64,000 nt of DNA from Candidozyma auris (taxonomy: Eukaryota; Ascomycota; Pichiomycetes; Serinales; Metschnikowiaceae): assembly GCF_003013715.1 (NCBI RefSeq), contig NC_072814.1, positions 1,302,001-1,366,000 on the forward strand, given 5' to 3'. Shown piece after piece: positions 1 through 64,000 of this stretch. The notes under the pieces are model-generated. The model saw nothing but the letters and a program-made list of their open reading frames with translations, made no database searches and was not told the DNA's origin. The position numbers and the translations under genes were made by a program. The number at the start of each line of letters is the position of its first letter. The stretch's first letter is position 1.

Positions 1-302
1 ATGATTCTCACCGAGGCACCGAAGGTCTTTGGAGGCAAGTTCTTCTTGAAGTTGGCTCTCACAACACCGTTGTTACCGTGGGTTCTGGTGACCTTGCCCC
101 AGATCACTCTGATCTTAGTGCCTCTGATCTCCTTCTGGGCTCTGTACACGTAGGCAATTCTCTTACCCAAGTAGAATCTGGCATCCTGGGTGTTGGAGAC
201 ACCCTCGATCTGGATGAGCGACGTGTTAGGGTGGTTCACGTTCTTGGAACGCTGGTAGGACAAGTGCTTACCCTTAACGTACAATCTGTGAGATTCAGCC
301 AT
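1..302 (-). CDS. RPL33: 60S ribosomal protein eL33 (RPL33 / L35a), 3' end cut by window edge
   Basis: This is a structural protein of the large cytosolic ribosomal subunit. About 100 residues are present, from [19 protein letters not shown] through the conserved [29 protein letters not shown] and [11 protein letters not shown] blocks. The family is about 107 residues long, so only the last few codons lie outside the window. The reading frame is open from the ATG; the intron that splits the S. cerevisiae copy near its start is absent here. The gene reads leftward, and its promoter lies in the 303-728 gap, which carries Tbf1- and Cbf1-type sites. Confidence 0.96.
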
Positions 303-728
303 TGGTAGTTTGAACAGTGGTTGGTGGGAGGAAGGAAGAAATCTTCAAAAACTTTTTCTCACTGTGGTAGGAAAAATTCTCGCGGTACTGCAGGAAGCTC
401 GAGACTTTTCTAACTTTTCACTATCTCTCACTAACATACTTTTTCTCTATAGTGAGGTGCGGTACTTGCAGGACTGCAGACAATCTGACGATTCCCTTGA
501 TACATTGGAGACGTGGTCACGTGTACCCGGTGTTTCAGCCCTAATATTGGGCACGTGAGAAGCAGCTCCTCGCAATCCACCATTTTGCACCCGTTCTCTC
601 AAGCCATAATTGATACCTGCCTGTAGCTCTAGATGTCTCTAATTGTACTAAACTAGTTCAATTTGCCTGTATTACTACTCCATCGAATATCTGTGTAGAC
701 CCCACCAGGACCGGTGTTGATACACCAT
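303..728 (-). promoter_or_regulatory. RPL33 upstream region with Tbf1- and Cbf1-like sites
   Basis: This gap lies between KES1 and RPL33, both transcribed leftward. It contains GTCACGTG at 516-523, AGCCCTAA at 537-544 and CACGTG at 552-557, all within about 45 bp and 215-255 bp upstream of the RPL33 start. In Candida albicans, ribosomal-protein promoters are known to use Tbf1 (ARCCCTAA-type) with Cbf1 (CACGTG), so this trio fits a ribosomal-protein control region. No other gene is visible in the gap. Confidence 0.7.
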
Positions 729-1988
729 CTAGATCTTAATCTCCTTCTCATTGTGCCACTTCTCCAAGTTCACTCTCCAGTGTTTGGCCTCGCCATTCTC
801 CTTCTTTGACCCCCGAAGCGTGCCTGAAGGCACATTGTCCACAGATAAGCTTGCAATATTTCCCAAACTTAAGAGAGGATCGTCCCCGGCTTTGCCATCT
901 TTAAGGTCGACACAATCAAACCACCTAGTCTGCCACTTGATCCCCGACGCAGCCTCTTGCTTTCTCATTTCTCTCTGTTCATTCTCGATTAGAGACTTTT
1001 CTTCCTGAATCAAGTCGTAGTCGCTCTTGCGAATAGCGTCTGCAACCTTTCTCCATGCTTTCCTCAGCTCCAATGCGTGCTGCTCCTCTATTGGCTTCAC
1101 ATGCAAATGTTCGGGGGTTTTGGCTAATGCGTCGTAGAACAACTCCCCTTTGCTCGAAGGCTTCTCGTTACCCTTGGCGATGTATGACTTGGCGGACCAC
1201 TGGCCAGAAATGGTGGCAAGAGCATTCTCCTTATCAGCGCTAGCAAGCTTATCGGCGTAAACGCGAGCCTTAAATGTATTCTTCTTGCCGCTGAAATAAC
1301 CTCTCCCCGAGTAATCAATTACTGCTAAGTAACCGTTGGAGCTCTGGATGTATGAGGTGCCTTCTAATTCAACAAAAGGCGATGCAGTGATAAGCCCCTC
1401 AATGTGCAAGGGAGGTAATGTGATCAAGTAAGTTTCTTTGAGATCCTTGTATTCCAAAATAGCATGTCCGTACTGTTTCACGCTAATTGAAGCAGTACTA
1501 ATTGTGGCACGAATGCCATTGTAACCTTGCAAAAGTACATTGTTCTTATCGTTGATGATAGCGTAACCTGTGACAGGAGGATGGTGAGACACTTGCTCCG
1601 ACAAGAGCACAGTCTCGCCAAACTTCTGCTCTTTAGACTCATCCTTCCACGATCCCACAAAAACTTCACCCAAGAATGGGTTTAAAGGCTTCTTCTCTGA
1701 ACCCATGCTCTCATTTCTAGAACAGTATTGCGACCGCAAGGTGGAGATAAACCATTTGGTCACTGCAAGCATTCTCTTAACCGCATTGGACTGCTCCTCG
1801 TCCTTAGTTTCTCCTCCGCTAATAAAGTTAGGCTCCAACAAGAGATCCGGGTGTTCACCCCAATACTGAGAGTATTCAACTAGGGAGGTTGGTGAAAGGA
1901 TGAATGGAGGCGCAGTCAAGGAGGACAAGTCACCATTGAAGGAGGTGATGGACTTGAGGAAAGATGTCCACGAAGCTGACAGTGCCAT
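729..1988 (-). CDS. KES1: Oxysterol-binding protein homologue Kes1/Osh4
   Basis: The 419-residue protein exchanges sterol and phosphatidylinositol-4-phosphate between membranes and damps Golgi PI4P signalling. It is a minimal ORP: a lipid-binding barrel with no PH domain. The family signature EQVSHHPP is at residues 131-138. It is preceded by [13 protein letters not shown] (about 97-109) and an N-terminal lid/ALPS-like segment ([15 protein letters not shown], about 6-20). Length matches S. cerevisiae Kes1 (434). The ATG at 1988 begins exactly where homologues begin. The gene is transcribed toward RPL33, 426 bp away. Confidence 0.96.
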
Positions 1989-2319
1989 TGTACAACGAAG
2001 AAAGTGGTGTAATTAGTGCTCTAGATGCAAACAGAGATCGCCACTCCAAGCTGGTACGACGGAACAAATGGGTAGGTAACCCTTTGGTGGACGGGTGTGC
2101 ACAGTGCAAGGGTATAAGGGTATAAGCAAGTTTGCGTGTTCCTGCAGCTTCTCGTATAACAAGAGCAACGACACTTTTCACAAGAAACGTTATCGGATAG
2201 ATGAATTTTTGCGTAATTAGACGTCTCTGACATGCTTGATCGCATATGATGCAAAAAACATTTGGGCTTTCTATGTCCGACTCATGCACTCGTTTTCTGA
2301 TGTCGCATTTTGCAACCAT
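1989..2319. other. Intergenic, KES1 promoter / GWT1 3' end
   Basis: This 331-bp gap lies between two leftward genes. It holds TTTTGCAACCA at 2308-2318, directly beside the GWT1 stop; this is a divergent copy of the dispersed TGGCTGCRAAA word. Two GTATAAG words near 2110-2125 could serve as a TATA element for KES1. I see no gene. Confidence 0.5.
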
Positions 2320-3762
2320 TTAGAGTTTGATGTATATCTTGAACTTGTGCAACACAACAGCGACTGAGGTCCATGTAAGCGCATAACCAATTAAAAGAGC
2401 GTAGGTTTTTGCCTCGTTTACTTCCAATGTGTTGATGGTCATGTTGACAAGCCCGGTGAGCAAGTTGGCCAAAAGGAAAATCGCTAGGCCGTTGGCGTTG
2501 ATGGCATCAAGCACCGTCAGCTTAAGAGGTCCAATGAAACGTTCAACCATGTTGTAGCCCAACAAGAATACGGCATTGTAGCTGACCACCCAGAGTACAT
2601 AGGGAAGATTCGCTAATCTGCGAGAAATCGAGCCCGTGTGAAAAGATTCCCTTGCAACGTAGAATAAGCTGTGAGAGATCACCGTCATAATTACCAAGCC
2701 CTGAGTTGTCGTGACCGTGAAATACTTGTTTCCCTTGCCACGGGCATATGATCCCCAAAGATTATTTGGAGTTGGTTTTGAAGTTAGAACAAAGGAGCCA
2801 AAAGATTGACCAAAGATGAATATGCTGAGGTACCCGCAAAAGGACCAGAGCCCCTCTTTATTCATAGCAAAAAGTGACTCCTGTCTGTTGGACTCATCTA
2901 AAATGAAGGTAAGCAAGCCAGTATTGTTCAATGTCCATTCGTAGATGCATCCAATGGCAAGAGCAACGATGAACCTGGGGACTATGTTCAATATCGGATC
3001 AAGAATACCCAACATTATAGGCAAAAGCCCCAAAGTCATGAAGAAATTCCAGTGGATGCCATATTCAGTAGCATGTTCTTGGTACTCTAAGGATTTGACG
3101 CTAACGAGTCGAATCAAACCTAACGCAAGCACTGGTAACGCCTTCAGGGTGTTGTGTAGAAGCAATCTTCCGTAAGAAATGCCCTTGTTGTCAACTATAA
3201 GCTTCCTTTTAATAACGGCACGAGAATTGGCCAATCCCATGGAAAACACAAAAGAGCCCACTCCAAGATCCATTAGTGAGGTACCCCAGGTTTCGACCTT
3301 GGCAAACCTTCGAGGAAACGCGTGGAAGTCCACAGCTAAAATGGCCAAGTTGGTGATGACAAGCATATGTGCTCTATACGCTGTGATGAAGGACTTGATG
3401 GGGAGGAACTCTTTGGGAGGTTCAGTCTTTTTCGAAGACTCACGCTTACTCGACTTATTCACGCTCTTCTTCACCATTCCATAAACGAAGATCACCAATG
3501 CGAGCCCCAACGAGTGAAGATACACGCGATCCACCCTTGAACTGAACACAGTTATCGCCTGAAGGAGCAAAAGCTCATCAAAGAAGAACTCCCACATGAG
3601 GGAGCCGTGCAGAGCCCATTCTAGGCTCGGAAGAAGGTACTTCTTGAAAATTGTATGTGATACGTAGCCAGCTAATGCTACACCTGTTACCAAGTAAATT
3701 TCCTCGATCAGGCCGCCATTGAGGTTGGAGACGAACTGTTCTTTTTGCTCTTTCAAAGACAT
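2320..3762 (-). CDS. GWT1: GPI-anchored wall transfer protein 1 (inositol acyltransferase)
   Basis: Gwt1 is the ER membrane enzyme that acylates the inositol of glucosaminyl-PI during GPI-anchor synthesis; it is the known target of gepinacin/manogepix-type inhibitors. The 480-residue protein has about a dozen hydrophobic segments. It contains the strongly conserved block around residues 145-175 (AILAVDFHAFPRRFAKVETW, then GTSLMDLGVGSFVFSMG), then LEYQEHATEYGIHWNFF, SRRLANLPYVLWV and NGLAIFLLANLLTGLVNM. It ends with the family's usual basic tail, KIYIKL. The ATG at 3762 matches the conserved N-terminus (KEQFVSNLNGG). It functionally precedes the GPI-anchored protein encoded at 32964-34430. Confidence 0.96.
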   Translation of the reverse strand: MSLKEQKEQFVSNLNGGLIEEIYLVTGVALAGYVSHTIFKKYLLPSLEWALHGSLMWEFFFDELLLLQAITVFSSRVDRVYLHSLGLALVIFVYGMVKKSVNKSSKRESSKKTEPPKEFLPIKSFITAYRAHMLVITNLAILAVDFHAFPRRFAKVETWGTSLMDLGVGSFVFSMGLANSRAVIKRKLIVDNKGISYGRLLLHNTLKALPVLALGLIRLVSVKSLEYQEHATEYGIHWNFFMTLGLLPIMLGILDPILNIVPRFIVALAIGCIYEWTLNNTGLLTFILDESNRQESLFAMNKEGLWSFCGYLSIFIFGQSFGSFVLTSKPTPNNLWGSYARGKGNKYFTVTTTQGLVIMTVISHSLFYVARESFHTGSISRRLANLPYVLWVVSYNAVFLLGYNMVERFIGPLKLTVLDAINANGLAIFLLANLLTGLVNMTINTLEVNEAKTYALLIGYALTWTSVAVVLHKFKIYIKL

Positions 3763-4968
3763 GTTGCAAAAAGTGATAGCTGGAAGCTTCTTGATTCACG
3801 TAGGGCTCGATGCAGGCCATAGCAAAAGAGGGTTACGTTAGCGTGATTTGACGAACAAAGATTGTATAAATTTTTTAGTGGCTTCTGGCACAAAAAAGAA
3901 GCTGATCAAATTTTCTGTGAGTCAATATCTGCCAACATGTTTGAGCGGTCCGAAGGTTACTACGACGTAAGTAAGCGACGTACTTTAGTGTAGAATGGCT
4001 GCGAAAACACGCAAAGTGGAGCTGAAAGGCCTGTGATGGAACTTGAGCACCACGATTATTATCTTACTTCTTCTCTTGTATCTTTCACTGATACTACGAG
4101 TTGCCTGACACTCCTTTAATTTTTTTCTCAAGTGTCATGTTATATGTACTTATGGTAGTGGACAACAAGACTCCGAACGTTCAACTAGATGTAAAAGACA
4201 CACAAACGCACATTCATTAGCTCTTTAACACCGTGCATACAAAAAATTCAAAGCTTTAGATATTTGCTTCTCCATTAGAGAACTCCTGGCAAAACACTAA
4301 ACATTCTTGACTGCATGTGCAGGCTGTTCCTGAAAGTACTTAAAAGTTGGTGAATATATAAATGTTTTACAGAAAAGAGCCAGAAAACTGACAGTCGTAC
4401 ATTATCTTTCTCATTGTTCCCTATTTTTCGTGATAAGAAGGCACACCTTTTTCATCCTAAGCTTCATTGCCAGTGTGCTCTCTCTGCGCTATCACATTCT
4501 CAGAATGGCTGCGAAAAAGCTTTCCTAGAATTCACTCTCGATGAACACAGACCTCGATTGGAAAAATAAAAAATAAAAAAAATAAAATAAAAAAGAATAC
4601 CTCTGAATTGTGTCCAGGCACTTCAATCGCAACCTGTGTCTCCTCCTCCAGCCTCGCACAAGCCTTACTATATACGGATATGTCCCACAGCCCGCAACCC
4701 GTACACAGCTTGACTCAAGTAGAATACAAGCCGTCATCAACGAGATCGGCGGCACTTTCAACTTTCATAGTCACCATTTCACAGTCTACTTTTATTTTTT
4801 TTTACTTTTTTGTTTCTTAGACAACCTATTTTATGTCAATCTACCACCGATAGTTCCTCAGCCAGCAGTGTGCACTAAACAAGTAAAAAAACTTCTCGTA
4901 CAATTTACCCCAGATATCAACACCCACGAAAACCCACATTACTCAAGTCAGGTTCAACACCACACAGA
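3763..4968. other. 1.2-kb divergent intergenic region between GWT1 and SPO7
   Basis: No convincing gene was found. The region holds two near-identical copies of the dispersed word, both inside AGAATGGCTGCGAAAA (core at 3996-4006 and 4506-4516). A TAGGGCT heptamer (Tbf1-like, 3801-3807) lies about 40 bp upstream of GWT1. There are A/T-rich tracts near 4560-4600 and 4788-4815, before SPO7. A short ATG exon-like stretch at 3937-3966 followed by GTAAGT was considered and rejected. Confidence 0.5.
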
Positions 4969-6192
4969 ATGTCTGAGACACTAGAGCTTTCGCCTCGTTC
5001 AGACGACGACGGCATGCTCTCAGACCTGCCTCAGCTCAATCACGGCAGCTCGTTAAGTTCCATCGCCATGGACGACGAAAAACGATGGTCTCCGTCAGAA
5101 GTGGGCTCTGAGTCGGATGGAGGCAAAGATTTGGGCAACACGGTTTATTCGAGTGCCTCTGAGCTGGAATCACAGCTGGTGAAGGCGAAAGAGCCTCGAA
5201 AGAAGAAGGGGAAAGCGCCTACGCCAGGGCTGGGGCTGGGGCTTCTGCCGAAACAGAAAAAGAAAGTAAGGAGGAAGTCTAGGAACCTGGATGTGTTTCT
5301 GGAGAAGTCTCACCGTTCAGAGCTTCATGGAAGCGGTTACACGCTGACTCCAGCAGCAGGCAAAATATTTCGGAACTTGCTTATCTTGGAAGAGAGTCTT
5401 CGACAACAGGTTATGCAACAACGGGCGCTTCGAAGAAAGTACTTGACGTTTTTGGCAGTTCTCTGCTCTTTAATTGCATTCATTTCTCATCACTTATATT
5501 TCAATGACCACAGCGCCTCAGTGAGAGTGCTGCTCCAGCTCATGCTTCTAGCGCTTTCTGTGACCTTGATGCTATACCACTTATCTGGTGAGTACCAAAA
5601 GACAATTGTTCTTCCGAGAAAGTTTCTCTCGTCAACAAATAAAGGCTTGCGCCAACTCAATTTGCGTTTGGTCAAGATAAAAACCTCCATGACCGACACC
5701 ACTGTCGACCTCATACGAGAGGCAGGTCTTTTTTTGTGTACTATGTGTCTACGAAGCTGTCACACTGTCTACCCATCTATGATACAGAACCCAAACTCCA
5801 GATTAGAGGTGTTTTTGGTCTCGGCTCAGCTGCAGTGCCAGCCACGGTTCGGCCTAACCGACGTGAAATTGACTCTCTTACCTCGTTCGTTCAACACTGA
5901 TATCCGAGAGGGATGGGAGCTATACAGAAATGAGTTCTGGGTGAACGAGGGCGTCAGAAGAAGAATCGCCATGATGGAGTTTGTCAGTGGGCCCGCAGAA
6001 GATAAACTGAGGGCAAAGAAAGAAAAGAAGGAGCGTCGCAAACCTAGAATCCCAACGGCAAAGGACCTTCCAAACCCCCATCAGGCCAACCCGGCCAATT
6101 TGGACGGATTGTTCCTGCCCCAGGAACTCTCCAAGGAGAATCTTGAGGCTCTAGGAAAGGCGGAGAGTCTCGATATGGAGGCTTCTTTTTAG
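4969..6192 (+). CDS. SPO7: Spo7, regulatory subunit of the Nem1-Spo7 phosphatase
   Basis: Spo7 binds the Nem1 phosphatase at the nuclear/ER membrane. The complex dephosphorylates Pah1 (lipin), controlling triacylglycerol synthesis and nuclear shape. The 407-residue protein has a long acidic/serine-rich N-terminal extension (1-120) absent from the 259-residue S. cerevisiae protein. The conserved core follows: KIFRNLLILEESLRQQ (132-147), two membrane segments (about 159-178 and 187-206), LSGEYQKTIVLPRKF, SSTNKGLRQLNLRLVK, QPRFGLTDVKLTLLPRSF and REGWELYRNEFW. The C-terminus is lysine/arginine-rich. CTG codons are common in the extension, so some printed leucines are probably serines. Confidence 0.92.
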   Translation: MSETLELSPRSDDDGMLSDLPQLNHGSSLSSIAMDDEKRWSPSEVGSESDGGKDLGNTVYSSASELESQLVKAKEPRKKKGKAPTPGLGLGLLPKQKKKVRRKSRNLDVFLEKSHRSELHGSGYTLTPAAGKIFRNLLILEESLRQQVMQQRALRRKYLTFLAVLCSLIAFISHHLYFNDHSASVRVLLQLMLLALSVTLMLYHLSGEYQKTIVLPRKFLSSTNKGLRQLNLRLVKIKTSMTDTTVDLIREAGLFLCTMCLRSCHTVYPSMIQNPNSRLEVFLVSAQLQCQPRFGLTDVKLTLLPRSFNTDIREGWELYRNEFWVNEGVRRRIAMMEFVSGPAEDKLRAKKEKKERRKPRIPTAKDLPNPHQANPANLDGLFLPQELSKENLEALGKAESLDMEASF

Positions 6193-6217
6193 ATGTTCTA
6201 TTAGAATTCACTATGCA

Positions 6218-7633
6218 TTAATACAAGGCACTAATCTGCTGGGCGACTTTCCGTCCAAATACGACACATTCGAGTAACGAGCTACCACCAAGTCGGTTGC
6301 CTCCATGAAGTCCACCGCTCACCTCGCCTATAGCGAAGACATTTTTCATCTGCTTACCTGATTTTGTAAGTATTTGAGCTTTATCATTGATTGATACACC
6401 ACCCATAGTAAAGTGAAGCACAGGTGTGACAAACCCGTAGTAGAATTGGGTGCCAAATGGGTTACCGAAACTGGGCCTGCCCAAATCATCATTCCCAATG
6501 GCTTCATTGTACTGGCGCAAACCTTGCTCGATCTTTTCAGGCGCAAGTCTTCCTGAAGCAATGGCCGCAAGTTTGGTAGTGACGTCCTTAGCGTCACCTT
6601 TGAACATGAGATTTTGTGACATGTAGAAGTCAATATGTGGTTTGGCCTTAATATAATCTTCCTCGCTGACGGCAATAATGCAGACTGCGTGGCCGTTATC
6701 GTTGGCACAATGTTGAAACACCCCTTCAGTGACGTTATCTCTCGTGGTCAACTCATTCACAAAGCGAGCTCCTGTGTTGGGAGAGAGAAGAATACCGCCG
6801 ATGGCTCTGATCAATTCTCCACAGAGAAACTTCCACTTACTATTAATAGTCTCCTCATTTTTGAGCTGAACAAACCCTGTCGGGTGAATTTGTATAGCGT
6901 CCATGTCAATTAGGTCGGCATCGAGGTGCAACTCGGCGATTTTTTGGCCGTCGCCAGTGGTCTGCTGTCCGTTTGTCAGAGGCAAGTGAACAAGATCAGG
7001 TCTGTAGCGCCGAAGAAGGCTCGAGGAGGTGAAGTCGGCCGAGTAGCCGCCGGTGGCTAGGATGATGTTATTGGCAAGAAGTGTCCTTCTATTCTTCTCG
7101 CCGTCTTCCACTTCGATACCGTCAGCTGTGAAGTCTGAATGCTTTCTAAACCCTTTGAATGTAGTCTTTTTCAAAACGTCAACGTTGTCTGCTCCTTCGA
7201 TTTTCTTCATTAGCGCTGACACTATAGCGAATCCAGGTGGGAGCGATCCTTTGCCCCTGTGGGTTCTAGCAAACGAATGGCCACCCAACTGTGCCACGGC
7301 ACTCAAGTCCACGCCACACTCATCCGAAAGCCAGTGGACAGCATCGGCAGAGTTGTTGGCCAAAACGTTCACCAACTCCTGCTTGGACCGTCCTTTGCCT
7401 GACTTCATTGTATCCTGAGCAAACAACTCCACGGAATCTCCGGGCTCTTGGAACCGCGTAGGGGCTCCATTGATTCCCGAAGAGGCCTTGATTGAGTTGC
7501 CGCCCAATTTGTCTGTTTTCTCCACGAGGGCCACTTTCAACCCCAGTTGTGCTAGGGAAAGCGTCAGCGTGAGTCCAGCCAAGCCTGAGCCAACGACAAC
7601 AGCGTCGTAGCGTGTAGCTGCCATGGTGGACAT
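6218..7633 (-). CDS. OSM1: Fumarate reductase (soluble, FAD-dependent) Osm1/Frd1-like
   Basis: The enzyme reduces fumarate to succinate to reoxidise FADH2/NADH, supporting anaerobic growth and oxidative protein folding. The first in-frame ATG (7633) gives 471 residues starting MSTMAATRYDAVVVGSGLAGL, which contains the FAD Rossmann motif GSGLAG. GGNSIKASSGING, AQLGGHSFARTHR, GQQTTGDGQK, QIHPTGF, ELTTRDNVT, HFTMGGV and GEVSGGLHGGNRLGGSSLLECVVFGR follow; these are the fumarate-binding and flavin signatures. The frame stays open upstream of the ATG without another AUG. S. cerevisiae Osm1 is dually targeted to ER and mitochondria by alternative starts, so the N-terminus here is uncertain. Its 3' end lies 25 bp from the convergent SPO7. 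Confidence 0.93.
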   Translation of the reverse strand: MSTMAATRYDAVVVGSGLAGLTLTLSLAQLGLKVALVEKTDKLGGNSIKASSGINGAPTRFQEPGDSVELFAQDTMKSGKGRSKQELVNVLANNSADAVHWLSDECGVDLSAVAQLGGHSFARTHRGKGSLPPGFAIVSALMKKIEGADNVDVLKKTTFKGFRKHSDFTADGIEVEDGEKNRRTLLANNIILATGGYSADFTSSSLLRRYRPDLVHLPLTNGQQTTGDGQKIAELHLDADLIDMDAIQIHPTGFVQLKNEETINSKWKFLCGELIRAIGGILLSPNTGARFVNELTTRDNVTEGVFQHCANDNGHAVCIIAVSEEDYIKAKPHIDFYMSQNLMFKGDAKDVTTKLAAIASGRLAPEKIEQGLRQYNEAIGNDDLGRPSFGNPFGTQFYYGFVTPVLHFTMGGVSINDKAQILTKSGKQMKNVFAIGEVSGGLHGGNRLGGSSLLECVVFGRKVAQQISALY

Positions 7634-8583
7634 GGAGGCGATTCGATAAGTTAGTGAACGAGCCCACAAAACAAAATAGTATGCGCCCACAAGAAAGAGT
7701 GGGAGACGGAGGTATAAGAGTTTAAAGTGTATGTTGAGGAAGTGTGCTTAAAAGAGTGCTCCCAGAGCGTTTTTTCGCAGCCAACCTGCCTATTTAAGTA
7801 GCCCTTGGCTCAGAAATCACCTGATGACCCAACCTCGTGATGGCCCCTGGCCAGGTGCCGTCATAAGTGATTCCTGAGTCAATGGCGGAGGCGGAGGTCC
7901 ATTATTCCTGGGTCTTCATTGGCTTCATAATTTCAGGCTCGATGAATGTGTAGATGGCAATGCACTAGTGCTGACTGCAATTGGAAACTGTTATCAATAG
8001 GCTGCGAAATAGTTATTTGAGAGATGGCTGCAAGAATGGTTGTAAAGGACATAGGAAGATTGGATCTAGATGTTAAACGTTCCAAGACAGGCACATAAAC
8101 TTTGAGTGAGCTCTGTAAGTTTTTTACGTAGTGAATTCTGTGGGTCCTGAGAGTGTTACCTATCATTTTGCAATCTTAAGGCACCTCAACTGCAGAGCTG
8201 GCAACCATTAATTACGACACCCATAAGCTTTAAACCCTTTTCTAAAGTATATCAGCCTCGAAAGCATGAAGCTATTTGGAACTTGGCCTTGCCATTAACT
8301 GGGATTGGTGTCTCTAACACTGAGGAGCACACTATCTACAAGCGGAGTCGCACTCGCCCTTATGTATTCCAACAAACAACTCATACTTCTGAATAAGCGA
8401 TTATAACAATCGGTAATTTCAGGGCTCGTAATTTAGATCAATGAACAGGTTGGTTTTTTTTTTTTATTTGTTTTGTTTTGTTTGGTACAATGGGTTTCTC
8501 TTCGATCTCTGTCACGTGATCTACCTCCCACTATATACCTTGATCTATCATCATTTCTAATCAATCAAACCCTACTTTCCCCC
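7634..8583. promoter_or_regulatory. Divergent OSM1 / YTH1 promoter region
   Basis: This 950-bp gap carries the dispersed word in three forms: TTTTTCGCAGCCA at 7771-7783 (about 140 bp upstream of OSM1), AGGCTGCGAAA at 7999-8009, and a degenerate TGGCTGCAAGA at 8025-8035. Near YTH1 there is GTCACGTG at 8511-8518, a TATATA box at about 8532-8537, and AACCCTA at 8568-8574, just before the ATG. No gene is visible. Confidence 0.55.
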
Positions 8584-9234
8584 ATGCTTCGACTCGACCC
8601 TATCATCCACCCTGACACGAGAAACAAGAGATTCAAGTTTGAGGATTTCCTTCGCAGTGAGTACTCTTTCGGTCTAGATCCCGACAGACCCGTGTGTCAG
8701 TTCTACCGACCCAGCCAACCTTCGTCATGTCCCAATGGACCTCTATGTCCCAACAAGCATGTTCCTGCTATGTACAACAACAAAATCGTGTGCAAACATT
8801 GGCTTCGAGGGCTTTGTAAGAAAAATGATCACTGTGAGTTTCTTCACGAGTACAACTTGAGAAAGATGCCCGAGTGTCTCTTCTACTCGAAGAACGGGTA
8901 TTGTACTCAGACACAAGAGTGTTTATATTTGCATATCGATCCTCAGCAGAAGATCCCTGAGTGCCAGGCGTACGAACAGGGCTTCTGTCCTGAGGGTCCC
9001 AAGTGTCCAAACAGACATGTTAGGAAAATCATGTGCCCGATGTATTTGACTGGCTTTTGCCCTAAGGGCTACGAATGTGACTATAGTCATCCTCGGTACG
9101 ATCCAAACATCATCAAGGAAAGTAAAGTAAAGAAGCTAATCAAGGGTGAGACAAGAGAGCTTGAAAAGATATCTTATGATCAGCCTATTACTGATGTGGT
9201 GAGAACAACTGAGTCCCCTGCTCCAGCAAGCTAA
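8584..9234 (+). CDS. YTH1: Yth1, CCCH zinc-finger subunit of cleavage and polyadenylation factor
   Basis: Yth1 (CPSF30 family) binds pre-mRNA at the poly(A) site within the cleavage/polyadenylation complex in the nucleus. The 216-residue protein starts at ATG 8584, where homology begins ([29 protein letters not shown]). The open frame 5' of this ATG is non-conserved promoter sequence. Five tandem CCCH fingers are visible: [52 protein letters not shown] and [14 protein letters not shown]. Length matches S. cerevisiae (208). Confidence 0.96.
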
Positions 9235-9315
9235 ATATGCCTTTGCAAATCACACCTAAATAGCTACAATTGACGGTTGACGAAAACTATGTATAGTTAT
9301 TATTGTAGAGTCCTA

Positions 9316-11877
9316 CTAACAGCGGAAACGGCGAATTTGCTTCCTCTCTAGCGGTGTCAAGACCCAGTTGATGCCAACATCGTTGTCTTCCTCTTCATCC
9401 TCCTCCTCCTCATTCAGTTTACTGAAAGAGTTAAGCTGATATTCCTCCTCGTCCATTCCCACAAGAAGCACCAACTGCGTAAGTCTCACGAACTTTTCTC
9501 GAAGTTCGTAGTCATCCTCACACACTTCGTTGATAATGAACAGGACATCCTTGTCGAGCTTCAAAGCGCCCAACTCGTTGATTTTGAATTTCTTGAGTGC
9601 CACCATCAACCTTTTTTCTATCATGCTGGCAAGGTTAACCACAAGAAGCCTGAGCAACTTATTAAATACCAATGTCTTGTGCATTGTTTGTCTATAGGGA
9701 CTGATCATGCTTCCCCATGAGTTCTTGAACTTAATCATACTCGATGGATCATTTAATATGGTTGAGGAGTACGCCATGTAACGTGTGTCGTTGTGATCAG
9801 AGAATGCCTCGTTCACTATGCTTGCAAGCCTGTTTTTCATGGATTGGTTGTAGAAATTGCGCAAGGACTGTCTCACCACATCGTTTGTGGCGGCAGTGAA
9901 CGGCTCCAAAATATCTCCTCGTATTATGTTCTTTATCCTATCTCCATCCATACCAAAAGGAAAATTGTTCTTAATGTATTGTGGATCACGCTGAGTAGTA
10001 TTCTCCACAATCTGATGAATGAATTGTTGTGCAGTGGCCACTGTGTTAAGATAAACAACGTAGTTGACAAGTTTTGGTTCGTTTGGCTGACCCCCTGCAG
10101 ACCCCGTCACCATTGAGCTTCCGGTGCCTACTATATTACCAAAAGCAGAGGAAGCACCTTTAAAGTACCCGCTCACAGACTCAGGAGCTGGAGTGCCTGA
10201 TCTTGAAACTGAGGGGCTGACGCTGCCGCTTAATACTGTGCTATGAGCCGATATTAGGGAAAGCGTTTTGTTGTATCTTGGCAGATTATCCTGGAGAGCC
10301 CTGCGAATGAAGCCATCAAGAAAATCTGTTCGAAGAACTTTAAAGCACTCCGTGACAAAGTGCTTGACGGTGGACGGTTGTGATGACTCAAGAATGTTTC
10401 TCAAAGTATTGTGGAAGATCAAACTGAGATCCTCTACGACAGATGATACAGCGGGTTGATCGGGGGCCTTTGATTCCGCGGTGGTGACCAAGAAGGCGTC
10501 TAAATCTGGAACCTCCTCGATTGTGATGGCCTTTTCAAATGAGCGACGTAAGTAGTATGTGTATAGCGCCTCGAAAGCAGGCAAGAATTTGTTGTGAATT
10601 TTTTTGTTGAAATGGGACGAGCTGAGCAATTGAGGTACTTCAAGCACGTCCTGTTGGGACTGACTCTTGCTGAGATACTTTGCTGATATGAACTTGCAGT
10701 ATAATGACCAATGGTGCAATATGCTAGAAAACTCGTGAATTAAGTCGCCGATCTCCACAAGTGGAACGATGTCATGGTCGTATACATCATTTTCCTCGTG
10801 CTCAGGCTGCTGATAATGGTCAGAGAAGCGGCGCGAAAGTTCAGTGAACTTATGTAGCTTGATATCCTGAAGTGTCTTGTCGACTCTGTTAACGTCGTAG
10901 AAAGTATCAGCAATCAATCCGATTTGGGAATCGATTTCACGCTGGATCTTGGACACCACGAACACCACTGCGTCTGGGTACGAGGTTCCGTAGTATTTAT
11001 TAATCAAGGGCGTATGCAGCGACAACATGGTCGAAATGCTTTCAAAAAGATTCTGTGTAACCGTAGCGTATATCCCCAGTCTCGCTTCGCCTTTTGTCGC
11101 CGAGTTTATCAACGTTCGTGAAGTATCAGTAATGATTGAACAAATGAATTTTGAATAGCACTGAAGTCCGGCTTCCTCCTGGTCAATTAGAGGAAAAAGC
11201 TGAAAGTACTTCGTGATTTCTGGCACGGACCTTGCTTTGGCTGCGTCGTTGAAACGTGTCTGGAATTCTTGGGTTAGCTGCTCAGTCCACATCTTCACGG
11301 TAGGAGCAGGAAGCTCAGGAATCTCGGACGATGGGATTGTCACCAGGGCAAACTTTCCATTTACAAGCTTCGGACTAAGTTTATGATTGATTATATGGAT
11401 GCAATTGGCTGCCAAATCCCAATCTCCCTTCTCTATGGCGTACTGGGTCTGGCTGATGTTGTTTTTGAGGAGCTGGACGTCAGACACAAACAACAACGTG
11501 GAGTTAACGTTTCTGATTTCCCTATCCAAGGCTTTTATCCTTGATGTGAGTGAATGGCCCAAATCGTTGGCTGAAGTGAACACTTTGGTCAAATCGTTGG
11601 AGTTGGCTATGGCACCAGACAACTTGGCTCGAGAAAGCTCCAACAGCGAGATTTCCGCCATATGTTTCTTTGATCCCACAGTGACCAACCGCAGCAAATC
11701 GGAGTCGATGTTGTTTGTTTGGAGGTCGATCTGGTGGATCAATTCATGTAACGCTGAGGTGGACAGAGCCGACTTGAGTCTTTCCATGAGCTCAGCATAC
11801 TCCTTGTCCAAATTATGCTGCTGTAGCAGCGGGAACATGGAAGCAGTAGTGCTCTGAGAAATTGGTTTGCCCACCAT
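9316..11877 (-). CDS. COG4: Cog4, subunit of the conserved oligomeric Golgi tethering complex
   Basis: COG4 is part of lobe A of the COG tether, which captures retrograde intra-Golgi vesicles and binds SNAREs and Sly1. From ATG 11877 the protein is 853 residues (MVGKPISQSTTAS...). An equally possible start is ATG 11838 (MFPLLQQHNLDKEY). N-terminal heptad-rich segments (KHMAEISLLELSRAKLSGA, then the LDREIRNVNSTLLFVSDV region) and the EKGDWDLAANCIH helix are typical of Cog4. The C-terminus is acidic (EEEEDEEEDN), followed by LTPLERKQIRRFRC. An open frame continues upstream of 11877 but has no ATG and an unconserved composition. The gene is tandem with LAP3, 264 bp away. Confidence 0.88.
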   Translation of the reverse strand: MVGKPISQSTTASMFPLLQQHNLDKEYAELMERLKSALSTSALHELIHQIDLQTNNIDSDLLRLVTVGSKKHMAEISLLELSRAKLSGAIANSNDLTKVFTSANDLGHSLTSRIKALDREIRNVNSTLLFVSDVQLLKNNISQTQYAIEKGDWDLAANCIHIINHKLSPKLVNGKFALVTIPSSEIPELPAPTVKMWTEQLTQEFQTRFNDAAKARSVPEITKYFQLFPLIDQEEAGLQCYSKFICSIITDTSRTLINSATKGEARLGIYATVTQNLFESISTMLSLHTPLINKYYGTSYPDAVVFVVSKIQREIDSQIGLIADTFYDVNRVDKTLQDIKLHKFTELSRRFSDHYQQPEHEENDVYDHDIVPLVEIGDLIHEFSSILHHWSLYCKFISAKYLSKSQSQQDVLEVPQLLSSSHFNKKIHNKFLPAFEALYTYYLRRSFEKAITIEEVPDLDAFLVTTAESKAPDQPAVSSVVEDLSLIFHNTLRNILESSQPSTVKHFVTECFKVLRTDFLDGFIRRALQDNLPRYNKTLSLISAHSTVLSGSVSPSVSRSGTPAPESVSGYFKGASSAFGNIVGTGSSMVTGSAGGQPNEPKLVNYVVYLNTVATAQQFIHQIVENTTQRDPQYIKNNFPFGMDGDRIKNIIRGDILEPFTAATNDVVRQSLRNFYNQSMKNRLASIVNEAFSDHNDTRYMAYSSTILNDPSSMIKFKNSWGSMISPYRQTMHKTLVFNKLLRLLVVNLASMIEKRLMVALKKFKINELGALKLDKDVLFIINEVCEDDYELREKFVRLTQLVLLVGMDEEEYQLNSFSKLNEEEEDEEEDNDVGINWVLTPLERKQIRRFRC

Positions 11878-12141
11878 ACTTTGTGGGGGTAGAGTGTCCT
11901 TTTGAATAGGGCTGATTGTTGAGGTGAAGGTTTCGAAAAGTGAGACTATACTACTTGTTGATACTGCACTAACTGCTACTACCACCAATTGGCACAATAC
12001 ACTTTGCACTACACCACGCGAGATATATATCTTTGTAAATTCATTCTAGTCATAACTAAACATTCTAGTCACTGTCGTCAATGATGTGTGGTTAAGCTAA
12101 TGTTCCAACGTCAAGTTTCGAGTCATTGGCTGCCTGCAAAA

Positions 12142-13635
12142 TCAGGCCAACGCTCCCATAGGATCATAGTAAGGCAATACAGAGTATTGCTTGTTCTTCC
12201 AGAGCTCGTAGTGTGATCTCTCTGTGTACTTCTTTGACGTCACAATCTGAAAAACGTACTCGTCGAACCAATCGTCAGACATCAAGTACCAGCCCTTATT
12301 GCCGCCTTCATCACCCCACGAGTTCTCCACCTTCCATCTAGTGGGCTTGCCGTCAGCATCCAAATGGACACCAGCAATGACCATGGCATGTGTCATCTGA
12401 GAAGAACCAGTTCTCAATCTCTCCTCTTTGGTGAGCTTAGGAGCAGTACCAAGCACCAAGTCGTAGTCAAACAAGTTGGTGTCCATGACGCCAGAGGCAC
12501 CGTCAAAGAACTTGCCAACATCACAACCAAAGAACACAGGCTCGTTGTCCTTCAACATTGCAATGGCAGCTTTCTTCATCGCAGACAATTCTACATTCAC
12601 GTATTCAATGGGTCTGCCGTTGTAGACGTTGTTTAAACGGTCAACGGTGTACAACTTGTTGTACTCATTCCTTGGGTCGTTCAACAAGGAAAAGCGTTGC
12701 GTGACATTGTAGGCAACGTGCTTTTCGTAAAACTCTTTTGCAGTAGTCTCGACGCTGTGAAACTTGCCATTCTTGTCCTTGTACTCCCAAGTGAACTTCT
12801 CGTTGGGGCCAATTGGAGAGCCCAAAAAGAGGGCAATAATCTGGTACACTTGCTTGTTAAAGTTATTCTTGGCTGCCAAAATGGCCCTCTTGGGAGCACC
12901 CTTTTCCTTCATTTCCCTCAACACCAAAGCAAATTCTCTTAACTTGTCTGCCAAGACGGCGTTCAACCCACTCGAAGACAGAGCATTGGCATTATCGGGA
13001 AACACCTCATTGGGCACCACACCGTACTTGTCAATGACGTTAGATATCATGTCCCACTGTCCACCGTCATTAACGGAGCCGGCAAAAAGCCATTGGAGCA
13101 AACGCGAGTCAAGAGGCTCATCGGCAGTGTCAATGATGTTCTCAAGGAAGTAGTTGGCCTTCTCCAACTTGTCGTAGAAGTAGAGATACGCCTGAGAAAC
13201 TTGAAACCCAGCCGGGTCCAAGTTGTACCTCTTGATCACACGGGTGCGGATCACATTGCTGGTGGCAAAAATCCAACACCTTCCAGAAGATTTCTGGTTG
13301 TCCAAGAAAGAGGGCGATCCAATGGGATCCACCTCCACGTTGAAGAGGTACCTGTCACCTAATGTCAAGTCAACGTTTCTCTTCTTAGTTATGTCTCCCA
13401 AACTGTGTTGGGCAAACGCGTTCTGTACTACTCTGTTTTTGGGGTCAGACTTCAAATCAGCGTCCCACTTCTTGATGTTTTCAGTGTTCAAGTCGTTCAG
13501 GTAGTCGCATACGTCCAAAGATAACTTTTGCAAGTAAGCAGCCGCTGAAGATGGTGATTCTTTATAAACTTGTTTCTCGTTCACAATTTCAACAGAGACA
13601 TCATCTCTGACGTCCTTTGAAGTAGCAGAGCCCAT
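12142..13635 (-). CDS. LAP3: Cysteine aminopeptidase Lap3/Blh1/Gal6 (bleomycin hydrolase)
   Basis: This is a homohexameric papain-family (C1) peptidase of the cytosol/mitochondria. It trims peptides, detoxifies homocysteine thiolactone and inactivates bleomycin. The 497-residue protein carries the catalytic Cys at about 120 (SSGRCWIFA), the catalytic His in MTHAMVIAGVH and the catalytic Asn in KVENSWGDEG. The C-terminal arm (LPYYDPMGALA) lies in the active-site channel and limits substrates. It ends at ALA, without the terminal lysine that S. cerevisiae Gal6 removes by self-processing. The N-terminus MGSATSK fits an N-myristoylation consensus. The ATG at 13635 follows a TATA-containing leader. 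Confidence 0.95.
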   Translation of the reverse strand: MGSATSKDVRDDVSVEIVNEKQVYKESPSSAAAYLQKLSLDVCDYLNDLNTENIKKWDADLKSDPKNRVVQNAFAQHSLGDITKKRNVDLTLGDRYLFNVEVDPIGSPSFLDNQKSSGRCWIFATSNVIRTRVIKRYNLDPAGFQVSQAYLYFYDKLEKANYFLENIIDTADEPLDSRLLQWLFAGSVNDGGQWDMISNVIDKYGVVPNEVFPDNANALSSSGLNAVLADKLREFALVLREMKEKGAPKRAILAAKNNFNKQVYQIIALFLGSPIGPNEKFTWEYKDKNGKFHSVETTAKEFYEKHVAYNVTQRFSLLNDPRNEYNKLYTVDRLNNVYNGRPIEYVNVELSAMKKAAIAMLKDNEPVFFGCDVGKFFDGASGVMDTNLFDYDLVLGTAPKLTKEERLRTGSSQMTHAMVIAGVHLDADGKPTRWKVENSWGDEGGNKGWYLMSDDWFDEYVFQIVTSKKYTERSHYELWKNKQYSVLPYYDPMGALA

Positions 13636-14137
13636 TATAAAAAAAGAAGGTAGGATTCAGTGTTGAAATTGAGTACTGAGAAAAGCGCCTCCTACTTATA
13701 TGACGCGGAGCCGTACACGGAACCTTCGTTATCAGCCTGCACGTAGACTGTGGTTGATAACCCACACGGTTGTGGGAGGAATCAAGGGGAGAGATAAGAG
13801 GAAGTAGAAGTCGTATATAATGGAATTTATTTAATAATGCACACTTTTTTCCTTTTTTATGTCAAAGTCTTTGACAACTTTGGTGACCGCTCTGTGGCTT
13901 CCCCTCCGCCCAATGGCTGCGAAATTAGTTACTGGAGTGAATCAAGAAGTGTTTCTGAGACACAAAGTTGGCTATGCTACCACACAAAATTAGATGGTAC
14001 TTTCAAACGTTGTTAAGATTGGCACCTCCACTATAACATTTCACTGGATTTCTCTTGCTGATGCAATTGGTCTGCCATTTTCCTACACCTCATTCCCTTA
14101 TGCAATTCGTCTATATTGATGCCATATCCTCGCTCTG
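13636..14137. other. LAP3 promoter / NOP12 3' flank
   Basis: This 502-bp gap holds TGGCTGCGAAA at 13914-13924, preceded by CAA (CAATGGCTGCGAAA), about 280 bp upstream of the LAP3 ATG. It also has a T-rich stretch at 13845-13860. No gene is seen. Confidence 0.5.
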
Positions 14138-15550
14138 TCACTCTTTCTGCCCAAGCGTCGCCATTGCCTGCTTGTCCTTCTTAAACCTTGTAGACCGGTC
14201 GGTGATTCTGGGCTTCTTCACCTTCCCCTTGGCACTCTTGAGACCCTTGATACCTGCAATCTTTTGCCCCTTTGTAGCACGAGCTCCTTCCACAATGATT
14301 TGTCCTGCCGAGTTACGATCAGACTTACCTAAAAGCGTTCTTGCACGACCCAACTTTGTCTTCTGCTCGTCCGTGAGTCTAGCCTTGGGCTTTTTAAGTT
14401 TTCTTGCGTTGTCCACATGGTTAGGGGATAAAACTGAAGGTTTTGCGTTGGCTTTAGCTCTCAGAATACGGAGCTTCCTGGGCTTACTCTTCTTCTCGCC
14501 ACCTGATACCTCTGTCTGCTCAGTATCCATGGGCTTATCATTGAGCATGAGGGCTTTGTTTACAGAAAGTGTGTCCTTGAATTGAACTAAGGCGAACCCT
14601 TTACCGAGGTTGGTCTTGGAGTCTCTCACAACACGAACAGACTCCACGTCGTCGCCCGTGTGCTTATTGAAGTACCTCCACAACTTCTCCTCTTGCTCTT
14701 CAAAATCCAAGTTACCCACAAAAATAGTTCTTTTGTTGTCTTTGGGCGCTGGGTGGGCCACATGGTCAACTCTGATGTGGTGATGCTCGAATAAGGTAGC
14801 GTTGAGTCTGCTGCATGCTTTCCTAGAGGGTTCTCTTTCTTTAAAAACAACATAGGCATTTACGGTATCTCTGAGAGTATGCAACGCCTTTTTGGCGAAA
14901 GCAAGCTTTCTGGGGAGAGCCTCATCGAAGGCAATCGATCTGAATCGTATGGCGTGGACTGAACCAACCTGCTGAAAGAGTTTCTTGAAGTTCTTGTAAG
15001 CTCTCTTCGAAGTAACCACGGTATTCGGAACGTTTCCAACGAAAACAGTCCTTTCAGCCTTATCTAGTTCTTCTTCTTTGAGATCAACGGTTTTCGCAGC
15101 GGACTCCTTCTTCTTCTTCGTTGAGGGTTCCTCCGCTTCGCTCTCGATTCCACTATCGCTCAGCTCGCCTTCTTCATCCACCTTCTTTTCTGCAACAACT
15201 TCATCACTATCTTCCTGTACGTTTTCCTCGGAATCTTCTTTCACAGCTTCTTTCACCTCTTTGTCCTCATTCTCTGTCCTGGCCCTCTCGTTCTCCTCGA
15301 GTAGCTTACTGTAATACTTGGCTTCTAAATCTTCTTCATCCTCTGCTCTCTTCTTGCTCTTCTTCTTCTTGTTCTTCTTTTTCTCTGCCTCGGCAGATTC
15401 TTCTGGGGTTGTGCTCTCTTCTGGGATGTCTATAACTGTTCTAGTGGACTTTAACGTGTCTCTGCTCACTGGGCCCGCCGAGGACTCAAAAAGGGATTTA
15501 ACTTTTTTATCTATCGTGGCTCCAGAAAAGAGCGACGAAAATGCAGACAT
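14138..15550 (-). CDS. NOP12: Nucleolar pre-rRNA processing protein Nop12
   Basis: Nop12 is a nucleolar RNA-binding protein needed for 25S rRNA maturation and 5.8S folding, especially at low temperature. From ATG 15550 it has 470 residues, beginning [20 protein letters not shown] like family members. A lysine/glutamate-rich acidic region covers residues 50-165. Two RRMs follow: RRM1 with [10 protein letters not shown] (from about 172) and RRM2 with [10 protein letters not shown] and GKGFALVQF (from about 275). The C-terminus is basic ([20 protein letters not shown], and [16 protein letters not shown]). The frame remains open upstream to a TTG only. Confidence 0.93.
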
Positions 15551-16879
15551 CTTGCTTCTATTCGAACTGGTTGCAAACAATTATACTATCGATGGGCATC
15601 TCATCCAGTAGTTTTTTTATGTGGGACACGAGTGCAGGATATGATCAAAGGCTCTAAATAATAATAACCATTTCAGTAAATTTTTTGTCATTAAATGAAT
15701 AAATTTGGTTTGATTGATAATTACGCTTAACAATTAGATTTACAATTGAAGTTTATTGCCTTGGTGGGTGGGGCTGGGGGCTTCCACTGGAGATAGAGCT
15801 ACCTAGCACTGGCCTCACAGAATCCGTATGACCGCTTCAAACTGATCCAGACTAAGCAAACGATGGTAGTGAAAAAGAATTTAAAAATGAGATCCTTAGA
15901 AATGCCATCTGATTTTTTCATAACATTATATATTCTTTCGAGTTCTCTCCGATGACCATGAAGATGATCGATGACTTGGGCATTGGCTGCAAAATTGTCG
16001 CTGCCTCGACAAACGAGAGACTTCCCCCTACAACTCCATGCTACAGCGCTCGTAGACTTGTATTCTGTAGCCTGCTTCATTCTTCAATAGATGGAGACAT
16101 TATTGTACTCGTAATAATTTGTCCTAAGCCCAAAAGTGAACAGGAGAGTCTTGGACATGGTGGAGGCAAGAACGACATTGTGGAAGGCCATTCATACAGC
16201 AAGAAGGTTCACTCTTTTTGTAAGCCACTTGGATCTCAAAGACCAGCTCTGTGGACTTCTCATGGGATGGATGATGGCGGCTGCAAAGTGGAACACAGAC
16301 AGAATTGGAAATGGCATGTCACGCAAAACACAGCATAAAAGCTGAACTACACGCTCATGTCTACCAGTAACGGGAATTTTGCTGAAGCTTTTTTACGAAC
16401 ACATGTTGAAGAACTTCCATATGGTCCTTCCTTCTTTGCTTCCTGCCATTCGTACAGGCAAAATACTAAACGGAGTCAACATTTGAGCCGATTTCAGCCC
16501 AAAATAAAAGAGATACCAGCTTGGCACGTATCCAATCATATCATCATTCAAGACATCCCAAAAAAAAATTCTTATGCACTTTCTTTCCTCAGTCACCTTC
16601 ACAATCTTCGCTCTCCCACACTTCGGCTCGGTCTCACTGGGCTGGCTCCATGAGCAGCACTCCGTGCAGTCCGTCTTCTCGAGTATCAATCACTGTTTGT
16701 TCACATTGTCCATTATCGACATCTTCCCTGAAAATCAAGCAAATTGCCCCCACGTCCACGTCACCCCGTATATCACCAAAGCAAAGTACAAACCCCAACA
16801 CACTTTTCCTTTTAGCTTACTATCGACGCTTCTAGTACCCCTCCACTTTGTGCTTTCCACAGTAGAAAGCCTTTCCAGA
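15551..16879. other. 1.3-kb divergent intergenic region NOP12 / DEP1
   Basis: The small open frames here have shadow-like composition and I do not call them. Copies of the dispersed word family are TGGTTGCAAAC at 15568-15578, TGGCTGCAAAA at 15984-15994 and GGCTGCAAA at 16279-16287. The stretch 16574-16879 is open in frame with DEP1, but it is read through from promoter sequence and lacks conservation-like composition. Confidence 0.45.
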
Positions 16880-18718
16880 ATGCCTGATTTGGACCTTGAC
16901 GGATCCCGTTCGCCAAGCTCCCCAAGACCAGACGCATCCAAACCAGACTTGACCCACCGCAACAGCCACGGCAGTAACTCCCACCATCGCCATCTGGTGC
17001 TGCCCCACAGACTGCCCCAGCACACCAAGGACCTGCCCTTGACCGACATTGGCACGTCCCCTCCAGCGTTTGAAATCAACTCCATCACCCACAAGGACTC
17101 CAGAGACTCGCTTGAAAGCTCGGAGCTCAGCGACTTGGGAGACGACGGAAGTGAGGCCGAAACGGACAAAATGGATTTCTTGGACGACGATAGTGCCTCT
17201 GCCAGAGACAAGGTGACCGATTTGCGTGCCTTGTCTGAGCTTACAGAGATGGCTCGGTTGCAAGAGGTGGATTCCGACGATTCGGATGACAATTTCCCAA
17301 AAGAATTAAGTCACGAAGACGCCCTTCAGCTCAATGGCAAGCATGAGGGAGATCACGATGAGGAGCTCGAGAGACCTGCAAAGCAGCGCAGGCTACTGAA
17401 GCTGAAAAGGACTTCAGGAAAGGCTAAAAAAGAAGAAGATGCTGAGTCTGGCACTCAGGAATCTCCTTCTGCCTCGTCTCCAACCGCCGCAACCACCACT
17501 GCCACCGACGCAGTGGAGATGGAAACTGCTGAGCTCACACTGCACGACACCAAGCTGGTTATTGACGACGAGAACGTTCTGGCTGAGGAAGGGGACAATG
17601 AGGATGCTGAGGAGGATGACCAAGTTGGCGCTGAGCGCGAGGACGTTGCAAATGGAGAAGTGGAAGCAGGCGCTGATATTAAAGATGAGGAGGAGGCCGA
17701 GGAGCCTAAAGAAGAGGGTGGAGATCCTGCTAATGGCTCGGTCAATGAAGAGCTGGCAAAAGAGGAGGACCTCGCTGAAAATGGCTCGCCTGCTGACGAG
17801 GAAGGCGAGGCTGGGGCCGAGGTTGAAGCTGATGTAGAAGATGAGAAGCCAGAGGAAGGCGAGCAAGAAGAAGAAGAAGCTGACGCTGACGCAGCGGCAA
17901 AGATCGAGGCAGAGAAGATTGACGAAGCGAGTGTGAAAGAGCATCAGATCGCTGAGGAGAACGACGTTGACATGGATGAACACCGCAAGTTGGCTGTGGA
18001 CGAGCTCATAGCAATTGAGGCTGACTTCGCTCATCTTCGGGACAAGCTCTACCAGGATAAGCTCAGCTTACTAGAACATGAGCTCCAGCTTTGCTTGGAC
18101 GGTCTGCACCCTGAACTTCTACAAATCTACCTTAAGGTGAACGAGTTCTACCAAGACAACATTCGCCTTGCTAATGCCACCCTCAATTACAGTCTCAAAT
18201 GCATCAACACAGAAACTATTGCTACACGTACGGCCATCCACCAGGATTTTATGAAGAACGTTATGGACATGAAGAACGATATGATCACGGAAACCACCCT
18301 GTTGTGGTACAAGATCAACAAGGAACGCAACAGTCTAGATCAGTTGGTACCCGACTTCAATTTTGCAGCCATCCCTACCATACCGTCCATCGAAGGTGAG
18401 CCCGTTGGTTACAACCAACAGCCCATTGCTGCAGGCGGGTCTAGCATGGAATACTACATGGACGGCCCTGCCCTCAGCAAAAAGGCCATGAAGCAAAATA
18501 TTCTCTATGAGCTCGTGCAACAGCGAAACAGTCTCAATAAAGAGCTTGGCATCTTGAATGGCCTCAAGGAGTTCCATGGGTTCCCCTGTGCGATCTCCAC
18601 TGCGCTACATAAAGATGACTCGAGCAATGTCGCTGTGGATGAGCTTATACTACAAAAGGCCACCAATGACGAAGTCGAGGAAGATTTTCGTGCCATGGGG
18701 ATCTCTATCAACGGCTAG
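16880..18718 (+). CDS. DEP1: Dep1, Sds3-like subunit of the Rpd3L histone deacetylase complex
   Basis: Dep1 is a structural subunit of the large Rpd3 deacetylase, a nuclear corepressor. The 612-residue protein starts MPDLDLDGSRS at ATG 16880. Residues 1-370 are low complexity: Ser/Pro/His first, then long Glu/Asp/Ala-rich acid runs. The conserved Sds3-like domain begins at about 375 (ELIAIEADFAHLRDKLYQDK, LEHELQLCLDGLHPELLQIY) and continues through CINTETIATRTAIHQDFMK and LLWYKINKERNSLDQL. A C-terminal element, EEDFRAMGI, closes the protein, as in fungal Dep1. It could instead be annotated Sds3-like, but the length, acidic leader and C-terminal motif favour Dep1. Confidence 0.87.
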   Translation: MPDLDLDGSRSPSSPRPDASKPDLTHRNSHGSNSHHRHLVLPHRLPQHTKDLPLTDIGTSPPAFEINSITHKDSRDSLESSELSDLGDDGSEAETDKMDFLDDDSASARDKVTDLRALSELTEMARLQEVDSDDSDDNFPKELSHEDALQLNGKHEGDHDEELERPAKQRRLLKLKRTSGKAKKEEDAESGTQESPSASSPTAATTTATDAVEMETAELTLHDTKLVIDDENVLAEEGDNEDAEEDDQVGAEREDVANGEVEAGADIKDEEEAEEPKEEGGDPANGSVNEELAKEEDLAENGSPADEEGEAGAEVEADVEDEKPEEGEQEEEEADADAAAKIEAEKIDEASVKEHQIAEENDVDMDEHRKLAVDELIAIEADFAHLRDKLYQDKLSLLEHELQLCLDGLHPELLQIYLKVNEFYQDNIRLANATLNYSLKCINTETIATRTAIHQDFMKNVMDMKNDMITETTLLWYKINKERNSLDQLVPDFNFAAIPTIPSIEGEPVGYNQQPIAAGGSSMEYYMDGPALSKKAMKQNILYELVQQRNSLNKELGILNGLKEFHGFPCAISTALHKDDSSNVAVDELILQKATNDEVEEDFRAMGISING

Positions 18719-18868
18719 ATTTGTATGGGCACCAAACCCAGAACTGCGTTCTGTCCTGCACCCTGTGCCTCCAACACTCGCTTGAGAAGCTACAATGTGT
18801 TCAATCCTGCTAATTAACGTCTTGGATATCCATAGATACATAATAATCACGACATAGTAACACATACC

Positions 18869-20473
18869 ATGGTCGAGGTTTCACTCACAGTGGGTAAACT
18901 CGATGCGTCTCTCGCATTGCTCTTAACCAAAGACCATCATTTAATTGAGTTCCCCACGATATTGCTCCCCAATGGGGTCAAAGCCGGCTCGATTGTTAAA
19001 ATCAGATGTGATCGGGACTTGGAGACAGAATTGGAAGAGAAGAAGCAGTTCCAGGCGATCCAGGACGAAATCATCAATACTTTTGGCAAAAACTTGCCCA
19101 AGGCGCCTCAGTTACGAGTCAAGAACGTCACTCAAACTTCATGTGTCTTGGAATGGGATCAATTGGACTTGGGCACTGCTTCCCTAAAGAACCTCGTTTT
19201 GTTTAGAGATGGCAAGAAGCTTGGTGCTATTCCTCAGGCAATGACCAACAAGACAACAAAGTTGTCCGGGTTGCCAATTGATAAGACATTTAAATTCCAT
19301 TTGCGCCTAGACACAACGGCTGGCGTTTACAAATCTGAGGAAGTAGAGGTGACAACGCACAAAATGACAGATTTGTCGGGAATCACTGTTTATTTGGGTG
19401 ATATTACTCCTAATGACCAATTCACCGTGGAGGACATTCAGGCAACCTTGAAGAACATGGGCGCCCACCACCCTGCTCAGGAGACCGTCAAGGTCGACAC
19501 GACTCACTTCATCACTATGAGAGAAAATAAGCAGAATCCAGAATATGTCAAGGCCAATGATATGAATATCCCGATAATACGGCCTGAGTGGTTGAAGGCT
19601 TGCGAGCGTGAAAGAAGAATTGTGGATGTTAGAGACTTCTACGTAAAGGACTGCCTGTTGCCTGATATCTTGGCGAGAAACTACTGGAAGAAGGATGCTC
19701 CTGCCAAGCTGACCGAAGCTTCGAAGGATACATTAGAAGGGCCACCGGTAGTGCAGGTGACATCTCCATCTCCTGAAACCACAAGTAAACAGGACTTGAA
19801 TGAGAAGGATGAGGGGAAAGATAGTGGTGTACCATCGTCTGAGGCGGTCGATGAAGCCAAATCCAGTGAAAATACCTCTGGTGAGGTCTCAGAATCATCG
19901 AAGAAGTCTGAAAAAGAAGGTGAAGTAAAGTCTGATGAGAAGCCTGATGAAAATGCTACTGTTGATGTGACAAAGAATGAGGATGAGGTGGGGAGGACAG
20001 ATGAGCTAGATAATGCGCAAAAGGCATCCGAGACTTCGATGTCTTTACGTGAGGAGGAATCAACGAAGCAAGCAATTGCGGAACCCACAGAGCAGGTTGT
20101 CACGGACCTGAAGGAAAAAACAAATACAAATGCAGTTGAGGGTACGGTAAATGCAGCTTCCATTGGAACACAACAAGCCGAGACGCTGGCCCAACCGACT
20201 GCTGAAGAATTGACAGAGGTGGATCTCAACGAATCTCATCCCGAGTCAGGTGTTGCTGAACTGACAGATCTCCCCAAGAAAATTGAGCAAGAGGAAATAC
20301 AGGAGGTTAAAGAGGATGACACGATTGCAGAAGGCATGGATGGCGATGAAGGTGACGAGAACGACGATGACGACGAAAACGAAAATGCAAACGGGAAAGA
20401 AACAACCGATCAGCCCGCCGGCGAGAGCAAGCTGAAAAAGAAGAACAAGAAGAAGAAGAAAGGTAAGAAGTAA
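18869..20473 (+). CDS. CHS5: Chs5, exomer complex core subunit
   Basis: Chs5 is the scaffold of exomer, which with Chs5-Arf1-binding proteins exports chitin synthase Chs3 and a few other cargos from the trans-Golgi. The 534-residue protein has an N-terminal dimerisation/ChAPs-binding segment ([29 protein letters not shown]), a fibronectin type III domain (about 78-165, [17 protein letters not shown]), then a BRCT domain (about 168-260, [14 protein letters not shown] to [18 protein letters not shown]). The unstructured tail is Glu/Ser/Thr-rich and ends in a polylysine cluster. This domain order is diagnostic. It lies 150 bp downstream of DEP1 on the same strand. Confidence 0.95.
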
Positions 20474-20565
20474 GAGCGACTCCTACAACGATGAATAGAT
20501 ATCCGGTTAACTAATGATGACTGTATTATTATTCCTGGGCAGATTAACTCCCACGATACAGAACT

Positions 20566-20940
20566 TTATTCTCCAAACAAACGTCTCACTTTTTTCAATA
20601 TAGAATCCTTCTCTGGGTCGTATGGATGGTCTTTTGAAGGGATTTCTAGAATGGCAGGAAATGCATTGGTGTAGCCATCCACCTTGTAACGTATCAAGTC
20701 TGCAATATGCTGGTTTATCAAAAGAATGGCAATGTCGTCTCTCTCAGTGGTGAACCTATCAAAGGCTTCTTCCACCTGCTCCACGGACGTTTTACCTGGA
20801 ACAACGGTGAGAAAATTGGACTCTTTGCCTGGCTCATTGGAGACCTGGCCCACACCCGCCAAAAGCAAACCAGTGACAGAGTCTTCATCAGCAATAACGG
20901 CTAGCAATGACCGCTTGGACATTGCTTCAGTGGCGCTCAT
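20566..20940 (-). CDS. VMA7: V-type proton ATPase subunit F (Vma7)
   Basis: This is a V1-sector central-stalk subunit of the vacuolar proton pump. The 124-residue protein matches the family's usual 118-120 plus a few extra N-terminal residues. Conserved blocks are [59 protein letters not shown] and the terminal [11 protein letters not shown] 20940 gives [13 protein letters not shown]7 is a possible alternative start. It is convergent with CHS5, 92 bp between stops. Confidence 0.97.
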
Positions 20941-21618
20941 TGTGGCTGTAACTACTTGAAGTTGAGCTCAATAGGTAGTTGTGAACAACCTACATGTACG
21001 GTCGTGTGTTGCTCATAATCACCGATAAGGGGACTATAGAGTTTGATTCAAACTAGAGTAAACGGGCTTTTGATGTCATCAATAAGTGAGAAAATCAGGT
21101 ATTGAGGTGCTGCTATAACGATTCATTGACTTTGCTTCGTCTCTTTACGGCTCTTGTTGACGATCTTGTACTTTCCAACTGCGCATTTGCAACCACTGGC
21201 AGTGTACGTGAGACAAACGTTTAATTATGACTTCAAGTACTTGCAATTGACTCAAAACTCAATCTTTTTTTTATTTTTCACTGTACCCCACTCCTCCTGT
21301 AGTTTTCAATCGACTTTTGCTTCCGCCATGTGTTATCGACTTGAAGGTTCACTGAGGCTGCAAGTTTTTTACTTTGGCTGCGAAAACGTTCACTACTCGC
21401 AAAATACTTAGCAGCTCAAATAAATACAAGACCATGCCCAAGTCGTGAGCTGACAGGAAGTATAGTTTAAAGAGACAAAGGCACTTAAATCCAAAGAGTT
21501 TTTTTAAAAAATTATTCTCTTCTTCGTTTTCACCACTGTTTTGAAACGAAACGAAAAATTTGCACGTGACTGCACTTCCACTATAGATCACTTCGTCCCC
21601 ATACTCTTCATCTACAAC
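20941..21618. promoter_or_regulatory. Divergent VMA7 / DPC29-like promoter region
   Basis: The gap contains TGGCTGCGAAAA at 21375-21386, TTTGCAACCA at 21186-21195, and CACGTGAC (Cbf1 octamer on the minus strand) at 21563-21570, about 50 bp before the mitochondrial gene's ATG. There is also a T-rich stretch at 21490-21530. No gene is seen. Confidence 0.5.
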
Positions 21619-22437
21619 ATGCCTCTTGCACGTTTCGGCAGACTCATTCCCCAGCGAGGCTTCCAAATTTCTGCCTCGTTGAATGCTGGTCACTCAAAAT
21701 GGCAGAACATCAGACATGACAAGGCGAAAAACGACGCCAAAAAGTCTAAAGAGGCCCACTTTTTGGCTACTAGAATCACTGCATCGGTGAAGGCTGGCGG
21801 CACTGATGGCAATGCCCAGTTGCAGACGTTGGTTGAGAAAGCACGGAAGATGAATGTTACGAAAAAGATCATAGAGAATGCTATCAAAAGAGGCACTGGT
21901 GAAGTTTCGGGAGAAGCGTCAACGACAGCATCCATGACTTACGAGTTCATGGGTCCTCATGGGACTGCTTTTATTGTCGAGGCAGAGACAGATAACAAGG
22001 CAAGAACGATCGGGCTTGTTAAACATGCCATGGCGAAGTTCAACGCCAACTTGAGTCCATGTCAGTATTTATTCCAAAGAAAAGGTGAGATCATTTTCGA
22101 CCCGCTCACACCCGAGGAGGAGCTTGACGATGTGTTGGAGGTGGCCATTGATATTGGCGCCGACGATGTAGAAAACTACAGTGACATCGACGATGAATAC
22201 AATGGGGCCAAACTTTTCAGGATCCTCACGGAGCCGTCTGCATTGAACGAGGTGTCCAACAGTCTAGCTGCAAAGGGATACAAGCTTCGAGACTCCAAGA
22301 CAATCTACCATGCTGATAAAGACAACGAGGTCGATTTCCCAGAAGACTTGGAAAAGTCCTTTGACAAGATGCTCGACCAATTGAACGAGATCAGCGAGGT
22401 GACAAACTACTACATGAACGTACGCCAACAACTGTAA
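21619..22437 (+). CDS. DPC29: YebC/TACO1-family mitochondrial translation factor (Dpc29-like)
   Basis: TACO1/YebC-family proteins bind the mitoribosome; yeast Dpc29 and mammalian TACO1 help mitochondrial translation (COX1 in mammals). The 272-residue protein starts MPLARFGRLIPQRGFQISASLNAGHSKW. Its basic, acid-free presequence leads into the conserved AGHSKWQNIRHDKAKNDAKKSK block. Further YebC motifs are NAIKRGTGE, YEFMGPHGTAFIVE, TDNKARTIGLVKHAM and GEIIFD..DDVLEVAIDIGADDVE. ATG 21619 was chosen over the longer open frame because it sits at the presequence; the upstream codons read through the promoter. The symbol is by homology to YGR021W. Confidence 0.88.
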   Translation: MPLARFGRLIPQRGFQISASLNAGHSKWQNIRHDKAKNDAKKSKEAHFLATRITASVKAGGTDGNAQLQTLVEKARKMNVTKKIIENAIKRGTGEVSGEASTTASMTYEFMGPHGTAFIVEAETDNKARTIGLVKHAMAKFNANLSPCQYLFQRKGEIIFDPLTPEEELDDVLEVAIDIGADDVENYSDIDDEYNGAKLFRILTEPSALNEVSNSLAAKGYKLRDSKTIYHADKDNEVDFPEDLEKSFDKMLDQLNEISEVTNYYMNVRQQL

Positions 22438-22567
22438 ATAGGTTGCTGTATAACAAGCAACACCCTTATAGTATAGATTCTCAGCTACAGCTGCAATGGG
22501 CCTTTTTTTCGATGTGTATTTCGTTATGCTAAGGTGGACTCAAAGGTTCGTGACATGGCGATATCAT

Positions 22568-22816
22568 TTACTCGGATTCCGCCTCCTTCTTCTCTTGCTG
22601 GGCAGCCTCGTTCAAAACATCGTCAACACGAGACAAGTTTGGGTTTTTCCACAACCTCAATTGCTTGTCGTAGGCGAAGTGTCTATAGGTGAAGTAGCCC
22701 AAAGAGCAAACGGCCACACCCATGGCAGCAAACAATGGGTACATCTCCACTGGAACAGGCACTCTAGCACGGCCCTGTTTTTTTGCTTCGTTCATCAAAA
22801 TGCGAGCTGCTCTCAT
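22568..22816 (-). CDS. Small B12D / NDUFA4 (MLRQ)-like membrane protein
   Basis: This is an 82-residue protein with one hydrophobic segment (about 26-44, YPLFAAMGVAVCSLGYFTYR). It has a basic N-terminus (MRAARILMNEAKKQGRARVPVPVE) and a charged C-terminal tail. The pattern PVPVE.YPL...GVA......TYR......LR.WKN resembles the B12D/NDUFA4-MLRQ family of small inner-mitochondrial-membrane proteins found with respiratory complexes. I assign it to that family from memory of its pattern, so the exact role is open. It is convergent with DPC29-like (130 bp) and has its own upstream CACGTGAC at 22950-22957. Confidence 0.7.
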   Translation of the reverse strand: MRAARILMNEAKKQGRARVPVPVEMYPLFAAMGVAVCSLGYFTYRHFAYDKQLRLWKNPNLSRVDDVLNEAAQQEKKEAESE

Positions 22817-23417
22817 GATGGGCTATAGATTGGAATTGGTGAATATGTTGCAGAGAGAGATGATCGTTTTCAAATCTCACCTCTAGGTTTGTAGGCAGGC
22901 CGAAAAGGATGGAAGCTGGTTGGTCAGGCGGTGAGACAACTGCTGAGCACACGTGACCAGACCAGACTACGAATGGCTGAAACGTGGGCCATTCCTAAGA
23001 CTTTCACGCTACCAAGTTGTGTCTGAAAATCTATTGCCGCTAATCTATTTTTCTAAGCAATTTGAAGTGTATATCTAAGCTGTTGTTTATCGTAGAGATT
23101 CACTGTTGCAAAGCAGTGAGCGCGAGTATGAGGAAAAATGAGCCCATAATCTGCCCAGGTGCTAATGCACACCGTATCCCCTACTAAGATTGAATAGGTT
23201 GAAGCCAAAGCATGCGCCAAGATGAAATCATCCTCAAGTAGATGATTTGTGCAAACTTCGCAACAAAAGAAAGCCTGGCCACCAGATCACTGGAAGTGTG
23301 TGTAAGTGTATAGACAGGAATTTAATTTGCAGCCATTATGAACAGGTTTTGAAATGAAGGATACGCCACTTGCATGAGCTCCAGCACACTTCCAACATAG
23401 GCTAGACATGTGAAAAC
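22817..23417. other. Intergenic, promoter of the B12D-like gene
   Basis: This 601-bp gap holds CACGTGAC at 22950-22957 (about 135 bp upstream of the small mitochondrial gene) and TTTGCAGCCA at 23326-23335, a member of the dispersed word family. No gene is seen. Confidence 0.45.
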
Positions 23418-24368
23418 CTACCACTTAGCGATTTGCTGCTTCAAAGTGTCGTAACAGAGCCAGCTCACCGCCATAGAAGGCACAATTTTGTACAAGTTGG
23501 CCGTGAGACCCTTATAGGCCCCAGAAAAGCCCTCCTTCTGGAATATACTCACAAGTGCATGCGTAACGCTTCTGTACTGAAAGCCAAGTTCTCCACCAGC
23601 CATACTGGCTACCTGATACCGTTTTCTGAGCAAATCAAGCGGGTATATGAGCACCCCAGCGACAAGACTGCCAAACGCACCAGCACCCAATTTCCATAAC
23701 GGGTTGCTGAAGTCACGGGGCGAGTTGTCCATTCTATCCCTCAAGTTTTCGTAAATTGCAAAGTTGATCGCCACGTAGGGTGCTACGCCGAGCGTAGTAG
23801 GCACAATGCCCCTGTACAAGCCTAAGAGGCCACCTTCATTGCGGTACACGTCCTTCAACGTGACCCACACCCCTGGAGGCTTCACAAGCTTGCCCTTGTT
23901 GAGCTTTCTCAAGGAAGCTGTCTGCACTGTGATTCGAGCACGTACCAAGTCAAGTGGGTAAGTAGTCACCACAGATGCGATTCCGCCCGCCAGGCCAGCT
24001 ATGAGCCTATCAAGTTCCGTCAAAGTGGCAGGTTTTCCTGGTGGCTTATACCTGAGAAGCCAGAGCTTGCACTGCTCAAACACGGCAAACTGCACTGCGC
24101 TATAAGGGAAGATCCGAACGCAGTTGAGCGTGTTTCCTCGAAACCAGCCACGCCAGCCTTCGTCTTTATACATCTTCCATATCGTGGGAAACATGCCCCT
24201 GTATGCGTGCTGGGCCTCTGGCCCCTGAAGCTGAAGGAGGATCTTGGCTCTTTCAAATGGAGACACTATCGTCCGGGAGATGGACCCAGCAATGCCTCCA
24301 GCTAGAAGCGACGCATTCGACTCGATTTTCACATAGCCCTTGACCTGCTCATACGTGGAGGAGGTCAT
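23418..24368 (-). CDS. Mitochondrial carrier, YPR011C (APS/PAPS carrier) orthologue
   Basis: This is a six-helix solute carrier of the inner mitochondrial membrane. The S. cerevisiae orthologue YPR011C transports adenosine 5'-phosphosulfate and PAPS. From ATG 24368 the protein is 316 residues (MTSSTYEQVKGYVKIESNASLLAGG...). Three mitochondrial-carrier repeats are visible, with signatures SPFERAKILLQ, YPLDLVRARI and YPLDLLRKRY. Sequence features shared with YPR011C include ISRTIVSPFERAKI, RIFPYSAVQFAVFEQCK, KPPGVW..LKDVYRNEGG and ELGFQYRSV. A longer open frame upstream is not carrier-like and I treat it as leader. Confidence 0.92.
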   Translation of the reverse strand: MTSSTYEQVKGYVKIESNASLLAGGIAGSISRTIVSPFERAKILLQLQGPEAQHAYRGMFPTIWKMYKDEGWRGWFRGNTLNCVRIFPYSAVQFAVFEQCKLWLLRYKPPGKPATLTELDRLIAGLAGGIASVVTTYPLDLVRARITVQTASLRKLNKGKLVKPPGVWVTLKDVYRNEGGLLGLYRGIVPTTLGVAPYVAINFAIYENLRDRMDNSPRDFSNPLWKLGAGAFGSLVAGVLIYPLDLLRKRYQVASMAGGELGFQYRSVTHALVSIFQKEGFSGAYKGLTANLYKIVPSMAVSWLCYDTLKQQIAKW

Positions 24369-25447
24369 GAAGAAAAGCGAACGGTGGTGGGACTGTAGAA
24401 CGTTGTGATAGGTGAAGTGGTAGGTATGAGTCGTACAGAGTCGGGAGGGAGATTTCGCACCGAGACGCTCCGGGTCGCAGGAAGAGTTGAGATTAGAGAG
24501 AAGAGGGAGACATGAAGGGCAATCTGAGGGAGTAAGCGAACAAAATAGCGAAGTTTCCATTTCTTCTAGAGTGATGGTGCTAAACAAGGAATATCGAGCG
24601 ACAAGAAGTCTTCTGCTTTGTAGATAAGGTGCTCTGGAAGGTACTATTTGGGGACTACAGTGCTTTGAAGAAGAAGCCTCAATTCGAAAAACAATCATCT
24701 TAGACTTTTTATGATGATTTGTATCCTGAGGGAAATCGAAAACTCATGAGGTGTACTACATGAGGTGTAGTAATTTTGTGCTTTAACGTACTCAGAAATT
24801 CGGGTCGGTAGCGCCGTTCCTCTTTTCGCAGCCGTTCCTAAGATCCACACATTCACAGCCACACTGATTGTGGCGGCTCCAGTGGGCACACAATTAAGCA
24901 AGCGTAAAGAATATTGCAACTCCCAGACAGAGCACTCGAGGGGCTCATATAAAATCTGTAGATAATAGCATTTTTATTATGTGCCGTAAAAATGTAAAAT
25001 CTGATGTAGCTGTCAGTGCGATTCAAACCTTAATTCAAACCACACATTAGTTTCCAAAAGGACCTGTTCTTGAAGCCACAAACTAAGACGTATACACTTA
25101 CTAGGGCCTAGTATAATATATAGCTCTTCATAGTACCTTGGGTATTTATTCATGAAAGTACCGAAGTTGTACATAGGTGTGGCTGCAGATCTTAATAATG
25201 ATGGCTTCCCCTAACATCGCCTCATCTTTATCGCTTAGAAGCTGAAAGAAACAACGATAACCATCTTCTTTAAGGTTAAAGTAGTACTTCAAACACCTTG
25301 AACCAACCAAGTGTCAGACATTCGTGGACATCAATATTGGGCCAGACGTGGTGTACGGGTGCACAATCGGTTGCAAATTTCTTCAGGCTACCATCCAAAG
25401 TCTCGTAGACCAAATTTTATTGTACATGCTATAAATCGTTAAAACCC
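24369..25447. other. Intergenic, carrier promoter / UGA1 3' flank
   Basis: No gene is recognised in this 1.1-kb gap between two leftward genes. It contains TTTTCGCAGCCG at 24823-24834 (dispersed word, C-start variant) and CGGTTGCAAAT at 25369-25379. Confidence 0.45.
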
Positions 25448-26860
25448 TCAGTACGACGCCAACACCTTCTTTACGGCGGCAATGAGAATGTCGGCGTGCT
25501 TCTCCTCAAACACCAAAGTAGGTCTCAACCTGACGGAGTCCTCGGCACATCCTCCCATGTTGACACCTTCCTTCTTCAAGTCAGCCAAAAACTTGTTTCT
25601 CAAGCTGGCGTCTTTAAAAGACCACGCAATGAACGTGCCTCTGTCCTTGCCTCTGAGGTTGTGGATGTAATCAGGATATTCCTTGGCCAATACCTCAAGT
25701 TTCTTGTACAAGTAGTCACCTACTCTAGCCACAAGCGCAGGCAAATCGTTCTTCACCACTTCTGCTCCAATGGCACCTCCCAACAACATTCTAGCTGGGT
25801 CTCCGCACCACGTGTTGAACTGGCGGTATGCTACGTTGGGGATGATTTCGGGGTCGTGGAAGTAGTAACCAGCAGACTGGAACTTCTTGGAGAACGTCAC
25901 CATGTCTGGAGGAGGAGTAATGTTGAAGTGTTCGTGGGCCCAAAATTTACCCGTGGCACCAACACCGGTCTGAACCTCGTCCATGATCAAGAGAGCACCG
26001 TGCTTAATGGTGATATCTCTCAAGGCCTGCAAGAAAGACTGCGAAGCATGATTGTCACCACCTTCAGACTGAATAGGCTCAATCAAAACGGCAGCAATTG
26101 GAGCCACTGCGTTTTTGAAAGCATCTTCCACAATAGCCAAGCACCGCTTGTCTTCCTCCTCATTTTCCTTGACGTGGTCAGACAATGGGTATTTGTACGA
26201 GGGGAATTGAGCCTTGGGCCACTTGAAGGATGGCAAGTCCAACTTGTGAATGGGCTTGGAGCGGGTGGTGGAGGCGGTAGCGAACAAACGGCCGTGGAAA
26301 GCACGCTCGAACGACAAAATGGCCAAGTCAGGAGACCCAGGCTTCTGATTTTCCATCACGGACTTGGTCTCTTCTGAGGTGAAGTCAGCATTGTAGCCTC
26401 TTCTTCTCGACTGGTAATACATAAACGCAGCCTTGAACGCCAACTCGTTGGCATCAGCACCAGAAAGCGCAGACCACACTTTGTCCTGGCCCTTAGGGGC
26501 AACCTTCAACAATCCCTGGATGATCTCCTCGGTATCCTTGCCTGGAAAGTTACCCAAGGCTGGTCTGTCAATGATGGCTCTAATCATCTTGTCTGATCTG
26601 GCGACCTCAGCCAAAGCAGGGTTGTTGTAACCCAAAGGAATGGAGGCAATTTGAGCATACACATCCAAGTACGTGTTGCCATCGACGTCGACGATGTAGT
26701 TGCCGTTGGACTTCTCGTAGTCAGCGACAAAGTACACTGGTCTTGCGTCCGAGACCTGCCCAAGCAGCTTGACAGCGTCCTGAGACTTTGGCCCCGGGAA
26801 GGCCGTCTTAACCACGGGGGCCTCGGGCTCGTTGGGGAAGTATTTTGCGCAAATGGACAT
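25448..26860 (-). CDS. UGA1: 4-aminobutyrate (GABA) transaminase
   Basis: The enzyme converts GABA plus 2-oxoglutarate to succinic semialdehyde plus glutamate, the first step of GABA use as nitrogen source. It is a PLP-dependent class-III aminotransferase. From ATG 26860 the protein is 470 residues (MSICAKYFPNEPEAPVVKTAFPGPKS), equal to the family length (471). Motifs are SGADANELAFKAAF (cofactor phosphate loop), ERAFHGRLFATASTT, ILIEPIQSEGGD-type, LLIMDEVQTGVGATGKFWAHE, and the PLP lysine in MVTFSKKFQSAGYY. The open frame extends upstream of 26860 but is not conserved. A GABA-UAS-like site lies about 325 bp upstream. Confidence 0.96.
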   Translation of the reverse strand: MSICAKYFPNEPEAPVVKTAFPGPKSQDAVKLLGQVSDARPVYFVADYEKSNGNYIVDVDGNTYLDVYAQIASIPLGYNNPALAEVARSDKMIRAIIDRPALGNFPGKDTEEIIQGLLKVAPKGQDKVWSALSGADANELAFKAAFMYYQSRRRGYNADFTSEETKSVMENQKPGSPDLAILSFERAFHGRLFATASTTRSKPIHKLDLPSFKWPKAQFPSYKYPLSDHVKENEEEDKRCLAIVEDAFKNAVAPIAAVLIEPIQSEGGDNHASQSFLQALRDITIKHGALLIMDEVQTGVGATGKFWAHEHFNITPPPDMVTFSKKFQSAGYYFHDPEIIPNVAYRQFNTWCGDPARMLLGGAIGAEVVKNDLPALVARVGDYLYKKLEVLAKEYPDYIHNLRGKDRGTFIAWSFKDASLRNKFLADLKKEGVNMGGCAEDSVRLRPTLVFEEKHADILIAAVKKVLASY

Positions 26861-28184
26861 GAAGAAAAAGGGGTAGATGGTGGAAAGCTGCCCATGTGGG
26901 GGAACCCCAGCCTTATATAGTTGCTGGGGAAGGTTAAATGTGGGTGCAAAAAGTGCGCCATGGTGTTTCCCGATCGGGACAGTGGGAGCGATATTGAGCC
27001 ATACAAGAACACTACTGTCCCTCAAGGTCGAGACCTAAAGCTAGGGGCCACTTTGATTACTATTCTTGGAGCTTATAATTTTTGATGTTTGAATACGATT
27101 CAGCTTTTTTATTGTTTTCTTTCAATTTTTTTGTCAACGGTGACAACAATTCGACGATGTACTATTGTCGCTAAAACGGTGGAAGCCGCTAGGCGGGGGC
27201 GCTGGACGGGGACGGTAAACGGCCCCCAGGCTACGGAGCGCGTGGTACCTGAAGAGGATGAGGGGGGGCGAGAAGAAGAAAGAGATCTGAGGAGGTGATT
27301 CAGTGATTTGGCTTAGTGTGTGAGGAAGTGGCAGAGATGGAGGGGAGTTGGTGGTGATGCATTTTCGCAGCCATTTGAAGAGAGGTGAATGGATTCCACA
27401 TGGAGGTTATCATTGGGCTGAAAGATCAATTGGATGGTTTCAGGAAGATTTTGAGTGGCACATTGAAGACGAGAGTGCAAATTTTAGGGGATATCATGTT
27501 TGCTGTGAAGGTATTTAGTGATGGGAGAGTGACAATAATTCCACAATAGTGTGTTGCAATAGTGTGTTCAAGAGATGGAAGGTCTACGAGCTGGCATCTT
27601 TAGTGTGAGCTTGGTTCACTTCGGCCTGTCACATTGGGTCACTGACCTGATGTCGATATTAGTTTTCCTGGATCATGGTGGCGATATGGTTTTTGGTTCA
27701 AGTGCCGTTGGTCTCATCGCCATCTCTTCCTGTCTGCTGCAATTGGTGGGTAGGACTAGCACAAAGTCAAGCACCCACTCTAAGGGTGTCAAAGTCCCCA
27801 TTTTATGTATTTTTATTAGGAGTATCTCAAGATGCCTTTGAGACTGCAAAATGATGCTTTCCTGAGATCACCTCCGTTCTCGTGTCTGTTTTTGTCATTT
27901 GACCCTGAAGGCCCATACTATGCATCCCCTTCATGTACCTAAAACCCTTAACATGAACACACAACCCACATATATTGCTCAAAGTAGGCTACGAGGAGTT
28001 CATGAATCTATATTATAACCAAGTCATCTAAATCAAACCATAAATCACACTTGTACTATACACTACGCTAAACCAAATATATCTTTAGTAACTAACTACT
28101 CCATCGCAGACCATCGCGAAGTGTATACAATTTGAAAACAAACAGCACCTGAGAAGATAGTACAGTACCCAGATTCAGCGCACG
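26861..28184. promoter_or_regulatory. Divergent UGA1 / TBF1 intergenic region
   Basis: This 1.3-kb gap has no gene. CCGCTAGGCGG at 27186-27196 resembles the S. cerevisiae GABA UAS (core CCGCSGGCGG), with one extra base between half-sites. TTTTCGCAGCCA at 27362-27373 is a dispersed-word copy. A G-rich block lies at 27180-27290. A small open frame at 27575-27841 lacks recognisable features. Confidence 0.5.
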
Positions 28185-30299
28185 ATGAGCCTCGAGGCGA
28201 AACCCGAAAGCGAAAACGACGTCGCCCTCAATTCTAAAGACGAATTACATGAGGACGGCTTCGACCAAGAGATCCAGCGTGCTATCGCTGAGCACGAGAG
28301 GGAGCTTCTGAGACACCAGCTCCAGGCGGGCCATGAAGAAGAGGCCCGTGAGGGGGGTAATAATGCTGGAATTGAAGGCATAGAGCAGCAAGAAGCAGAG
28401 ATTGAGAAAAGTGCCTCGCAAAAAGCTGTAGAAGGAGGAACAGAGGCTCCACCCGCCCCTCAGGTTGAACAAGCTCAGGAGGGAGAGCAGGCTCGTGAGA
28501 GCTTCAATGGCAAGATAGCAAGCGAGCCTTCAACGAATAACGAGGCTGAAGCTGAAGATGCTAATGTGTTCTCTTCTTCCGCAGAGAAGCATCACTTGGA
28601 ACTTATAGCGGATGAGCTCAAGAAGGCTACTTCAGACACCATCGAGACCAAATCAGGTAAACCAACCCACATTCCTGCTGATTCTGAGCTTCTTGCCACA
28701 AACACCGCTTTGGCTGCCTATAACGCTCTTTCAAGTCAGGTGCCGCTGGCTGCCTCGCTAACGAACGTACATTTGGCTGCTTTGCCCCTTCCGCTTGTCA
28801 CCCCAGATTACCTTCCAGCAAGAATACAGTTGTTGATGAACACCTTGCCAGTGCTTGACAACTTGGCTACCCAGCTTCTTCGAGTTTTTGTTGCTGGGCC
28901 ATACCAGAAAATCATCGAAATAGCCTCCAGCCCGGACACACCTCAGGGAGCCGCCTTCAGGGATTTGGCGTCTCTTTTTGAATTCACAAAAAGACTCTAT
29001 TCTGAAGAAGACCCTTTCCTTACGGTTGAACACTTGGCACCTGGAATGTGGAAAGAAGGCGACACCACGCCCAGCATGTTTAGGTATAGGGAACAGAGCA
29101 TAGAGTCGAGTTTACGAAAAGTCAATTTGGCCACCTTCTTGGCGGCCTGTTTGGGAACTATCGAGCTTGGATTCTTCTACTTGAATGAATCTTTCTTGGA
29201 TGTGTTCTGTCCGTCGAATAATCTAGAGCCAGCAAATTCCATGTCGAACATGACCTCGTCAAATATGAGTCTTCAAAGTGGTGTAAACACAGTGATCGGA
29301 GACAAGGTCGGTAAGTTACTCAAGCCACAAGCTGTCTTGTACTTAGACTTGAAAACACAGGCGTACATCTCGGCGATTGAGGCTGCGGAAAGAACAAGAG
29401 AAGAGATTCTAGAAGACATTTTCCCCAGCAACATGGAAGAGATTCTTCTCAAGAAGCGAGGTGTCAAAAACTTAGCGCCGATAGAGTCTGATTTCATTTC
29501 GCGATGCAAGGCTAGGAAGAAAACTCTTCTTGAGTACCCAGTCGAGGGAAACCTTAGTGAAGAATACGAATGGTTCACCTTTTTGAAAGACCTTTTCGAC
29601 TACATCTCCAAAAACATGGGGTTCCTCATATGGGGTAAGAAGGGCAAGAGCGCTCCGAGAGAGCGTACACATACAACGCCGCATAGCGATCAGACCCTAC
29701 AAGGCTCACATCGCCTGGCTGAAGTCAAAGCGATGTCGCCGACCCAGGAGAGCTTCAGTGGACAACAACAAAATGATAGCAGCGAAATCACCCATGCTAG
29801 GGACAATCAGACACCACAGTCCAACGATACGGAGATCAATGAGATCACATCGGCTCTTCTACCGAGCGAGATATTGGAACAACAGATACACCTTCGTATC
29901 AACCCTCGCCAGTCAAGCAAGCTTACAAACAGACGACCCTGGACACGAGATGAGGAGAAGGCTCTACGCCATGCTTTGGAACTCAAAGGACCGGCATGGT
30001 CCACGATTTTGGAGCTCTTTGGTCCTGGCGGTCGTATCAATGAGTCGCTTAAGAACAGGACGCAAGTGCAGCTCAAAGATAAAGCTCGTAATTGGAAGAT
30101 GTTTTTTTTGAAACTGGGTCTTCCTGTACCAGTGTACTTGCAAAAAGTTACGGGAGATCTAGAAAGGGAGGACAAGTTCAAGGCCAAGAATGCAAGGCAG
30201 AAGAAGACGGCCGCAGCGCCAGTACCAGCAGTTGCGAAACGAGAAGACATTGAAGAAGAGGACGCAAAGAAGGGATCTAAGAAAAGAAGGAAGCTGTAG
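28185..30299 (+). CDS. TBF1: TTAGGG-repeat binding factor Tbf1
   Basis: Tbf1 is an essential Myb-type DNA-binding protein. In CTG-clade yeasts it drives ribosomal-protein genes; in Saccharomyces it acts at subtelomeres and snoRNA promoters. The 704-residue protein has a Glu/Ala-rich N-terminus (1-160), a TRF-homology-like helical middle (about 165-480), and a C-terminal telobox Myb domain at about 583-640. That domain runs [34 protein letters not shown], then [16 protein letters not shown]. The C-terminus is lysine-rich. Codon 644, a CTG right after the Myb helix (FFLK-CTG-G), lies where I recall serine in S. cerevisiae Tbf1. Confidence 0.93.
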
Positions 30300-30812
30300 G
30301 CTTGAAATAAATTGACTTTGCATGTTTCAGGGCAGTGTACGATGGTATTTAATATTTGAAGCGTCGGCCAACAAGCAGATACTAAACAGTTGCGTTTGAG
30401 AAGCATGTGTGTTTCTGAGCGAGTATACGCAAGAAAATAGTGGGATGTGCCATAATGATATCGAAGCTCCTGAGTGGCTCTAAGGTGGAATAAAAAGCAC
30501 ACTGTTTCAGACACTCATTGGAGGATTCAATACTTCAGTGTCTCAGGTTATCGTGAGAGTGCGGCTTACTGCAAGTGCGTATGCAAGCTGCAAAGCAGAG
30601 AGAGTTGGTGAGATGAAACTTGGATACCTCAAAAATATTGTTTTTCAGAGGCAAGGGTGGCATTGCATGTCTCGAGATATGCCAGTTTGGGCCGAGATGT
30701 GCATTCTCATGAATTACTGTGCCTCGGATTCGAAAAGACTGTTTGAGATATGTTTGAGAGAAACTTCATACTTGTCATTTTTTTCGAATCACCCTAGAAG
30801 ACTCTATCGTTG
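30300..30812 (+). promoter_or_regulatory. STE4 upstream region with pheromone-response-like elements
   Basis: TGTTTCA (the complement of the pheromone response element TGAAACA) occurs at 30323-30329 and 30503-30509, and a one-off TGAAACT lies at 30614-30620. In S. cerevisiae and Candida, Ste12/Cph1 bind TGAAACA at mating genes. The gap is 513 bp and holds no gene. Confidence 0.45.
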
Positions 30813-31991
30813 ATGTCTACAAAGACCATGACACATGAGACGATCAGTGGCAAGCTTGCGGTAGCTCGACAGAATGCTCAAATCTTATATTCGGAGTTAC
30901 AAAAAGCATATGAGGCTCTCCAGGATGCTTCTCTACTCGATATGCTGGCTCAAGTTGCACCTGTCCCACCAAAACGGTACCTCAAACTTTACAACACGTT
31001 GAAGGGTCACAGAGACAAGATTGCTCAGGTGAAATGGGATCAAAGCTCCCGAAGAATTGTTTCGGCATGTCAGGATGGCTTCATGATTATATGGGATGCT
31101 GTAACGGGCTTGAAGCTTCAGGCGATACCTCTAGAGAGCTCGTGGGTGCTTTGCTGTGCATACTCCCCTAGCGGTAGATTGGTTGCCCTGGCTGGCTTGG
31201 ACAATAAATGCTCAATCTACAAAGTCAATATCCCTGAGCCTGGTGCTCCTATAACCTCGCAACCGGGCTCCATCGAGCTTCTGGAGCTCTCCAAGCCTTA
31301 TAGGGCCGGGCCTGGTGCACATGCTGCGTATGTAAGTGCTTGTGAGTTCATTGAAGAGAACAAGATCCTCACGGCGTCCGGAGACATGACAATTGCTCTT
31401 TGGGATACACAGAGAGGTATTCGCTCACATGAGTTCTTGGGACATTCAGCAGATGTGTTGCTGATGCTGGCAAGACCTTTTCAGCAGACGTTTTTGTCGT
31501 CAGGTGCAGACGGACTTGTGAAGGTTTGGGATCTCCGTGAGAAAGGACCCGTGATGTCATGTAATATACTGAAAACGGATGTCAACGACATTGCCGATTT
31601 CCACGATGGCCACTCTTTTGTCGCAGGCGCTGATGACGGTGTTTGTAAGCTCTTCGACTTGCGCTCTGAGTGTGAGCTAGCTAGCTTCGAGCTTCTGGCG
31701 CAATTCTCCCTGGCCAAAAACACTACCACCATCACCACGCCGCTTATGTCTCATTTCGACACTCCGGGCGTTGTTTCGTTGGACCTCAGCAGATCCAAGC
31801 GCATCCTATACGCCTGCTACGCGGATTATGGGTGTATTGCTTGGGATACGCTCAAAAACAGTATCATAGAAACGATTGGAGTTGGCAGCGGGAGTCATAA
31901 CGGGCGGATCTCGCAAGTTGCCGTGAGCCCCGATGGAGAAGGAATGGCCACTGCGTCGTGGGATTCACTGATCAAGATCTGGTCTACTTGA
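30813..31991 (+). CDS. STE4: G-protein beta subunit of the mating pathway (Ste4)
   Basis: Ste4 is the Gbeta released from Galpha on pheromone binding; it recruits Ste5/Ste20/Far1 to the membrane. The first ATG (30813) gives 392 residues. An N-terminal amphipathic coiled coil (about 5-45) is followed by a seven-bladed WD40 propeller with the Gbeta-specific sequences LKGHRDKIAQVKW, DGFMIIWDAVTGLK, SSWVLCCAYSPSG, ILTASGDMTIALWD and SWDSLIKIWST. Codons 217 and 219 are CTG in DV-L-x-M-x-A, where Gbeta proteins have DVMSLS, supporting Ser decoding. It is slightly shorter than S. cerevisiae Ste4 (423). Confidence 0.95.
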   Translation: MSTKTMTHETISGKLAVARQNAQILYSELQKAYEALQDASLLDMLAQVAPVPPKRYLKLYNTLKGHRDKIAQVKWDQSSRRIVSACQDGFMIIWDAVTGLKLQAIPLESSWVLCCAYSPSGRLVALAGLDNKCSIYKVNIPEPGAPITSQPGSIELLELSKPYRAGPGAHAAYVSACEFIEENKILTASGDMTIALWDTQRGIRSHEFLGHSADVLLMLARPFQQTFLSSGADGLVKVWDLREKGPVMSCNILKTDVNDIADFHDGHSFVAGADDGVCKLFDLRSECELASFELLAQFSLAKNTTTITTPLMSHFDTPGVVSLDLSRSKRILYACYADYGCIAWDTLKNSIIETIGVGSGSHNGRISQVAVSPDGEGMATASWDSLIKIWST

Positions 31992-32105
31992 GGAACAAAG
32001 CTTCGAAAACAAATCATGATTATAGACTTTTCCTTTGACGGCTATACATAACAGAGTTATTCCCTTTACAGAGAAACAATTATAAAAATAAAGGCGCTAG
32101 AAACA

Positions 32106-32892
32106 TTAAGCCTCCCCCGTGTGCTTCTTGACGTAGTCCCACAAACTCTTCAACAAGGACTCAGGCAAAGTGTACAAGTCCATTGTAAACTCGCCGTTGT
32201 CCACGTCGTTCTTGATGTTCATTTCGTTAGTTCTGTTGTCTGTGACCATCTGCACAATGACAATCAAGTCGTCCTCACTTAGCTTGGTGAGGCCGTTGGC
32301 CAATTTCTCTAAATCCACCGACCCTTTAGTGGCAGCGCCGTTGGAGGCGCCCTTCAACTTCTTCAGCTTCGAGGCCAAGTCGCTGTCGTTTTTCCTCTTG
32401 CTGTCGTCCACAGGCACCGGACCCAGCTCGGCCAAAAGCTTGTTCAACTGAGCACTCTTCAACGGGATGGATATCTGATGATCCACAGTGTACGTCTCCT
32501 GCAAAAAGTTCAAGTCATGGTTGAATTTTCTCTCTCCCTGTTTCCCAGGAAGGCCCACCAAGTGCACTGCTATGGGGATGTCAAATTCACCCCAGCCTTG
32601 CTCCTCGACTCTGAATGGAGGCAGCTTGAGCGTTCTCACCGGGTTGGCAAATGTAGGGTGCAACGTGTAGGTGACCTTATCTAGAATCAGCGCCGTGATT
32701 TCTTCTCCGTGCTCGTTCAACATGGTGATCTCAATCGACCACTGTCTCATCGGGTATTCTTCCACCGGCGGCACATCCTTCATGATGCTCTGGTGAGTGG
32801 TGATCCTGATGGTCCGTTTCGTCTGTGGTTAGAACGCTGGATGGGCATTAAATCGCTAATTGTAAATTGTTTTCTGTACGTACCTCCGACAT
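32106..32892 (-). CDS. TAF14: Taf14, YEATS-domain subunit of TFIID/TFIIF/SWI-SNF/INO80/NuA3 (spliced)
   Basis: Taf14 reads acylated histone H3 through its YEATS domain and links many transcription and chromatin complexes. Exon 1 is only 9 nt (32892-32884, M-S-E). The intron is 61 nt (32883-32823), with donor GTACGT, branch TTCTAAC and acceptor CAG. Exon 2 (32822-32106) continues TKRTIRITTHQ. The spliced product is 241 residues, close to the 244 of S. cerevisiae. The YEATS core includes MRQWSIEI, LHPTFANPVRTLKLPPFRVEEQGWGEF and HDLNFLQETY. The C-terminal ET domain includes GSVDLEKLANGLTKLSEDDL and LPESLLKSLWDYVKKHT. Without the mini-exon the conserved N-terminal strand would be lost. Its promoter must lie in the 71-bp gap and the end of the upstream gene. 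Confidence 0.95.
32823..32883 (-). other. Intron of TAF14
   Basis: This 61-nt intron runs on the minus strand from GTACGT to CCACAG, with branch site TTCTAAC ending 4 nt before the acceptor dinucleotide. Splicing restores the conserved MSE-TKRTIRI start of Taf14, which is the reason for the call. Confidence 0.92.
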
Positions 32893-32963
32893 GGCTTGTT
32901 GATAGGTGGTGAGAATGCTTCCTTGGAGCTCACTTTTTCTCAACCCACCGTCTGGTGTGCACA

Positions 32964-34430
32964 TCATGGGAGCAACACCAGCACTATTCCCATAGCCACC
33001 GAAATCACCCAAGGCAAGCACGGTGTGGGGGACCCAGAGACGAGGCCCTTTCGTGTTTGCACCGGTGGGCGGCTTCTGGTTGGGAGGATCAAGGCTCCAG
33101 AAGATGTTTTGCAGGCAGTGGAGACAGAGTCAGTGGGGGAAGAATCAGAGAAATGGGAGTACATGAGGGAATTGGAGGAATTGGAGGAATTGGAGGAATT
33201 GAAAATTGTAGTGTTGGAGAAAACAGGGTAAATAGTGTTGGAGGGTATTATGGAGAAATGGGAGCCGTTGAAGGGAAACTCACCACTGTAGTTGGATGAG
33301 GGAGGCACCATGGTGATCACCACAGAGAAGAAGGTGGAGGAGGAATTGACAGAAGGAGATGGCGCTTGAGAAAGAGGGACCAGCACGGATTGAATAGACA
33401 GACTAAAAGGTTCTTTTTGGTTTGTGGAAGGCTCCTTGAGGATCAGCTTCTCTTCAGCGGTGGAGGAAAGCTCCAAGGGCAGAGTAGTAAGAACCGTGGA
33501 AGTCATTTCAGGAGATAAGCACTCGGCTATTGCACTCGAAGTAGAGATATAGGGGTCCTTTGGCAGTGTTGTTGGCTCTGGGCTTGGAGAGCGATTGCCA
33601 GTTGGCTGCGAAATCGTGGAGCCTACAGGAGAAGATGCTGGAGGAGATGCTGGAGGAGCTGGAGGTCCGAGAGGGCTTGATGACGAAGAGTCAGTGGGAG
33701 TTACTAGAGAAGGAGCAGAAGGAGGCTGCAAGGGCTCAACAACTGGCCCAATGCTTCCTCTGCTGTCAGGTTCACTAGTCTGCCTAGTCTCGGCAGCCAG
33801 TGTCGACCTTGTGCTCAATATGGATCCAACAGACTCAGTAGACTCAGCAGATTCATTAGACTGGGGAAATCTACCGCTATGGGCATCTTTCTGACTGGAG
33901 AGGTCTGTTTCTGTATCCATTGAGGTGGCCCTTGGCACAGTAGAGGCTGCAACAGTGGTCATAGAAATCAAGACAGTGTCAACCAGCTCGCTGGTCTCAG
34001 AAATCACCACTGGATGCATCAGCTCGCTGGAGATACCTGAAGGTGGCATTTCTGTGACTGAAGGTGCCATCGTTTCCCCTTGTGATTTCCCTCTCTTAGT
34101 GGTGGGTTCCACTTGCTTCAGGTGCCTGGTCGCCGGTGTAGATCCCACGAACAATGGCACACTGCTGGTGGAAGTGGAAGCAAGAGGTGACTTTGTATTT
34201 AGTGGTATCTTTGGCGACTCAAAAGAGTAGGTGAAGTTGTTTCTAGGGACGAGACCTGGAGGAGAGGGACCCTGCTGTGTGTGATTTGCAGCCATTGACG
34301 AGTTGAGCATCACCAGGTGGTGGGGCGGCAAATGGCCAGGAACGGTTACGTAGACGGTTAAGGTAGCCGTGGTTGTCGAAATTAGAATCAGCTGGGCGAA
34401 TATCGCCGGGAAAATCCAAAAGAGCTTCAT
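32964..34430 (-). CDS. Predicted GPI-anchored, Ser/Thr-rich cell-wall protein
   Basis: The 488-residue protein (ATG 34430) has a signal peptide (MKLFWIFPAIFAQLILISTTTA). A long Ser/Thr/Pro-rich region suited to O-mannosylation covers residues 60-440 and includes many NxS/T sites and a short NSS tandem repeat. It ends in a hydrophobic tail (PWVISVAMGIVLVLLP) preceded by small residues (SGSP) suited to a GPI omega site. No catalytic domain is visible, so it looks like a structural wall/adhesin-type mannoprotein rather than an enzyme. No specific orthologue is recognised. It contains a TGGCTGCGAAA copy (33603-33613) and a TTTGCAGCCA copy (34285-34294) in the coding strand region. Confidence 0.8.
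   Translation of the reverse strand: MKLFWIFPAIFAQLILISTTTATLTVYVTVPGHLPPHHLVMLNSSMAANHTQQGPSPPGLVPRNNFTYSFESPKIPLNTKSPLASTSTSSVPLFVGSTPATRHLKQVEPTTKRGKSQGETMAPSVTEMPPSGISSELMHPVVISETSELVDTVLISMTTVAASTVPRATSMDTETDLSSQKDAHSGRFPQSNESAESTESVGSILSTRSTLAAETRQTSEPDSRGSIGPVVEPLQPPSAPSLVTPTDSSSSSPLGPPAPPASPPASSPVGSTISQPTGNRSPSPEPTTLPKDPYISTSSAIAECLSPEMTSTVLTTLPLELSSTAEEKLILKEPSTNQKEPFSLSIQSVLVPLSQAPSPSVNSSSTFFSVVITMVPPSSNYSGEFPFNGSHFSIIPSNTIYPVFSNTTIFNSSNSSNSSNSLMYSHFSDSSPTDSVSTACKTSSGALILPTRSRPPVQTRKGLVSGSPTPCLPWVISVAMGIVLVLLP
33168..33203. repeat. 9-bp tandem repeat (GGAATTGGA x 4) coding for an Asn-Ser-Ser run
   Basis: Four consecutive 9-bp units begin at 33168, 33177, 33186 and 33195; the last ends GAA. 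Read on the minus strand they give the repeated NSS sequons near the C-terminus of the wall protein. Such repeats expand and contract easily between strains. Confidence 0.85.
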
Positions 34431-34841
34431 TTGTGGAGTAAGTTGCTTGTGTAAGCTTCGCACTGTAGTAGTATGAGCCAGGTCGGCGAGGAAGTAGGTA
34501 GAAGGGAAGAAGGTGAAGGGATTATCGAGGGAGACACAAGTACATATCTAAACGTAATTCAAATCTAGGAAACATATCCGAAGTAACTTATCTGTAGCGG
34601 TATTTGGACTGCAGTCAACTTACACATTCGTGCTTCGAGTTCAAAGATCCTGATACAAAGAAAAGAATGCTACTACGACAATGTAAAGACCCTGAGATTT
34701 CTTCAGGACATTCTTTTCTGAACACTTTATCCGTGCTGTGCTATGCGAAGTTTATCAATTCATCAGTATTTACAGATATTGTATCCTAGCTGGACAAACC
34801 TCCAACATCACCTTAGAACGGTCACTTCATCACTCATACGC
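34431..34841. other. Intergenic, wall-protein promoter / AIM41 3' flank
   Basis: No gene or recognised site is seen in this 411-bp gap. It is the presumed promoter of the leftward wall-protein gene. Confidence 0.4.
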
Positions 34842-35357
34842 TCATTTCTTCCCAAAAACCTCTTTGTAGAGACCAGGTACCATCGCCTTGATCACCGAGG
34901 GGGAGGAGCCCCACTTGGTGGCCACATCGTCGGTGATCTCCTTGAACACACTAGCAATCTTCGTGGACGAATCCTTCTGCTTCAACTCGTCAAGCAAAGC
35001 CCTTAATTTCTGCTCAATTTCCTCTTCGCTGGCCACAGGCAACGCTATCACGTACTTGCGGATGATGTCCGCCTCCAGCTCCTCGGCGTGGGCTAAATCC
35101 TCACGGCCCTGAGCCTTGTATGCGTGAGCAGAGTCGATTCTCTGCTTGATCATCTTGTTCAACGTGCGGGCCAACTCGAACTCTGTCTGCTTAGCGCCGT
35201 CGATCTCGTTGTTCTTGACTGTCGAGAGCACCAGTCTGATTGTGTTCTTCTCGAGATTGTTTTTGGCAAGCATGGCCTTTTTCAAGTCGCCCTTGATCAG
35301 CGTGAGAAGCTGGTTGTATGCTGGCGAGGCCTGGAGTCTTCGAAGCGATGGAAACAT
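34842..35357 (-). CDS. AIM41: GatB/YqeY-domain mitochondrial protein Aim41
   Basis: The YqeY domain is related to the tRNA-binding tail of the GatB amidotransferase subunit. Yeast Aim41 is mitochondrial with a poorly defined role. The 171-residue protein has a short basic leader (MFPSLRRLQASPAYNQL). The YqeY core then runs IKGDLKKAMLAKNNLEKNTIRLVLSTVKNNEID, ELARTLNKMIKQRIDSAHAYKAQGREDLAHAEELEADIIRKYV and WGSSPSVIKAMVPGLYKEVFG. Length agrees with S. cerevisiae Aim41 (185). Confidence 0.93.
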   Translation of the reverse strand: MFPSLRRLQASPAYNQLLTLIKGDLKKAMLAKNNLEKNTIRLVLSTVKNNEIDGAKQTEFELARTLNKMIKQRIDSAHAYKAQGREDLAHAEELEADIIRKYVIALPVASEEEIEQKLRALLDELKQKDSSTKIASVFKEITDDVATKWGSSPSVIKAMVPGLYKEVFGKK

Positions 35358-37617
35358 GGAAAAGAATGACGATGATGTTGCGTGATGAAAATGGAAAGCT
35401 TGAAATTCGGTGCGAATCCCGAGGTACCTAGTAGGTCACTAGAAGATGAAGATGAGAGTTTGACAAGAGGAAAAAAAAAGATATATATATATAAACAAAG
35501 GGGAAAGACACTGAAATTCAGCTCTTTAATAACCTGATCTTGATTTTACGACATCACCTTGGCGGTGCCTTTGGTGAGACACTGTGGAAATGGCTGCAAA
35601 ATGAGCACATTGTATGGAGAACCCAGCCATGAATGTAGCAAAAACTCGTTGACAATGAACGTAGCACACAAGTCAAGAAATCACTGGCAATTGGTCCAGA
35701 TATCTCACGAGGTCAATCTTCAAAAGACTTCTTGCCACCAATTGTTGGCCATTCTCTCCTATCTCCAATACTCGTCATTATCACTTGTGGGCTAAAACTA
35801 CCCAGTACGATCTCCACAAAGATTAGCCAATGAATACGCTCCTTGATTACGTAGTTCATGTGGCTGCAAAGCAGTTCACGTTCAGGGCCAACTTTACACG
35901 AGTCGGCATTTCCACATGGGCATACTGTAAGTACATCATATTCAGCCCAATTGGGTAGATGCAAGCAGGTGAGGACGCTTTTGTGGAATATGCTGGGCCA
36001 CCCACAAAAGAGGCACACAAACCACACAGACACGCCATTGAGGCTTAACACGCCGTCAAACACGAGGTTGTCCCAAAACAGAAGACGTGTCATTCCTATG
36101 ACGTGTTTGGTCTGTGCAAAGAGCGTTATCAGTCACCCGTAAGCGGTAGGTAGCTAGGAGGCCGGGTAGGCGGCACAAACACGCAGGAGGCAATGGGATG
36201 TTGACGAGTAAAAGGTAGTATTATGGTCTATTGGGGCAACTGACGAGAGCAATTGACAGCAGCCTGTGATGACAGCAATTGACGAGGGCAGTTGACGGAA
36301 CCGGAGAGTTTGATGGCAGTGAAGGTGAAAAAGTGAATTCAAATAGGAAGATGACTCCGATCGTGACTCTGAGCGAATCCCGGTATCAAAATCCCCGAAC
36401 TATGTTCAATTTTTCCCGATAAGGACCTTAATTACGGTGTCCCATTCCCTATCGCTCAGACCCGTCAAGCGATATTTTTTCGCAGCCAGCAAATCCAGCA
36501 CATTCCCAGGGCGCGCAAATTGTGGGGACTGCGCTGAGAAGGGAGAGAAAAAAGCTTCTTGTGGCGCCCAGCCGGGCCCAGGGTCCACACGAAGCGTAAA
36601 GTCTATTAACGATGGAGTTGGAGTAATGAGGAGAGAAGGATGCGGTGGGCGAAGGGAAGAACAATATTGAAGAAAAAAAAAAAAAAAGATAGAGAAAAAA
36701 TAGTTCAATTCTCGTCCCTTCGTTCTCTCTTTCCTGATTTCCTGACTCAGTGTCTTCCTGATCTCTTCTTTGACGCTCCCACAGCCCTCACACCACGAAA
36801 ATCTAGTGCTGCCCCCACGCATCTTATCAAATGACCATCTCAATTCCCACGTTATCAATTGCGATTCCTTCACCAACGGCACTGGTCTCCAACGTCTTTC
36901 CCAATTTCGACGAGATTCTACCCAATTGAGACGGAATGTCCCACACGAAGCCTCCTCCAGGCTCGTTGTCTCGTTTCGGGCACCTGGCCCTGGGGGTCTG
37001 GCTGGCGCACGGCCTAATGCTTCCCTTCACGCCTGCGCGTACTAAAAGGCAGGTCTTATTGTTTTGCAGCCAACCGCACACACCTTCTAGGGGTACAATT
37101 TGTCACATTCAGAGATGTTCAGACAAAGCAACAAGGACAACAAGACCATGGGGCAACGATACCCGATTTGAAATTGCGTTTGAATCGTCACAATTGAAAA
37201 ATCCCCAGATTTGGCCATCCGCAGACGATTCCCTCGAGGGTTTGCACTCAGTAGCCTGGCCTGCTTCCACCTAGACGTCATGAGCTCCAGTCTAACTTCT
37301 TCCCCACAGGCAATTGCTCCACAGCGCGTTGTCGCTGACCTACGCTTTCTTAAGTGCACTCAGTGGACATCCTCTCCTCAGGCTCCTCCCAGGCTCCTCT
37401 CCTCAGGTGTCTGCCGCCGCACTTCGCTTGCTTCTCTCCATGCAGCCAGAGAATGCTGTGGGAGGGCCTGCCTAAATTTCGCATTTCGCACCCCATTTGT
37501 TCACTTGCTCTTTTGCAACCATTTAAAACAGGGTTCACTGCCTGCTTACCTGCCTTCTTTTTTTTTTTTCTTCTTTTTTAATCCTCTCCAATTTTTTTTG
37601 CTACTCCCTCTCTTTAT
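35358..37617. other. 2.3-kb divergent gene-free region between AIM41 and PPS1
   Basis: None of the small open frames looks coding. The region contains five dispersed-word copies: TGGCTGCAAAA 35591-35601, TGGCTGCAAAG 35861-35871, TTTTCGCAGCCA 36477-36488, TTTTGCAGCCA 37063-37073 and TTTTGCAACCA 37511-37521. It also has a cluster of TTGACGAG-like words at 36199-36296, an (AT)n tract at 35481-35496 next to AIM41, and pyrimidine tracts at 37560-37605 just before PPS1. It may be a large regulatory region or hold an unrecognised non-coding RNA. Confidence 0.4.
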
Positions 37618-39933
37618 ATGTCATTGGACTGCCTCGTCAATGTTTCTTCGAAATCAAAGTCAACCCTTTCCTTGAGCACTGAGACTGCCACAGCATGTAC
37701 CTCAGACATGGGTTCTGGGGCCCAAGCTCCACCTAGAAAGGACTCCGACTCGACCTTGGTGGGTGACCTGTTTAAGCTTCTTGACCATCTACCCTTTGGT
37801 GACGTTTCTCCTTCAAGACCATCATCGGTTTCCTCGGTCAACACTCGGGTGTCGTGCTTCGGGGCCCTAGATATTTTCCATGCTTCCCTCAGGAGACAAG
37901 ACGACCAAGTGTTCGTGATATCGTCACCAGCTCAGCTAAAGCAGTTGCTTGATTTCTTCTACAGTGCACCTGAACCCTTGGCGCCGTCCTCAGCGGTGTT
38001 TCCTTTCTTGCATGGCATGTCTCAGATCAAACAGAGGATATACTTCCACGATAAGTTCGACCCGGCTACCGACTTGGATATCTTGAACTATCCACCAGAC
38101 GAGCTTGCGGAAATGTTTCCTCACGATTTGTCCTCGGAAACGCCCCAAATTCCATTTAATCTCATGACTATCAACACCCTTGATACTAATAGACCGCAGC
38201 TCATGAACTCCATCTCCTTCAAGGACATCCTCACTTATAAAAACGACTCTTGCTTTGACAAAAAAGACGATTACGATACCCGGATGTACAAATCCTTCAG
38301 CGAAGTCCACGACCTTGAAGATCCGCCAGCTTGCACTCAGGAGCTCTTGAATCGAAACTTCCATTTACAAGCAAGACATATGGCCCTGCTCTCCCACTTT
38401 GTCATTTACAACAACGTCATGAACCGCTCCGCAAACATGAAAGCGATCAACGTGATCAAGAAGTTAAAACTGGAGCACCAAGCTATTTATGTGGTTGAAT
38501 TTGCCGCAAGTGAGTGGCCGCAGTGCACCCCTTACTTGGAAGACGATGTATCCTACTCGATAGGTAGTCTTTCTCCTTTCCTTAAACACGAGCCCTACCA
38601 AAAAAAGCTTCAGGTGATGGAGCAGCAGTTGATGTGGCAGCTCAACGGCACGAAGGAGCTCTTCCCCAAACTATACATTGGCAACGTTTTCAACTTCAAA
38701 CTGCTTGAAACCACCAAACACAATTTTAAGTTGCATGTCCACTGCCACGAGAATGCCAAACTCCCCTCCCTTGACGCCTTGCGCCTAATCTGTCTGTCGT
38801 TGAACTCCGGAAAGAGTTATGAAACATACTATCTTGAGTTTCCTAACTCAATTGCAAAGTATACCACTGAGCTTTCACCTACGCAGGTTTTGAGCTACGT
38901 CAATGTTCTCAAGATTATCCACACGATAATTGTAAAGCAAAAGGCAAAAGCATTCATCTACTCATTTGACGGGTTCACTTCCCTCTCGTTGTTGATACTT
39001 AGTTTGTCGATGCTCTGGACAGCAGACTCCGTCGAGGAAGCAGCTCTCAATATCTTTCGCAAACCTGCTTTCAAACTCTATCTATATCGAGAAGACTTCA
39101 GTTTCCTTAGACAATTCGAGCCGTATATATTATGGCTCAGGAAGAGCTGCATCAGCTCAACTAATCAACTAGAGCTCCAATTGCCACTTCAAGAGATTGC
39201 CGAAATGCCACGGGCACGACTAGACTGTTTTGATTGGTTTGAGGAAGGCAAAGATATCAATTTTCCAGCATACATTTACGAGACTCTATTTCTCGGATCT
39301 GCGGCACACAGCTCCTCTGTTACTGTTCTTGCAACACTCGGAATCAAGCGCCTCATATCTGTGGACAAACTCCCAATTTGGTACCATCTACTCTCATGTG
39401 TCCTAGAGCACGAGGCGCCTCCCTTTGAAGCAGACGTTATCAAACCGATTTTTCTGTTCAACAACGACAAGGCTAAGGTGTATGAAATCCCAGTTCCTGA
39501 GGAAATCCGAAGGATACTCAAGTTTGAGGTCACAACGATCTTATACATTTATAATGTTCGAGACGACGGTAAGGACTCGATGTTACCCTTGCTTCTTGAG
39601 TGTCCCGAGCACGTTCAGCGGAAGCTTCTTGTGAACCCTGAGGAAGCATCAAGTAGAACACTCCTACATTGTCGCGTGGGAGTTTCTAGATCTGCAACGC
39701 TAGCGATAGCCTCTGTCATGAAACACTTCCACATGGACGTTTTGGAGAGTTACCTCTATGTACGCGTAAGGCGGTTCAATGTGGTGATTCAGCCCAATCT
39801 TCGTCTCTTCTACGAGCTCTTCTTGTATGACGAGATGTTGCAGCGCAATAGAGACAAGAACTTTAGACGAAAACACTGCTGGTGGGTTGTATGCGACCAA
39901 ATTGCACGACTCAACCAGAGCTATGCACGATAA
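37618..39933 (+). CDS. PPS1: Dual-specificity protein phosphatase Pps1
   Basis: Pps1 is a Ser/Thr-Tyr phosphatase linked in S. cerevisiae to the S-phase/replication checkpoint. The 771-residue protein (family about 807) has a Ser-rich N-terminus, an internal degenerate phosphatase-like segment (about 345-500), and the active C-terminal DSP domain. The signature HCRVGVSRSAT has the nucleophile Cys at about residue 685, and YVRVRRFNVVIQPN follows. A candidate general-acid Asp is in NVRDDGKD. ATG 37618 follows a pyrimidine-rich leader. It is convergent with DFR1, 48 bp between stops. Confidence 0.93.
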   Translation: MSLDCLVNVSSKSKSTLSLSTETATACTSDMGSGAQAPPRKDSDSTLVGDLFKLLDHLPFGDVSPSRPSSVSSVNTRVSCFGALDIFHASLRRQDDQVFVISSPAQLKQLLDFFYSAPEPLAPSSAVFPFLHGMSQIKQRIYFHDKFDPATDLDILNYPPDELAEMFPHDLSSETPQIPFNLMTINTLDTNRPQLMNSISFKDILTYKNDSCFDKKDDYDTRMYKSFSEVHDLEDPPACTQELLNRNFHLQARHMALLSHFVIYNNVMNRSANMKAINVIKKLKLEHQAIYVVEFAASEWPQCTPYLEDDVSYSIGSLSPFLKHEPYQKKLQVMEQQLMWQLNGTKELFPKLYIGNVFNFKLLETTKHNFKLHVHCHENAKLPSLDALRLICLSLNSGKSYETYYLEFPNSIAKYTTELSPTQVLSYVNVLKIIHTIIVKQKAKAFIYSFDGFTSLSLLILSLSMLWTADSVEEAALNIFRKPAFKLYLYREDFSFLRQFEPYILWLRKSCISSTNQLELQLPLQEIAEMPRARLDCFDWFEEGKDINFPAYIYETLFLGSAAHSSSVTVLATLGIKRLISVDKLPIWYHLLSCVLEHEAPPFEADVIKPIFLFNNDKAKVYEIPVPEEIRRILKFEVTTILYIYNVRDDGKDSMLPLLLECPEHVQRKLLVNPEEASSRTLLHCRVGVSRSATLAIASVMKHFHMDVLESYLYVRVRRFNVVIQPNLRLFYELFLYDEMLQRNRDKNFRRKHCWWVVCDQIARLNQSYAR

Positions 39934-39981
39934 GCCCCAGCTGGTCTGGGATCCAACTTTCATTGTATTTTGTTCTTATAT

Positions 39982-40596
39982 TTATTGAGCTTTTTCCCAC
40001 ATGGTGTACTCATAGTTGTAGCTTCCTTCTTCGTTCAATCCCCTCGGAACGTCAAGACCGACATATTGCTCGAGCTTGTCATGCTCCAGACGCTTCCACT
40101 TGGAAAGGTCCCAGTCCAAGAAAGTGTCCATCTGGGGCTTGTCAGCGTCCTCACCCACGAAATGCACCTGTGTAACAAGCAAGTTGTCTACTCTCGAGTC
40201 CAAAATCAACAGGTTATAGATTTGAGAGCCCCCTATTATGAAAATCTTATCAAGAGGCATGTCTTTAAAACGGAAAGAGTCTTTTTCGAAATGCTTCATT
40301 ACACTGTCAAATGAACTAAAGTGGTACACGCCATTGGAATCTATCAAATCGTCGTTCTTTCTCGATAGAATAACATTCAATCTCCCTGCAAGCGGTCTGA
40401 ACCGCTCTGGAATCAGCTCCCACGTCTTTCTGCCCATTACTACCGCGTTTATATGTCCATCTTTAGCTTTGGAGGTGACGTCCTTGAAATACTTCATTTC
40501 GTTTTTGAGACGCCACGGAAGTGAGCCTTTGGCTCCAATTCCCATAGAGGGCTGGAGAGCAGCAACAATAAGGGAGATTTTTGGTCGAGTCGACAT
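39982..40596 (-). CDS. DFR1: Dihydrofolate reductase
   Basis: The enzyme reduces dihydrofolate to tetrahydrofolate with NADPH for thymidylate, purine and methionine synthesis; it is the target of methotrexate/trimethoprim-type drugs. From ATG 40596 the protein is 204 residues (MSTRPKISLIVAALQPSMGIG). Conserved motifs are MGIGAKGSLPWRLKNEMKYF (substrate pocket, including the acidic residue on the first long helix), VVMGRKTWELIPERFRPLAGRLNVILSR (NADPH binding) and IFIIGGSQIYNL. Yeast enzymes are typically 190-210 residues. An in-frame TTG codon just upstream is ignored. Confidence 0.96.
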   Translation of the reverse strand: MSTRPKISLIVAALQPSMGIGAKGSLPWRLKNEMKYFKDVTSKAKDGHINAVVMGRKTWELIPERFRPLAGRLNVILSRKNDDLIDSNGVYHFSSFDSVMKHFEKDSFRFKDMPLDKIFIIGGSQIYNLLILDSRVDNLLVTQVHFVGEDADKPQMDTFLDWDLSKWKRLEHDKLEQYVGLDVPRGLNEEGSYNYEYTMWEKAQ

Positions 40597-40975
40597 CAAC
40601 TGGGGAGATATTTTGATTGAGTAAGGTTCGAAAGTGTTGAAGTACGCGCCCGTACAGGAATATCAAGGGGTCTCCAGGCTCAAATGTGGTGAACAATCAA
40701 TTGAGCTATAAGTGGGTTAAAAAAAAATTATCTGCTTCTTTGTGATATGCTCACAGGTACTTACCTGTGAGGTAGCTGGCTCTCAAACATATTGAGTTCA
40801 TTAGTACACAACAATAACTAAATATACATCGTCAAAACAAACAAGAGCTAGTATACAACAAAGCAAAAAAAATAATAACGGCCGCATACAGACGGCGCCA
40901 TTAATTCAAACTGTAGAAAAAAAAAATCAGGTGGAACTAAGGACATTCGATCGTCATATCAAAGTATTCGTGATT
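40597..40975. promoter_or_regulatory. DFR1 promoter / HHO1 3' flank with a 22-bp palindrome
   Basis: The 379-bp gap carries a perfect inverted repeat at 40750-40771: arms CTCACAGGTA and TACCTGTGAG around a CT spacer, about 155 bp upstream of the DFR1 ATG. A-rich runs near 40865-40930 adjoin the HHO1 stop and may include its 3' end signals. Confidence 0.55.
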
Positions 40976-41813
40976 TTAAGCGGCAGCAGCCACGATTCTC
41001 GACCGGTGTGCTCCTCTTGAAGCCGACTTGGGCGTTCTAGACGTGGCTTTAGACGTGGACTTAGCTGTGGACGTAGACGTGGACTTCGACGACGACTTGG
41101 TGGTCTTAGACGTTTTTGTAGCAGTCTTACTCTTAGGAGCAGCTTTAGCCGCTGGCTTGGTCACTTTCCCCTTGATCGTCTTTGCTGGCGCCTTAGCGCT
41201 GGGCTTTGTCTTTGGTTTAGTAACCTTCGAGGCCTTTGCAGCAGACAGCTTTGCAGAGGCTTTGGTTGTCTTCTTGGTGGTTGTAGCTTTGGCAGGAGCC
41301 TTCTTGACGCTCTTGGTTGACTTGGCTGGCGCAGCCTTGGTAGCAGCCTTCTTCGTCTTGGACGCCGTCTTCACCACCTTTGCGGTCTTAGTAGGAGACT
41401 TCTTAGCTGAAGGTTTCGTCACCTTCGCAGCAGTGGTCTTGGGAGCCAATTCCTTCTTGGCAAGCTTGACGGGGCCCGAGGGACCCTTGGGCTGGGCAAA
41501 GTCGCCGTTCTCCACGCCTTTTCTCAACGTGGCGTTGAACAACGAGTCAAAGTTGGGTGCCTTCACGGCAAAGTTGTCGAGAACAAACTTCTTGATGGCC
41601 TGGCGGCTGAAAGTTAGTATGCGTTGTGAATATCATACAAAATGTGTCAAATAACATACGAGGAGCCTGCTCTTTCTTTTAAAGTGGAGATTGCGGAGAC
41701 GATCATGTCTAAAGTTAGTAAAACCAAACAACAAAAAAGCAGAACGTAAATTGCTCCAACATACCCTTGTATGTGGCCTTTGAGGCAACGACTTGGGGTT
41801 TCGATTTAGCCAT
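40976..41813 (-). CDS. HHO1: Linker histone H1 (spliced, two introns)
   Basis: H1 binds linker DNA at the nucleosome dyad. There are three exons on the minus strand: 41813-41765 ([16 protein letters not shown]), 41708-41660 ([16 protein letters not shown]) and 41606-40976. Splicing gives 242 residues. The product has one winged-helix globular domain (about 10-75: [21 protein letters not shown], then [20 protein letters not shown] and [21 protein letters not shown]). A long Lys/Ala/Ser/Thr-rich tail with AKK/SPTK-type motifs follows. S. cerevisiae Hho1 has two globular domains; only one is present here, as in most eukaryotes. Joined exon length (729 nt) is a whole number of codons. Confidence 0.95.
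41607..41659 (-). other. Intron 2 of HHO1
   Basis: This 53-nt intron has donor GTATGT, branch TACTAAC and acceptor TTTCAG only 5 bases after the branch motif. Splicing rebuilds the Ser codon of SSRQAIKKF in the globular domain. Confidence 0.93.
41709..41764 (-). other. Intron 1 of HHO1
   Basis: This 56-nt intron has donor GTATGT, branch TACTAAC and acceptor TTTAG. Splicing joins G to AC, making the Asp codon of YKDMIVSA in the first helix of the H1 domain. Confidence 0.93.
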
Positions 41814-43036
41814 TTTCGAGGTTTGTGGTAGGAAGAAGCACTTGGTGATGGAGAAACAAAAAACAAACAACACCCTGGATATATAAAGGAAGCACAACAA
41901 AGGCGAGCAGGGGTCCAAGCGCGAATGCACCAAGCGTGGATCGAGCTGCAAAAGTGCACCTACGCAAACGGCGCTACAGCGGGTATAGGATGTAATTCAA
42001 CAAATACCGGTTGTCAACTGGCTTTTCCGGTGCTCAATTGATTATTACCGAGGTCACTTATCTCGTTTTTATCTCTTGTTCTTTCGTAGGATAGAGAGGG
42101 ATCTCTCGTGCGAAACGGGATGCGTTTGGCTGGCGCCTCACCCAGACGTTCTCAATGATTCGCTATGGCTACAATGTCACAGAGTACTTGAAGACTTTTA
42201 CTTCACATTTCAATTGAGTTGATTAAAAATCTTACAGTTATAGAAAAATTTTGGCGCACATTCCAAACTTAGCTTCTGGGACCGCCCAAGGGGGATCTCT
42301 TCTCACGCATGACCGCCGCAAGCGAGTGGCTGCGAAATACTGCCTGGTGGGTTTCCATACGCCTATGGAATCTGTGGACATGGTTCGTAGAGTCGGCTGT
42401 TGTGGGATTTTGCCTCCCACTATGGCAGTTTGAAAATGACTTTGCGCTTGTTAGCACCAATTTGGGTCGATCATCGCTGTTGGATTTGGAGAAAAGCGCA
42501 ATTGTGTTCCAAACTTAGATAGTGGGTGTGGTGATGTAATAGGTGCTGTAAGTGAAATGTTGTTCGAATATTTAGTTGAAGCTGATGAAAATGAAGCTCT
42601 TGTGCTTCGTATTTTGGCGATTGAGTTTTCTTCCATTGCTCCAGTCCACAATGGAACAGAAGAGGAAAAGTAAAAACTGGCTGTCGAGCAGACAATATGA
42701 GGTTCCTTGAAGGTGGCTTCATTTGAAGCAAGAAAAGCATCGCAGTTACAGCTATAATGGTAGTGAGAACCCTTTCGGCACATTGATCTCTTTATCAGCT
42801 TTCTCCTGAGATTTTCAACTAAATAGGAAACTCGATTGGAGGCTCCTCTGGGACATCCATTTCGTGTAGAGACCAGCTCTACACCCCAACATTGAATACC
42901 ACAACTGCCTCCCGCTCACTTGCTACCGCCACCATCTGCTACTAACGCCCTCACACGAGCGCCTCGTTGTCATGACATCTTCAAAACCACAATATCTACA
43001 AATCTAAACCCCCTTCTACTTAACGCCCCTTCAAAA
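41814..43036. other. 1.2-kb intergenic region, HHO1 promoter
   Basis: No gene is recognised. The region holds TGGCTGCGAAA at 42327-42337, about 515 bp upstream of the HHO1 ATG. The nearest rightward feature is the 3' end of the leftward PNPOx-like gene. Confidence 0.45.
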
Positions 43037-43987
43037 TCATGGACACACCTCGTGCTCATTCCACAAGTGGTATTCGTCTTTCTCGTAAATGTAGCGCCTG
43101 TCCTTCTCCATCTCGTAATAGTCCACCGTGTCCACAAACATCGCAACCACAGCAAAGTTCTTGAGCCCGCTGTCCTCGCCCTTGCCATCAACTCCTCTAC
43201 TGATTTTGTCGATCATATTCTGTTTCTCTTCGTCCAACAACAGCCTTGGCGCTGGTCTACGGAATGACAGCTTGAGCCCTTTAGAAAGATCGCCCCACAC
43301 CCTGAGCACCTCGGCGTCCCAGTCCTCTTTCGTGGGGGGAGTAAACTCGACATGCGAGAGATCTTGCAAATTGGGGTACGAAACTGCGAGATTCTGGTGT
43401 TCGAGACTGAGTTTCTGCGACGTTGCTGGCGCAACAACAGGGTAGCTAATAGGTTCACATTGTGGATCGCTTACGGCCGACGCCGTCGTCGTACCGTTTC
43501 TGCTTCTGCTCTCCTCACTCGATGCAGACATCTCCAAGCGGCCCTCGTCCTCCTCTTTCTCCTCATCAGAAGCCTCAGCTTCCGAATCGCTCAGGGCATT
43601 GAGGCTCTTCAGTATGATGTTCCTGGGCTGTATGCTGGTCAAATCTATGACAGGGGCGTGCTCCAGATCGATGATCCGGGCTCTTCCACGGAACCTGAAC
43701 TGTTTGCGTGTTTTTTCGAAGTAGTACACCGCTTCGAACTTGTCGTTGTTCATGAGCTCGCCGTACTTGTCCATTCTCTTGTCTGTGCAAAAGAGCATCA
43801 CGTTTGTCGAGCTGTTGTTGAAGAGGCTGCCTCTGTGCACCAACGTTCTGTTTTTAGGGTACCCTTCCTTGTCGACCGAAGCAAACTGGAACGTTGTAAA
43901 TGGCGGTTTATGATCTCTTGCGGCTGCTTCGGCCTCAAGAGCAGCCGAAAACGCAGGCACCCACGGAGCCATGTACTGGTAAATCAT
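43037..43987 (-). CDS. PNPOx-like FMN-binding split-barrel protein (YPR172W/YLR456W family)
   Basis: The 316-residue protein belongs to the pyridoxamine-5'-phosphate-oxidase-like family whose yeast members YPR172W and YLR456W have no firm function. The N-terminal part is the split barrel: MAPWVPAFSAALEAEAAA, PFTTFQFASVDKEGYPKNRTLVHRG, VMLFCTDKRMDKYGEL, and FEAVYYFEKTRKQFRFRGRARII. A Glu/Asp/Ser-rich insertion (about 130-165) separates it from a C-terminal segment with WDAEVLRVWGDLSKGLKLSFRRP, VAMFVDTVDYYEMEKDRRYIYEK. ATG 43987 gives five extra residues before MAPWVP; ATG 43972 is also possible. Confidence 0.88.
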   Translation of the reverse strand: MIYQYMAPWVPAFSAALEAEAAARDHKPPFTTFQFASVDKEGYPKNRTLVHRGSLFNNSSTNVMLFCTDKRMDKYGELMNNDKFEAVYYFEKTRKQFRFRGRARIIDLEHAPVIDLTSIQPRNIILKSLNALSDSEAEASDEEKEEDEGRLEMSASSEESRSRNGTTTASAVSDPQCEPISYPVVAPATSQKLSLEHQNLAVSYPNLQDLSHVEFTPPTKEDWDAEVLRVWGDLSKGLKLSFRRPAPRLLLDEEKQNMIDKISRGVDGKGEDSGLKNFAVVAMFVDTVDYYEMEKDRRYIYEKDEYHLWNEHEVCP

Positions 43988-45852
43988 GGGGTAGGAAATG
44001 AAGGATTTGACTCGAAGAATTATGCAAAAATCCTGGTGTAAATGATTGTTACTATGCTTCTATGGGTGTAACTGTGAAATGTGGCAGGTCTGCCTGATGG
44101 GTTCGATGCAGCAGGAAAAAAGGCAGAAAAAAGTGCACTAGACGACCTGGAATGAAATTGCAATTGGTTCCTGGAACTTAGTCGGCTGGAAGTGATCTGT
44201 CGGTTTTGGAAACTATGAAGACTTCGACAGCGGGTTCACTTTCAGAAAAAGGTGGTTTTTGCCCTCAGGGTCCGATCAGTCTGGCGATAAATTAGGCTTG
44301 TGGTCAGAAGACGTTAATTGCGCACTGGACCACATGGGTGCTACAGTGCATATGGGACACATCGAAAGAATTCGAGAGAAATATACATGTAGTGTGTGAA
44401 AAAAAAATTGACATGATAGAGGTAAATATAACAAGACTGAAATCCCATTTATTGAATACCCGACTTGTACACTTTGCCGTGGATAGTCTTTTGTATGAGA
44501 GCTCCCATTGCCTGCAAAAAAAGCCTAAGTCCTTCTCTTTAGAGTATTTGCTCCGAGAGTTGAAAGTTCCTTAAGATCTACGAAGGAAAGGAAAAGTTAG
44601 AGTAAGCATGAGTTGGAACCCTCAGGTGAATTTTTCCGATGAGAGTCCGCCGTTTGTATTTGGTGGATAACAGCGTGTTGGAAGTAATTCTGAGTAAGTA
44701 TCAAAGTGGAAGTCACCAGAGAGGTTCAAATGAAAAACAAATGTCCTCTGAACAATATGTAGAGAGGATTTGAGGGCTAAAATCTCGGGATCTTCGAGAT
44801 TGTTTCGAAAGACATTAAGTCTATTTGTAGCACAAGTTGGTACCTTTCCTCCGGAGAAGTTTGAGCGATGATGCCAGTAAAAGTAAAACCTCGTGTCTAA
44901 AACATCTCGCCTGATTCTATCGCTTCCTCTATCGTGAACCTTGTTTTCCATACAAGTCGTGCCTCTTTTCATTACAATAAACAGCTTTGAAGCTCATGAT
45001 GTAAACAGAATCACATGTCAAGTTGCTCTGATGCAACGCTTCACAACCTCCCAGAGCACTCTTTCCTTGAATACAGCAAGCAGTGAGAATCAAAATGATA
45101 TTACGCAAAGAAAGAGGGTCATAAAATATCCTAAATTATGGGCAGTAAATTGTTCAATATGACTTAAACTCTTAGCAGAATGATAGCACATTTACTTTGA
45201 CCTTGTAGCTTGAGTTGCCTAGCAACATTTTCTACCATACTGCTGGTGTTCGACTGTTCCAGTGGTTTTCGGTAAGATTTTTGTAAGACTCAAAAAAAAT
45301 GCTCAGCAAGTATTAAGTCTAGTATCTAGCCAACGCAAAAAATCATTAAGTATTATATTTATTCTTCTTTGTATCGAAGGAAAGGCACTAAAGTAAGGTT
45401 CGAAAACAACTTTGTCATTGCATTGTCATAGCAAGTAGGTTTTAGAAACCCGTTTGATATCCGGTCAGAAAATTTCCATCAAAATTTCTATGACGTAAAA
45501 TTGTGTTTTCGAAATCTGTCCAAACGTTTTAAGAACAACCCCTATCGAGTTCCCGAAAGCAATTTCACATTATCTCGTTTGCCTTTTTTTGCAAACGCCG
45601 AGATAGCCTTCCAAGCTTCATTCCGACAATGCGTTTATCTTTTGCAACTTACCAATTAGGCAGGTAGAGCAATGCGCTAAGGTGTAACCATCACGCCCAA
45701 AATCACTTCAACCCCACCAAATTTTGAACCTTCGCAATCAGAAGCCTATTTTTGGGCATATGCTTTTACATTGTTTTCTTTTGAAACATTTATTTCGGCC
45801 GTGACCGTGGCCGTGTTCTCTATTACCCGAATATCCATGTCCTGAATCCAGC
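43988..45852. other. 1.9-kb gene-free region between two leftward genes
   Basis: I recognise no protein or RNA gene. Small open frames at 44338-44574 and 44622-44972 lack conserved features. A hairpin-forming inverted repeat lies at 45571-45605. This is the longest stretch in the window without an exact dispersed-word copy. Confidence 0.4.
45571..45605. repeat. Inverted repeat able to form a 12-bp hairpin
   Basis: The left arm TATCTCGTTTGC (45571-45582) and right arm GCAAACGCCGAGATA (45591-45605) pair over 12 bp, with a three-base bulge in the right arm and an eight-base loop, CTTTTTTT. It sits about 250 bp past the permease stop. The T-run in the loop makes a classical terminator unlikely. 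Confidence 0.6.
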
Positions 45853-47553
45853 TCAGGACTTTCTGTCCTCGGTACTGTCCGAAGGATGATGCTTGACACC
45901 ATCGTAAACCTCCACATCATCATCTGAGTGAGCAATGTACTCGTCGATGTTGGGTCTTGGACCGATGTACCACTTGTGGGCATCGACCGCAAACCAGATG
46001 ATGAAACCAAGCATGGGCCCGAAGAACACCAAAGCTGTCCAGTTCATATCCACAGGAGTAAGATTCAGACCAGCAGAAGTAGGGAAACACAAGAATGGAA
46101 TCATTGTAAACACAAATGCAATAGCTACCAACCCAATGGGGAGAGACATGCGGCCCAAGTTCCAAGGACCAGGGCGGAATGTGTGTCTTGAATAAGTAAG
46201 CTTCAAAATTGTAGGCATGATGAAAGAAATAACCGAGGAGATACCTCCTACAGAGAAAATGGCACCAATAGCCGTTTCACCGCCAAACAAGAGAAGTAAG
46301 AAAAGCTGACCCAAAAACATGTTGATCCAAACAGCGTTGATAGGAGTCTGTGTCCATGGGTGCACAATCTTCCAGTATTTCGAAAGTGGGAAGAGCCCGT
46401 CTCTGGAGTAGGAAAACGTAACACGAGAGGCAGCTAACATACAAGAGCAGCCCATGAAGAAGGATGATACAATGGTCAACGCAGTGCAAGCTTGAACGCA
46501 AGGTTTTGATAAAAATTGCGTCAAGTAGGTGACATACGGTTGGCCCAAGCCCAAGGGATCCTCGGAAATCATATCGACGCTCACCACAGTGTAGGCAATG
46601 GCAATCATAAAAATGAAACCAATGGCACCCCCAATAGTAGATGTCAAACAAATGGCTCTGGGAGCAGCAACAGCAGCGTTAGAACACTCCTCTGCTAAGT
46701 GGAAAGGAGAGTCATATCCAGACATGGCCCAGATGACACCCATAAATGATACAAGCACAGCGACACCAGTAGGAAAATCTGTTTGGTTGTCAAAGCCCCA
46801 GGCCATGGAGTTGCTGTTAAACTTAGGGATCTCGCCGCCGTACATGCCGAGTCTATCGTTGGCGGCGAAGATAATGACGAAAACGATGGCCAAAAAAAGC
46901 ATGTTCACCGAGGTACTCATGTTGTTCAACCAGGCCAAATATTTCGTGGGCATACTGGACATGATGGCGTGAACGATGTTGATGGCGGTGGTTAGAAGGT
47001 AAACGTGCCATCTTTCAGAAATATAGTCTGAGCCGTATGAGGCCAATGCAAGGATCATCGAAGCACCACTGTAGTTGCAACTGGGAGCTGCGGTGATCTG
47101 ACACATCCAATTGGAGAAACAAGTAATCCACGTTAAGAAAGGCGCCCATTTCTTTGGCGCTAGCTGGGAAACAGCGTAAGGTGTGCCAGCGGAAGTAGGG
47201 AACGCCGAAGCAACCTCGGCCATAGAATAAGCTACCGCTGTAACGCCTATGATGGCCAACATCCACGGAACAGGAGAGCAGCCCACCACCATCTGCTGGT
47301 ACTCAAATGTAGCAGCCACCGAAGGTAGGAGCCCCAACACAGAAAAAGATACGGCAAACACCGACAAGCCAGTGAACTCACGCCGGAACTCTTGCTTGTA
47401 CCCCAAGGCCAAGATCATGGCCTCGTCGCTCTCAACAGCGTGATCGATGTTCAACACAATGTCCTGGTTGGACATCACCGACTGGATGTGCAAATCATCA
47501 ACTCTGATCTGAGAGGTGACAGGATGGACCTCTGGGTCCGAATGGCTAGACAT
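45853..47553 (-). CDS. Amino-acid/choline-type permease (UGA4/HNM1/TPO5-like, APC superfamily)
   Basis: This is a plasma-membrane (or vacuolar) secondary transporter of the amino acid/choline transporter family, which includes GABA permease Uga4, choline permease Hnm1 and polyamine exporter Tpo5. The 566-residue protein has cytosolic tails and about 12 hydrophobic spans. Family motifs are LALGYKQEFRREFTGLSVFAVSFSVLGLLPS at the first helix, AEVASAFPTSAGTPYAVSQLAP, a GYDSPFHLAEE loop, AASRVTFSYSRDGLFP, and RPGPWNLGRMSLPIG. I cannot decide the substrate from sequence. GATAAG boxes upstream suggest nitrogen control (inference). Confidence 0.88.
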   Translation of the reverse strand: MSSHSDPEVHPVTSQIRVDDLHIQSVMSNQDIVLNIDHAVESDEAMILALGYKQEFRREFTGLSVFAVSFSVLGLLPSVAATFEYQQMVVGCSPVPWMLAIIGVTAVAYSMAEVASAFPTSAGTPYAVSQLAPKKWAPFLTWITCFSNWMCQITAAPSCNYSGASMILALASYGSDYISERWHVYLLTTAINIVHAIMSSMPTKYLAWLNNMSTSVNMLFLAIVFVIIFAANDRLGMYGGEIPKFNSNSMAWGFDNQTDFPTGVAVLVSFMGVIWAMSGYDSPFHLAEECSNAAVAAPRAICLTSTIGGAIGFIFMIAIAYTVVSVDMISEDPLGLGQPYVTYLTQFLSKPCVQACTALTIVSSFFMGCSCMLAASRVTFSYSRDGLFPLSKYWKIVHPWTQTPINAVWINMFLGQLFLLLLFGGETAIGAIFSVGGISSVISFIMPTILKLTYSRHTFRPGPWNLGRMSLPIGLVAIAFVFTMIPFLCFPTSAGLNLTPVDMNWTALVFFGPMLGFIIWFAVDAHKWYIGPRPNIDEYIAHSDDDVEVYDGVKHHPSDSTEDRKS

Positions 47554-48907
47554 TACGAAGATATGAGGGTGATAAGAATAAAGATCGAAAAATCAAACCT
47601 GAAAAAAAGAGAGGGCGGAGACGGCTTTTTTATGGCCCTGTGGGTTTGCAAACGTAGATAAGGCAGTTTGCACAATCTGAGGCCAGTTGCAGGGTACGTT
47701 CCTGGTTCTGGAGATGGTATCGTGGGGCTATCCCGAAGGGGAACCTTGGTGCGGCATTCTGGCGATGCCGCTAATCGAGCGGGAAGTAGTCCTCTACATA
47801 CTTTTTCCAACGAGATTGAATTTGGAGAAAAGAGCAAGTCTTTGCCGCCAAAACGCCATCCAAATAATCCCTTTCTACCAAAACCATCAAATTCAGTCCA
47901 AGCGTTCTGCTAGTTTGCTGGGGTCCTTTCTCTGGCCCCGGGCACGCCAGAAACTTTTTTTTTTTTTCTTCTTCTTTTTTTTCCTCTGCGCTGTCTCCGC
48001 GATGGGTGCAAACTCTCTCTTATCAAGCTGCCACAAAGATAACTGCCGAGCGCCAATAGTTACCGAAGATAGCTTTGAAGAAAAAAGGCCACATCCAAAA
48101 TTGTAGACACTCTGCTTTGTTTTCTCAATAGTCTCCTCGCTTCCGTTTTGTGTTACCAACCCGAAACTCTTAGGCCGTTTCATTGAAGCCTGCCTAAGGC
48201 AATGCCTAGGGCGAACACTTCCTGCCCCCGCCCGGGGTCTGCCACTGACTTTTTGTGGAGGAGACAGAGAGTGGGTACAGTTAATGTCGGCATACAAAAG
48301 TTTGTTGGACTTTGTCGCATTGTGCTCGTAGATGAAAATGTGAATTGCTGCATTTCTTGTATATCTTCAGTTCTTGGTGATTTTTTTTTTTTGACATCTC
48401 GTGTATTCTTTGGAAGCCTGCCTTCGTAGCGCATAAACCTTGATAACGGCGGGAAAGGACCTGCCTGTTTTGGCTGCGCGACGTTTGTTATCTGCCACCT
48501 TCGGTGCGTCTGGGCACAAGACGATTTTCACAGATATGTGAAGCTTTTGGTGTCCTTTCTTTCTCCATTCTGGATACACTTGGTTGACGGTATTTCTTCT
48601 TGGGTATGGGCCGGGCGGGATGCCTATTACAGTAGGAAGTTCTCGTCACGTGACCAAGCCATTAGCCCGCCAACTTGTCCCCTTGTTGAGTCCCCTCTGT
48701 AGCGCACTTGATTCCTCTTTCAATTGTGAACTGCGAAATCAACTTTCTGGGGTACCCCATCGCGCTCCTTCTTCACCCCTCTGGCTGAAACTGTGAAATT
48801 ACTGAGGCTGTGAGATTGCTGGATTGCGAAATTGCAGGTTGGTGGAGTCGTCAATTGGAACCCGCTTACTTTGATTTCTGACCTTTCATTCAATTGAGTT
48901 CCCTCGT
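47554..48907. promoter_or_regulatory. Divergent permease / RTT109 intergenic region
   Basis: GATA-type sites lie on the permease side: GATAAG at 47571-47576 and 47657-47662, CTTATC at 48019-48024. A perfect CCGCT-AATCG-AGCGG inverted repeat is at 47768-47782, suited to a zinc-cluster regulator. GTCACGTG at 48645-48652 and a near-match of the dispersed word (TGGCTGCGCGA, 48471-48481) lie toward RTT109. Pyrimidine tracts occur at 47956-47982. No gene is seen. Confidence 0.5.
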
Positions 48908-50230
48908 ATGAATTGCAAGCCTCTGGGTATCGTTGGCCTAGAAGAGGCTCTACCGAATGGACAGTACCAGTTGCTCCATCTTCGGTGCCGGGGGTTCCAA
49001 ACAAAGCCTTTAACTATGGCTGTCGACCGACCTCTCACTGTGAAAGTAAAGCACTTTTTCATGCTTATCGACTCCACGTCCAAATGCCCCGTGCTAGCTT
49101 TGGAGATCTACATTTACTTGACTCTTGAGAAGGACCGTGTGTCTCAGCACATCTTCGTGCCCAAAGCAGACACAACTGGACTAGGATCGCAGCGTATAGA
49201 CGTTGCAGCGGTGGTGCTGGTGTTGGTAAAGGCATTGGTGGAAACAAACGCAGGTGCTTACTTTAAAGAGCCTGTGGCTTGGAAACAGAGCCGCAAGGAC
49301 AACGATGTGAAGGCTGAATCGCCATATGCCACAGTCAACGTATTGCGTGCTCTCGCCTCGAAGCTCACTTCAGATCCTGCAAGTATACATTCGCTTCCGT
49401 ACTATGGGACACCAGAACATAAGGAGAAGGAGTCCAGAGGGCCTGAAGTTGCTGACACTGTGACGACAAAAATCTCCCTCTTCACCCGTGCTGCTAATGC
49501 CTATATCTTTCCCAAACTGGAGCACAACAGCGGCAAGCACATTGCTGACGGGAACACTCTATTTAGGTGGTGGTTGCGAATTTTTGACCATTGTCTACCG
49601 TCAACCTGGCGTTGTGTAGGTGACATTCCAGGAGCCGAGGCTGCCGCTGTTGCTCGTAGCTTCCCTTCAGATCGTTGGAAACAGGGCAATATCTACGTAA
49701 GTGGACTGACACCAGCTGTGCGTCAGATACCGTTGTTTCCAGATGACCCCAAGGGCCGGTTCCTCGAGCACTTGATTGTGGAGGGGCGCTACAAATCGGT
49801 AACCACGCAGCAGTTTTGGCAGGAGTTGGGCTTCAGGCAAGAATTTAGGCTAGGCAATGTGGTGGGAATCATTGGCTGCGAAAATAGCGATGCCGTTGCT
49901 TTAGATCGTGAATCTACCTGCCCAGGCTTGAGTGTTTCCCATAAACAGTATAAGAAAGTTGTCGAGTTTGTGAAGGGGGAAGACTACAGCAATAAGTTCG
50001 ATATTCAGGCCATGATCGAGTCTGGGCTTCCTGAGGTTTTTAAGCAGAATGGCTTGAAGTACCTGACAATCAAGCTTGAGGGGAAGAGACAGCGTAAAGA
50101 AATGTCACCAAAAAATGTGATGCCGGTCAATAACTTAAATAGCATGGTGAGGAAACGTCCTGCCGTAAATAACTTGACAGGGCTTGTAAAAAAAGCCCCG
50201 AAGAATTCGAAACCTTCAACGGGGTCCTAG
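48908..50230 (+). CDS. RTT109: Histone acetyltransferase Rtt109 (H3K56/K9/K27)
   Basis: Rtt109 acetylates new histone H3 with the chaperones Asf1 and Vps75 during replication and repair. The 440-residue protein matches S. cerevisiae (436). Conserved motifs are HFFMLID, LEIYIYLTLEKD, VPKADTTGLGSQRI (functional Asp at about 88), TKISLFTRAANAYIFP, SGKHIADGNTLFRWW, and the catalytic-region PLFPDDPKGRFLEHLI. The C-terminus is basic (KLEGKRQRKEM, then RKRPAVNNL). ATG 48908 gives an N-terminus of usual length. A TGGCTGCGAAA copy (49873-49883) lies inside the gene, coding IGCEN. Confidence 0.93.
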   Translation: MNCKPLGIVGLEEALPNGQYQLLHLRCRGFQTKPLTMAVDRPLTVKVKHFFMLIDSTSKCPVLALEIYIYLTLEKDRVSQHIFVPKADTTGLGSQRIDVAAVVLVLVKALVETNAGAYFKEPVAWKQSRKDNDVKAESPYATVNVLRALASKLTSDPASIHSLPYYGTPEHKEKESRGPEVADTVTTKISLFTRAANAYIFPKLEHNSGKHIADGNTLFRWWLRIFDHCLPSTWRCVGDIPGAEAAAVARSFPSDRWKQGNIYVSGLTPAVRQIPLFPDDPKGRFLEHLIVEGRYKSVTTQQFWQELGFRQEFRLGNVVGIIGCENSDAVALDRESTCPGLSVSHKQYKKVVEFVKGEDYSNKFDIQAMIESGLPEVFKQNGLKYLTIKLEGKRQRKEMSPKNVMPVNNLNSMVRKRPAVNNLTGLVKKAPKNSKPSTGS

Positions 50231-50399
50231 ATTAATAGAAATGGTGGTTCAGTTTGGTGAGAAGTCTACTTTGCGTGTGTAACGAAATGCTTTCATCTCG
50301 TAAACCTGTTAAAAAGTGGGCTCTGCAACTAGGCCAGTTGGCAGGAGCAAAATGTATTCAATGTAAAAAGCTATTTCATAAGGAAAAGGCAAAAAGAAA
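50231..50399. other. Short gap between RTT109 and tRNA-Val
   Basis: The gap contains the tRNA's pol III terminator: on the minus strand the sequence just past the tRNA is TTTCTTTTT. No gene is seen. Confidence 0.5.
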
Positions 50400-50473
50400 T
50401 GATTTCGCCCAGGATCGAACTGGGGACGTTCTGCGTGTTAAGCAGATGCCATAACCAACTAGACCACGAAACC
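50400..50473 (-). tRNA. tRNA-Val (anticodon AAC)
   Basis: On the minus strand a 74-nt cloverleaf is clear. The acceptor stem is GGTTTCG pairing with CGAAATC and discriminator A. The D-arm is GTGGTCTAGTTGGTTATGGC (A box). The anticodon stem-loop is CTGC-TTAACAC-GCAG with anticodon AAC. The T-arm contains AGTTCGATCCTGG (B box). It is nearly identical to S. cerevisiae tRNA-Val(AAC), has no intron, and is followed by a T-rich terminator. Confidence 0.97.
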
Positions 50474-51735
50474 ACTTGCTTGTCAAAAAGTAGTGCATGC
50501 AGAGACTCATACCTTAAAGTTTTGCCTATTTTTCCTCATTTTTTTGGTTGCAAAAGAGCTTTTTATGAAGATAAGATATCACATGTTTTTTGGATGTTCG
50601 CAAATCCCTCAAAGCATTTTAAGACCATAGAGGCTTTATTTTGAGGCCTTTTTTGAAAAACGGGTTGAAACCGACACAGTTATTCCTTCTAAAAGTCAAC
50701 ATATAATTCAAAATCAAGATGATTTTGGAAATAACAGTGTTCTTGTGAGGTTCACACATACTCCATGTTAAGCCCTCCAACCTCACTCAAGGTAAAGTAC
50801 AACATCGATCATCACGAGTCCAGGTTGAATATCACCGTGATGAGGATCTTTTCACAAGTCTCCTTCGCTCAATACACTCTTGAACAAATACTCCATTCCG
50901 TCAAATCTTAAAGTTTAAAAACGTCTTGATGATCCGCTCCTTTCACTCGCTCTCAAATTTCCCAGCTTTTCTGAGTGGCTCCAACGTGTACATCTATAGC
51001 TCACTTACTGTAAGGTTTCAAGGGCTGAATTTTTTAAGTTGCCCTTAGCTCTACCTGATCACAAGGTAGCAACCGCTTCAAAATCACCCAAAACACTTGA
51101 AGCTACAGCGACCATTCGGGACATCTCCTCCCAATCTATTATCGTGCAACATGTCCACAGTCGGACCTGAAGTTGTCAGACTATGTCTCACGGTAAGCCA
51201 CCTTACTAATATATGACAATTTCACTGTGTCTCAAGCAAGCCTCCTTGCCCCTCCGATTACTAACATATGACAACATCGTTGCAGACCCCACCGTAATCA
51301 GTATGCGGCCACCGTTTTAGCGAAACCCTGCGTAAAAGATGTACCCATTTCGCTGATCAATTTAATCCAGATGGCCTTCCTTGAATTATCACTCATGTTT
51401 TTCTCCATTGTCTGACTCCGCAAAGTCTCGTGCACGGCAAAGAAGTTTCTCCTCTAGGCTGCGAAACAAGCAAAAAGTTGCAAACTTGGGGTGACCAAAG
51501 CATCCACAAAATGCACATGGCTCCAAAAAACACGGCTATAAAGCTCCGTTCCGATTTGCCTTAACAGCTGCTCCGTCAGTTAGATCAAGTCCCGTATCAC
51601 ATACACCCGAAGCAGCCGTATCAGTGGGTTTCCTGCACCAAACAGATCTTTCCCTATATAATGCTACCACAATCCCCAGCCGAAGCACCAGGATTATTTA
51701 CTATCTCTTGATATTTTCATAAGTTTTTATATAAT
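50474..51735. other. 1.3-kb intergenic region upstream of the AIF-like gene
   Basis: No firm gene was found. The region contains TGGTTGCAAAA (50545-50555) and AGGCTGCGAAA (51456-51466, about 280 bp upstream of the AIF-like ATG). It also has an intron-like segment with duplicated branch-site words at 51193-51285 (see findings). Confidence 0.45.
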
Positions 51736-52815
51736 ATGTCCCACGTTGTTGTCTTGGGCGGTTCATTTGCAGGCTGCCACGCCATCAAAACTCTATATGG
51801 ACTCTCCGACTCAATTGAGGTGACCCTTGTGGCTCCTTCGACACACGCATACTTCAACTGCGCTGCTCCCAGGGTGCTTGTGGAGCCTGAGGTGCTCGAA
51901 AAGACCTTTTTTTCGCTTGAGGATTTCATCCAAAAGGTGTCAAAAGGCAAGGGCAAATACGTGCAGGCCTCTGCCACCAGTGTCGACTTTGACAAAAACG
52001 AAGTGACCATCAAAGTTGATGGATCCCCTCAGGTGGTCCAGTACGACTACTTGGTGATAGCAACGGGCTCTAAATCCCACGATGAAGGATTCAAGGTCAA
52101 CACTTCGCACGAGGAGGCGAAAAAAGGCATTCTCGAATGGGGCAATAAACTCAAAGAGGCCAAGTCCATTGCCATTTTGGGCGGTGGGCCTACAGGCGTA
52201 GAGAGTGCTGGGGAGATTGCCCACGACTTGAAGAAGAAGGTGGTGTTATACACTGGTGATAGTGCACCGTTGGCGCCATGGAACTTGGGCGAAGGCGCCA
52301 CCAAGAAACTCGAGAAGTTGGGCGTGGAGGTGATCAACAAGGTCCGTTACACCAAGATCGACAAGACGGGCTCGGGCTTCCACGTTGTGTTCGACGATGG
52401 CCTGGAGAAGGACTTCGATCTTGTTCTCAACACTACCCTCTACACTCCGTACCTGGACTTTTTGCCTGACTCAGTGAAGAACAAAGCAGGATACGTGGTC
52501 ACTGACGATCAATTGATAGTACAGGGCCAGAAGAATGTTTTCGCTTTGGGTGACATTTTGGCCATTGGCGCCAGATCAATTGTCGACTTGAAGATGGGCC
52601 AACTTCCAGTTTTCGCAGCCACCGCGAAGACCCATATTGTGGGGCAGCAAGGTGCAGTGAAAAAGTTTGCCCCGGTCACGAGCACAATTCTTGTGCCCAT
52701 CTCAAGAAAGGGCGGCGAAGGCCGTCTCTTTGGCTGGAGTTTGCCCAACTTCCTTGTGTGGTTTCTCAAATCACGGAATTTTATGGTAGACCAAGCGTCC
52801 GACAGCTTCACTTAG
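51736..52815 (+). CDS. AIF/FSP1-like FAD-NAD(P)H oxidoreductase
   Basis: This is a flavoprotein of the apoptosis-inducing-factor 2 / AMID / FSP1 type (yeast Aif1 relatives), expected to pass electrons from NAD(P)H to quinone-like acceptors. The 359-residue protein starts MSHVVVLGGSFAGCHAI, an FAD-binding GGxxAG motif. A second Rossmann site, IAILGGGPTGVESAGEIA, lies at about 145-162 for the nicotinamide cofactor. IATGSKS and NVFALGDILAIG complete the family pattern. The C-terminus has an amphipathic stretch (LPNFLVWFLKSRNFM) that may contact membranes. There is no mitochondrial presequence. Specific orthology to AIF1 is likely but paralogues are common in this clade, so no symbol is given. 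Confidence 0.87.
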   Translation: MSHVVVLGGSFAGCHAIKTLYGLSDSIEVTLVAPSTHAYFNCAAPRVLVEPEVLEKTFFSLEDFIQKVSKGKGKYVQASATSVDFDKNEVTIKVDGSPQVVQYDYLVIATGSKSHDEGFKVNTSHEEAKKGILEWGNKLKEAKSIAILGGGPTGVESAGEIAHDLKKKVVLYTGDSAPLAPWNLGEGATKKLEKLGVEVINKVRYTKIDKTGSGFHVVFDDGLEKDFDLVLNTTLYTPYLDFLPDSVKNKAGYVVTDDQLIVQGQKNVFALGDILAIGARSIVDLKMGQLPVFAATAKTHIVGQQGAVKKFAPVTSTILVPISRKGGEGRLFGWSLPNFLVWFLKSRNFMVDQASDSFT

Positions 52816-52982
52816 CGAGGGACCCTGAGGGCGCTCTGTGTGCATAAAGACGTAGCAAGGATGACGAGCAAGGCAATTTTGCAGCAAGCGTGCTTACGTA
52901 GCAATCCTTGATTTTTATAGTGATTTATAAGGTAGTTATATCCCGCTTTCATCTTCCATCTGTTCCTTTACTATATTACAAC

Positions 52983-53678
52983 ATGTTCCGCCAATTGACT
53001 GTTCTTTCACGTACTGCGGCTGTCTCCAGAGTCACTGGTCCTGCTACTGTCTCCCGTGCTTTCTCTGTGTCGATTGCCTCGAGAAAATCGGTCGTGGACA
53101 CCGCTAAGGAGGTCTTAGATAAGGCCAACAAAAAGACAGGCGAGTTTTTGGCCAGCACTCTCGAGTCTTCAGAGAAGATCTCTCCAAGCGGTGAGAACAT
53201 CAAGAAGGCTGCCAAGACCGTCAACCAGAAGACTGGTGATGTTTTAGCAGATGGCCTTGAGAAGACCGAGGAAATCGCTCACAAGGCTGCCAGCAAGACC
53301 TCTGCTGCCACCGGCAAGGTGAAGGAGCTGGTTGAAAATACCGACATCAAGGTGGACGCTAGCAAGGCTGCTGAGCACATCAAGGGTAAGGCTGGCGAGG
53401 CTGCTCACAAAGCTAAGGAGACTGCTGCTGATGTCAAGGATGAGGTCCACGAGAAGGCCCAGGAGCACGCCAGCAAGGCCAAGGAGACTGCGTCTGAGGT
53501 CCATGCCAAAGCCCAGGACCATGCTGAAAACGCCAAAGAGAAGGCTTCGGACTTGAAGGACGAAGTACAGGCCAAGGCCAGGGTTCACGCCAACACCCTG
53601 GGACAGGGTTATGAGGATTTGCAGAAGAAGGGTTCGAAAGTTGAGGTGGAACAAAACCGTCCTGACGATGGTGTGTAA
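52983..53678 (+). CDS. LEA-like (group 3-type) mitochondrial stress protein with Fmp16-type C-terminus
   Basis: The 231-residue protein (ATG 52983) starts with a mitochondrial presequence rich in Arg/Ser (MFRQLTVLSRTAAVSRVTG.., then FSVSIASRKS). It continues with about 150 residues of Lys/Ala/Glu 11-mer-like repeats (KAKETAADVKDEVHEKAQEHA, then SKAKETASEVHAKAQDHAENA) that would form amphipathic helices on drying, as in group 3 LEA proteins. It ends KVEVEQNRPDDGV, very like the C-terminal EQNRPDDGVY of yeast Fmp16 as I remember it. It is probably a stress/desiccation protectant of the mitochondrial matrix (inference). The frame is open upstream of the ATG but not conserved-looking. Confidence 0.83.
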   Translation: MFRQLTVLSRTAAVSRVTGPATVSRAFSVSIASRKSVVDTAKEVLDKANKKTGEFLASTLESSEKISPSGENIKKAAKTVNQKTGDVLADGLEKTEEIAHKAASKTSAATGKVKELVENTDIKVDASKAAEHIKGKAGEAAHKAKETAADVKDEVHEKAQEHASKAKETASEVHAKAQDHAENAKEKASDLKDEVQAKARVHANTLGQGYEDLQKKGSKVEVEQNRPDDGV

Positions 53679-53830
53679 ATTGCCGAAGTCAAGTTCAAGA
53701 CCGGTAAAAAAGAAAAGTAATAGCAGCAAATGAATGAAGTGGCATTGAGAGTGCAAGTGTTGCAAATTGTAAGGTCTCTTGTAAGTACTCCTAATGTATA
53801 ATATTATCACTATTCCCTGTTATCAATGAC

Positions 53831-55111
53831 CTATGCCTGAAACTTCTCAAACTCTTTGACGAGTTTGTCGGGCTTTTCAACCTGTTCAGGTACCGGAGAG
53901 GCTGGAGCAGCTTCTACCCTCTTGGGAGGCGCCCTCCTCTCGATTATGCTCAAATAATTCAGTGGCACGTAGCCCACTTTGCCAGAGCGGGATCTGACTT
54001 TCCACCATTTGCTCTCGTTACCCAAGGGATCTAATTTCGACAAGATGGCGACCAACTCCTTGGGTTTCAATTCGATCTCGATGTTGGGGTTTTCTGGGTT
54101 GAACTCATACAATGCCTTGGCAAATTCCAAGTTCTCGGGATCAAGCGGGCGACGATTGCCAGCAGCCATGCCCTGTTCCTGTAGTCTTCGCTGTTGCGTC
54201 TGCTGGTTTTGTTGGTTGAGTTTTTGGATGGCTTTGCTGAGTAAATATGGGAACCCGATAGACGCTGCCAAGAACAAAAGTAACGGCTTGAAGGAGATGC
54301 GTGATGGCTTGTTGCCAGATTGTGATCTTCTGAAGTTCTCCTCCAATCTCTTTTGTTTCTTTTCGAATTTAGTAAATTCTTTGGCGCTGATGCCGTGGTC
54401 GTAAACACGGCCAGTGATCTTGTAAAAGATCTTTTTAGCAAACTTGATTAGGGCAAAAATACCCAAGAGGGAACCCAAAGCGTTTTTGAGGTTGCCAAAC
54501 TGCTCGGCTAAGGAAACCATGGTGAAGAAGGACGAATGCGTGGCCATATACGTTGCCTCTAGCATCTGCGCAAACCCGCCAACCGCACCTATAATCGACT
54601 CTATAAGCTGAAACGTCGCTTGTGTTCCTTCAGCAATGGCACCCGGCCCGTTCATGCCATTCTGGCCATACATGCCACCGCCAAATCCTGAGCCGTACAT
54701 TCCCGAGCCGTAGCCGCCATACCCACCGCCGTAGCCTCCATACATCGACAGCCCATAACCGCCATATCCTCCATACATCCCAGAGCCTAATCCTCCTCCA
54801 TACATGGAAGACCCTAGTCCTCCTCCATACATAGACGAACCGTAGCCTCCACCGTACATCGACGAGCCGTAGCCTGAGCCGTATCTGGAGCCACCCAAGC
54901 CAGTACCGTATGAAGAGCTTGTGGAATCATACCCAGTGCCTGGATTGGTCAACAGGCTGGGTCTGTCAGGGATCTCATGAGCTGACGAAACATCTGTTAC
55001 TGCGTTCCCACTGCTGGCTGCCACGGAGCCGGCCGAGGCAGAGGGGTTGGACGCTGCTGCTGCTGAGGTGCCTGAGGAGACCTCCCAGGGCTTCGTTCGA
55101 GGAGCAGACAT
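53831..55111 (-). CDS. PEX13: Peroxisomal import docking protein Pex13
   Basis: Pex13 is a peroxisomal membrane protein of the docking complex with Pex14; it binds Pex5/Pex7 and forms an FG/YG-rich pore meshwork. The 426-residue protein begins MSAPRTKPWEVS, as family members do. A striking Gly/Tyr/Ser/Met repeat region (about 60-145; units such as YGSSMYGGG) is followed by membrane-associated helices (about 165-245). A C-terminal SH3 domain (about 330-395) includes ALYEFNPENPNIEIELKPKELV, WWKVRSRSGKVGYVPLNYLSI. The YG-repeat region is DNA-level repetitive and may vary in length among strains. Convergent neighbour: the LEA-like gene. Confidence 0.95.
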   Translation of the reverse strand: MSAPRTKPWEVSSGTSAAAASNPSASAGSVAASSGNAVTDVSSAHEIPDRPSLLTNPGTGYDSTSSSYGTGLGGSRYGSGYGSSMYGGGYGSSMYGGGLGSSMYGGGLGSGMYGGYGGYGLSMYGGYGGGYGGYGSGMYGSGFGGGMYGQNGMNGPGAIAEGTQATFQLIESIIGAVGGFAQMLEATYMATHSSFFTMVSLAEQFGNLKNALGSLLGIFALIKFAKKIFYKITGRVYDHGISAKEFTKFEKKQKRLEENFRRSQSGNKPSRISFKPLLLFLAASIGFPYLLSKAIQKLNQQNQQTQQRRLQEQGMAAGNRRPLDPENLEFAKALYEFNPENPNIEIELKPKELVAILSKLDPLGNESKWWKVRSRSGKVGYVPLNYLSIIERRAPPKRVEAAPASPVPEQVEKPDKLVKEFEKFQA

Positions 55112-55945
55112 GATATCAGAGAAGCTGATTAGTAAAGGTCGATAGAGTGTTGACCTTTTTTTTCCTGTGACGAATGTAGGATTGATGTCGCAGTGGGGAA
55201 GTCACGTGCCAAAACGTCGCCCCCTGGAAGGAAGATACTACTATAACAGATAATGAAGGAGAGGAAACAGAGGTGATTGGTCTGGAGATGATTGGATTTT
55301 GGACTTGATTTAGGGGGAGTTACTTGCAATTAGGTGAGCTGGAGACGTGAATCATGGCTTGGCGACGGAGGTCGGAGGTCACGTGACATACCTCGGAGTT
55401 CAAGAACGTCAACAGTGTACCGATGTTGCAATGAAATTGACTAAAACGTTTATGTGGCTCAAAATTAGCCGCTTTAAGCCCTCACTGGTGCTTCTCCGTG
55501 AACATCACTGGATTTGCGCAAAATCTACATTAGAGCACGTGTTGTATCTCCGAGAACCATAAGTGCAGGTGACTAAATGATGCCATTACCCTTCTTCAGA
55601 TTACATTGTATTTTCTATAAATTCCATTTTGGTTTTCGCCACCACCTTCATTATGCACACCTTTTGACCTGGTCACACATTGACGCTGCTTTTGTGGGCT
55701 GTAATAGGCCTCGGTACCGGCGCGCTGAACTTCCTCGGTCCTTCCCCCACAGAAATGGCTGCAAATTGATTAAGTATAATCTGCACTAGTGAAGCCAGAA
55801 AATGCTAGATGTGAGGATCATAATGTAGTTAGTCATATTGCTAGAGTCGACTACAATCAAAAAACAGATCCTATCTTTATCTTTTGTAATTCGTGTAAGT
55901 GAAAGGCTTGTTGGGTCTACCAATCTATTCACGCCTCTGTATATC
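55112..55945. promoter_or_regulatory. PEX13 promoter / PKP2 3' flank
   Basis: Three CCTCGG boxes (55391-55396, 55709-55714, 55733-55738) match the FarA/Ctf1 fatty-acid-utilisation consensus. GTCACGTG occurs at 55201-55208 and 55378-55385, and CACGTG at 55536-55541. TGGCTGCAAAT at 55756-55766 is a dispersed-word copy. No gene is seen. Confidence 0.5.
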
Positions 55946-57475
55946 TTATGGCAACGGCTCCAGGGAGCTGCTTAAGCGGTTCAAATGAATGTAAACATCG
56001 GTGCCGTACCCTTCCATGGAGATCAACTTCAAGTCGCCTCCAAAGTACTGCGCATATAATCTCGAGATGGGCAACCCATAACCGAAACCTGCCATTGGCG
56101 CTCTAAAGCTTGTCTGGTTGTTGCCGTCCAGGTCCAACACGGGCGTCTTGTCGACGGTGGTGTATAAATAGGTCCAGATCAAAGGGATTTCAGAACGTGC
56201 TATACCACCACCTTCATCGGAGATCTTAATGGCGATGTCTTCGAACCCTTCACTGATGATAACTTTTGTTGGTGGGAACTTAAGGTCATTTAGATCGACG
56301 TCGCTCTCTTTCATCCCGGGATTTTCCTTCAACAACTGCTCCTTCAATCTCGGTGTGTGAAACTCAATGGTTGCTCTTAAGGAGTTCTTAAGAACCTCAA
56401 ACAAAATGTGGATCAAGTGGCCGGGCACGTACATGAAGCTAATCAGCTCCTGGGGAGCAATCAACTGGATCTCGGGAGCCTCGAAAAGACCGTAGTGCTC
56501 CTCACAGATATATTTCGCTGTCTCTGCAGCGTCCTCGGCGATCTCCTTCACGTTGCAGTCGGTGCAAATGACACCCACGTAGTTGTTTCTGCCATTTTTA
56601 GCACCCTGATTACTGTTACCACTGCTGCCGTTGAGAAATGTGTTGATTCTTTGTTTCGTCGGCAGTTGCTGCAGCATGTTGAGTGCTATATGCTGCCCAA
56701 TGAGCATTCTGATTCCTATTCTCAGCATGTAAAACCTATCCAAGAACGTTTGAATGGCCAGGTTCACACTGACAATTTTGTGTTCTGTTTTCCACTCCAG
56801 CACGCCCTGTGCCATCGTGGCCACTGTAGCGTCGTGCCTCTTTTTGATCTTACTGAGAGCATCATGAACCAACTTATTATAGTCATAAACTTCCTTCGGC
56901 CACACAATATTCATGGGACACGGCGTAAAATACGTTTTGCCATACGTGGGCGCCTCCAGCCGCAGCCTCGTTGAACGGGCGCCCGTTTGTTGTGTATGAG
57001 GATGATGTCTTACCACAATGCCATCATCTGAGAAGACGTTGTTGACCGCCACGTCGTTCAGCTGCTGCTGAGCCAAGTTTTGTGTTTCGTTTACCTCGTG
57101 TTTATCTTCGATGTCGCTCACCAGCCTGGCGCCGTTCCCGTTGTTGCTGTATAGAAGCTTCTTGAGCTTTTCGTCGATCTTTGGTTTCGGAAGCAGCGTC
57201 AATTCCTCAAAAGACTGCGCATACCAATTCTTCACTTTTATCGTCAGTGGTTGTTTTGAGAGCCCCAAGGGCGCATTTTCCAAATCCTTGACCTTCAAGG
57301 CCAAACGAATAGGGAGCTCCTCCACAATGAACTGAGAGGCGAGAAAGATAGACCCGGGCAGCGGGTTGGGCCCGAACTGGACCATCTGCCGGATGCTTAC
57401 TGACGTTTGAGGGTAAGACGCATAGAGGTATATCTTCTCTCGGAGAGCCTGAGTGAGTTCCCAGCCGGTGCCCAT
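55946..57475 (-). CDS. PKP2: Mitochondrial pyruvate dehydrogenase kinase, Pkp2-like
   Basis: The GHKL-fold protein kinase phosphorylates the E1-alpha subunit of pyruvate dehydrogenase in the mitochondrial matrix. The 509-residue protein (S. cerevisiae Pkp2 491) contains the family's four-helix regulatory domain (ALREKIYLYASYPQTSVSIRQMVQFG; LDRFYMLRIGIRMLIGQHI). The ATP-binding boxes are N box EVLKNSLRATIE, G1 DEGGGI and G2 GFGYGLP. A low-complexity insert lies at about 280-300 (NGSSGNSNQGAKNGRNN). ATG 57475 starts directly at the conserved domain, so no presequence is evident. A presequence-like open frame overlaps in another frame (see findings). Pkp1 is shorter, so Pkp2 is preferred. Confidence 0.88.
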   Translation of the reverse strand: MGTGWELTQALREKIYLYASYPQTSVSIRQMVQFGPNPLPGSIFLASQFIVEELPIRLALKVKDLENAPLGLSKQPLTIKVKNWYAQSFEELTLLPKPKIDEKLKKLLYSNNGNGARLVSDIEDKHEVNETQNLAQQQLNDVAVNNVFSDDGIVVRHHPHTQQTGARSTRLRLEAPTYGKTYFTPCPMNIVWPKEVYDYNKLVHDALSKIKKRHDATVATMAQGVLEWKTEHKIVSVNLAIQTFLDRFYMLRIGIRMLIGQHIALNMLQQLPTKQRINTFLNGSSGNSNQGAKNGRNNYVGVICTDCNVKEIAEDAAETAKYICEEHYGLFEAPEIQLIAPQELISFMYVPGHLIHILFEVLKNSLRATIEFHTPRLKEQLLKENPGMKESDVDLNDLKFPPTKVIISEGFEDIAIKISDEGGGIARSEIPLIWTYLYTTVDKTPVLDLDGNNQTSFRAPMAGFGYGLPISRLYAQYFGGDLKLISMEGYGTDVYIHLNRLSSSLEPLP

Positions 57476-59487
57476 TTGTGAGAGATGGAAGTGTAGTGGT
57501 TGATTTTGCGGAGGAAGAAAGTACCCCAGGAATTCGGGAGGGTAGGGATCACGTGACGCAAGAGCTTATAGAGAAAGCAAGGAGATTCCAAAAAGGGAAC
57601 AAGCGAGTTGGAGAGTTTGAAAGCTCTTGAGAATAAGAGCAGCGACGCAAAAGTCGAAGGTAGCGTGACCTTTTGCATTCAGTCGTGTTGAGGGTGTTTG
57701 TTTGTGGAAAGTTCCGTAAGTTCCATTGCCCCGGAGATTTTCACAGGCCAGCCGCGGCAGAGGAAGCGTAATGTATGGGAAGCAGGTGACCAGTAATAGC
57801 CAAACCGGCAATCAGGAAGAATTCCGACGAGTCTGGGCGAAGAAGGTTGCTCAAGTTGCAAATAGCGTACCAAAACGATTAGAATGCGGTGGGTGAAGAA
57901 ATCGAGCCAGAAAGTAGACAGTATGGTGTGTGTAGATTCTCAGTGGATGTAGATAAGATGGCGGGAGGAGAAAGAAGGGGAAGGGGAAGGGGAAAAGAAG
58001 GGCATTAAAAGGGAAAGGATGGGGAAGAGAGAGTCTGAAGGAGATGTTAGAGGGAAAAACTAGAATGGTTTTTATTCTTGCTTTGTTTTTGACGAGAGTT
58101 GGATAGAAATGGGAAGCCACTGGTGGGTGAATTGATGGGGTGGCTGCGAAAAAGAGAGAGTCAAAGCTGGTGATAAAAATACTTTGAAATCGGTGAGAGA
58201 CTTTTGAAAGACGAGACTCTAAGAACATGATCACGTTGAATTGACCATAATGTAGTCAAATTCCCCCCTGCAATATCAAAGTTCAACGAGTGCTCTCATC
58301 AATCACACGAGGCTCTCTTTACTCGATTTCTACAACCGCTTCTTCTCACTGCCACTTGCAAATTCTAGTAAAAAAAGCCCTAGGCAGGCCCGCTCCAGTC
58401 AATTGCATTTCCACAACACGCAGAACCATACTCAATTCCCTCTTTTCACCCGTGGTTTTGCTTGTTTGAAATCTTGTCAATACGATTCCATTAGAAGTTG
58501 GCGAACTCATCTTGTGTGACTGCGTTTGTGCCGCTGGGTCTATTCAACACCCATATCGTTTCTTTCAGCTTTTTGTAAGTTTCTGTCACGCTACTCTCGT
58601 CTCATTGCCTACAGTCACTTTCTCTTGGGGTTCTCAAGCTACTACGGCGTCGATTTCGAACTGAATCCCAGAAGTTCTCTTTTTTATTTTATTTTATTTT
58701 TTTTTTTACTAATCCCCTTGACGACTCCTATTCAGCGTTCGGGCTTCATTCTCCGACTTGTCGCCATGCCCAATGTGTATGACTTTCACAAAACACAAAG
58801 ATCGATTGAGAAATACATTTTCGCAGCCAGACTGGGGCTGAAAAACAAATGGGCCACCACCGTCGGCGCGATAAGAAAAAAAAAGTGGCTCCAGAGCGAC
58901 TCCTGGGGCGAATCGTGCCAGTGCCGTCCTGGATCCTGGGCCGTTCTTGACACTTGCTTCCTGCCCATGGGCGTGCTTCTTTTGCGTTATCAAGCCATGA
59001 GGTCAATTAAAAAAAAATTGAGTAAGAATAAGCCAGAACCTGAGGTCCACGTGGGTCCAGCCGATAAGAAAAAGGGGTACTTTCGATTTTGGTTTTTTGC
59101 TTTTCAGTTTCACTTATCGATTGTGGTTTGTTCTGGTGGTTTTGCTGTGGGTGTTTCACTATGGGGGAAGTGGCCGGGCCAAGGGAAGTGGACAGACGGC
59201 TGGAGTGACGTTTGCGCACGCAGTGAAAAAAAAATAACCGTCGCAGTTTCACTTCCATGGTGTCTTTTTTTTCCTTGTGATAGTCAAGCTCGCCGCTTGT
59301 CCTATGTGCACACCATGACTCAAGACTCCCGAAAGTCCGCCTCTCCGGTCGCTCACTTCCTCGGAATCCGGGGTACCAATATATAAGGACGGGCTGCCCC
59401 AGAAAACATTCTGTTGTATCACTTCCAACTTACACATTTAACCACTACCACTTTCTACACTTACTTCTCAATTTCACACAACACGCA
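57476..59487. other. 2.0-kb divergent region between PKP2 and the 59.5-kb mitochondrial gene
   Basis: The region holds CACGTGAC (57550-57557) and TGGCTGCGAAA (58141-58151) on the PKP2 side. On the right side are TTTTCGCAGCCA (58818-58829), CACGTG (59048-59053), one STRE-like AGGGG (about 59074) and a TATATAA box (about 59380). An open frame from ATG 58766 to 59386 (206 codons) runs into the TATA region and is Trp/Cys-rich with no recognisable domain; I regard it as spurious. A purine tract lies at 57965-58035 and T-runs at 58680-58710. Confidence 0.45.
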
Positions 59488-59769
59488 ATGGTCAGACAGA
59501 TTCTTAAAGTTGCCAACTTCAGAACCGTGTCCAGGTGCTGGGTGCCAGCTCTGATGGCCCAGCAGCAGCCGATGCTGAGATTCTTTTCTTCCAGACAGAG
59601 GTGTATCAACTTCAACAACATCAACGAGCACGACAACTCTGTCAACTTGATCTCAAACGACGATGTGTTTGCTGCCGAGGAAATCAAGCACCAGAACGAG
59701 GCTCCCTTTGAGCCTACGGTGTTCTCGTCAGAGGATGTCTTCACTGCTGGTCCAGTGAACAAGGCATGA
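59488..59769 (+). CDS. Small orphan protein with mitochondrial presequence
   Basis: I do not recognise this 93-residue protein. Its N-terminal half is Arg/Gln/hydroxyl-rich and free of acidic residues (MVRQILKVANFRTVSRCW.., MLRFFSSRQRC), typical of a matrix-targeting signal with possible cleavage after RFFSS. The C-terminal half is acidic and contains two copies of a short motif: SNDDVFAAE and SSEDVFTAG. The gene has a canonical promoter (TATATAA about 108 bp before the ATG) and an A/C-rich leader ending ACACGCA before ATG, as in highly expressed yeast genes. It may be a stress- or respiration-related small protein (inference only). Confidence 0.7.
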   Translation: MVRQILKVANFRTVSRCWVPALMAQQQPMLRFFSSRQRCINFNNINEHDNSVNLISNDDVFAAEEIKHQNEAPFEPTVFSSEDVFTAGPVNKA

Positions 59770-62148
59770 CTGAGCTTTGAATTTTAGGCATACGACAAAT
59801 TATAATTACATAGGATGAATTACGATACCATAGAAGACAGTGGAAACATGTAGACTTTAGACTGTGTGATCGGACTACTGGAGGCGCTCGGTCCAACGGA
59901 TGCCCCGGACTCTTCTCTTTCACCTCCCCTCCAGCAACCCTATTAACCCACCCATAGTGATACAAGAGGAGAAGATGCTAAAACAGTGGAGTAGAAGGAA
60001 AACAAAGAAGACAAAGCGACCCCCTGAATTACCCTGGACTTCATTCTCCGTGGATTCGGATCATTAGCATGTGCCTCGGATTATCAGGTGCGCACCCGGA
60101 ACAACACCACCGAACGGCTCCAAATTGATCTTTTCGTCCACAGTCGTATCCTACTTTTGTGTTACCATTTTTCGAGCTGTGCGATGTCGGCCGGGTCTGA
60201 GTCGGTTTGCGATTTGTGGATACACGGCGCTCTGGATTTGCGGGAGTTGAAGCGGTTGCCAGAAATGGCTGCGAAAAGAGTGTAGAAGAAAGGAGAACGA
60301 GCAAAATTCGGAAAGTTTGAAAAATTGATTCGTCACTTGGAGTTCGGGAATGTTTGAAGGAATTGATTTGTCATTCGGAGTTATTGACTACGAACAACGG
60401 AACTCGACTAAGCGTTATCGAAAGATTTGCTTCAAGTGGCTGAAAACATGGAAGGGTGGGTGTAGTGCTGTAAGAGGAGCTACAGAAGGCACACAAGATG
60501 CAATTGACAGCACTTGGAAGCGACATAGGGCACCACCCAGTCCCCATACTCCAATTTATGTGATTATCAGCTTGAGCCTCTTATGAATTGAACTGTGCTG
60601 AAGTCACAAGATCTCCGTACTGTAGTCATTTGTGGTTAGTGTCTCCTGGCACACTCCATGTGCCGAAGGGCAAAATCACATACTGCCGAAAAACCGTTGC
60701 ATGCCGTTAGGACAAACGGGTTCTTGGGGCTCAAAGTGAGATCAGGAGAAAACGAAAGTAGATTGTGTATTGCTCTTTGACTAGAGATAGTGAGGAGTGT
60801 TAAATTTACCACATGGGCCTTATCAATTTATTACTTTGACACATTCTAGGGAGACTACCTTGACAATTGTCCTAGCGAATTTTTTTCTGGCCTGCAGCGG
60901 AATACCTGATGTGGATTCTACGAGAGATTGCGTTCTCGTGTGTGTGGTTTTGTGTCGCTCTTGCTTTTGCGCTCAGGGGCATATCTGATCGGGACTTGGG
61001 AGACGAGGGTCGAGCCTCTGGGAGGAGTGGCTCCTGGAAGTAAAAGTAGGAGTCAAATGTGTTTAGGGGTTGAACCAAGCCATCTCTCTGTGTGGCCAAA
61101 GGTTCAGAATTTGGGTGCAAAATGACATACCAGTTGGTTCGTCTGAGGGAGTAGCCAATGGGCTGATTACTGTTTACTCTAAGACTTTTTTTTTTTTTTT
61201 TTCTTTTATATTTTTGAAGGATAATTGAGCTGCTAGTATGTAGCAGCCGGTACTTGGTTCAATTAAAAGTAGTTGTTGATTGAGTACCCAGTTTAGTGCT
61301 CCAAAGGATGATAGCACATAATATAAGTTGAGTTTTAAATGCTGATTGACTTTCTGTTCGATGATCTGGTTAAAGCTCTGCTTAATTGATATCCTATGAG
61401 ACTGGAATAGGTCACAGTATTGCTGAACAGTGATTGCGATCAATTGGCTGCAAAGGGCTGCGCTCACGGAACACTCAAAGTTGTCCTGAGCATGCAAACT
61501 GTTATGAATCAATTTCTCCTTGTCAGTATCAGTCGACTAAATCCTAAACGGTATCCAATCCAAACGAAAAGAATTGCGAGTATCGTTTAAAAGTGACAGC
61601 TGGTTTGACAGAATTTACAAGAGGCAGATCATTGGGAGCGATTAGCCCACACATCTCGATTGTTAACAAAGTAAAAGCAGCGGTAATAGCTTGCCCTTGC
61701 TTCAAACAAAGTATACATTACGTTACCATTACTCTAGGGCATTTAGAGAAAACTGAGGCGTCTCGACATTCGTTTTGCACTATCGAATCCAACACGCCAC
61801 ACTTTCCCCAAAACATTACAATTTTGGTTGTTTTGCTGAGCTCAGTCAAAAGCTTCTCTTGCTCTTCCGTACGTGAAATGCAACTAGTTTCAAAGCTTTC
61901 TTTGGTTGCTTGATGGTGGATATGGCAGTAGTTGATGCTGTCTGCAGGGTGTAGCTTATGATAAGTGACAAACGAAATACCAACCAGAGTGAATAATCAG
62001 AAAGTTCAAGAATCTATGTCTCCAATAGCACACTCTAAGGATATAGAGTCCAAAAAACAAAGAATGTGTGTGTTGAAGCACGACTTCAGTGTAGACCGAT
62101 TCCTCTTTGTACGTCTACTGCATAAGATTGCCATATTTTGGATCCACT
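59770..62148. other. 2.4-kb gene-free region
   Basis: The longest stretch here without a recognisable gene. It contains TGGCTGCGAAAA (60266-60277) and TGGCTGCAAAG (61445-61455), plus a 16-T tract at about 61186-61201. Small open frames (for example 60350-60586 and 61593-61913) have no family features. It could hide a centromere, an origin or a non-coding RNA, but I see no direct evidence. Confidence 0.35.
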
Positions 62149-63156
62149 ATGATCCATTCAGCTATTCGTCAATTCACAACCTCAGCACTCAAAATGTCCG
62201 CTTCAAAATTGACAATTGCCTGTGGGCAGATGTGCTCTTCCTCGAATCTTGCCGCTAATGCCAGAGTAGCCACCAAGCTTATAGACCAGGCTGTGGCGAA
62301 AAACGTCAAAGTGCTCTTTCTTCCTGAAGCAGCTGATTATATCTCAAGAGACGCTGCTCATTCTGTTCAATTGGCCAACGATAGCAAGGATAAGTTTATA
62401 AATGTGTTACAAAACCACGTTCGTGCAATTCACGACAGAGCTGAGGGAAATGCTCAAGAAAAGGGGATTTTTGTAGCCGTGGGCGTTCACGAGCCTGCTG
62501 AAGGAGCCAACAAGGGCAAGAAAGTTAGAAACAATCAGCTTTGGATAGACAATCGTGGTGAAATTGCCCACACGTATCAGAAACTTCACTTGTTTGATAT
62601 CAATATACCCAATGGACCCATTTTGAAAGAACTGAATTCAGTTGAGCCAGGGCAGGAGATTTTGCCTCCGTTCAAAATCAACGAGGGTGAATTTGCCAAA
62701 TTTTCCGTGGGGTTGGCTATCTGTTACGATATCCGGTTTAACGAGATGGCACTTCGGTTACGTCGATTGGGTGCAAATATCATCACCTTCCCATCTGCCT
62801 TCACCACGAGAACTGGAGAGGCCCACTGGTTGAAATTGGGCAAAGCTCGTGCAATTGACTCTCAGTGCTACGTAGTGATGGCAGCTCAGTGCGGAGAGCA
62901 TGATGTGTATGCTGATGTTGAGGAAAACACCGCAGAGGGCAAGAAAGTGAGAGTCAGTTACGGCCAATCGGTAATCATTGGCCCCTGGGGAGAGGTGGTG
63001 GCTAAAGGAGACACCTACTTGGAGCGCCCACAAGAAGAGAAGGAGTACAGCCAGTTGATTGTTGGGGAAATAGACTTGGACTATGTGGAGAAGATCAGAA
63101 GAGACTTGCCTGTTTTCACCCACAGGCGACCGGAGATATTTGGCTATGAAGTGTGA
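62149..63156 (+). CDS. NIT2: Nitrilase-family deaminated-glutathione amidase Nit2
   Basis: The enzyme hydrolyses deaminated glutathione, a side-product of transaminases (metabolite repair). From ATG 62149 the protein is 335 residues with a short presequence, MIHSAIRQFTTSALK. A second ATG (62194) gives a 320-residue cytosolic-type form starting MSASKLTIACGQMCSS. The C-N hydrolase triad is visible: Glu in VLFLPEAADYIS, Lys in HTYQKLHLFDINIPNG, Cys in VGLAICYDIRFNEMAL. Further family blocks are FPSAFTTRTGEAHW, AQCGEHD and SVIIGPWGEVVA, ending VFTHRRPEIFGYEV. An in-frame TTG further upstream is ignored. Confidence 0.94.
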   Translation: MIHSAIRQFTTSALKMSASKLTIACGQMCSSSNLAANARVATKLIDQAVAKNVKVLFLPEAADYISRDAAHSVQLANDSKDKFINVLQNHVRAIHDRAEGNAQEKGIFVAVGVHEPAEGANKGKKVRNNQLWIDNRGEIAHTYQKLHLFDINIPNGPILKELNSVEPGQEILPPFKINEGEFAKFSVGLAICYDIRFNEMALRLRRLGANIITFPSAFTTRTGEAHWLKLGKARAIDSQCYVVMAAQCGEHDVYADVEENTAEGKKVRVSYGQSVIIGPWGEVVAKGDTYLERPQEEKEYSQLIVGEIDLDYVEKIRRDLPVFTHRRPEIFGYEV

Positions 63157-64000
63157 AAGGTGAAGCGTGAATATGGATAAATTGAGGGGGACCTTTTTGG
63201 TGCTTTGAATTGGAGGCGTGGAGGGAGGAGAAATTCGTTAGTTGCTCTAGCGTTGACCACTTCTCATCAACACACATGAACCGTCTCCTAAACATCTCCT
63301 GATAATCAGAGGCAAAGTACAAGCGGGGAATTGAAACGTGAACACTGTGGCTTTTCAAGTTGTGAATTGCTTCGAAGGTCTGGAAGACCTAAACAAGTCC
63401 TCCACAGAACCTAGGCACGAGCTTCCCTCTCAAGCAGACAATTTTGAGAACGCGTCCATTCGATCTCGATGAAAGTAATTGCTTTATTCTGGCAGACATC
63501 AAGCGGCTAAGCCGTTTTGTTGCGTGACATTCGGACTCTGATAAGATAAGAGGCTGCACTTGGCACTGTACGTGGGTGACGGCGCTGACGAGAGGAGACT
63601 ATACGGCTGGCCTTAGCAACGCAATATTCAATTATTTTGTTCGAAAGCTTCTTATCAGCGGGGCACGAAGCTTGAAATTCTGACAGTGTCAAAGTGACTT
63701 CGTCTTTTGCAGCCATGGCTAGCACTACGGTGGACCGGTCGCGCTATCTGCAGTACATTTCTCACCAAACCAGGCTTTACGCTCGGTGGGAGCAACTCCG
63801 AAAGTAAGGGAGCGGAAGGCGATGTCGAAAGGGAGGGAAGAGCGTGTGTGATGATCATCTCCGGAATTGCAGTTCCAGCAAGATGTGAACGACCATACTC
63901 AATTTCAGAAGACAAGTGGAAGAATTAAAATGAAAATTGGCTCGATTGAGTAACAGTAGAAGTCGGCGCGCCGTTGGGGTTGACAGAAAAAAATAGACTC
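63157..64000. other. Right-edge region without a confirmed gene
   Basis: TTTTGCAGCCA at 63705-63715 is a dispersed-word copy, and an ATG overlaps its end. A 30-codon open frame starts there (63715) and stops just after AAAGTAAGG; it could be a first exon of a gene continuing past the window, but this cannot be judged here. Confidence 0.35.

Follow-up and report, generated by a model that had tools for sequence, protein, structure and literature searches.

A sharply defined 11-bp word upstream of many Candida auris genes, putative site of a general regulatory factor

The 11-bp word TGGCTGCGAAA is strongly over-represented across the Candida auris genome, lies mainly in noncoding DNA upstream of genes, and is probably recognized by a single abundant DNA-binding protein of high selectivity that works in the manner of a general regulatory factor. 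In the window (i.e. the whole 64-kb stretch of DNA analyzed here), 14 exact copies were detected, nine on the plus and five on the minus strand, compared with 0.04 expected under a dinucleotide model. Every exact copy listed in the initial annotation was recovered, and so were its variants (three of [AC]GGCTGCGAAA, 11 of GGCTGCAAA, and six of GGTTGCAAA), a few with starts shifted by 1 base. Permitting up to one mismatch to TGGCTGCRAAA, 40 sites were found in the window versus a mean of 3.1 and a maximum of 7 in 100 shuffled sequences. In the whole assembly (12.25 Mb), the exact word occurred 926 times and the reversed word five times, far from a near-chance count, and the family TGGYTGCRAAW occurred 2,306 times versus 33 for its control, i.e. 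about one family site per 5 kb. The over-representation is thus confirmed and extends to the whole genome.

Our sample comprised 344 kb including the window; beyond the window, it contained 89.5 kb of noncoding and 190.5 kb of coding DNA. Once A runs were set aside, the word was the most over-represented in this sample. Since the window itself is richer than average (14 copies versus about 5 predicted from the genome mean), promoter counts and the comparison of coding with noncoding DNA were repeated without it; all other sample statistics include the window. Sites in the window are listed in Table 1.

Table 1. Positions of the word and its family members in the window, with strand and context.
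Word	Position	Strand	Context
TGGCTGCGAAA	3996..4006	+	divergent intergenic
TGGCTGCGAAA	4506..4516	+	divergent intergenic
TGGCTGCGAAA	7773..7783	-	divergent intergenic
TGGCTGCGAAA	13914..13924	+	tandem intergenic
TGGCTGCGAAA	21375..21385	+	intergenic
TGGCTGCGAAA	27363..27373	-	divergent intergenic, aminotransferase gene / TBF1
TGGCTGCGAAA	33603..33613	+	within ORF >200 aa
TGGCTGCGAAA	36478..36488	-	within doubtful 139-codon ORF
TGGCTGCGAAA	42327..42337	+	intergenic
TGGCTGCGAAA	49873..49883	+	within HAT_KAT11 ORF
TGGCTGCGAAA	52611..52621	-	within Pyr_redox ORF; next start 366 bp downstream
TGGCTGCGAAA	58141..58151	+	within doubtful 126-codon ORF
TGGCTGCGAAA	58819..58829	-	within putative 207-codon ORF
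TGGCTGCGAAA	60266..60276	+	intergenic
TGGCTGCAAAA	15984..15994	+	within doubtful 129-codon ORF
TGGCTGCAAAA	18361..18371	-	within Sds3-like ORF
TGGCTGCAAAA	35591..35601	+	
TGGCTGCAAAA	37062..37072	-	within doubtful 113-codon ORF
TGGCTGCAAAA	63705..63715	-	beyond last ORF of window
TGGCTGCAAAT	23325..23335	-	
TGGCTGCAAAT	34284..34294	-	within ORF >=200 aa
TGGCTGCAAAT	55756..55766	+	
TGGTTGCAAAA	2308..2318	-	
TGGYTGCRAAW family, GGTTGCAAA core	21185..21195	-	
TGGTTGCAAAA	37511..37521	-	within doubtful 132-codon ORF
TGGTTGCAAAA	50545..50555	+	
further TGGYTGCRAAW family site	49570..49581		within ORF

The footprint AATGGYTGCRAAA spans 11-13 bp, is not palindromic, and is used in both orientations; its core is a contiguous, ungapped stretch of 11 bp. 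The consensus is sharp. Noncoding DNA of the sample (116 kb) held 22 copies of the exact word (0.08 expected) and 14 of the form with A for G at position 8; the remaining 32 single-base variants summed to 11. Genome-wide, position 8 was a purine in 926 + 528 copies and a pyrimidine in 58. Positions 4 and 8 are coupled, with C or T at position 4 and G or A at position 8 occurring in preferred combinations. Both this coupling and the information content of the site were estimated from a sampled subset of the 2,306 sites and their flanks. The information in the site apparently exceeds what the number of sites requires. As to the surroundings of the core, an extension to AATGGCTGCGAAAA, previously described as frequent, was found in four of the 14 exact copies, and clear flank information was limited to the two bases preceding the core (positions -1 and 0). 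No wider homology was detected around the sites, so that the copies do not appear as fragments of a longer repeat family. Along with the coupling of positions 4 and 8, an exact 11-bp spacing of head-to-tail copies is a newly observed detail.

Placement relative to genes agrees with what is expected of a general regulatory factor, whose site should occur at a large share of promoters, well beyond chance, in noncoding DNA and independent of orientation. Among the sampled genes beyond the window, GGYTGCRAA occurred within 800 bp upstream in 45 of 111, compared with one of 111 for the reversed word. The density of the family in noncoding DNA was about 11 times that in coding DNA (43 sites in 89.5 kb versus eight in 190.5 kb, beyond the window), and the two densities are thus not equal; the exact word was found there in 12 noncoding copies and no coding copy. 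Upstream orientations were balanced for the strict form (22 versus 19), and in tandem intergenic regions 18 sites had the same orientation as the gene and 15 the opposite one. Sites of such a factor should further be rare in convergent regions, where only terminators lie; these regions held one of 62 sites, with 4.1 expected, when ORFs of at least 200 aa were considered, a weak depletion. With ORFs of at least 100 aa, they held none of 40 sites for the three commonest forms and two of 57 for [AT]GGYTGCRAAW (about 4 expected by length).

One earlier statement on placement depended on how ORFs were called. Eleven of the 14 exact copies in the window had been described as intergenic; this number becomes 10 with a cut-off of at least 200 aa and eight with at least 100 aa. 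As for the distance upstream of start codons, described as often 140-670 bp, seven of the 10 noncoding copies lay at 145-620 bp (ORFs of at least 200 aa). Several observations count against the reading as a general regulatory factor site. Exact copies also exceeded chance in coding DNA (four versus 0.15 expected, every one within the window), and the exact word is thus not purely intergenic, with four of 26 copies in the 344-kb sample inside ORFs of at least 200 aa. The distances to start codons showed no clear peak, and positions inside tandem intergenic regions were nearly uniform. Neither were the sites associated with poly(dA:dT) tracts (a fraction of 0.27 versus 0.23 expected). The composition of the flanks around the sites showed no detectable difference.

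On balance, a general regulatory factor fits best because both orientations are used, about 40% of the sampled genes carry the word upstream, and its over-representation is the highest apart from A runs. A Reb1/Abf1-like role had been proposed in the initial annotation next to an origin element; the first proposal gains support from orientation use, upstream frequency, and over-representation, while the second is disfavoured (see below). We infer that a single protein would occupy sites upstream of approximately four in 10 genes in either orientation. Once bound, it may hold the local promoter stretch free of nucleosomes and aid transcription factors or remodelers at that promoter. This promoter work would be divided with Cbf1 (CACGTG), and the putative factor would do in Candida auris what Abf1 and Reb1 do in Saccharomyces.

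The word differs from the sites of known factors of this class. Reb1/Nsi1 recognizes TTACCCG, a short word found in many yeast promoters; the present word shares this character, but its sequence is unrelated and lacks the TTACCCG core, which itself was not enriched (seven observed versus 5.3 expected). Abf1 likewise organizes promoters, but through a gapped site (RTCRY-N-ACG) that the contiguous 11-bp core does not match, and the Abf1 word had a ratio of 1.3. A search for the Abf1 gene gave no PF04684 match in the genome; as the control search matched nowhere either, absence of Abf1 is not proven by this result. Tbf1, which serves certain yeasts as a general regulatory factor (one K. phaffii relative is named accordingly), binds ARCCCTAA. 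This sequence has ARCC in common with GCARCCATT and differs from the remainder of the word; ARCCCTAA was not enriched (three versus 4.7 expected). The TBF1 gene is situated in the window. Overall, words for Reb1, Tbf1, Abf1, and Rsc3 as well as CACGAC were near or below expectation in noncoding DNA, and none of the Ndt80-type, SCB, MCB, PAC, RRPE, Gcn4, Mcm1, Rfx, and Crz1-like words approached the enrichment of this word.

The sole clear enrichment among the known promoter words tried was that of Cbf1 (RTCACGTG), with 5.7-fold versus 68-fold for this word in noncoding DNA. Its core is palindromic and different in sequence, and CACGTG is not contained in the word. Beyond the window, CACGTG was present within 800 bp upstream of 20 of the 111 sampled genes (about 18%). 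None of 62 sites had CACGTG within 100 bp (3.7 expected); this avoidance was present at 100-150 bp, gone at 300 and 600 bp, and borderline for the longer Cbf1 word. Per promoter, no mutual exclusion of the word and CACGTG was detected (p = 0.32). According to PMC2897762, Cbf1 is a proposed ancestral general regulatory factor in yeasts, repertoires of such factors shift between clades, and an Abf1 ortholog is absent from D. hansenii, C. albicans, and Y. lipolytica; the strains in its displayed list do not include Metschnikowiaceae. For C. albicans, PMC7565893 reports Nsi1 mapped by ChEC-seq with the motif TTACCCGG.

Alternatively, the word could belong to a conventional regulator (stress, nutrient, or Ndt80/Rpn4-like) whose regulon is very large and which switches genes on and off and does not organize promoters; we regard this as unlikely. 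The S. cerevisiae elements of Rpn4 (PACE) and Ndt80 are GGTGGCAAA and GNCRCAAAW, respectively. By eye, the form GGTTGCAAA is one base off the former, and the core fits the latter except at one position. However, neither GGTGGCAAA nor GNCACAAAW was enriched in noncoding DNA. The loose word occurred in eight of 14 core proteasome promoters versus a background of 46% of genes (p = 0.29), i.e. without an excess over genes in general, so that the word is not proteasome-specific. A regulon covering about 40% of genes would also be unusually wide.

A replication origin or other chromosome-organizing element (an ORC site or a loop or barrier anchor) is highly unlikely. As such an element might be, the word is long, has a sharp consensus, and occurs throughout the genome, mostly in noncoding DNA, but copy number and placement disfavour this explanation: a 12-Mb yeast is expected to have a few hundred origins, far fewer than 2,306, and the sites show no preference for convergent regions. 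The C. auris telomere repeat in PMC8128392 is, by eye, unrelated to the word. Scarcely plausible is a short repeat or minisatellite spread by slippage, or pieces of a repeat family, to which no protein binds. It would account for the 13 of 25 paired loci in which copies follow one another head-to-tail at a spacing of exactly 11 bp, with up to five in a row, but just 32 close head-to-tail pairs exist genome-wide among the 2,306 family copies, flanks in the sample are unrelated, the cloud of one-mismatch variants described above is thin, and the noncoding bias is strong. That the word acts in RNA, as a 5′ leader, splicing, or localization element, has a negligible chance despite its location upstream of coding regions, because a single-stranded element should not show the balanced orientation observed.

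Returning to the general regulatory factor, a bolder version appears possible, though we hold it only tentatively: a dominant factor unlike any described may run promoters in Candida auris and its close kin, with about 2,300 near-invariant sites, more bases read than the number of sites requires, C or T at position 4 and G or A at position 8 tolerated solely when they are combined in favoured ways, and, at some promoters, head-to-tail stacking at a distance of one helical turn. Among the matches listed in literature searches, judged by titles and the beginnings of abstracts and with subscription papers and preprints largely outside their coverage, there was no yeast promoter motif paper with the word; one match was a paper on yeast translation, and four degenerate spellings of the word had no occurrence among the papers listed for them.

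The sharpness of the word should make the factor directly findable by pull-down, and the apparent surplus of information in the site relative to the number of sites represents a testable puzzle. If the proposed reading is true, a major pathogen would have a master promoter word near about 40% of its genes, undescribed as far as literature searches show. The protein behind it may, speculatively, be essential and absent from humans, and the word would provide a clean case of general regulatory factor replacement in yeast evolution.

All 14 exact copies of TGGCTGCGAAA reported in the initial annotation were recovered at their listed starts in the window (0.04 expected), and TGGCTGCRAAA with at most one mismatch occurred at 40 places there, compared with 3.1 in shuffles. 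The search was extended to the whole assembly (12,249,773 bases in 7 contigs), using the backwards words as controls. Genome-wide, TGGCTGCGAAA was present in 475 + 451 copies (backwards word 5), TGGCTGCAAAA in 528 (control 1), TGGTTGCAAAA in 330 (control 5), and TGGTTGCGAAA in 94 (control 10). The TGGYTGCRAAW family comprised 2,306 copies (control 33), but TGGCTGCYAAA, with a pyrimidine at position 8, only 58 (control 6).

Coding and noncoding DNA were compared in a 344-kb sample consisting of the window and 280 kb from contigs 1, 2, 4, 5, and 6. Genes in the sample were mechanical ORFs, and those of at least 200 aa were counted as coding. The exact word was found 22 times in noncoding DNA (0.08 expected) and four times in coding DNA (0.15 expected). 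Word density in the window is about three times the genome mean, so that the figures excluding the window are the fair ones: 12 noncoding and 0 coding copies of the exact word, and 43 family members in 89.5 kb of noncoding vs. 8 in 190.5 kb of coding DNA. Only these counts and the promoter fractions were recomputed in this way; all other sample statistics include the window.

The core GGYTGCRAA was located within 800 bp upstream of 46% of the genes with a full 800-bp stretch (set of 139 genes, window included), vs. 1.4% for the reversed core; excluding the window, the fractions were 45 of 111 and 1 of 111. Orientation relative to genes was balanced. In the sample, divergent regions had 0.67 family sites per kb, tandem regions 0.57, and convergent regions 0.14, the last value corresponding to a single site where 4.1 were expected. 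With a looser ORF set, convergent regions contained none of 40 sites of the three commonest forms and 2 of 57 for a wider pattern. Within the sample, distances of sites from genes displayed no clear peak, and no association with nearby poly(dA:dT) was detected. CACGTG was absent within 100 bp of all 62 sites (3.7 expected), with no avoidance at 300 bp or more from them.

To the exact word's 22 noncoding copies, the form with A at position 8 added 14 in the sample, and the 32 other single-base neighbours together 11. The position-8 A form was looser: its position 4 could also be T or G, and its position 11 varied as well. Genome-wide, positions 4 and 8 were coupled (C+G 926, C+A 528, T+A 330, T+G 94; odds ratio 6.2). 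A mixture-model fit to the 116 kb of noncoding DNA yielded the consensus A-W-T-G-G-Y-T-G-C-R-A-A-A, with a preference for A at both bases preceding the core and near-background columns outside this footprint. The approximately 100 fitted sites held 17.1 bits over 17 columns, several bits beyond the 11-13 or so that their frequency calls for, although this excess may be overstated since the fit may miss weak sites.

Head-to-tail pairs of TGGCTGCRAA lying 1-30 bases apart numbered 32 genome-wide. Their start-to-start spacing was exactly 11 bp in 17 pairs and 12 bp in three (13 and 2 of 25 when counted by locus); a tail-to-tail arrangement occurred at one locus. Of the 13 loci spaced at 11 bp, 12 read AAATGG where two units meet, so that the downstream copy retains the preferred AA ahead of TGG. 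This arrangement fits either slippage or binding on one helix face. Among abutting pairs on contigs 3-5, one copy had G and the other A at position 8 at 6 of 13 11-bp loci, a figure subject to selection by the search, which demanded the rest of the word. Three arrays were read in detail. The first (L043) lies inside a 273-codon open frame if translation begins at the first ATG; were the true start a later in-frame ATG, the array would sit just upstream. The second (L044) comprises three copies situated some 450 bp upstream of an ORF whose first residues resemble the RAD3 helicase, and it is overlapped by a 77-aa ORF. In the third (L045), three copies repeat every 12 bp; this array lies about 120 bp upstream of an ORF and is overlapped by short ORFs.

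Known promoter words, in their consensus forms, were counted in the noncoding sample. Reb1, Tbf1, Abf1, Rsc3, CACGAC, SCB, MCB, PACE, and others were near or below expectation there (ratios 0.3 to 1.6); the 1-3 copies of Rap1-like words and of a longer form of the Reb1 word were too few to judge. RTCACGTG (Cbf1) was enriched 5.7-fold, vs. 68-fold for the word studied here. A second clear promoter word, CACGTGAC/GTCACGTG (21 vs. 2.4 expected in 116 kb, window included), is likely the Cbf1 word. Weaker over-represented words were AGGAGACT and GAGGAGAC (14 vs. 3.4 and 12 vs. 3.0 expected) and CGGCGCGC (6 vs. 0.6). A proteasome link of the loose word was rejected, its 8 of 14 core proteasome promoters not exceeding other genes. 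By eye, the word shows no relation to CGGAGWTAR, the Mrr1 motif of C. lusitaniae. The excerpts of PMC7565893, PMC7559329, PMC2897762, PMC12607694, and PMC8128392 do not mention the word.

On contig 6, PF00270 helicase matches formed two pairs, equal in score and frame length and separated by about 145.8 kb. In passages of PMC8128392, C. auris B11220 (Clade II) is described as having seven chromosomes (12.2 Mb); its chromosome 6 bears, around the candidate centromere, a tandem duplication of 145 kb, with which the pairs agree. The window contains TBF1, yet the canonical Tbf1 word was not enriched in the sample. Among the best 120 of 162 matches, the nearest named relative of this Tbf1 belonged to Clavispora lusitaniae, with 68% identity across 84% of the query; Australozyma and Scheffersomyces came next, and one cluster was 99% identical to the window protein.

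Coordinates of the window and of individual features
Feature	Location	Strand	Remark
Window	contig 3, 1,302,001-1,366,000
TBF1 gene (TRF + Myb domains)	window 28185-30299	+	same window as the word cluster
Five head-to-tail TGGCTGCAAAA copies, 11-bp period	L043:714-768 = contig 7, 589,213-589,266		near a possible start codon
31-bp direct repeat bearing the word three times	contig 2, 2,217,187-2,217,258		local duplication of site and flank
Paired PF00270 helicase matches	contig 6, about 251,804-330,454 and 397,634-476,299

In other yeasts, Reb1, Abf1, Rap1, and Cbf1 act as general regulatory factors at promoters. Proteins that read long, contiguous, asymmetric sites typically have tandem zinc fingers, tandem Myb domains, or Ndt80-like folds. 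According to passages of PMC2897762, general regulatory factors turn over among yeasts: an Abf1 ortholog is absent from D. hansenii, C. albicans, and Y. lipolytica, and a CACGAC site is specific to C. albicans. From the sequence evidence, the simplest account of the word would be such a role for one abundant protein, which would read some 11-13 contiguous bases and sit, in either orientation, upstream of some 40% of genes.
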